DNA of 28,661 nt from positions 1 through 28,661 of the IMG/VR virus record IMGVR_UViG_3300017991_000329; one strand, written 5' to 3'. Under the pieces are notes generated by a model. That model was given only the letters and a program-made list of their open reading frames with translations. It searched no databases and was not told where the DNA came from. Position 1 is the first letter of the stretch, and each line of letters opens with the position of its first letter. Source of the stretch: a virus. A program made the position numbers and the translations under genes. Shown here piece by piece: positions 1 to 28,661 of the stretch.

Positions 1-2
1 GG

Positions 3-608
3 ATCGTCCGCCTCTCGTCCCTGTTCACGCAGGAGACGAACGAGCTGATCTTCTTCGTCCGGGAACGGATGCTCTCGTGGATCGAGAAGATCTCGCTGGT
101 GGTGGAGGGCACGAAGTCCGGCGACTACTACGTGTTCCAGAGGGACGAGCACATCACGGACATCGGGTCTCCGACGAACCCGGACGACGGCCTCGGAGTG
201 ATGTCCAACGCGTACATCGACAACCTCCAGGGCAAGACGTCGTTCGCCCCCTTCGCCAACACGTCGGACTGCCTCTCGGTCCTGGACCGTCGCTACTGGG
301 TCCTCGACTTCAACCTCGATGACGAGGGGCCCATCGGAACGGCGGACTACTACGCGTCCTTCACGGTGGATGCACCGGGAATCCCGCCCATGGTGGCCGG
401 TTCCGGTCGTCCCGTGGAGCCTGACCGGGTCGATGATGTCCTGGACCGCGACGACCGGCTGCGGTCCCTCCGGTTCGCTTGGATTCGGTATCGGACGGAC
501 AAGGTCAACGGCACACTTCCGGCGGTGGTGAGGTTCGACGAGGAACTCCCACGTCGTGAGCAGGAGCAGGAGGACTTGCTCCGACTCAAGGAGGGACTGG
601 ATGAGTGA
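3..608 (+). CDS. Hypothetical structural-region protein, 5' end outside the window
   Basis: The frame is open from the first bases of the window, so the gene starts upstream. About 201 residues are visible. A start at the ATG at 69 is possible, but the preceding 22 codons read as ordinary coding sequence, so a longer protein is more likely. No family is recognised. The visible part has a basic, amphipathic start (around FFVRERMLSWIEKISL), a middle rich in Asp, Tyr and Gly, and a charged helical end (RREQEQEDLLRLKEGLDE). The stop overlaps the start of the next gene by 8 bases, and the next gene's AAGGAGG ribosome-binding site lies inside this one, so the two are translationally coupled. Its place just before baseplate genes suggests a virion or assembly protein, by context only. 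Confidence 0.8.
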   Translation: MVRLSSLFTQETNELIFFVRERMLSWIEKISLVVEGTKSGDYYVFQRDEHITDIGSPTNPDDGLGVMSNAYIDNLQGKTSFAPFANTSDCLSVLDRRYWVLDFNLDDEGPIGTADYYASFTVDAPGIPPMVAGSGRPVEPDRVDDVLDRDDRLRSLRFAWIRYRTDKVNGTLPAVVRFDEELPRREQEQEDLLRLKEGLDE

Positions 609-879
609 TTCGTCCTATGGGCGACCCCCTGTAGAGGATCGGGTGGAACCCATGACCGTGGAGGAGATGATCGAGTCCTTGCGGAAGATGGGTATCCCGG
701 TCAACCAGTGGGCAGACGCCCCTGGCGGGGAGAACATCAAGTCTCCGATGGTGGAGCGCCAGAAGGAGATGCTCGGACAGGTTCGGGATCTCCTTGAGCA
801 GCAGATCGAGATGGACAAGGAGAAGGTGTCGGAGCTTCACGCCACCGTACAGCGACTCAAGCACGGAGGAGGCATCTGA
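601..879 (+). CDS. Small coiled-coil protein of the baseplate operon
   Basis: This 92-residue protein starts at ATG 601, chosen because AAGGAGG lies about 7 bases upstream. A start at GTG 556 or ATG 652 is possible but has a weaker ribosome-binding site. After a short polar N-terminus the protein is almost all helix. Residues about 18-30 (MTVEEMIESLRKMGIP) look like a short amphipathic helix, and residues about 50-88 (ERQKEMLGQVRDLLEQQIEM and onward) have the heptad pattern of a coiled coil. No enzyme motif is visible. It overlaps the previous gene by 8 bases and abuts the next one at 880, so it belongs to the same transcript. A structural or chaperone-like role in tail assembly is inferred from position and composition only. 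Confidence 0.8.
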   Translation: MSDSSYGRPPVEDRVEPMTVEEMIESLRKMGIPVNQWADAPGGENIKSPMVERQKEMLGQVRDLLEQQIEMDKEKVSELHATVQRLKHGGGI

Positions 880-3411
880 GTGGGTGCTCCTGAAACCGGA
901 ACAGGCGATGCGGGAGGTGGTGGCAACTGGGTCACCATCCAGCCGGGCATCCCCGAGGAGTTCTTGGCCCCGATCGAGGTCATCCAGGCTCTTCTGGACG
1001 CCCTCCTGATCGTCATGAACATCGCCCTCGCCATCCTCCAGGTGGTGAAGGCGTTCCTCGTCGGATTCCTCGACCCCATCGTCGCCATCATCGACGCCAT
1101 CATCGGGGAGATCGAAGGCTTCCTACGGGACCTTCGCCAGTTGGGCCTCTACATCTCGGGGGACACCAGACCCGTCCCCGACTTCGAAGACCTCCTCGGC
1201 GGATTCACGGCCTACGAGCGACGCATGATCGGTCGCCTGACGGACCGCTCGGACCCGACGCGGCCTGACTTCACGAGTGCATCCTCCTGCATCGCCATCT
1301 TCACCTACACCTCGGTGGACGTCTCGAGCGTCCAGCAGTTGATCTCCACGATCCAGAAGCTGCTCGGGTTCCTCGGCCAGACGGTCCCTGTCCGGGCCTA
1401 CACGACTCCCACGGCCCTCCGGGTGTCCTACGGCCTCGACGGGGCGTCCCTCTACACGTTCGGACCCCTCACGAAGGCCCTCAAGGAAGGCACCCCGGAC
1501 CTCGCCAATCTCCGCTGGCAGATGTCACCCCCTCCGAGTGGCACCCAGGTGCGATTCCCCAGCATGGCCCCCAAGGGTTTCCTGCTTGAGGTGTCCACGG
1601 TGCCGGACGGCCTCATCGTGGCCTACGATGTCCCTGCTCAGAACATGCAGCTTGGGGCAGACCTTCAGCGCTCCTACGGCCTCATGCGAGACCCCAAGTC
1701 GGGGCTCCCCTTCAAGCTATACGGCGGGGCCTACATGGTGGATGTGGGGGACCTCGCGGACCCCACGTTCGAGGAGGGCACCTCGGCGGACAAGCGCCTC
1801 TACGCCTACAAGAGCGCTGCCGACGATGTCCCCATCCCCATCGATGCGCTCGTGACGGATGACGACCCCCCGAAGTTCCTGCTGCAGAGGACCTTCTTCG
1901 TGAACCCGAGGGACGGGTCCCTCAACCTCGTGGGACCGGGGCAAGGCTTCGCAGCGACGCTCAGTGCGAACGACATGCCCTACACGGCGGACTTCGAGAT
2001 CGATGGGAACGGTAAGGTGGTCCCCATCGAGGAGTCCATCAAGCTGGCGGACACGGTCTACGTTCGGGTCTCGGCGGTCACCGAGGAGATCCTGGACGTC
2101 GTGGCCTATGAGGGACAGGCACAGAGTGAGCCCCAGGGGCCGCTCACGGATCGGCTCAACTTCTGGTCGACCAATTCCACGAAGTTGCAGGGTCAGGTTC
2201 AGGAGAAGGGCTACGCAACGTTCGAGACGGGGACCTTCTCCACGGGGGACAAGACCGAGGCCAGCTTCCCTCTGACGGTGACCTTCCCTGGGGCACAGAC
2301 GACTGCCTACATCGAAGCGGTGACGGTGGCTCTCGCGGTGATGGCGATCTCGCGGTCGGACCTTCAGGCCATCGAGGACAACAGCACCCTCTACGCGGGG
2401 GTGGCCTACACGCCGACGGGACTCGAGAACCTGGCGAGCTTCCTCATCCCCCAACTGCTCGGGAACTACGTCCGGGACTACTACCGGAAAGCCTACTACC
2501 CGCCGGAGACCTTCCGTAAGAAGCTGCTCCTCAAGTGCCGGGGGTTGGCCAACGCCCTCTACGCGAAATCGGGGCCTCTGGGGGATCTCGAGGCTGCGGT
2601 GGTGTCCCTCGCAGAGCCCATGACCTCCTTCAAGTGGAGCGACGCGGATGGTGGTCTCCCGGAGATGACCATCCTCGAGACTCTCGAGAGTGACGACAAG
2701 ACTCAGGGCCTCGGCCTCAACCCGCTCAGCATCGGGGTGGCCGGGGCGGTCAACACACGGGAAACCCTTGAGTCCACATCCATCCCTCGGGAACCGGGCT
2801 ACCTGCAGAAACCCAACGCGGCTTCCTTCTTCTTCAAGGGAGAAGGGTCGGCGGATCTCTCCCCTGTCATCTACGGGGAGGGCTGGGAGACCATCGCCTT
2901 CTGTCGCAACGCCCTCTACACCGACGACGTGTACAGCGCCGCCGCGTCTGTCCTCAACGTCGCGGCGGCTCCGGCGACGCTTCCGAGGAAGCCGGGCGAG
3001 GGTGGCTGGATTGCTATCCGACTGTTCCCGCAGGGGTTGTGGCCTCTGGAGGCGATCCTTCAGCAGATCCTCGCCTTCGTGAACTCCATCAGCGAAGGAC
3101 TCTCGGCGGTGACGGACGTCATCCTCGCCTACATCGAGTTCCTCGAGGGTCGGATCCTCGAGTTGCAGGCCCTCGTCGTCCGCCTCAACGGGCTTCTCGA
3201 GTTCCTGCAAGGGTTCAACCTACCCCCGGTGTCCGCGCTCGTTGTGGCGGGTTCTGGGACCGACGGCATCCTTCAGGAGTTCGTGGGGGCCGGGGACAAG
3301 CCTCAGGACTCGGTGTTGTCCTACGGCGGGGGCCTCGTGTTCTTCGCAGGGGGTCTGCCCACCATCCTCGTGGAGTTGTTGCGGGCTTTCTTCGGGGGAG
3401 GTTCGGAGTAG
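880..3411 (+). CDS. Large tail/baseplate structural protein with hydrophobic ends
   Basis: 843 residues from GTG 880, placed directly after the preceding stop with GGAGGAGG about 8 bases upstream. No named family is recognised. Residues about 28-90 are a long, very hydrophobic Ile/Leu/Val/Ala stretch broken by single acidic residues. Residues about 720-790 form another amphipathic, coiled-coil-like region (LEGRILELQALVVRLNGLLE), and the last 20 residues are hydrophobic again. The roughly 600 residues between are beta-rich, with Thr, Gly, Pro and Asp typical of virion proteins. There is no signal peptide and no clear transmembrane topology, so the hydrophobic segments may pack within the tail or touch membrane at infection. 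It is followed with no gap by the gene at 3412. Position, size and composition support a tail or baseplate component. It is too short and too beta-rich to look like a tape measure. Confidence 0.85.
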   Translation: MGAPETGTGDAGGGGNWVTIQPGIPEEFLAPIEVIQALLDALLIVMNIALAILQVVKAFLVGFLDPIVAIIDAIIGEIEGFLRDLRQLGLYISGDTRPVPDFEDLLGGFTAYERRMIGRLTDRSDPTRPDFTSASSCIAIFTYTSVDVSSVQQLISTIQKLLGFLGQTVPVRAYTTPTALRVSYGLDGASLYTFGPLTKALKEGTPDLANLRWQMSPPPSGTQVRFPSMAPKGFLLEVSTVPDGLIVAYDVPAQNMQLGADLQRSYGLMRDPKSGLPFKLYGGAYMVDVGDLADPTFEEGTSADKRLYAYKSAADDVPIPIDALVTDDDPPKFLLQRTFFVNPRDGSLNLVGPGQGFAATLSANDMPYTADFEIDGNGKVVPIEESIKLADTVYVRVSAVTEEILDVVAYEGQAQSEPQGPLTDRLNFWSTNSTKLQGQVQEKGYATFETGTFSTGDKTEASFPLTVTFPGAQTTAYIEAVTVALAVMAISRSDLQAIEDNSTLYAGVAYTPTGLENLASFLIPQLLGNYVRDYYRKAYYPPETFRKKLLLKCRGLANALYAKSGPLGDLEAAVVSLAEPMTSFKWSDADGGLPEMTILETLESDDKTQGLGLNPLSIGVAGAVNTRETLESTSIPREPGYLQKPNAASFFFKGEGSADLSPVIYGEGWETIAFCRNALYTDDVYSAAASVLNVAAAPATLPRKPGEGGWIAIRLFPQGLWPLEAILQQILAFVNSISEGLSAVTDVILAYIEFLEGRILELQALVVRLNGLLEFLQGFNLPPVSALVVAGSGTDGILQEFVGAGDKPQDSVLSYGGGLVFFAGGLPTILVELLRAFFGGGSE

Positions 3412-4254
3412 ATGTCATTCGGGTGGCTTGGCACGTTCAGACAAGGCTCCTGGCAGGCGTTCCGACGTTTCGTCCTCGAAGAGCGTCGGGACATCGCGGA
3501 GCGCATCAACGTCATCGAGTCGGAACTCATCCGGATTGGTGAGGTCACGATCCTCTACGCCTCGACGACAGATGACGAGGGCAACACGGAGGTCACGGAG
3601 GAGCGTCTGGGGTTCTCGATCACGGAGGACTCTTCTCTGGGGAAGCTGGTTCAGGCGTACATCGCCCTCGGCGGCAACCCCTTCGACATCAGCTTGTTCC
3701 TGACGCCGGATTCCGTCGTGGTCCTGGACCAGGACTCGGAAGATCAGCCTGCTGTCCCGACGCAGCCCTACAGCGGGGTCGTGCATCCGAAGAGCGCCTC
3801 GTACTCGACGGGGGTCCTGTACGAGGGGGGCTACATGACGGTCAAGAAGTTCATCCCGGCTCGTGTCGGCGGCTACCGACGGCTGGAGGACTACTCGGTC
3901 GCCAACCTCGTCAAGAAGGCGAGGAAGTGGACCCGGCAGGAGATCCGGTTCAAGCGGAACGACCTCGAGGCGAGGATCATCAAGCTCTGCGACCTTCGGG
4001 AGCAGTTGCAGCAAGAACTTCAGGAGATCGCGTGGATGGCGGCGGGGATTTCCTCGTCGGACCCGTACCTCAACGAGGATCTCTTCGACCCCGACCTCAC
4101 GGTGGCGAACATCGTGGCGACCATCGACGCCCTCTTCTACGAGACGGACGAGGATGGACGGGCGGACTTCGACACCGAGAACACCGAGGCGCTCGGCAAG
4201 CACCCCTACTTGCTGAGTGACATCACGCCGGACGAGGACAACACGGCTCTGTGA
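3412..4254 (+). CDS. Hypothetical baseplate-operon protein, 280 aa
   Basis: Starts at ATG 3412, immediately after the stop of the previous gene. A GGGGGAGG stretch lies about 11 bases upstream, inside that gene. Family not recognised. Three parts can be seen: a basic N-terminal helix (GSWQAFRRFVLEERRDIAER), a central mixed region with a Pro/Tyr-rich loop (about residues 120-150), and a strongly charged helical region at about 170-210 (KARKWTRQEIRFKRNDLEAR then LREQLQQELQEI) likely to be a coiled coil. The C-terminus is acidic (DITPDEDNTAL). It closes the first transcription block: the following gap carries a copy of the shared regulatory element before the gp25-like gene. A virion role is inferred from context. 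Confidence 0.82.
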   Translation: MSFGWLGTFRQGSWQAFRRFVLEERRDIAERINVIESELIRIGEVTILYASTTDDEGNTEVTEERLGFSITEDSSLGKLVQAYIALGGNPFDISLFLTPDSVVVLDQDSEDQPAVPTQPYSGVVHPKSASYSTGVLYEGGYMTVKKFIPARVGGYRRLEDYSVANLVKKARKWTRQEIRFKRNDLEARIIKLCDLREQLQQELQEIAWMAAGISSSDPYLNEDLFDPDLTVANIVATIDALFYETDEDGRADFDTENTEALGKHPYLLSDITPDEDNTAL

Positions 4255-4255
4255 C

Positions 4256-4286
4256 GGTGCTGACCCTATAGGGACGGGAGGGCAGG
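4256..4286 (+). promoter_or_regulatory. Shared intergenic element, copy 1 (candidate late promoter)
   Basis: GGTGC (4256-4260), four bases, CCTATA (4265-4270), ten bases, GGCAGG (4281-4286), then ATG 4287. The centre is a perfect palindrome, CCCTATAGGG. GGGAGGG (4276-4282) would serve as ribosome-binding site. Its parts and spacings match six other copies before + strand genes in this window. Promoter function is inferred. Confidence 0.6.
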
Positions 4287-5468
4287 ATGAGTATCGACTT
4301 CCAACTCGGCCACAGATGCCCTCACTTGGTCGTTGAAGAGCCCGTGAGCATCGGGGACGACCGCGTCTCCCTCATCACGAAGGCTCCCATCGCCTCCACC
4401 ACGTTGCTCCGTGTGCTGGCCAACAACGCCTACTACATCCCGTCGAATGGCCTGTACTCGCAGGCCATCCTCTACGGGGCGGGGTCGGGGCCCTTCCAGA
4501 TCGAGGGGTGTATCTCGGAGAACGGCCTCTCGGTGGACTCCAACGTGGTGACGGTGACGAGCAGCACGGAGTCCAAGACCTTCGCCCTCCCCATCGGTAA
4601 CCGCGTAACCACGGATGCCCTTGTGAGGGTGTTCCGGGCCAAGTTCACCGACATCATCGTTCTCAACGAGGACGGACACCTCGTGTTCATGGATGTCGCC
4701 AAGATCGGCCCGGAATCCAGGATCTCGATCTCGGGTCGGGGTCGGGATGCCATCGGGTTCGGCAACCAGTGGCGTGCGAAGGGGCAGGAGGTCTACCCGG
4801 CGTGGAGACTCAACTCCCGTGCGGACATCCTGCCCGTCGTCAACAGGGGACCTTACGTCTTCGACCACTCTCGCTACGTGCAGTTCGCACGTCCGGTGAA
4901 GCTCAACCCGACGTTCAAGGTGACCTACGCGGCTCCTCCGGAGAGGTGTCCTCGTTGTCGGGCGACGTTCGTCGAGAACGACTGGCGCTTCGACATCGAG
5001 GGTGAACTCATCACGGTCGAGAATGAGGATCTCCTCTACCAGGCGGCACTCAAGATCCTTCTGACGAGGATCGGGTCGAACCCGTACCACACGGCCTACG
5101 GTTCGGGGATCATCAACCGCATCGGGGCCAAGGCGGTGGGGGCGGTGGCGACACAGATCCAGGATGACGTTCGGACGGCCCTGTCCCGGATGCAGTCCCT
5201 CCAGAAGCAGCAGGCTCAGTACCAGAAGGTGTCCCTCAAGGAGCGCCTCTACTCGATTCTGTCTGCCGAGGTGTTCCCACACGACACAGACCCGACGGCG
5301 TTCCTCGTGGACGTTGTGGTGTCCAACGGGACCAACGAGCCTGTGCGGCTCTCCATCGTGTTCTCCGTACCGGGAGCCGTCGCCCTGGCTGGCACGAACA
5401 ATCTGACGCTGGGACTCGAGTCCACGGGTCTGACGGTTGAGGAGTCGAGAGAGGTATTCAACAGGTGA
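4287..5468 (+). CDS. Baseplate protein with gp25/W-like C-terminal domain
   Basis: 393 residues. Residues about 245-345 resemble the gp25/W family of baseplate wedge proteins: an acidic lead-in (ENEDLLYQAALKILLT), the RIGSNPYHTAYGSGI stretch that fits this family's conserved turn, then two helices and a beta-rich end. Typical W/gp25 proteins have only about 110-150 residues, so roughly 230 N-terminal residues are extra. They carry C11 (CPH), C75 and a CPRC pair at 221-224 just before the gp25-like part, which could bind a metal. In T4 and P2 this protein sits in the wedge that links the baseplate to the sheath. The J-like and I-like genes follow directly, matching the W-J-I order. The start is fixed by GGGAGGG just upstream and by the regulatory element ending at the ATG. 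Confidence 0.85.
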   Translation: MSIDFQLGHRCPHLVVEEPVSIGDDRVSLITKAPIASTTLLRVLANNAYYIPSNGLYSQAILYGAGSGPFQIEGCISENGLSVDSNVVTVTSSTESKTFALPIGNRVTTDALVRVFRAKFTDIIVLNEDGHLVFMDVAKIGPESRISISGRGRDAIGFGNQWRAKGQEVYPAWRLNSRADILPVVNRGPYVFDHSRYVQFARPVKLNPTFKVTYAAPPERCPRCRATFVENDWRFDIEGELITVENEDLLYQAALKILLTRIGSNPYHTAYGSGIINRIGAKAVGAVATQIQDDVRTALSRMQSLQKQQAQYQKVSLKERLYSILSAEVFPHDTDPTAFLVDVVVSNGTNEPVRLSIVFSVPGAVALAGTNNLTLGLESTGLTVEESREVFNR

Positions 5469-5472
5469 GCGC

Positions 5473-8400
5473 ATGGCCATCCTGACACCGAAGATCCTGG
5501 GTCCCGACGGCGTCCTCCGAGAGGACCTCGCCTTCAGCACGACCCGTGGGACGCGATTCTTCACCGGCACGATCGACGAGACCACCGTGGACCTCGAGGT
5601 GTCCATCAACGGTGCCGGGTGGACGAACGACGCCGACCTCTTCGTCTTCGAGGGCACCGAGTGGATGGTGCCCAACCCGGCGGCGTACCCTGCCGGGCTC
5701 GAGCTTCTCGCGGGACCCAACACCATCCAGGTCAGAGCTATCGCCCTGACGGGTTCCACCTCGGCTCCTGCCATGGCGGAAGTCACCCTGGTCCAGGAGT
5801 CCGATCTCGGGGTCGTCGCGGATCCCCCGACCAACATCAGCGTCACGCAGAAGGACGGCTCGGTTGAACTCAGCGTCGAGGGTCTCGAGGATTCCACGGG
5901 ATTCCAGGGGTTCAACTTCTACGCGAGCAAGTACGAGGGAGGTGGGGACTCCGGCTACCAGCAGATCAACCTCGAAACCGTCGCGGACAGCACCACGACC
6001 GAGGAGTTCGAGGAGATCGCAACCCTGGAGGTGGAGTCGGATGTTCCGGTGGACGGCAACGGAGATCCCCTGGCGGACCCCTTGTACTTCCACGTGGTCG
6101 GGACACAAGAGGACGAGGATGACGTCGTCCTCCAGACAGACATCGACGAACGGTACGAGGTCCCCGAGACGGCCCGCGAACTCCGGACCACGATGACCCT
6201 CGAGGCCGTTCGGACCATCCAGGTCTACAGCTTCGATCACGATCGGTTGGCGGGACCCACGAGTGACCCCCCCACGATCGCCATCGGGGAGTTCGCGGCG
6301 ACTCCACAAGAGGAGCCGCTCTACTACGTCATCACGTCGGTCTTCTACGACGAGACGAACAACCTGGAACTCGAGTCCTCCTTCTCCCAGGAGGTGGTGG
6401 GCCATCCTCTCCGCATCACGACATCCATCGGGAACTTCCCGGTCGTGAGCCGTCAGCAGATCGTCCGGGACTACGCGACCTCCGTGTTCCGCTCGAATCC
6501 ACAAGTGCGGGTGGAGGAGGGTTCCACCCTCCGGGACGTGACGATCGACCCCTTCTCGTCCGAGGCGGAGCGGGTCCGGTTCATCGTGGACTTCCTGCAC
6601 AGGGCCCGTTCGCCGTCCCTGCTCATCATCATCGATGACCCTCAGGGCACCGGGCAGTCGGCTCCTGTGGCGACGTCCTCGTACAAGCAGGCGCTGAAGC
6701 AGGCGTTCCGGCTTCAGAGTGACGAAGAGACCCAGGCGTTGATCGACTCTGCGTTCGAAGCCTACGCCTCGAACTACGGGGTGTTCCGTCGGACGGGTCG
6801 TGCTTCTCAGGGTGAGGTGACCTTCTACACGACGCAGAGGCCCACTCGGACCATCCAGTTGCCTCTCGGCACCATCGTGTCCGGGGGCTCCCGGCAGTTC
6901 AGGACGAGTCGGGCGGCTTCGCTGCCCCTCAACCAGATCGCCTCCTACTTCAACCCGGTGACGGGGCGCTATCAGGTGACAGTCCCGGTCCGGGCCACGG
7001 CGACGGGGTCGGCGGGGAACGTCGGAGCCGGTCAGGTTCGCCAGGTGGTCTCTGCTGTCGCGGGGATCTCGGTCATCAACTCGGCGGCGATGTTCGGTGG
7101 CGAGGACCGTGAGACCAACCAGCAGTTGATCGAACGGGCTCGGCGTCGCCTTGCCTCTGTGGACTCGGGGACGAAGCAGGGCTACCTGCAGACGGCGGCG
7201 GACGTTCCGGGTGTCATCAAGGCCAACGTGGTCGGAGCGGGTGACCCCCTCATGCAGCGGGACCTCGACTCCAGTGGGGTTCACCGGGGTGGCAAGGTCG
7301 ACATCTGGATCCAGGGGACGAACCTCGCCACGGTCACGGATGTCTTCGCCTTCTCCTTCGAGATCGGCCAGGACATCCAGTTCGAGATCATCGGTTCGGT
7401 GACGGGCCTCAACTTCGTCGCGGTGGACACCGAGTTGTCCGAGGCGAACCCCATCGTCGAGATGTTGGACTACCCGGATGCGGGCTACGAGTTCCGCAAC
7501 GCTTCCACAGGCGAGGTGTTCGACCTCACGGGCGTCACCATCACGGGCTACAACACCATCCAGCTCGACACCAGCATCCCGCAGCCAGCGGTGGACTTGA
7601 CGGACGTCGTCCTGGGCTCCTACCGCCGTCGGGTGGGCAACATCTTCATCCTGCCGCGTCAGCCCGTGACGGAGATCACGGGGGTGACGGGGGCGGTGTC
7701 AGGGCAGTTGCCTTCAACGGCCTTCGATCTGGTACATCCGGACCCGCCGCTCGAGAAGGGTCGGTCGGACCTGGCCGAGGACTACCTGCAGATCTCGTCC
7801 TACACGGACGATGACGGGAACACCATCCCCTCCGGAGACCTCATCACGGTCACGGACGAACCCCACGTCCTGCTCGGGGAGTACCCCGAGTACGTCGACA
7901 ACTTGGGGGCGGTGTTCCTCACCGTGGAGGTCTGGGACGAGACCAAGACCACGCAGTACCGAGGGCCCGACGACCCCAGCGGGATCTCGGACTACACCAT
8001 CATCCTGGGGGACCAGACGACGCCCCTCGCCATCCAGCGAACGACAGGGAGTGCCATCTCCAGTGGCGAGACCGTCCTGGTGAGCTACTCCCACGATGAG
8101 AACTTCTCCGTCACCTACACCACGAACCTCGTGGTGAGCGTCACTCAGGACGCTGTGAACACCCAGAGGCACGCAACGGCGGATGTCATCGTGAAGGACG
8201 CTGTGCCGGTTCCTCTCGATCTCCAGGCGACGGTGGTCCTCAAGAAGGGGGCGAAGCAGGAGGAGGTGGACCCGAATCTGCGGACGAACCTCACCAATTA
8301 CATCACGAACCTACGGCTGGGGGACCCCATCCGGCAGTCGGACGTGATCGACGTCATCGAGAAGACCACGGATGTCTCCTACGTCACGGTCCCCCTCACC

Positions 8401-8955
8401 AAGATGGTTCGCGGCGAGGGGTCCCAGGTGGTCCGCGAGACCCTCGTGTCGGATCTGGCGTCCGAGGTGGTGCAGTTGCCCTCGTTGTCCACGGGGTCCT
8501 ACCTCGTCTGGATCATCAAGGACTCCCTCTCAGCGGCCACGACAGATGGAGGCGGTCCGGACACCTCCTACCGGGGGGTCTTCGAGGATGACATCGAGAT
8601 GACGCTCCTGGATGCTTCGACGCAGTTGTCGGCCCTGGGGCTGGCGGACAACCAGGCGTACATCATCGGGGACGATGGGGCGGTCATCAACGGCTACTCG
8701 GATGACGCGACGCTCATTGCCGAGGGGTTCACGACCGACGCAGATCGCCAGGCTGAGAGGGAACGTCTGACGGCGAACCACGTCCTGGTGTCGCTGATCC
8801 CCAGCGACTCTCCGGTCGAGCACGAGTACGCGGTGACGTACATCGTGGGAGAGGACAGCGGAGCGAAGAACATCGACCCCGGTGCGGCGGAGTACATCAC
8901 GACCCCGACGAACATCAACGACTGGCTCTTCACCTATGACGAGGACAGCGCGTGA
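5473..8955 (+). CDS. Baseplate J-like protein with extended N-terminus
   Basis: 1160 residues from ATG 5473, four bases after the previous stop; AGGTGA just upstream is a modest ribosome-binding site. Residues about 435-610 match the Baseplate_J pattern: strands leading through LPLGTIVSGG, a GSAGNVGAGQV stretch, then GGEDRETNQQLIERARRRL and a TAADVPGV motif. Residues about 905-975 look like the J C-terminal part (PLDLQATVVLKKG, then a helix and DVIDVIEKT). Before the J core lie a beta domain (1-110), an FN3-like segment beginning PPTNISVTQKDGSVEL (about 118-230) and further beta material. P2 J has about 300 residues, so this is a several-fold enlarged form. J proteins, like T4 gp6, form the wedge ring of contractile tails. 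The stop overlaps the next start by 4 bases (GTGA). Confidence 0.9.
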   Translation: MAILTPKILGPDGVLREDLAFSTTRGTRFFTGTIDETTVDLEVSINGAGWTNDADLFVFEGTEWMVPNPAAYPAGLELLAGPNTIQVRAIALTGSTSAPAMAEVTLVQESDLGVVADPPTNISVTQKDGSVELSVEGLEDSTGFQGFNFYASKYEGGGDSGYQQINLETVADSTTTEEFEEIATLEVESDVPVDGNGDPLADPLYFHVVGTQEDEDDVVLQTDIDERYEVPETARELRTTMTLEAVRTIQVYSFDHDRLAGPTSDPPTIAIGEFAATPQEEPLYYVITSVFYDETNNLELESSFSQEVVGHPLRITTSIGNFPVVSRQQIVRDYATSVFRSNPQVRVEEGSTLRDVTIDPFSSEAERVRFIVDFLHRARSPSLLIIIDDPQGTGQSAPVATSSYKQALKQAFRLQSDEETQALIDSAFEAYASNYGVFRRTGRASQGEVTFYTTQRPTRTIQLPLGTIVSGGSRQFRTSRAASLPLNQIASYFNPVTGRYQVTVPVRATATGSAGNVGAGQVRQVVSAVAGISVINSAAMFGGEDRETNQQLIERARRRLASVDSGTKQGYLQTAADVPGVIKANVVGAGDPLMQRDLDSSGVHRGGKVDIWIQGTNLATVTDVFAFSFEIGQDIQFEIIGSVTGLNFVAVDTELSEANPIVEMLDYPDAGYEFRNASTGEVFDLTGVTITGYNTIQLDTSIPQPAVDLTDVVLGSYRRRVGNIFILPRQPVTEITGVTGAVSGQLPSTAFDLVHPDPPLEKGRSDLAEDYLQISSYTDDDGNTIPSGDLITVTDEPHVLLGEYPEYVDNLGAVFLTVEVWDETKTTQYRGPDDPSGISDYTIILGDQTTPLAIQRTTGSAISSGETVLVSYSHDENFSVTYTTNLVVSVTQDAVNTQRHATADVIVKDAVPVPLDLQATVVLKKGAKQEEVDPNLRTNLTNYITNLRLGDPIRQSDVIDVIEKTTDVSYVTVPLTKMVRGEGSQVVRETLVSDLASEVVQLPSLSTGSYLVWIIKDSLSAATTDGGGPDTSYRGVFEDDIEMTLLDASTQLSALGLADNQAYIIGDDGAVINGYSDDATLIAEGFTTDADRQAERERLTANHVLVSLIPSDSPVEHEYAVTYIVGEDSGAKNIDPGAAEYITTPTNINDWLFTYDEDSA

Positions 8956-10268
8956 GCAACGGCGACGAAGAGACCAAGGGAACCCTGCTCCCTGACAGCA
9001 TCGCGCAGAATCCGTCTCCGGTGCCGGAGTCCGGGCAGGAGTACCAGACCGACCGCCAGAACCTCGTCAACGCCATCATGGCGACGTTCCGGGGCCTCCT
9101 CCCGTCCAACTACGTCGCCCAGGTCAACGGTCCCTGGTACTCCTTGCAGTTCCAGGCCATCGCAGAGCAGTTGGCGGCGTTCCAGATCACGGCTCAGGAG
9201 ATCTACAAGGACAGCGACTGGGACTTCACCCGACCCGAGTACCTGTGGGAAGTCCTCGGCACCCTGATCTTCCCCGACGCCGACGCCCGAACGGGCATCC
9301 CGACGGTGGACGGGGACATCGACTACCGGACGTTCCTCAAGCAGATGGCGTTGCTTCTCCTGCGAGGAGCGACCCCTGCGGTGGTCGAGGAGGGGGCGGA
9401 GCTTCTCACGGATGCCCAGGCGCAGTTGATCGAGAAGTTCCTCGCGGCGGCGGATAGGGACCCGAACGGCTACTGGACGATCGACAACCAGTTCGAGATG
9501 GAACTCAACATGCTGGCGGGTGACCCTCCCGGTACCGAGTTCCCCGAGGATCCCTTCACGCTCCAGGAGAACATCGTCCTCATCGAGGAGGCACTCAAGC
9601 CTGCCCACAGCCTCATCCAGTACAGGCATCTGTTCCTCGACGTGTTCGGCACGCTGTTCGAGGACGAGATGTCGTGGGATCTCTGGTCCTACTACTACGA
9701 TGACCTCCGCAAGAACTGCTACGGCGCGGAGCGCGTCACGGGAGACGCTGGCGAGACGCTCTCGGACCTGACTCTCTTCTCCGACGTGACGCGGGAGTTC
9801 GACGCCGTTCACATCGGGGCGATCCTGAGGATCGACACGGGCCCGAACGCTGGAACCCACGAGGTGACGGACGTTAGGACCTTCATCTTCGGAGACGACG
9901 CAACGGCTCGGGCCTACACGACCTCTCCCACGGGACTCAGCGGGACCGCCACCGTGGTGGATGGGGACATCATCGATCCTCTCCAGGACTTCGGCGTTGT
10001 GGAGGAGGGGGAGACGCTGACGTTCACGGAAGGCCCCAATGCGGGCACGTACAGGCTCCTGACGCTACTCGGGAACGACGGGGGGCCCGTAGGGGTGGCA
10101 ACGGGTCCTGCGACCGGCGTGCGGCCCGCTCCGTGCCTCCTGAGGGTGTCTCGCAAGATGACGCAGGCCCAGACGGGGCAGTCCTACATCGTGGATGCAG
10201 ATCGGCTCGGGTTCCGGACTCCCCGGACGGTGACAGGTGAGGATGTGTCGGAGCAGTTCTGGATCTAG
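8952..10268 (+). CDS. Tail protein I-like baseplate protein
   Basis: 438 residues from GTG 8952, sharing a GTGA overlap with the J-like gene. It follows W-like and J-like genes, the place of gpI in P2-type phages, and its N-terminal 200 residues fit that role: a helix-rich section (RQNLVNAIMATFRGLLPSNY), a WEVLGTLIFPDAD stretch, and a second helical part around RTFLKQMALLLLRGATPA. P2 gpI is only about 176 residues, so this protein has a large addition. The last 170 residues are beta-rich and contain a repeated idea, a tract ending in PNAGTHEVTDV and later PNAGTYRLLTL, suggesting two related beta units. No catalytic motif is visible. Assignment rests mainly on gene order, so the family call is tentative. 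Its stop overlaps the stop of the convergent gene on the other strand. Confidence 0.7.
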   Translation: MSNGDEETKGTLLPDSIAQNPSPVPESGQEYQTDRQNLVNAIMATFRGLLPSNYVAQVNGPWYSLQFQAIAEQLAAFQITAQEIYKDSDWDFTRPEYLWEVLGTLIFPDADARTGIPTVDGDIDYRTFLKQMALLLLRGATPAVVEEGAELLTDAQAQLIEKFLAAADRDPNGYWTIDNQFEMELNMLAGDPPGTEFPEDPFTLQENIVLIEEALKPAHSLIQYRHLFLDVFGTLFEDEMSWDLWSYYYDDLRKNCYGAERVTGDAGETLSDLTLFSDVTREFDAVHIGAILRIDTGPNAGTHEVTDVRTFIFGDDATARAYTTSPTGLSGTATVVDGDIIDPLQDFGVVEEGETLTFTEGPNAGTYRLLTLLGNDGGPVGVATGPATGVRPAPCLLRVSRKMTQAQTGQSYIVDADRLGFRTPRTVTGEDVSEQFWI

Positions 10269-10453
10269 GCGGCACAGACCCAGGCGATGGGCTTGTGCTT
10301 GCCGAGGTTCACGAAGCCGACGTTGTCGACGAACATCTCACCCCACTGAGCCCATCCGTCGTCCCCGATCTCATCGGCCAGGGTCCAGAAGAAGGCAGCG
10401 GCTTCCCGCTGCGTGGGGAACTCCATGGTCCCCAGGTGACTGAAAACTTCCAT
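10265..10453 (-). CDS. Small hypothetical protein of the antisense island
   Basis: 62 residues from ATG 10453; a GTG at 10471 would add six residues. The ATG is preferred because AGGA lies 9 bases upstream. The ATG comes just two bases after the TAA of the 50-residue gene, so the pair is probably translationally coupled. The sequence is mixed hydrophobic and acidic with several aromatic residues (FFWTLADEIGDDGWAQWGEM) and looks like a small folded domain; no family is recognised. Its stop codon overlaps the TAG of the I-like gene coming from the other strand, leaving no room for a terminator between these converging genes. Confidence 0.65.
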   Translation of the reverse strand: MEVFSHLGTMEFPTQREAAAFFWTLADEIGDDGWAQWGEMFVDNVGFVNLGKHKPIAWVCAA

Positions 10454-10455
10454 CG

Positions 10456-10608
10456 TTACCAATCCTGGCACTGACGCTTGCCGTCACGCCGAACCTGACG
10501 CTCGATGGCCCGCTTATGAGCGCGAGCCTTGCGAGCCCGTCGACCGTGCTTGCCACGGTGGAACTCGCCGTCCAGGTCCTTGCGATCCTTCGCCAGTGCT
10601 GCCTGCAT
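10456..10608 (-). CDS. Tiny highly basic protein, 50 aa
   Basis: A short reading frame from ATG 10608 to TAA 10456, with GGAGG six bases upstream of the start. About one third of the residues are Arg or Lys, with several His (for example EFHRGKHGRRARKARAHKR and RQVRRDGKRQ), and it ends CQDW. Such a protein would bind nucleic acid or an acidic partner, but no family is recognised. It lies between the glycosylase gene and the 62-residue gene on the same strand and is spaced as an operon with the latter. The strong ribosome-binding site, neat junction with the next gene and G/C-rich third positions make it likely real despite its length. Confidence 0.6.
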   Translation of the reverse strand: MQAALAKDRKDLDGEFHRGKHGRRARKARAHKRAIERQVRRDGKRQCQDW

Positions 10609-10699
10609 AGTGCCTCCGGTGCAGGGTTCCTCCCCGCACCTCTATGACGCCAAGAGGCGGGTATTGAAACCCTACCGACACCGATTCGTCGACTCTTTT
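10609..10699. other. Gap between the glycosylase gene and the tiny basic gene
   Basis: About 90 bases with no gene on either strand. It contains the ribosome-binding site of the 50-residue gene and the weak minus-strand copy of the shared element at 10645-10676. There is a short inverted repeat, GGGT-ATTGAA-ACCC, but no convincing terminator. Confidence 0.5.
10645..10676 (-). promoter_or_regulatory. Possible minus-strand copy of the shared element
   Basis: Read on the minus strand: GGTAG (10676-10672), four bases, TCAATA, ten bases, GGCGTCA. The spacing equals that of the + strand copies, but two of six central bases and part of the last block differ. It would lie about 53 bases before the tiny basic gene. 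It is weak on its own. Confidence 0.3.
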
Positions 10700-11323
10700 T
10701 CAGGGGAAAGCGATGCGAGAGGCCCTCTCGAGGTCTGCCTGGACCTTCAACGCCGCTTCCTTGGCGGTCTTGGGGTCGTCGGTGAGGTTCCGCAGGATGT
10801 AGGAGGGGTGGTACGTCGCCACCAGAGGCACGGAGAGGCCCGACACGGGGTCTTCGAACATCCAGTCATGGTTCCGCAGGTATCCGACGGACTCGTCCAA
10901 CGCGTGCCCTGTCAGGGACGCTCCGGCCACACGCCCCAGGGTGACGATGACCTTGGGCCTCACGATCCTGAGTTGCATGCGGAGGAAGGGGGAGCAGGCG
11001 ACGATCTGCTCTCGGAGAGGGTCCGGATTCCCATGACCGGGCCAGCACTTGACGGTGTTGCAGATGTAGATGGGTCCATCCAGTGCTCTGATGAGGCCCA
11101 CCCGGCGGAGAAGCCCGTCGAGGACCTTCCCTGCTTTGCCGATGAACGGGATGCCCTCGGTGTTCTCTTCTCGACCGGGGGCTTCACCGACCAGGACGAT
11201 GTCGGCATCGGGGTTTCCGTCTCCGAAGACAACCTTGTTCCGGTTCCGGTGGAGGGCACAGCGACGACAGGTCTCCGCTCGAGATGCTCGCAGGTATTCG
11301 AGGTGGCTTCCGGAGTCCGGCAT
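10700..11323 (-). CDS. Family 4 (iron-sulfur) uracil-DNA glycosylase
   Basis: 207 residues, the usual length for this family. It removes uracil from DNA by cutting the base-sugar bond. Visible hallmarks: the GEAPG loop at 46-50 followed by REENTEGIPFIGKAG; the NTVKCWP segment at 89-95; and the YHPSYILR motif at 171-178 that contacts the flipped base and DNA. Four cysteines at 19, 22, 93 and 110 (CxxC, VKC, VACSPFL) match the 4Fe-4S ligands of family 4 enzymes. The start at ATG 11323 has GAGAGGG a few bases upstream. It is divergent from the first fibre gene and oriented against all the structural genes, so it is probably regulated separately, perhaps earlier in infection. Its job in the phage could be repair of deaminated cytosine in a GC-rich genome; that is inference. 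Confidence 0.93.
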   Translation of the reverse strand: MPDSGSHLEYLRASRAETCRRCALHRNRNKVVFGDGNPDADIVLVGEAPGREENTEGIPFIGKAGKVLDGLLRRVGLIRALDGPIYICNTVKCWPGHGNPDPLREQIVACSPFLRMQLRIVRPKVIVTLGRVAGASLTGHALDESVGYLRNHDWMFEDPVSGLSVPLVATYHPSYILRNLTDDPKTAKEAALKVQADLERASRIAFP

Positions 11324-11361
11324 ATCCCTCTCTACGCCGATGTCGTGAAAGTGTGCCCCCT

Positions 11362-11393
11362 GGTAGTGTCCCTATAGCTGCAGGACGGTAGGG
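11362..11393 (+). promoter_or_regulatory. Shared intergenic element, copy 2
   Basis: GGTAG (11362-11366), four bases, CCTATA (11371-11376), ten bases, GGTAGGG (11387-11393). It is the closest of the copies to the overall consensus. It lies between the divergent glycosylase and first fibre genes, 37 bases before the fibre ATG. CTATAG at the centre is palindromic, but the flanking blocks point toward the fibre gene. Confidence 0.65.
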
Positions 11394-11413
11394 ACCTTCT
11401 CCGAGGAGTCGGG

Positions 11414-14400
11414 ATGGCTGCGAGAATCCAGAGCCTGCGAAACGGCATCACTCCTATCAATGAACTGAGCCGTGACGACCTCGTGGCTGGGGACATCGTC
11501 ACCGTCACGTCCCTCGATGCGGCCACCACGTACAACTGGGCCATCGCGTTCGCACCGGAGGGTTCGGCGGCGACCTTCTCTGGGAGCGCCACAGCGGTCA
11601 GCCCTGGGACCTTCACGGTCGACCTTGTGGGACCGTACCTCATCAAGCTCACCGTAGACGTGGGGCTTGCGAGTGAGGACACGCAGTACGTCCGTCTCCG
11701 TGCCTTGACGACGACTCTCGGTCTTCACCTTGTGGCGGCGGGGGAGCGTCGGGACGGCACCGGCATCATCCCGGTGGACGTGGATGCCGAGGGGTGGGCG
11801 AACGAACAGAACGCCAACCTCTTGGCACTTGAGGCGGCGGCTTCGGCCAACACCCTGGCTGCGGTCCTGGCGGTCGGAAACGTCACGGGCGGCACCGACA
11901 TCGTGATGACCACGGGGGATGAGATCGTCGGTCAGACCGACGTCGTCATCCGGTCCACGGGGGCGGGCACCAACATCGACCTGTATCCGGATGCCGCCGG
12001 AGAGGTCATCGTCAATGGCAAGCTGAGAGTCACGGGCCTGATCGATCCCACGGGGTTGGTGTTCGATGAGGAAGATCCGGCGAACGTTCCGACGGGGGCG
12101 AACAAGGGAGCGATCTTCGTCCATGACGGCTCCGGGGCACCTGCTGAACAGGGCAAGCTCTACTTCAAGGATGCTGCTGGGGCGACCACTCCTGTGGGGG
12201 CCGGGACTCTGGCGGCGACGCTGGCGCTCGGGAACGAGACGGGTGGCTATCCCATCGTCGGGGATGCGAATCCGGGCCCCGGCATCGGCCCCGGTTCGCC
12301 TGTCATCATCCGAGGTGGTGACCCCTACTTCCCCGGCCCGGTGCCGCCGGGATACGGTCGGGGTCCTGTTCAGTTCAGTGAGATCGGCAACCCCCGTGGG
12401 GAGGCGGCGGTTGACCTTCAGATCCACAAGGGGCCTTACGCTCCAGGGGCAACGGTGGCCTCGGGTCAGATGTCCTCTATCGCGGGGGGTGGCCTCAACA
12501 CAGCCTCGAGCCACTTCTCGCACGTTGCGGGCGGCTACAACAACACAGCTTCGGGACCCTACTCACACGCCGAAGGCAACTACTGTCAGGCGAGTGGACA
12601 AGGCGCACACGCAGAGGGCTGGTTCACTCAGGCGGCGGGGGATTTTTCTCACGCAGAGGGGCAGTACAGCTACGCCACCGGCGAGGGTGCCCATACCGAG
12701 GGCGTTCGGACCTACCTCCAGTACCAGGGGAACATCAACACCTATGCCAACGGAGATGGGACGCATGCGGAGGGTGCGGGCAGTCGGGTCAACTTCGGCG
12801 CTCCCGCCGCTCTTGGCACCCACGCAGAGGGCTACGGGACGTTGGCTCGTGGCAAGGGGGCGCACGCTGAAGGCTCCGGCAAGGGTTTCTTCGGTCGTCC
12901 CCCATCCTTCCGGAGCAGTGTGGCCTACGGAGATGGGGCGCACGCGGAGGGGTTCGCCACCTCTGCGGGGTACCTCGGGGGCATGTACAGCCCGCCTGTG
13001 CAGGCGGATGCTTCCCACGCCGAGGGCTACATCACAAGGGCGTTTGCCAAGGCGGCACACGCCGAGGGGTACTACTCGTCGGCTTGGCAACCCGGAGCGC
13101 ACGCGGAAGGTCGGTCATGTTCCGCAGGAAGTGCGTATGCCCCCTACGGAGACGCTGCACACGCCGAGGGGTCAGGAACGCAGGCCCAGGGGGACTACTC
13201 CCACGCGGAGGGAGTCAACACCCACACGTCCGCGACTGCCGTTGCGGGGCACGCCGAGGGTTCCGGGTGTCGCGTCTACGGGGCTCACGCCCACGTCGAG
13301 GGGGGTGGGTCACGGTCCTGGGCTGACAACAGCCACGCGGAGGGCTACAGCCGGGTCTTGTACGGTGCTGAGTGGGGCCATTCAGAGGGTCGTTCCACGG
13401 AGGTCTATGCACAGGCGGCACACTCCGAGGGCGCGTTCACCGATGCCACCGGCTATGCGGCCCACTCCGAGGGTCACTGGACCACGGCTCAGGGAGCCTA
13501 CTCCCACGCGGAAGGTCACGGGCAGGCCAACGCCAACCGCAATCTGGCCTCCGGCATCGGCTCCCACGTCGAGGGCTACTACACCACGGCCTCCGGCGAC
13601 TACGCCCACGCGGAGGGGGAGGGAAACTACGCCCTCTATCTGAGGGTCACAGCATCCGGTGATGCGTCCCATGCCGAGGGGGGCGCGACGACGGCGAGCG
13701 GATGGGCCTCTCACGCGGAAGGAGAACGGACGACAGCTTCCGGTGGGAAGGCACACGCCGAGGGGTTCCTGACCCAGGCGACCCACGACGCCTCCCACGC
13801 TGAAGGCCAGAGCACTATCGCGGGCCAACTTGCGGCACACGCCGAAGGTCTGAGCACGCAGGCCACCCAGATCGGTGCCCACGCCGAAGGACGCGACACC
13901 GTCGCTTCGGCCACCTACGCTCACGCCGAGGGACGCGGCACCACGGCCTCTGCCGACAGGGCTCATGCGGAGGGGTTCAGCACCAAGGCGTATGGCAACA
14001 ACAGCCATGCCGAGGGTCGTCTTACCACCACCCACCCCTACGCGGCCTCGAGTCATGCCGAAGGGGACTCGACTGAGACGGGGGTGGCGACTGGGTTCGG
14101 CATTCACGCCCACGCAGAAGGGGGTGGATGCAGGGCCATCGGTAACCAGAGCCACGCCGAGGGGAACACCACCGTCGCCTACGGGGTGGGTTCGCACGCC
14201 GAAGGCGGGAACACCCAGGCGGGCTATCAGTACGCGGTGGGGGACTATCGGGGGAACCAGAACCACGCTGAGGGGTGGGACACCTACGCCAAGGCGTTCG
14301 CCTCGCACGCCGAGGGGTGGACTTCCGGGGCATACGGGGATCACTCCCACGCCGAGGGAAACTCAAAAGCCTATGGTGCGGACTCCCATTCTGAGGGTGC

Positions 14401-15331
14401 AGGCACCTATGCTACCGGCCTGAGATCCCACGCCGAGGGCTATAACACCGTTGCAGCAGCCCTCAACGCCCATTCCGAGGGGCAGTCCACCTCTGCCTCG
14501 GGAATCGCCGCCCACGCCGAGGGATTCCAATCGCAGGCACAGGGGAACTACGCCCATGCCGAAGGCCAGAACACGGTAGCGAGCGGATACCGGGCTCACT
14601 CCGAGGGTTGGAACACCATCGCCAGTGGCACCGCCGCACACGCGGAAGGTCAAGGATCCGACGCCACGTATTCCCAAGCCCATGCGGAGGGCAGCTACTG
14701 CTACGCCACGGCGAACTACGCCCACGCCGAGGGTCGGCAGACACAGGCGACGAACATCGCCACCCATGCTGAAGGTCGGAACACCATCGCCTCTGGGGCT
14801 GTAGCCCATGCGGAGAACGAGAACACCCTGGCTTCCGCGAGCTACGCCAGCGTGGGCGGTCAGTACGCCGTGGCGGATCTCTCCACTGCGTTGTCTCGTG
14901 GTCATCCAGGTAGCTGGCCTGGAGTACGTCAGGGGGACGCTCAGTGGACCAACGTCTCTCAGGTGGTGTTCACGGACGGTAACGTGTCGGTGGACATGAA
15001 CCCTGGCATCCCCTTGAGGCCCGACACCACCTACGCCTATCGCGTCATGATCGTGGCCCGAGGTCGGAATGGTACCCCCGTGGCGGGCATTTCGGCGTAC
15101 TTGATCATCGATGGAGTGATTCAGGATGTCGGCGGTGTCGTTGGTGCCCCGCTGGGGACGGTCATCACCCCCATCTACGATGGTTTCTTTGTTGCTCTCG
15201 GTGTGAATGTCGCCGCGACGACGAACAACAACGGGAACCAGCTCAACATCAACGTGACGGGGCAGCAGAACCCCGGAGATTTCATTCACTGGCACGCTCG
15301 GGTGATGCTATCCGAGGTAGGAGGAGTCTAG
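11414..15331 (+). CDS. Giant HAEG-repeat tail fibre, paralogue 1
   Basis: 1305 residues from ATG 11414 with GAGGAG five bases upstream. Residues 1-125 form a PKD-like beta domain (RDDLVAGDIVTVTSLDAATT, ending YVRLR) shared with the second fibre, so it probably attaches to the virion. A linker follows with a GLIDPTGL motif also present in the second fibre. Residues about 380-1135 are an array of about 48 copies of a mostly 14-residue repeat built on T-x-A-x-G-x-x-A/S-H-A-E-G. This resembles the YadA/Hep_Hag head repeat, which folds as a trimeric left-handed beta-roll. Some repeats contain loops of 10-20 extra residues. The last 170 residues are a beta domain ending WHARVMLSEVGG, of a kind recurrent at the C-terminus of phage fibres. 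Expected role: long trimeric host-contact fibre. Repeat assignment is firm; receptor unknown. Confidence 0.9.
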   Translation: MAARIQSLRNGITPINELSRDDLVAGDIVTVTSLDAATTYNWAIAFAPEGSAATFSGSATAVSPGTFTVDLVGPYLIKLTVDVGLASEDTQYVRLRALTTTLGLHLVAAGERRDGTGIIPVDVDAEGWANEQNANLLALEAAASANTLAAVLAVGNVTGGTDIVMTTGDEIVGQTDVVIRSTGAGTNIDLYPDAAGEVIVNGKLRVTGLIDPTGLVFDEEDPANVPTGANKGAIFVHDGSGAPAEQGKLYFKDAAGATTPVGAGTLAATLALGNETGGYPIVGDANPGPGIGPGSPVIIRGGDPYFPGPVPPGYGRGPVQFSEIGNPRGEAAVDLQIHKGPYAPGATVASGQMSSIAGGGLNTASSHFSHVAGGYNNTASGPYSHAEGNYCQASGQGAHAEGWFTQAAGDFSHAEGQYSYATGEGAHTEGVRTYLQYQGNINTYANGDGTHAEGAGSRVNFGAPAALGTHAEGYGTLARGKGAHAEGSGKGFFGRPPSFRSSVAYGDGAHAEGFATSAGYLGGMYSPPVQADASHAEGYITRAFAKAAHAEGYYSSAWQPGAHAEGRSCSAGSAYAPYGDAAHAEGSGTQAQGDYSHAEGVNTHTSATAVAGHAEGSGCRVYGAHAHVEGGGSRSWADNSHAEGYSRVLYGAEWGHSEGRSTEVYAQAAHSEGAFTDATGYAAHSEGHWTTAQGAYSHAEGHGQANANRNLASGIGSHVEGYYTTASGDYAHAEGEGNYALYLRVTASGDASHAEGGATTASGWASHAEGERTTASGGKAHAEGFLTQATHDASHAEGQSTIAGQLAAHAEGLSTQATQIGAHAEGRDTVASATYAHAEGRGTTASADRAHAEGFSTKAYGNNSHAEGRLTTTHPYAASSHAEGDSTETGVATGFGIHAHAEGGGCRAIGNQSHAEGNTTVAYGVGSHAEGGNTQAGYQYAVGDYRGNQNHAEGWDTYAKAFASHAEGWTSGAYGDHSHAEGNSKAYGADSHSEGAGTYATGLRSHAEGYNTVAAALNAHSEGQSTSASGIAAHAEGFQSQAQGNYAHAEGQNTVASGYRAHSEGWNTIASGTAAHAEGQGSDATYSQAHAEGSYCYATANYAHAEGRQTQATNIATHAEGRNTIASGAVAHAENENTLASASYASVGGQYAVADLSTALSRGHPGSWPGVRQGDAQWTNVSQVVFTDGNVSVDMNPGIPLRPDTTYAYRVMIVARGRNGTPVAGISAYLIIDGVIQDVGGVVGAPLGTVITPIYDGFFVALGVNVAATTNNNGNQLNINVTGQQNPGDFIHWHARVMLSEVGGV
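12557..14830 (+). repeat. HAEG coding repeat array, about 48 units
   Basis: Degenerate repeats of about 42 bases encoding the T-x-A-x-G-x-x-A/S-H-A-E-G unit. The DNA core (CACGCCGAGG and variants) recurs with varied codons, so protein-level rather than DNA-level identity is kept. Unit length is mostly 14 residues, with insertions in the first half of the array and more regular units toward the end. Confidence 0.9.
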
Positions 15332-15333
15332 AT

Positions 15334-15597
15334 ATGGGTCTCATCCAGAAGGGTCCGGGTTCGCCCCCGGCAATGACGGCAGAAGTGGCGGCAACTCGAG
15401 TCCGGCGGCAGTTCGGACAGGCGGCGGCTGGTGTCCAGCAGGCGCTCAACCAGATCAAGCGTCTGTCGGACACGGTCGGCAAGGACGAACTCATCGCCGC
15501 CTTGGGCGACGACGGGGCGGACTTCGAGGACACCTACGGGGCGTTCAAGACGTTCCTGCTCACCCAGGACGAGGACGCGAACGTCCAGGACCTGTAG
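15334..15597 (+). CDS. Small helical protein between fibre 1 and sulfotransferase
   Basis: 87 residues from ATG 15334, two bases after the fibre stop, with GTAGGAGGAG about 7 bases upstream inside the fibre gene. The protein appears fully helical: a basic, Ala/Gln-rich first half (ATRVRRQFGQAAAGVQQALN) with coiled-coil character, and an acidic second half (KDELIAALGDDGADFEDTYG). No family is recognised. Its close coupling to the fibre gene upstream and the sulfotransferase downstream (9-base gap) puts all three in one transcript. A fibre-assembly chaperone or a small virion protein would fit the place, but there is no direct sign of either. Confidence 0.75.
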   Translation: MGLIQKGPGSPPAMTAEVAATRVRRQFGQAAAGVQQALNQIKRLSDTVGKDELIAALGDDGADFEDTYGAFKTFLLTQDEDANVQDL

Positions 15598-15606
15598 GAG
15601 GTCGAC

Positions 15607-16518
15607 GTGCTCGACCCGTCGATTCAGTTCGTGACGGGGCTTCCCCGTTCGGGGAGCACTTTGCTCATGAACATCCTCGGGCAGAACCCGAGGCACCACG
15701 TGACGCCAACGAACGACCTCATCGACATGGTGGCGTCCGTGCGGAACAACTGGATGCACACGGTAGGCTTCCGGTCGCAAGGACTCCGAGAGGTCAAGCC
15801 TCGTGTCCTGAGGTCGATGTGCGGCCAGATCTACGGATTCTACGAGGAGGAGTTCGAGGCCGGGAAGACGGTCTTCGACAAGTCGCGGGGATGGATCGCC
15901 TACATCGAGACGCTCGAGGAGATCCTCCAGCGTCCCGTGAAGGTCCTCGTCACCATCCGGGACATCCGGGCGATCATCGCCTCCTTTGAGCGTATCCACC
16001 GGCAGAGCACGATGACCTCCCACGTCCCGAGGGGCCCCGCGTTCTTCGACATGCAGAGCATCGACGGGAGGGCACGTCAGTTGCTGTCCCCCGGTGCTGT
16101 GGTGGGCATCGCGGCCAATCGGGTCCGGGACGCCCTGGAACGTGGGATGGGGGACCGCCTCCTCTTCGTCCGGTACAACCGGCTCGTGAGTCGACCCCAC
16201 GAGACTCTTCAGGCGGTTCACGAGGCTCTCGACCTGCCGACGTTCGACTACGACTTCGAGAACGTCGAGCAGTTGACCAAGGAAGACGACACTGTCCACG
16301 GCATGTGGGACCTCCACACGATCCGGACGGGAAGAGTCTCTCCACCGTCCGGGCCTCCACCGTGGGAGGGGGTCATCCCACCACGGGTTCTCGAGTGGCT
16401 CTCCAACGAGTACGCGGACCTCAACTCCATCGCCAATGAGCCCAGTCCCGTTCCGAACGCTGGGGTGGCGGAGGTTTCTCCCATCACCGTCATGGCCTCG
16501 GGGACGAACGGCATCTGA
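15607..16518 (+). CDS. PAPS-dependent sulfotransferase
   Basis: 303 residues from GTG 15607, with AGGAGGT about 4 bases upstream. The family transfers sulfate from PAPS to hydroxyl or amine groups of sugars, lipids or proteins. Residues 11-19 (GLPRSGSTL) are the 5'-phosphosulfate-binding loop. TIRD then R118 and S126 (in RAIIASFER) match the 3'-phosphate-binding element. DKSRGW at 91-96 and RYNRLVSRPHETL near 190-205 are also typical of bacterial and phage sulfotransferases. The last 40 residues (from about 262) are a Pro/Gly/Ser-rich tail of unknown role. No signal peptide, so it acts in the host cytoplasm. It sits between the two paralogous fibres in the same direction, so it is likely a late gene. 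Possible substrates are a surface glycan or a fibre; the sequence does not say which. Confidence 0.9.
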   Translation: MLDPSIQFVTGLPRSGSTLLMNILGQNPRHHVTPTNDLIDMVASVRNNWMHTVGFRSQGLREVKPRVLRSMCGQIYGFYEEEFEAGKTVFDKSRGWIAYIETLEEILQRPVKVLVTIRDIRAIIASFERIHRQSTMTSHVPRGPAFFDMQSIDGRARQLLSPGAVVGIAANRVRDALERGMGDRLLFVRYNRLVSRPHETLQAVHEALDLPTFDYDFENVEQLTKEDDTVHGMWDLHTIRTGRVSPPSGPPPWEGVIPPRVLEWLSNEYADLNSIANEPSPVPNAGVAEVSPITVMASGTNGI

Positions 16519-16523
16519 TCGGC

Positions 16524-16555
16524 GTTGCTCGTCCTATAGCCCCAGGAGGATAGAC
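16524..16555 (+). promoter_or_regulatory. Shared intergenic element, copy 3
   Basis: GTTGC (16524-16528), four bases, CCTATA (16533-16538), ten bases, GATAGAC (16549-16555). It lies in the gap after the sulfotransferase, 33 bases before the second fibre ATG. The outer blocks are looser than in copy 2, but the spacings are identical. Confidence 0.55.
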
Positions 16556-16571
16556 ACCTCTGGAGGTGCGG

Positions 16572-19500
16572 ATGAGTGCGATCATCGAGAGCCTTCGCAA
16601 TGGAGGCTCCTCAGTTGTCGGAGCAAGCCGGGATGATCTGCAGGTCGGGGACATCATCACCCTCGACTCGGTAGACGTGGCTACGACCTACGGGTGGACG
16701 ATGGCCTACCAGCCGGAGGGGTCCACCGCGACCTTCTCCGGGAGTACTGTCGCCAAGTCCCCTGGCACCTTCACGGTCGACAAGGAGGGCCCGTACCTCG
16801 TCCGTCTGACGGTGGACTACGGCCTCGCCACGGAGAGCACCCAGTACGTCCGTCTCCGCTACCTGACCGAACTAGGCTCCCTCAAGCTCGTCGCGGCGGG
16901 TGAGAACAACGACGGTTCGACTCCCTGGCCGATCCCGGTGGACAACACCCCCGACGGATGGGCCGACGCCCAGAACTTCAACCTCCTGACGCTGCTCGGT
17001 CTCACCAAGGGGGCGCTCGCGTCCGGACGCATCACCTACGTCGACTCGGACCCGGCCTATGGGGAATTCGACACCATCCAGGCAGGCATCGACTACGCCG
17101 TGGCTCAGGGTGCCTCGTTCAGTACGCCGTGGGTCGTCGCTGTCCGGCCCGGCGAGTACGTCGAAGACGTCGTTTTCAAGCCCTTCGCTCACGTGATCGC
17201 GTGGCCTGGATCTGTCCCCGACCAGAACGTGGTCCGCATCTCGGGAACGACGGGACACACAACGTTGCTCGCCGCCGGGGGTGAGACGGTCATCCTCCGG
17301 GGCCTTTCCTTGACGTCTTCCGACCCGACCAGCACGGTACTCACCAAGTCCGGTTCTGGTGAGATCTGGATCGACAAGTGCTTCCTCCATCATTTGTCAG
17401 CAGTGGGGACCGAGGGACCGGCGCTCGCCATGCAGGCAGGCACGGCTCAGGTTTACGACTCCTATCTCCAGGGAGCGATCGGTGGGGGTCTGACGGATCG
17501 TTACGCTTTCACTCAGTCGGCGGGGATCACCAACTTCTACCGGACCCAATTTTTCGGACCCTCCGGTTGTGACTTCGCGGGGGGATCTCGGGCGACACTC
17601 ACCGACTGTCAGGTGACGGCGGTTGGGGCGGCAGGAGCCTATGGCATCTCGTCGCTGTCCTCAGGTCTCACGCTCGAGTACTGCCGGGTCTCGGCGGTCG
17701 CCAGCGGGGATGCCTTCTTGGTCAACCCGGCGGGGACGGGATACGCGGGCAACGTGTCCGCGACTCTCCGATGGACGTACATCGGTGGGGAGATCTACTT
17801 CGACACGAACGGCATCGTAGGAACGACGAACCTCTACGTCGGGTCCTGCGAGTACACGGACTTCAACTTCCCGACGGGAACGCCCGCGACGAACGAGGCG
17901 ACGACCAAGTCCACGAGCCTCTTCTACGACAACACGAGCACGGGCATCTCTGCCGAGAACGTCCAGGACGCCATCGATGAGGTCCACGCACTTGCAGTCG
18001 CCGTCCAGACGCTGGACGACGCCTACGACGGCGGGGTCGGAGGGGGCGTCGGACGCACCATCATCGCGGACGCCGGTGCTGTACAGGTAGTGGATGGAGC
18101 TGTCCCCTCCGACCCTCCCGACGTCGACAACCCCAACGGGCGCATCCAGGTGGTCGGCGGAGTCGAGGTCGGCTCCATCGACAAGTCCGAGATCCTCCTG
18201 GACCCCAACCCCTACGGCAACGGACCCTTCATCGAGATGGGTCAGGCGGTCTGGCCGGGGAACGCCCCCTTCGGGGGCACCTCTTTCGTGCTGGCCCGCT
18301 CAACAGGGACCCCCCTCTTCAGGAACTACAACCTCCGGATTGGTACGCAATCGACGGACGGTGGCGGAGATGTGGGTCGTGTCATCGTTCGAGGTGGCGA
18401 TGGCATCCAGAGCGGAACCACGCCAAATGCCGCTCCCGTAGTCCTCCAGGGGGGCTCCTCTACCGACGCGGGGGTGACTCCCGGAGATGTGGTGCTCCTT
18501 CCGGGAACGGTACCAGGCACCGAGGGCTCCGTTTTCGTCGCTTCGCTCGCCGGGGCGACCGGGGCTTCTGTGACGGCAGCGGGGGTGTTCGTCGGTGGGG
18601 TCACGGGCATCATCCGGTTCGGAACGGACACGGGTGCCATTGAGGTGTCCATCGCAGCGGCGGACAACCTCGCGGCGGTTCAGGGGAAGTTCAACTCCAC
18701 GGGGGTCGTGACGGCAGCGGGGGACCCCATCACCCTGACCACGAACAGCCTGGGTCCTGGAGCGGAGATCTACTTCCTCAACGATGACCAGGGCGGAGCC
18801 CTGGACACGGCTCTGGGGCAGTTCGATGGCCAGCCCATGGTACAGGGAGGTGTTTCCAACGTCGTTCCTCTGACGGCCACGGGAGGCTTCGAACTGACCA
18901 TCGGTCTTGGGGGTCCCGCACCGCTCGTCTACAACGCGGTGACAGGGAAACTCACCGTGCCGGGTCTGATCGATCCGACCGGCCTCAACATGGTGCAGAC
19001 CCCCGACGCGGCTCTGCCGAACCAGACGTTGTTTGTCAGCGACGGTGCGAGCATCCCGGCGGGACACGCGGGCTACAAGGATGACGTCGGAGTGGTTCAC
19101 GACCTCCAGGTGGGAGGTGGTGGTGGGTTCGTGAACCCGGCCCCTGAGAAGTTCGTGTTCCGTCCTGGCGGGGTGGCGACCGACAACGTCTACACCAACT
19201 GGGCCACGATGATGGCTGCGGTGGGGGCGGCAGCGGGGCGCAAGGAGATCGTCATCGACCCGTCCTTGGGACCCCCGACGGTTCCTGTGGGGGTGTGGGA
19301 CTTGACGGACACCGTCCTCACGGATGGTCGCCTCGACGCACCCCCGACGGAAGGGGTAGGGACTCAGACGCGGACGCCCCTGTTCTTCGTGGATGGGGCC
19401 CAGATCACGAACTGCCACATGATCGCCAATCTCGACATCAATGGCCCCGCAACGGGGGTCACTGAGGCGGTCCTGGTGGACTTCAGTCCGATGATCCTGC

Positions 19501-21485
19501 TCAATACGGCTCTCAGCCCTGGCAAACCAGCCGGGCCTCCTGTCATGAGGGTCGACCGCACCCTCCAAACCGTGTACCTGAGGTGCCGGGACTCGTTGCT
19601 GACGGGTCAAGGACCCGGTGTCCCCGGTATCAATGTCGTGAACAACACGCGGTTCCGGATCACCTTCCAGGGCAACAGCCAGCTCGCGGCTGACACGCTC
19701 CAGAGTGACGCGCTCTCGACCTTTGACCTGGCATGGTCCAACGCCTCGTCAGTGCTCAACCTCACACAGCCGCTTTGGGCGGGGGCATTCCCTCCGATCA
19801 TCCTCTACTACGACACCGCCGCGAGGGTGGACTACAGCAACGCCGTCTCGGGCCTTGTTGCCACCAACGTCCAGGACGCGATTGATGAGGTTGCCGGTGG
19901 CCCCGGCTCGATCACCGTCAACGATGAGGGCATCCTGGTTGACGCCAACACGACCACCCTGAACTTCACGGGTGCGGGGGTCACGGCCTCGGCGGGGGCT
20001 CCGGGCACGGTCAACGTCAGCATCCCCGGTGGCGGCGGTGCTGCGAGCCTCGCAGCCACGCTTGGGGTCGGCAATCAGACGACGGGCATCGCCATCCAGT
20101 CCGACGGTGCGGGCAACGCACGCGGAACGGACGCCCTCGACCTCCAGCAGTCTCGCACCGTGGCGACCCAGGTGGCCTCGGGCAACAACTCGATGGTCCG
20201 AGGCATCAACAACACCGCGAGTGGTCTGAGGTCCTCGGCCTGTGGTGAGGGATGCACTGCAAGTCAGATCAACGCCCACGCCGAGGGTCGCAACACGACG
20301 GCGAGTGGTCCGCATTCGCACGCAGAGTGCTTCGGCACGACCGCCCAGGGGTTCGCCTCCCATGCGGAGGGTCTCAACTCCACCGCCTACGGCTACTACT
20401 CCCATGTCGAGGGTCAGAGTTGCTACGCCAACAGCAAGGCGTCGCACGCCGAGGGCTACTTCACCTCCGCCGGTGTTTACGGGGTCAACGACTACGGGCA
20501 GCACTCGGAGGGACGACAGACACAGGCCATCGGAGCGTACTCCCATGCGGAGGGGAGACAGACACAAGCACATGGAGAAGCGGCGCACACCGAGGGGGGC
20601 ACCAGCTCCTACGGCACGTTCGCCTACGGGGACGCCTCTCACGCCGAGGGTGAGAACACCTTTGCGGTGGGGGACCTTTCCCACGCAGAGGGTTCGTTTT
20701 CCACAGCCTCTGGAACGGCAGACCACGCCGAGGGTAGCTCCTACGCGAATGGCGGGGCGGCTCATGCCGAGGGTGCAGGTTGTCAGGCGATTTCCCTCAA
20801 CGCCCACGCGGAGGGGGCCAACACGACAGCCTCTGCCTATCAGGCACACTCTGAGGGGCTACTCACGCAGGCCACGGGGCTTCGTTCGCACGCTCAGAAC
20901 AGGAACACCATCGCCGCAGGGGAGAACTCTCACGCCGAGGGCTACAACGCCTACGCGAACGCACTCAACGCTCACGCTGGTGGAAACTCTTCGCTGGCGG
21001 ACATCGAGGGTCAGTTCGTCCGTGCCGTCGATTCCGCTTCGACGGGGGCTTCCCCTCGTGGCACGAGCCAGTGGAGCAACTTCTCCTGTCGGGCGGAGAC
21101 ATCGAACAATTTCCCCACGAACATGCTCCCGTTCCTCGTCCTGCGGGACAACCACGCCTACGCCTTCCGCATCATGCTCACCGGGAGGAGTCGGGCGGGG
21201 GCCGGGCCCGGAGACACGGCCTACTGGTACGCCGAAGGCTTCATCAAACGTGGCGTCGGTGTCGCCTCCGTGACCTTCGGTCCAGCGGGTGTGCTCAACT
21301 TCGCGGGGGCGGGAGCGGGAGCGTACCAGACCCCCATTGATGCTGACGCGGGTGCAGCGGCATGGGGTGGGATCAGCATCACGGCGAACGTCGGGAACGG
21401 CTCCCTCACGATCTCGGTGACGGGCCTCGCGGGAGAGACCATCGTCTGGCACGCCCGCATCATGACCAGTGAGGTCGGAGACTAG
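16572..21485 (+). CDS. Giant tail fibre with beta-helix and HAEG repeats, paralogue 2
   Basis: 1637 residues from ATG 16572, chosen over GTG 16566 because TGGAGG lies five bases upstream of the ATG. Residues 1-125 match the PKD-like N-terminus of fibre 1. Residues about 150-440 look like a right-handed beta-helix of the pectin-esterase/lyase type (FDTIQAGIDYAVAQG, RPGEYVEDVVF, then Gly/Thr/Asn-rich rungs). Motifs of the kind GISAENVQDAIDEV at about 460 and SGLVATNVQDAIDEV at about 1090 mark common phage-fibre joints. A middle part includes the GLIDPTGL motif shared with fibre 1. Residues about 1234-1470 hold about 17 HAEG units. The C-terminal 165 residues are the recurrent phage-fibre beta domain ending WHARIMTSEVGD, as in fibre 1. 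Likely a trimeric host-recognition fibre; enzymatic activity of the beta-helix is possible, but no catalytic residues can be assigned. Confidence 0.88.
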   Translation: MSAIIESLRNGGSSVVGASRDDLQVGDIITLDSVDVATTYGWTMAYQPEGSTATFSGSTVAKSPGTFTVDKEGPYLVRLTVDYGLATESTQYVRLRYLTELGSLKLVAAGENNDGSTPWPIPVDNTPDGWADAQNFNLLTLLGLTKGALASGRITYVDSDPAYGEFDTIQAGIDYAVAQGASFSTPWVVAVRPGEYVEDVVFKPFAHVIAWPGSVPDQNVVRISGTTGHTTLLAAGGETVILRGLSLTSSDPTSTVLTKSGSGEIWIDKCFLHHLSAVGTEGPALAMQAGTAQVYDSYLQGAIGGGLTDRYAFTQSAGITNFYRTQFFGPSGCDFAGGSRATLTDCQVTAVGAAGAYGISSLSSGLTLEYCRVSAVASGDAFLVNPAGTGYAGNVSATLRWTYIGGEIYFDTNGIVGTTNLYVGSCEYTDFNFPTGTPATNEATTKSTSLFYDNTSTGISAENVQDAIDEVHALAVAVQTLDDAYDGGVGGGVGRTIIADAGAVQVVDGAVPSDPPDVDNPNGRIQVVGGVEVGSIDKSEILLDPNPYGNGPFIEMGQAVWPGNAPFGGTSFVLARSTGTPLFRNYNLRIGTQSTDGGGDVGRVIVRGGDGIQSGTTPNAAPVVLQGGSSTDAGVTPGDVVLLPGTVPGTEGSVFVASLAGATGASVTAAGVFVGGVTGIIRFGTDTGAIEVSIAAADNLAAVQGKFNSTGVVTAAGDPITLTTNSLGPGAEIYFLNDDQGGALDTALGQFDGQPMVQGGVSNVVPLTATGGFELTIGLGGPAPLVYNAVTGKLTVPGLIDPTGLNMVQTPDAALPNQTLFVSDGASIPAGHAGYKDDVGVVHDLQVGGGGGFVNPAPEKFVFRPGGVATDNVYTNWATMMAAVGAAAGRKEIVIDPSLGPPTVPVGVWDLTDTVLTDGRLDAPPTEGVGTQTRTPLFFVDGAQITNCHMIANLDINGPATGVTEAVLVDFSPMILLNTALSPGKPAGPPVMRVDRTLQTVYLRCRDSLLTGQGPGVPGINVVNNTRFRITFQGNSQLAADTLQSDALSTFDLAWSNASSVLNLTQPLWAGAFPPIILYYDTAARVDYSNAVSGLVATNVQDAIDEVAGGPGSITVNDEGILVDANTTTLNFTGAGVTASAGAPGTVNVSIPGGGGAASLAATLGVGNQTTGIAIQSDGAGNARGTDALDLQQSRTVATQVASGNNSMVRGINNTASGLRSSACGEGCTASQINAHAEGRNTTASGPHSHAECFGTTAQGFASHAEGLNSTAYGYYSHVEGQSCYANSKASHAEGYFTSAGVYGVNDYGQHSEGRQTQAIGAYSHAEGRQTQAHGEAAHTEGGTSSYGTFAYGDASHAEGENTFAVGDLSHAEGSFSTASGTADHAEGSSYANGGAAHAEGAGCQAISLNAHAEGANTTASAYQAHSEGLLTQATGLRSHAQNRNTIAAGENSHAEGYNAYANALNAHAGGNSSLADIEGQFVRAVDSASTGASPRGTSQWSNFSCRAETSNNFPTNMLPFLVLRDNHAYAFRIMLTGRSRAGAGPGDTAYWYAEGFIKRGVGVASVTFGPAGVLNFAGAGAGAYQTPIDADAGAAAWGGISITANVGNGSLTISVTGLAGETIVWHARIMTSEVGD
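20274..20985 (+). repeat. HAEG coding repeat array, about 17 units
   Basis: Same 14-residue unit as in the first fibre, but a third as many copies. Degenerate units (AHTEG, SHAEC, SHAQN, AHAGG) occur in it, mainly at the edges. The repeat differs enough at DNA level that the two arrays are not recent copies. Confidence 0.88.
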
Positions 21486-21488
21486 ATG

Positions 21489-21520
21489 GGTAGTGGTTTT
21501 ATCGGCCCGCACCTGTAGGA
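21489..21520 (+). promoter_or_regulatory. Shared intergenic element, copy 4
   Basis: GGTAG (21489-21493), four bases, TTTATC (21498-21503), ten bases, TGTAGGA (21514-21520). The outer blocks and spacings match; the central hexamer differs at three positions from CCTATA. The last block doubles as the ribosome-binding site of the giant gene at 21528. Confidence 0.5.
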
Positions 21521-21527
21521 GAACCTG

Positions 21528-24500
21528 ATGCCCTCACCGCCCTACGGCGTGTTCCCGCCCACAACGCCACCCACCATCGGGTACGGCGGACTGGGCTACG
21601 GCCATGGTCGCTACGGAAGCGGCTCTGCGCCTCGGGAGCCCTACCCCGTAACCGGTGGTTACGGTGGTCAGCAGTACGGCTACAACCCCTACGGGTCCAT
21701 CGACACCACTCCTCCTCGGGTTTCCTCGGCTCTGAGCCTCGACGGTTTCCGAGTTGAACTCTTCTTCTCGGAGGAGATGCGGAACAACGCCGCCTTCACG
21801 GACCCGGCCAACTACACCTTTGCCACGACGATCGGAGCCCCCCTCACAACGGTGAGTGTGACTCCGGGCACTCCGGGCACCTTCGGCGGCTACACCTCGG
21901 TCATCATCACCCACACGGGGTCAACCCTCGGTGGGGACTACATCGTCACGGCGAGTGGCATCGAAGACCTGGCAGGGAACCCGATCCTCCCGGCTCCAGC
22001 CAGTTCCGCACAGTTCCTGGCCCTCGGGGACACCGCACAGGTGGAGATCACCCCGACCTCCGCTGACACCATCGAGTTCCAGTACAAGACCTCGGCGGGT
22101 GCTACCCAGGACATGCTGACGGAGGCGGAGTTCTCGCCGGGTATCACCGACGCCTCCAACTACTCGTACACGACGACGTACCCGATCCCGATCGTCGTCT
22201 CGAACTACCAGCATCCCTTCGGGGGTGACGCCTCCAAGGTGCAGGCCGACGTCGAGAACATGACCTCGGCCTCCTACGACGCTGTCGTGGGGCCCTCCCT
22301 GGCGTTCGACTACGTGGGGGATGTCCTCCCGTCGGCGGACCCGAACTTCAACGGCGTGGAGTTCGGTACAGGGTCCTCGACGGCCTCTGCAGGTACGGGA
22401 CTCCTGCTGACGAAGTCGAACCCCAACATCTACGGGTGGTTCTTCGAGGACACGTCCGGCAGGGTTCTTCCGGCGAGTTCCCACCGGGTCGACTTCACCT
22501 TCGATGCCTCGGCGGCGATCTACTCCCCACCCCTGTACAACACGGCTCTGGGAACCCTCTCCTTCTCGGATGGGGCGGTCCAGATCAACGTCACGCTCAA
22601 CCGTGTTGGCGGGACGGACGTCCTGGATGTGACCTCGGGGGCCTTCTCGGCTCAGGTGCCTGCTGCTTGGTCATCGGCCCCGATGACGATCAGCGTCCTC
22701 CGCAACCAGAAGGCGGACTCCTACGCGGTCCTCGTGAATGGCACCCCCCTCGTCTCGGCTCTGACTGCGACATTCGGGGGTCCCATCACCATCTCTCCAG
22801 GAGCGTCCTTCCTCCTGGCGGCGACGTACACGGTCACGCAGTTCAAGATCACCGAGGTGAAGATCACCTCGAGCCAGACGATCTTCACGACGGCCTGGAA
22901 CTTCCTCCACCAGATCTCGGCACCGTTCACGGGCTCCCCGGCAGGTGCGAACGACCGCATCCTCACGAAGCGAGGCCCGCTGACGAAGGGGTGGGGAGAC
23001 GCCACCCCGGCGACCAAGCAGGACGTCGAGGTCCGCATCAACGGGACCCCCGTCGCGGTCAAGGGGGTCAACCCCTACACGGGGACCATCTTCCCCGAGG
23101 TCCCCATCCCGCTGACGACGCCAGGGACGGTGTCAGTCGAGGTCGACTACAAGTGGTTCCCGGCCCCGGTGATGCCCCTGGTGGCACTCAACACACCGGG
23201 ACTCGTCCTGAACAAGTGGGACCAGCCGCGAGGACACACCGCAGGGGCGGTGTCCCCTTCCCCTCCGGGACACGAAGGGGTCGTCGACCCATCCCGCTTC
23301 CCGATGGCTGTGGGCCTCATGCCCCCCACGAGACCACAGCCCATCGAGATCGGCCATCGGTACATCGGGTTCGAGCGCGACTACTCCGCCCTGTTGAACT
23401 CGCCCACGACGCTTCTCCTCAACATGGACCCCCACAGAGTTTCGCGTCCGTACCTCGAGACTGACTGTGTGGAGTTCGCAACGACCTTTGACGGGACTAC
23501 GACACCCCAGTTGGCGGAAGATCCATGGTCCCTGAACGGAACTGATTCCGGCGGAGTTGTTGGGGATGGGACGTATCGGGTCATCGATGCGTCGGCGGGG
23601 AGCTACGCGACGGGTGAGGCGGCTCTCTACTACAGGGTGGAGAGTCTCGACTGTGACAGCACCATCCGACTTGGGGCTCGCCTTCAGGTAGAGGAATGGG
23701 TGGCAGACGGCGTCTTCACGGGCGTCGGGTTCGGTTTCCACGACAACTACCGGCTCTACTTGGTCGGCCTCCTCGAGGTCAACGGGCTCCGACACATCGG
23801 CATGCTCCTCAACGAGGAGACCCCGCACCTTCAGGACTCCTGGAGGATCGGACCCTCCGCCACGGGCACGATCGTCGACGAGAACACCATCACGTTCGAC
23901 GTCGATGACTTCCCTCAGAACATCGACACGGGTTCGCAGTTCCAGATCCTCGATGGGTCCCAGACGGGCGTCTACACGATCGCCACCTGTGGCATCGACA
24001 TCTACCAGGGCACCGTCACCGTCACGATCGAGGAGGAGTTCCCGGCTGACCCCGACCTGTACGGCAACGACACCGCGATCGTCTACTTCGAGACCCCATG
24101 GGACGAGGAACTCACCACGTTCCGGGTGGAGGCCCGCGTCGCAGAGGACGACGCGGACAGGAGCGCCACGGTCTACATTGGGGGCTCCCTGTCCGGCGAG
24201 GCGGTGGTCCTCGAGGGGACGGAACTCGCGTCCATCCCGGCGGGCACGTCGCTCTTCATCCAGGAGGGTGAGGAGAGTCGGTTCCTGTGGGGTTCCGTCA
24301 GCCGCATCGCCACGAACTCGACCATCTGGTCCTTCGACAGGTACTCGAGCACCCCCGACGCCGTCATCGAGTCCCTCCGAGGTCTGGTGGTCGCAGCAGA
24401 GATGTCGGACCCGCCGGAGGAGGACTCAAACCACGAGTGGTGGAAGTGGGGCGGCTTCGGCTATTCGCTGATCGACTCGTCGGGCGACACGCTCCTGCTC

Positions 24501-26966
24501 AAGAGCACCTCGGGTTCCAGCAACATCGATCTCACCTACGGGTACGGGCGCTTCGAGCCGGTCTTCAACCGCCGGGTCTTCTGCGACTGCGACGCCGAGT
24601 TCCAGATCGACAGCGGCATCCTCGGAGCCGGGGATGCCACCGTCCGAGTCGCGGACGACCTCCGTGAAGTCCGACTGACCAACATCCTCTACAGGGAAGG
24701 ATTCGTCACCGGGGACTACCGACGTCTGGCGTCCATGGCATCGATCTCCCTCTCGGGTCTCATGACCCCAGCCGAACAGGGATGGGTGGCCTCCACCTCG
24801 TCTGGGATGCCCACGGCTTCGGCTCAGAACCAGTGGGTCACCATCACCAAGGCCAACGGGGAAGAGGGCTGGTGGAGATCGGCCCTGACCCTCGGGGACG
24901 ATGACTCCGGGGGCCGGATCTTCGAAGCTCGTCTTGCGGTCACCTCCTACACGGCGGGTGCTGGGGGCGAGGTTGGCCCCATGTGGGGCGCGAACGTCGG
25001 CTCTGGGGCCCTGACCTACCATCTACGGGCGACGTTGAAGGACGGCCCGGCTAGGGTGGTCCTGACGGACGGGACGGGGACCGAGCACGGCTCCTTCGCC
25101 TTCGATTGGACGGACGGGGAGTTCCACACCTACCGAGTGCTCGCAGATCCCACGGTGGGGACGGCAGTCCTGGTCGTGGATGATGTGGTCCAGGGGTCGG
25201 TGCTCCTGACGGCGTTCGCTTCCTCGCTCAACGATCGCTTCGTCAGGATGGGGGTGATGGAGACTGACGGGGCCTCGGTGTCCGTCTGGGACTCCTTCAA
25301 CGTCACGACGTTGCCGGTCTCGTCGGTCAAGCGGACGCTGGGTGTCTACACGGGCCTTCCGGGCACGGGTGTCGACGACATCAACTCGTACAAGCTGCCG
25401 AGGACGGATGGCACGGACGAGCCGAACAGCACGGTGTCGGCGGTCATCGAGGAGTGGGACTGGACGAGTCTTCTCCGGGTCAGGGTCCACCTCGACCAGA
25501 CGTGGGGTGTCTCGATCTACCGTCCGGACCTTCCGCCTCCGCCGTGGTTCACGGGGGACTTCGCCACCCAGATCACGGATCCGACGGCGGCATGGATCAA
25601 CGTCGAGTACCCGAGGATTCCTCTGGCCCAGGACATGAAGTCCTCGGTGATGTTCGGGTCCCTCGACTCGCGTTCGATCACGCAGCAGCGGTGGAAGCAG
25701 GTTCGGTACCGGCTCTACAACACGCCGACCGAGGACTACATCCAGCCTCAGGGGATGGTCCTCAACCGCTACAACGTCATCCACTCGGGCGAGTTCAACG
25801 TCGACATCACCCCCGAGGTGGTCACGGTCACCTCCCTGACCTCGACGACGGTGTCCATCCGGTCGGCCCACATGAACGCGGACCGGATCTTCAACGTGGT
25901 CGTCGACGGCTCCGTCGTCCCCTCGACGACGTGGACCTTCGACGAGGACACGCAGATCATCACGTTCTCGAGTGCGCTCCCGTCGGAGCAGTACCCGGTC
26001 ACCGTCACGTTCGCTCCGGCCAAGCCGGTCACCGAGACCTACGTCTGCAGTCAGCCGTTCGAGGCGTCCGTCACCAAGCTCAACGAGGACACGCCCCCGT
26101 ACCCGATGAGCCAGACGGCCACGGCGACGAGTCAGGTCGTGTTCGGCTCGAAGCTCAACGACCCCTCGGATGTGCTCGGGGACCCGGACTTCATCCTCAA
26201 CGACCCGTACAGGACGGTCGAGTGGTCCGACCCCGAGGGGGCCGAGTACGACTGCCTCAAGTTCTGCGAGGTGGACAACGGCGGCGAGCGGGGGATGCTC
26301 TCCATCGCCTGCGACGGCCCGGCTCCGGAGAACGGCCTCATCGGGCTCGAACTCGATGGGACGATGGGAGCCTACTGGGATGTCTTCTCGGTTCCGGGAG
26401 GGCCCGCAGGACCGTGGGGCAACGGGTCGCCGGTCATCGGAGGCACGCAGGCACAGTTCGATCAGTTGAACCCCGGCATCATGCACTGGAGCGGGGGCAA
26501 CCTGAACACGGACGGGACGTGGGGGCCCGGAACCTCGGTCTGGTATCCGAACTATCCCGGTGAGGGTCAGCAGGGGAACTACGACAGCCCGGCGGCACAG
26601 CAGGGGATGGGCCTCAACCAGGAGGTCTTGTTCGCCCTGGTCGTGGCGACCCCCTACGAGGACGTCTGGGATGTTCCGAGCGTCTGGGACGACAACGTGC
26701 CCCCGTCGTCGCCCGACCCCACGACGGACCCGAATCCCGATGGGACACCGGGCCTTCAGAACCACGGGGCTTGTGCTGCTCGGCTCGTGGACTACGCGGG
26801 TCCGGCGGCGGCGGATCGTTGGGGTCCCTGGGGTGGTCTCGACTCCCTCCAGCAGTCGCTGTGGGGCGGTGGGGCTCCGTTGACGGGTGACGAGTTCACC
26901 TGGAACGGTGGCGCGGTGGTGCCGGGGCCGACGACAACGGACTTCCAGATCGAGGCGGCGAACTAG
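21528..26966 (+). CDS. Giant multidomain tail protein, 1812 aa
   Basis: Starts at ATG 21528 with GTAGGAG 6 bases upstream. The first 65 residues are Gly/Tyr/Pro-rich (YGGLGYGHGRYGSG), a low-complexity tract. Next comes an SbsA-type bacterial Ig-like domain at about 65-165 (TPPRVSSALSLDGFRVELFF, closing with EDLAGNPI). Two or more jelly-roll, concanavalin/LamG-like segments appear around 250-450 and 1085-1265 (HLRATLKDGPARVVLTDG, EFHTYRVLADP). Other parts are beta-rich and unassigned. The final 350 residues are rich in Gly, Pro, Trp and Asp and hold most of the protein's cysteines outside the middle. No protease or lysozyme motif is seen. Size, carbohydrate-binding-like folds and position after the fibres suggest a tail-tip or baseplate-decorating adhesin. 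The element at 21489 gives it its own transcription signal. Confidence 0.85.
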   Translation: MPSPPYGVFPPTTPPTIGYGGLGYGHGRYGSGSAPREPYPVTGGYGGQQYGYNPYGSIDTTPPRVSSALSLDGFRVELFFSEEMRNNAAFTDPANYTFATTIGAPLTTVSVTPGTPGTFGGYTSVIITHTGSTLGGDYIVTASGIEDLAGNPILPAPASSAQFLALGDTAQVEITPTSADTIEFQYKTSAGATQDMLTEAEFSPGITDASNYSYTTTYPIPIVVSNYQHPFGGDASKVQADVENMTSASYDAVVGPSLAFDYVGDVLPSADPNFNGVEFGTGSSTASAGTGLLLTKSNPNIYGWFFEDTSGRVLPASSHRVDFTFDASAAIYSPPLYNTALGTLSFSDGAVQINVTLNRVGGTDVLDVTSGAFSAQVPAAWSSAPMTISVLRNQKADSYAVLVNGTPLVSALTATFGGPITISPGASFLLAATYTVTQFKITEVKITSSQTIFTTAWNFLHQISAPFTGSPAGANDRILTKRGPLTKGWGDATPATKQDVEVRINGTPVAVKGVNPYTGTIFPEVPIPLTTPGTVSVEVDYKWFPAPVMPLVALNTPGLVLNKWDQPRGHTAGAVSPSPPGHEGVVDPSRFPMAVGLMPPTRPQPIEIGHRYIGFERDYSALLNSPTTLLLNMDPHRVSRPYLETDCVEFATTFDGTTTPQLAEDPWSLNGTDSGGVVGDGTYRVIDASAGSYATGEAALYYRVESLDCDSTIRLGARLQVEEWVADGVFTGVGFGFHDNYRLYLVGLLEVNGLRHIGMLLNEETPHLQDSWRIGPSATGTIVDENTITFDVDDFPQNIDTGSQFQILDGSQTGVYTIATCGIDIYQGTVTVTIEEEFPADPDLYGNDTAIVYFETPWDEELTTFRVEARVAEDDADRSATVYIGGSLSGEAVVLEGTELASIPAGTSLFIQEGEESRFLWGSVSRIATNSTIWSFDRYSSTPDAVIESLRGLVVAAEMSDPPEEDSNHEWWKWGGFGYSLIDSSGDTLLLKSTSGSSNIDLTYGYGRFEPVFNRRVFCDCDAEFQIDSGILGAGDATVRVADDLREVRLTNILYREGFVTGDYRRLASMASISLSGLMTPAEQGWVASTSSGMPTASAQNQWVTITKANGEEGWWRSALTLGDDDSGGRIFEARLAVTSYTAGAGGEVGPMWGANVGSGALTYHLRATLKDGPARVVLTDGTGTEHGSFAFDWTDGEFHTYRVLADPTVGTAVLVVDDVVQGSVLLTAFASSLNDRFVRMGVMETDGASVSVWDSFNVTTLPVSSVKRTLGVYTGLPGTGVDDINSYKLPRTDGTDEPNSTVSAVIEEWDWTSLLRVRVHLDQTWGVSIYRPDLPPPPWFTGDFATQITDPTAAWINVEYPRIPLAQDMKSSVMFGSLDSRSITQQRWKQVRYRLYNTPTEDYIQPQGMVLNRYNVIHSGEFNVDITPEVVTVTSLTSTTVSIRSAHMNADRIFNVVVDGSVVPSTTWTFDEDTQIITFSSALPSEQYPVTVTFAPAKPVTETYVCSQPFEASVTKLNEDTPPYPMSQTATATSQVVFGSKLNDPSDVLGDPDFILNDPYRTVEWSDPEGAEYDCLKFCEVDNGGERGMLSIACDGPAPENGLIGLELDGTMGAYWDVFSVPGGPAGPWGNGSPVIGGTQAQFDQLNPGIMHWSGGNLNTDGTWGPGTSVWYPNYPGEGQQGNYDSPAAQQGMGLNQEVLFALVVATPYEDVWDVPSVWDDNVPPSSPDPTTDPNPDGTPGLQNHGACAARLVDYAGPAAADRWGPWGGLDSLQQSLWGGGAPLTGDEFTWNGGAVVPGPTTTDFQIEAAN

Positions 26967-26977
26967 CCATGGGATGC

Positions 26978-27009
26978 GGTAGCCGTCCTATCCGAGCCGA
27001 GGGGTAAGG
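26978..27009 (+). promoter_or_regulatory. Shared intergenic element, copy 5
   Basis: GGTAG (26978-26982), four bases, CCTATC (26987-26992), ten bases, GGTAAGG (27003-27009). It fills the gap after the giant gene, 34 bases before the next ATG. The spacings are identical to the other copies. Confidence 0.6.
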
Positions 27010-27026
27010 TGCCACTTGGAGGATCG

Positions 27027-27668
27027 ATGAGAGTACTCAAGGAACGTATGTCGAGGGCACGCGACGCCTTCAAGATCGCCTGCGGCATCCTGTTCGGGGA
27101 CGATTACCCGACCCACAAGGTCCGAGGGGACGTGTCCATCAAGATGCACGATGCCTCGAGCGGGAAGCTCCTCTACGAGTGGGAGCGCCGGAACCTGATC
27201 GTCTACGATGCGTCGATCCAAGCCGCACGGTACTTCAAGGACAAGGACGAACCCGCGAACAGCCTCAACATGCTGGCCGTCGGTACGGGCGCTACGGGGG
27301 CGATCCTCTCCCCGGACGCACCGGACCCCCGGCAGCGGAAGCTCAACGCGGAGATCGCCCGCAAGGCGTTCGCCTCGACCACGTTCAGGGACGCCTCTGG
27401 GAACGCCGTCGCCATCCCGACGAAGATCGTCGACTTCACCACGACCTTCTCGGAGGCCGAGGCGGTCGGGCCGCTGAATGAGATGTCCCTGATGTCGACG
27501 ATTTCTTCGAACCCGCTGGTGACGAACCCGAACCCCAACGCCTTTCCCACCTACGACACGACCGTCGACGTCTCCTTGTACGACGTGATCGTCAACTACC
27601 TGACCTTCCCGGTCATCTCGAAGCCCAGCACGGCGATCCTTACGGTAACCTGGCGCTTGACCTTCTAG
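27027..27668 (+). CDS. Putative virion structural protein, 213 aa
   Basis: Starts at ATG 27027, chosen because TTGGAGG lies about 5 bases upstream; GTG 27009 falls within the regulatory element. After a basic N-terminal helix (MRVLKERMSRARDAFK), the rest is beta-rich. A pattern of the type VSIKMHDASSGKLLYEWERR-NL, a central GTGATG turn and a terminal strand AILTVTWRLTF resemble small tail-associated proteins seen in many phages, in which the last strand is conserved. No enzyme motif is visible. It is downstream of the giant protein and has its own copy of the shared element. The specific role is unknown; accessory tail or fibre protein is the best reading. Confidence 0.75.
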   Translation: MRVLKERMSRARDAFKIACGILFGDDYPTHKVRGDVSIKMHDASSGKLLYEWERRNLIVYDASIQAARYFKDKDEPANSLNMLAVGTGATGAILSPDAPDPRQRKLNAEIARKAFASTTFRDASGNAVAIPTKIVDFTTTFSEAEAVGPLNEMSLMSTISSNPLVTNPNPNAFPTYDTTVDVSLYDVIVNYLTFPVISKPSTAILTVTWRLTF

Positions 27669-27678
27669 TTTGGTCGGT

Positions 27679-27701
27679 AGAGTCCTCGGCAGGAGGACTC
27701 T
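27679..27701 (+). promoter_or_regulatory. Hairpin enclosing the ribosome-binding site of the next gene
   Basis: AGAGTCCTC (27679-27687) pairs perfectly with GAGGACTCT (27693-27701) around a five-base loop, GGCAG. The AGGAGG ribosome-binding site (27691-27696) lies in the loop and 3' arm, and GTG 27702 follows at once. No T-run follows, so this is more likely a translation switch or RNA-processing structure than a terminator. Confidence 0.6.
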
Positions 27702-27935
27702 GTGACGGATGACGACTTCCTCAATCTGACGAGACCCTTCCTCTCCAACGATGCCCGGACGGCCCTTCTCGTGGGTCGGATCAAGAATCTCGACCCCGAG
27801 GCGTTTGTCAGGGAGTTGATCGACGAGATCGACACCCACGGGGTGGGCGAACGCACGCTTCGGTTCCTCGAGAACACGGCCATGCACGTAGAGGATCTGG
27901 CGAGCCCTACTGCGAAGATCCCCAAAGAGTCCTGA
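27702..27935 (+). CDS. Small acidic hypothetical protein, 77 aa
   Basis: Starts at GTG 27702 with AGGAGG 6 bases before it, inside a perfect hairpin. The sequence is largely helical and mildly acidic (NDARTALLVGRIKNLDPEAF, then RELIDEIDTHG and TLRFLENTAMHVEDLA). No family is recognised. Unlike its neighbours it has no copy of the shared element in front, so it is probably read through from the upstream gene and controlled at translation by the hairpin. It ends just before a palindrome shared with the convergent gene. Confidence 0.7.
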   Translation: MTDDDFLNLTRPFLSNDARTALLVGRIKNLDPEAFVRELIDEIDTHGVGERTLRFLENTAMHVEDLASPTAKIPKES

Positions 27936-27944
27936 GGCTGCTTC

Positions 27945-27965
27945 GACAGAGGTGTTAGCTCTGTC
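27945..27965. terminator. Hairpin between convergent genes
   Basis: GACAGAG (27945-27951) and CTCTGTC (27959-27965) form a perfect 7-bp stem with a seven-base loop, placed between the stops of two converging genes. There is no clear T-run on either side, so termination is possible but not proven. Confidence 0.45.
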
Positions 27966-28203
27966 AGCGAACGCCTCGAGTCTCCCGTTCGGCCTTGACC
28001 CGTCTGTAGATGACGTTCCGATCGACACCCAGGGCGAGGGCCAGCTTCCACTGGGGGATGTCGTGTTCCTCCATCAGGTCGATGAGGATGGCTCCGGAGA
28101 TCGGGTAGATGCCCTTCGGGACGGTGTCCTCGTTGCAGACTTCGAGGGCGGACGCGAAGACGATCAACGACCCGATCATGTGGACATTGAGGTAGGGGGC
28201 CAT
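27964..28203 (-). CDS. Small helix-turn-helix protein, possibly 5'-truncated
   Basis: 79 residues from ATG 28203. Residues about 48-70 (DIPQWKLALALGVDRNVIYR) have the pattern of a helix-turn-helix: Q-x-x-L-A-x-x-L-G-V, then a basic recognition helix ending RRVKAERETRG. The first 45 residues are hydrophobic and helical. It could bind DNA as a small regulator. No ribosome-binding site precedes this ATG, and coding-like G/C-rich third positions continue upstream in the same frame, through an amber TAG at 28224-28222. A good start signal sits at 28292 in another frame. The gene may therefore be a broken version of a protein of about 100 residues, or start by another route. It is antisense to the late genes. 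Confidence 0.65.
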   Translation of the reverse strand: MAPYLNVHMIGSLIVFASALEVCNEDTVPKGIYPISGAILIDLMEEHDIPQWKLALALGVDRNVIYRRVKAERETRGVR

Positions 28204-28292
28204 CTCGAAGAGCTTGACGGCCTAGGTCGTGAGTTCCTCGTAGTCCCAGTCCTCGACGAGACAGACTCTCTTGCTCGCGTTCCTGGCCATGG
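28204..28292 (-). pseudogene. Probable displaced 5' end of the helix-turn-helix gene
   Basis: ATG 28292 follows an excellent AGGAGGAG site (28303-28296). It reads MARNASKRVCL and then, in the same frame, a low-quality Ser/Arg tail to a stop at 28176. One base back, in the frame of the helix-turn-helix gene, the sequence reads VEDWDYEELTT, then TAG at 28224-28222, then AVKLFE into the ATG at 28203. Third positions are G/C-rich in the first frame up to about 28260 and in the second frame after it. A two-base change in the GAGAGA tract near 28258-28263 plus one amber codon would explain this. It may instead be an independent 38-residue gene. Confidence 0.4.
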
Positions 28293-28349
28293 GCTCCTCC
28301 TGGCTGGCCTCATCCTACCCCGACGACGCTGTCCTGAACCCCCCTCGCC
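28293..28349. other. Gap between divergent small genes
   Basis: A short stretch between the minus-strand start at 28292 and copy 6 of the shared element. Apart from the minus-strand ribosome-binding site (28296-28303) I see nothing definite in it. Confidence 0.4.
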
Positions 28350-28381
28350 AATAGCCCCCCTATACCTGGCGTTGGGCAGGC
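28350..28381 (+). promoter_or_regulatory. Shared intergenic element, copy 6
   Basis: AATAG (28350-28354), four bases, CCTATA (28359-28364), ten bases, GGCAGGC (28375-28381). It lies 36 bases before ATG 28401. The exact central hexamer and spacing make it a good match. Confidence 0.6.
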
Positions 28382-28400
28382 AAGAGGAGTCTGTGAGGTC

Positions 28401-28589
28401 ATGTGCGGGTGTAGGAGGTCTGTCCGAGCAGCGCAGACAGCGGCCACGAAGGCGGCAGCGTCGCCTTCTCGGTCGGGGTCCTCGTCATCCACCAGTTCCT
28501 CGTCGGGATCGGTCAAAGCCCCGAAGAGTTCCTCGGGACGAGTTCCGGTACATCGACGTGGAATCTGGGCTTCGGGGCGGCGGCGGTAG
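28401..28589 (+). CDS. Small Ser/Arg-rich protein, 62 aa
   Basis: Reads from ATG 28401; GAGGAG at 28384-28389 is 11 bases upstream. It begins MCGCRRSVRAAQ, has a low-complexity Ser tract in the middle (SGSSSSTSSSSGS) and a basic end (GIWASGRRR). Small Cys-Gly-Cys-starting, disordered basic proteins occur in other phages, but I cannot give a function. It has a shared element in front, and its TAG stop lies inside the GGTAG block of the next one, so the region is tightly packed. An overlapping acidic frame on the other strand (28516-28310) has only a TTG start and no good ribosome-binding site. I favour this + strand reading with moderate confidence. Confidence 0.5.
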   Translation: MCGCRRSVRAAQTAATKAAASPSRSGSSSSTSSSSGSVKAPKSSSGRVPVHRRGIWASGRRR

Positions 28590-28616
28590 CCGCCCTATAG
28601 GGATACGAGGGTAGGG
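28585..28616 (+). promoter_or_regulatory. Shared intergenic element, copy 7
   Basis: GGTAG (28585-28589), four bases, CCTATA (28594-28599), ten bases, GGTAGGG (28610-28616). All three blocks match copy 2 exactly. CCCTATAGGG at the centre is palindromic, as in copy 1. It lies about 42 bases before a likely GTG start at 28642. Confidence 0.65.
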
Positions 28617-28641
28617 TTCCTCTATTTGAGCGGAGCTTCGA

Positions 28642-28661
28642 GTGGCTGAACACGACAGATA
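28642..28661 (+). CDS. First codons of a gene running out of the window
   Basis: GTG 28642 (reading MAEHDR) follows GGAG (28632-28635) at 6 bases and a full copy of the shared element. Only six codons are visible, so nothing can be said of its product. The start is inferred from the signals in front of it. Confidence 0.45.

Follow-up and report, generated by a model that had tools for sequence, protein, structure and literature searches.

A recurrent three-block intergenic element as a candidate core promoter in a group of huge phages

The window analysed here (i.e., the whole 28,661-base IMG/VR virus contig IMGVR_UViG_3300017991_000329) carries in almost every intergenic gap a three-part signal common to dozens of related huge phages. 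From comparison of these genomes, the element is rather likely to be a phage-specific core promoter for the middle and late genes of one huge-phage group, with host RNA polymerase redirected and a conserved tandem sigma-region-4 protein as the main factor. Under this proposal, the second block (B, CTAT) would be a -10-like melting box, the first block (A), one helical turn upstream of B, would stand in place of a -35 box, and transcription would start between B and the third block (C), leaving C within the first transcribed bases. Its reader is probably the RNA polymerase of the host, diverted by phage factors; chief among these would be the tandem sigma-region-4 protein, whose gene usually adjoins that of a NusG-like protein.

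Huge phages are abundant and almost all uncultured, and little is known on how their genes get switched on. In a large group of them, transcription units would be marked by this sequence signal, which also points to two widely conserved proteins (the tandem sigma-region-4 protein and the NusG-like protein) with a role that can be tested in vitro. Its A-B spacing and its putatively transcribed third block appear to match none of the promoter classes known to us. Literature searches returned no description of this three-part element, and promoters are mentioned by Al-Shayeb et al. as CRISPR targets only (PMC7162821).

The window and its copies of the element

A DNA-level search of annotated phages with the window gave no match. 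At the protein level, the 1,172-residue product of positions 5437-8955 is 44% identical over 99% of its length to a protein of LR745208.1, an uncultured phage of 485 kb, and its counterpart in more distant phages is annotated as a baseplate wedge protein. The gene at 4287-5468 matches baseplate wedge families and is gp25-like. A profile of the 1,172-residue protein retrieved 80 viral loci, several of them on contigs of 100-450 kb. Given these baseplate protein matches and large-contig loci, the window is taken to be a virion-gene stretch of a huge-phage group, for which the baseplate genes point to contractile tails. A sulfotransferase gene (15607-16518, + strand; PF13469, E 3.8e-16) lies amid the tail genes.

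The pattern GGTAG-N4-CCTATA-N10-GGYARG, which has 17 specified positions in blocks A, B and C, was scored along both strands. With at most two mismatches it occurs five times on the + strand and never on the - strand, against 0.005 occurrences expected from 200 dinucleotide-preserving shuffles of the window, and each of the window's five CCTATA words on that strand (4265, 11371, 16533, 28359 and 28594) is part of an element. The sequence-only reading had listed seven gaps with the three blocks in register, and this was borne out, as was the invariance of the spacings, which are 4 and 10 bases in all seven copies. The two copies at 16524 and 21489 are degenerate in block A or block B.

Two copies, both on the + strand as are all the others, are free of mismatches: the one at 11362..11392 (GGTAG-TGTC-CCTATA-N10-GGTAGG), ahead of the gene at 11414-15331, and the one at 28585..28615 (GGTAG-N4-CCTATA-N10-GGTAGG), ahead of the ORF at 28642. 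The copy at 26978..27008 (GGTAG-N4-CCTATC-N10-GGTAAG), ahead of gene 27027-27668, has one mismatch. Two mismatches are found at 4256..4286 (GGTGC-N4-CCTATA-N10-GGCAGG), ahead of gene 4287-5468, where block C abuts the ATG, and at 28350..28380 (AATAG-N4-CCTATA-N10-GGCAGG), ahead of the ORF at 28401. The degenerate copies keep the same spacing: that at 21489..21519, ahead of gene 21528-26966, has GGTAG, a degenerate block B (TTTATC) and TGTAGG (four mismatches), and that at 16524..16554, ahead of gene 16572-21485, has a degenerate block A (GTTGC), CCTATA and GATAGA (five mismatches). An eighth copy, absent from the earlier list, precedes the gene at 652: it lies at 605..635, is degenerate (GTGAT-TCGT-CCTATG-N10-TGTAGA; six mismatches in the 17 positions) and again has the same spacing.

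Among + strand genes of the window that follow gaps of at least 20 bases, the small ORF at 27702 alone is without an element, in line with the earlier statement that nearly all real + strand gaps carry one. A minus-strand gene within the + strand virion cluster (10700-11323, - strand), 64% identical to a relative in L009, is without a recognisable element. In a second minus-strand ORF (27970-28290, - strand), which has a helix-turn-helix-like C-terminus, the reading frame is broken by a TAG at about 28222-28224, although TAG is the stop of other genes in the window; this ORF may be a decayed gene, a case of readthrough or a sequence error.

Recurrence and anatomy in related huge phages

In many relatives, with GC contents of 45-65%, CTAT with CGGT at the same distance is found ahead of the orthologues of gene 4287. 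The exact word GGTAGN5CTAT occurs 29 times in G001, a relative of 297 kb, versus once in its reversed sequence; the counts are 12 versus 0 in G008 and 5 versus 0 in G013. Random scatter inside genes, which had been named as evidence against the element, is not seen in G001, where the occurrences are mostly intergenic and just upstream of genes. A trained matrix yielded 70 sites in G001 at a threshold passed by two control sites. Many sites, on either strand, stand 25-45 bases ahead of a start codon, and the element precedes a large share of the genes of this genome. "Late only" proved too narrow a description, since in G001 the element also stands ahead of a UvrD-type helicase gene. The PHROG/Pfam annotation of the element-led G001 genes is mostly blank. 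The same genome holds a 3,819-codon ORF for a very large protein at 155169-166625 (L099 15169 to L100 6625).

Across 1,432 upstream regions of this phage group, 20.5% of the CTAT anchors have CGGT exactly 11 bases ahead, with other offsets at about 1% or less, and GTAG-like words follow CTAT at +16 in 14.6% and at +17 in 9.0%, versus a background of about 2%. A strict A-B search found 126 elements in 59 records (i.e., in at most 126 of the 1,432 upstream regions). Hence, other promoter types or looser copies of the element must also exist. The exact long pattern was found in only three contigs when searched over viral contigs, because the copies vary. In a distant group with a diverged tandem sigma-region-4 protein, the element was found in none of 51 regions, which weighs against the proposed reading.

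The consensus from the group is CGGTAG, 4-5 bases, (C)CTAT(A/C/G), 10-11 bases, G(G)T(A/G)(G/A). The A-B distance is as rigid in the relatives as in the window, while 10 or 11 bases separate B from C. The G001 type has CGGTAG as block A, with T as its best-conserved base, and most other relatives have CGGTG or CGGTT; block C in the relatives is RGTRRG. Given this variation in blocks A and C, CGGT and CTAT are the most conserved bases of the element.

The earlier description of a recurrent, oriented and promoter-like signal that is not of the sigma-70 kind is supported by these alignments. In an alignment of 55 sites of G001 that begins 50 bases ahead of A and reaches into the gene that follows, no column is conserved beyond blocks A and B, the weak C block excepted, and the -35 hexamer that sigma-70 promoters have some 17 bases ahead of the -10 box is lacking. 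CTAT(A) is the most conserved part, which agrees with the proposal of CCTATA as a -10-like box, but it is not the TANNNT hexamer of sigma-70, as the bases after CTAT are not conserved. The absence from block B of the T at the last -10 position, which primary sigma factors need, counts against the promoter reading.

Block C keeps its distance to block B within about one base, and its distance to the start codon has a standard deviation of 12.8 bases. Ribosome-binding sites sit on block C or downstream of it, from which we infer that transcription should start upstream of C, between B and C; this agrees with the earlier placement of the third block inside the expected leader. A role for block C as a Shine-Dalgarno sequence in general was rejected, since it is positioned relative to B and not to the start codon. 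It was likewise rejected as a -10 box, given that ribosome-binding sites often lie on or just after it and the start must be upstream.

Stop codons of upstream genes often lie within block A, so the element fills the whole gap. Moreover, two elements face away from each other between one pair of divergent genes, and their A blocks are only 9 bases apart, too close for a separate promoter to lie upstream. This single clear case argues for A-B as the promoter proper rather than as a site lying behind a different promoter.

Candidate readers of the element

The sequence-only reading had named a phage sigma factor or a phage RNA polymerase as possible readers. For the former there is now a sigma-like candidate; the latter found no counterpart, as no RNAP beta subunit was matched in 12 large relatives, with all controls positive, and no PF00940 match (single-subunit RNAP) was obtained in nine large relatives, with the control genomes silent as well.

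The search for sigma region 4 led to a protein of about 200 residues with two tandem region-4-like domains, present in most large relatives. Its profile matches 78 viral loci and, in 84,980 bacterial and archaeal genomes, only three contigs, all metagenome-assembled. In its AlphaFold2 model (pLDDT 80), the first domain matches sigma factor region 4, and the best viral structure matches are the sigma factors of SPO1-like Bacillus phages (BigBertha and Goe8). The window fragment (28,661 bases) is without this gene. No sigma region 2 protein common to the group was found, with matches in G003 and G010 only, where a region 2 sigma factor is encoded in addition (L150 16544-17326 and L164 4779-5531). 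LR745208.1 has two tandem sigma-region-4 paralogues, at 153886-154695 (+ strand) and 419691-420284 (- strand).

In at least 58 of 75 loci, the tandem sigma-region-4 gene is adjoined by the gene of an NGN-KOW protein. This protein is NusG-like by profile (NusG over nearly its full length, 3e-5) and by structure (model pLDDT 93; NusG-like match with E 1.8e-9), and an RfaH-ops complex is among its structure matches. It is present in G001, in G003 and in a 485-kb LR745208-like record (L227, L177 and L238). In many loci the tandem sigma-region-4 gene is followed by the gene of a conserved protein of about 105 residues (L186 10619-10930 and equivalents), often behind its own element.

The tandem sigma-region-4 protein is thus a good candidate reader, linked to the element by co-occurrence in the genomes of one lineage. 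A further proposal, which we regard as speculative and rather unlikely, is that one signal couples initiation and elongation through this phage-encoded pair. The tandem sigma-region-4 protein would bring the host's core polymerase to A and B. As the polymerase leaves, the NusG/RfaH-like protein would load on the GGTAG/GTRR of block C (or A) exposed on the non-template strand. If true, each middle and late transcript would be both started and made processive by a single pair of phage proteins.

Rival readings and known systems

The main rival to the promoter reading is an ops-like recruitment site, with the promoter proper elsewhere upstream. CGGTAG corresponds to bases C3-G8 of the RfaH recruitment site ops (GGCGGTAGCGTG), those which RfaH needs: changes at G4, G5, A7 and G8 abolish its action, and changes at C3 and T6 reduce it (PMC5995543). 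Block A has this core in G001 and in some of the window copies, and with the gene of a NusG-family paralogue beside that of the candidate regulator, in the same genome, the resemblance may be more than coincidence. However, ops is a pause site inside a transcribed leader with a conserved TG, and here the columns behind block A do not keep the pause-inducing TG (positions 11-12 of ops); a CTAT box at fixed spacing follows instead. An ops-like site would leave blocks B and C and the rigid spacing unexplained, and does not fit the CGGTG or CGGTT of most relatives. Since nothing is conserved upstream of A, where the promoter would sit, and the divergent elements leave it no space, we consider this reading unlikely. 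It is also improbable that A and B are operator half-sites, 10 bases apart, for a phage helix-turn-helix regulator (e.g., the tandem sigma-region-4 protein) that activates or represses another type of promoter there. CGGTAG-N5-CTATC is in part an inverted repeat whose half-sites are spaced by one helical turn, and the protein has two helix-turn-helix domains, but the symmetry remains partial, the paired columns are without compensating changes, no other conserved promoter signal surrounds the element, and a large share of the G001 genes is preceded by it.

The ability of CTAT to pair with (G)GTAG on either side would allow a leader hairpin, A-B or B-C, acting as a processing or translation signal. 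Such an RNA-level element is very unlikely: mutual information of the columns that would pair does not leave the range of the shuffles, the outer B-C pairs show C-A mismatches as often as C-G pairs, and the start codon does not set the place of block C. Covariation being absent, the hairpin was rejected. The promoter of a T7-type single-subunit RNA polymerase, whose start is TATAGGG, had been suggested by the core CCTATAGGG, which does resemble it in two copies. This suggestion was not supported: the core, and with it GGG, is found in only two of the seven window copies and is not conserved in relatives. The lack of PF00940 matches in the nine large relatives also speaks against such a polymerase, weakly when taken alone given the silent controls, and we regard this reading as extremely unlikely.

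With regard to known phage systems, the promoter reading has partial parallels. In phages of the SPO1 type (gp33/gp34), phage sigma-like proteins replace the host sigma for late genes, as is proposed here, but the two boxes of SPO1 late promoters keep the usual -35/-10 distance, whereas A and B are only 4-5 bases apart. The phiKZ/AR9-type phages likewise combine very large genomes with genome-wide phage-specific promoters (PMC5312081), but these are read by phage multisubunit RNA polymerases, of which the 12 large relatives showed no beta subunit. In an overview of jumbo-phage sigma and gp33 factors, in which NusG is unmentioned, group 2 phages use sigma-like factors and no RNAP (PMC7824862).

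Like T4-type late promoters, the element has a short -10-like box of its own kind ahead of late genes and no -35 box; a host polymerase redirected by small sigma-like and co-activator proteins of the phage would be a further parallel, with the tandem sigma-region-4 and NusG-like proteins as candidates. T4 late promoters are served by gp55, gp33 and the sliding clamp, which redirect host RNA polymerase to the box TATAAATA in a replication-coupled manner. In T4 this box stands alone, whereas here CTAT comes with CGGT(AG) at a fixed distance ahead of it and GTRR behind it, and the candidate factor has two sigma-region-4 domains. The box TATAAATA itself is not found in the element, whose consensus at this place is CTAT(A/C/G). 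A clamp-loader gene stands a short way upstream of the candidate reader gene in G001, which recalls the replication-coupled system of T4.
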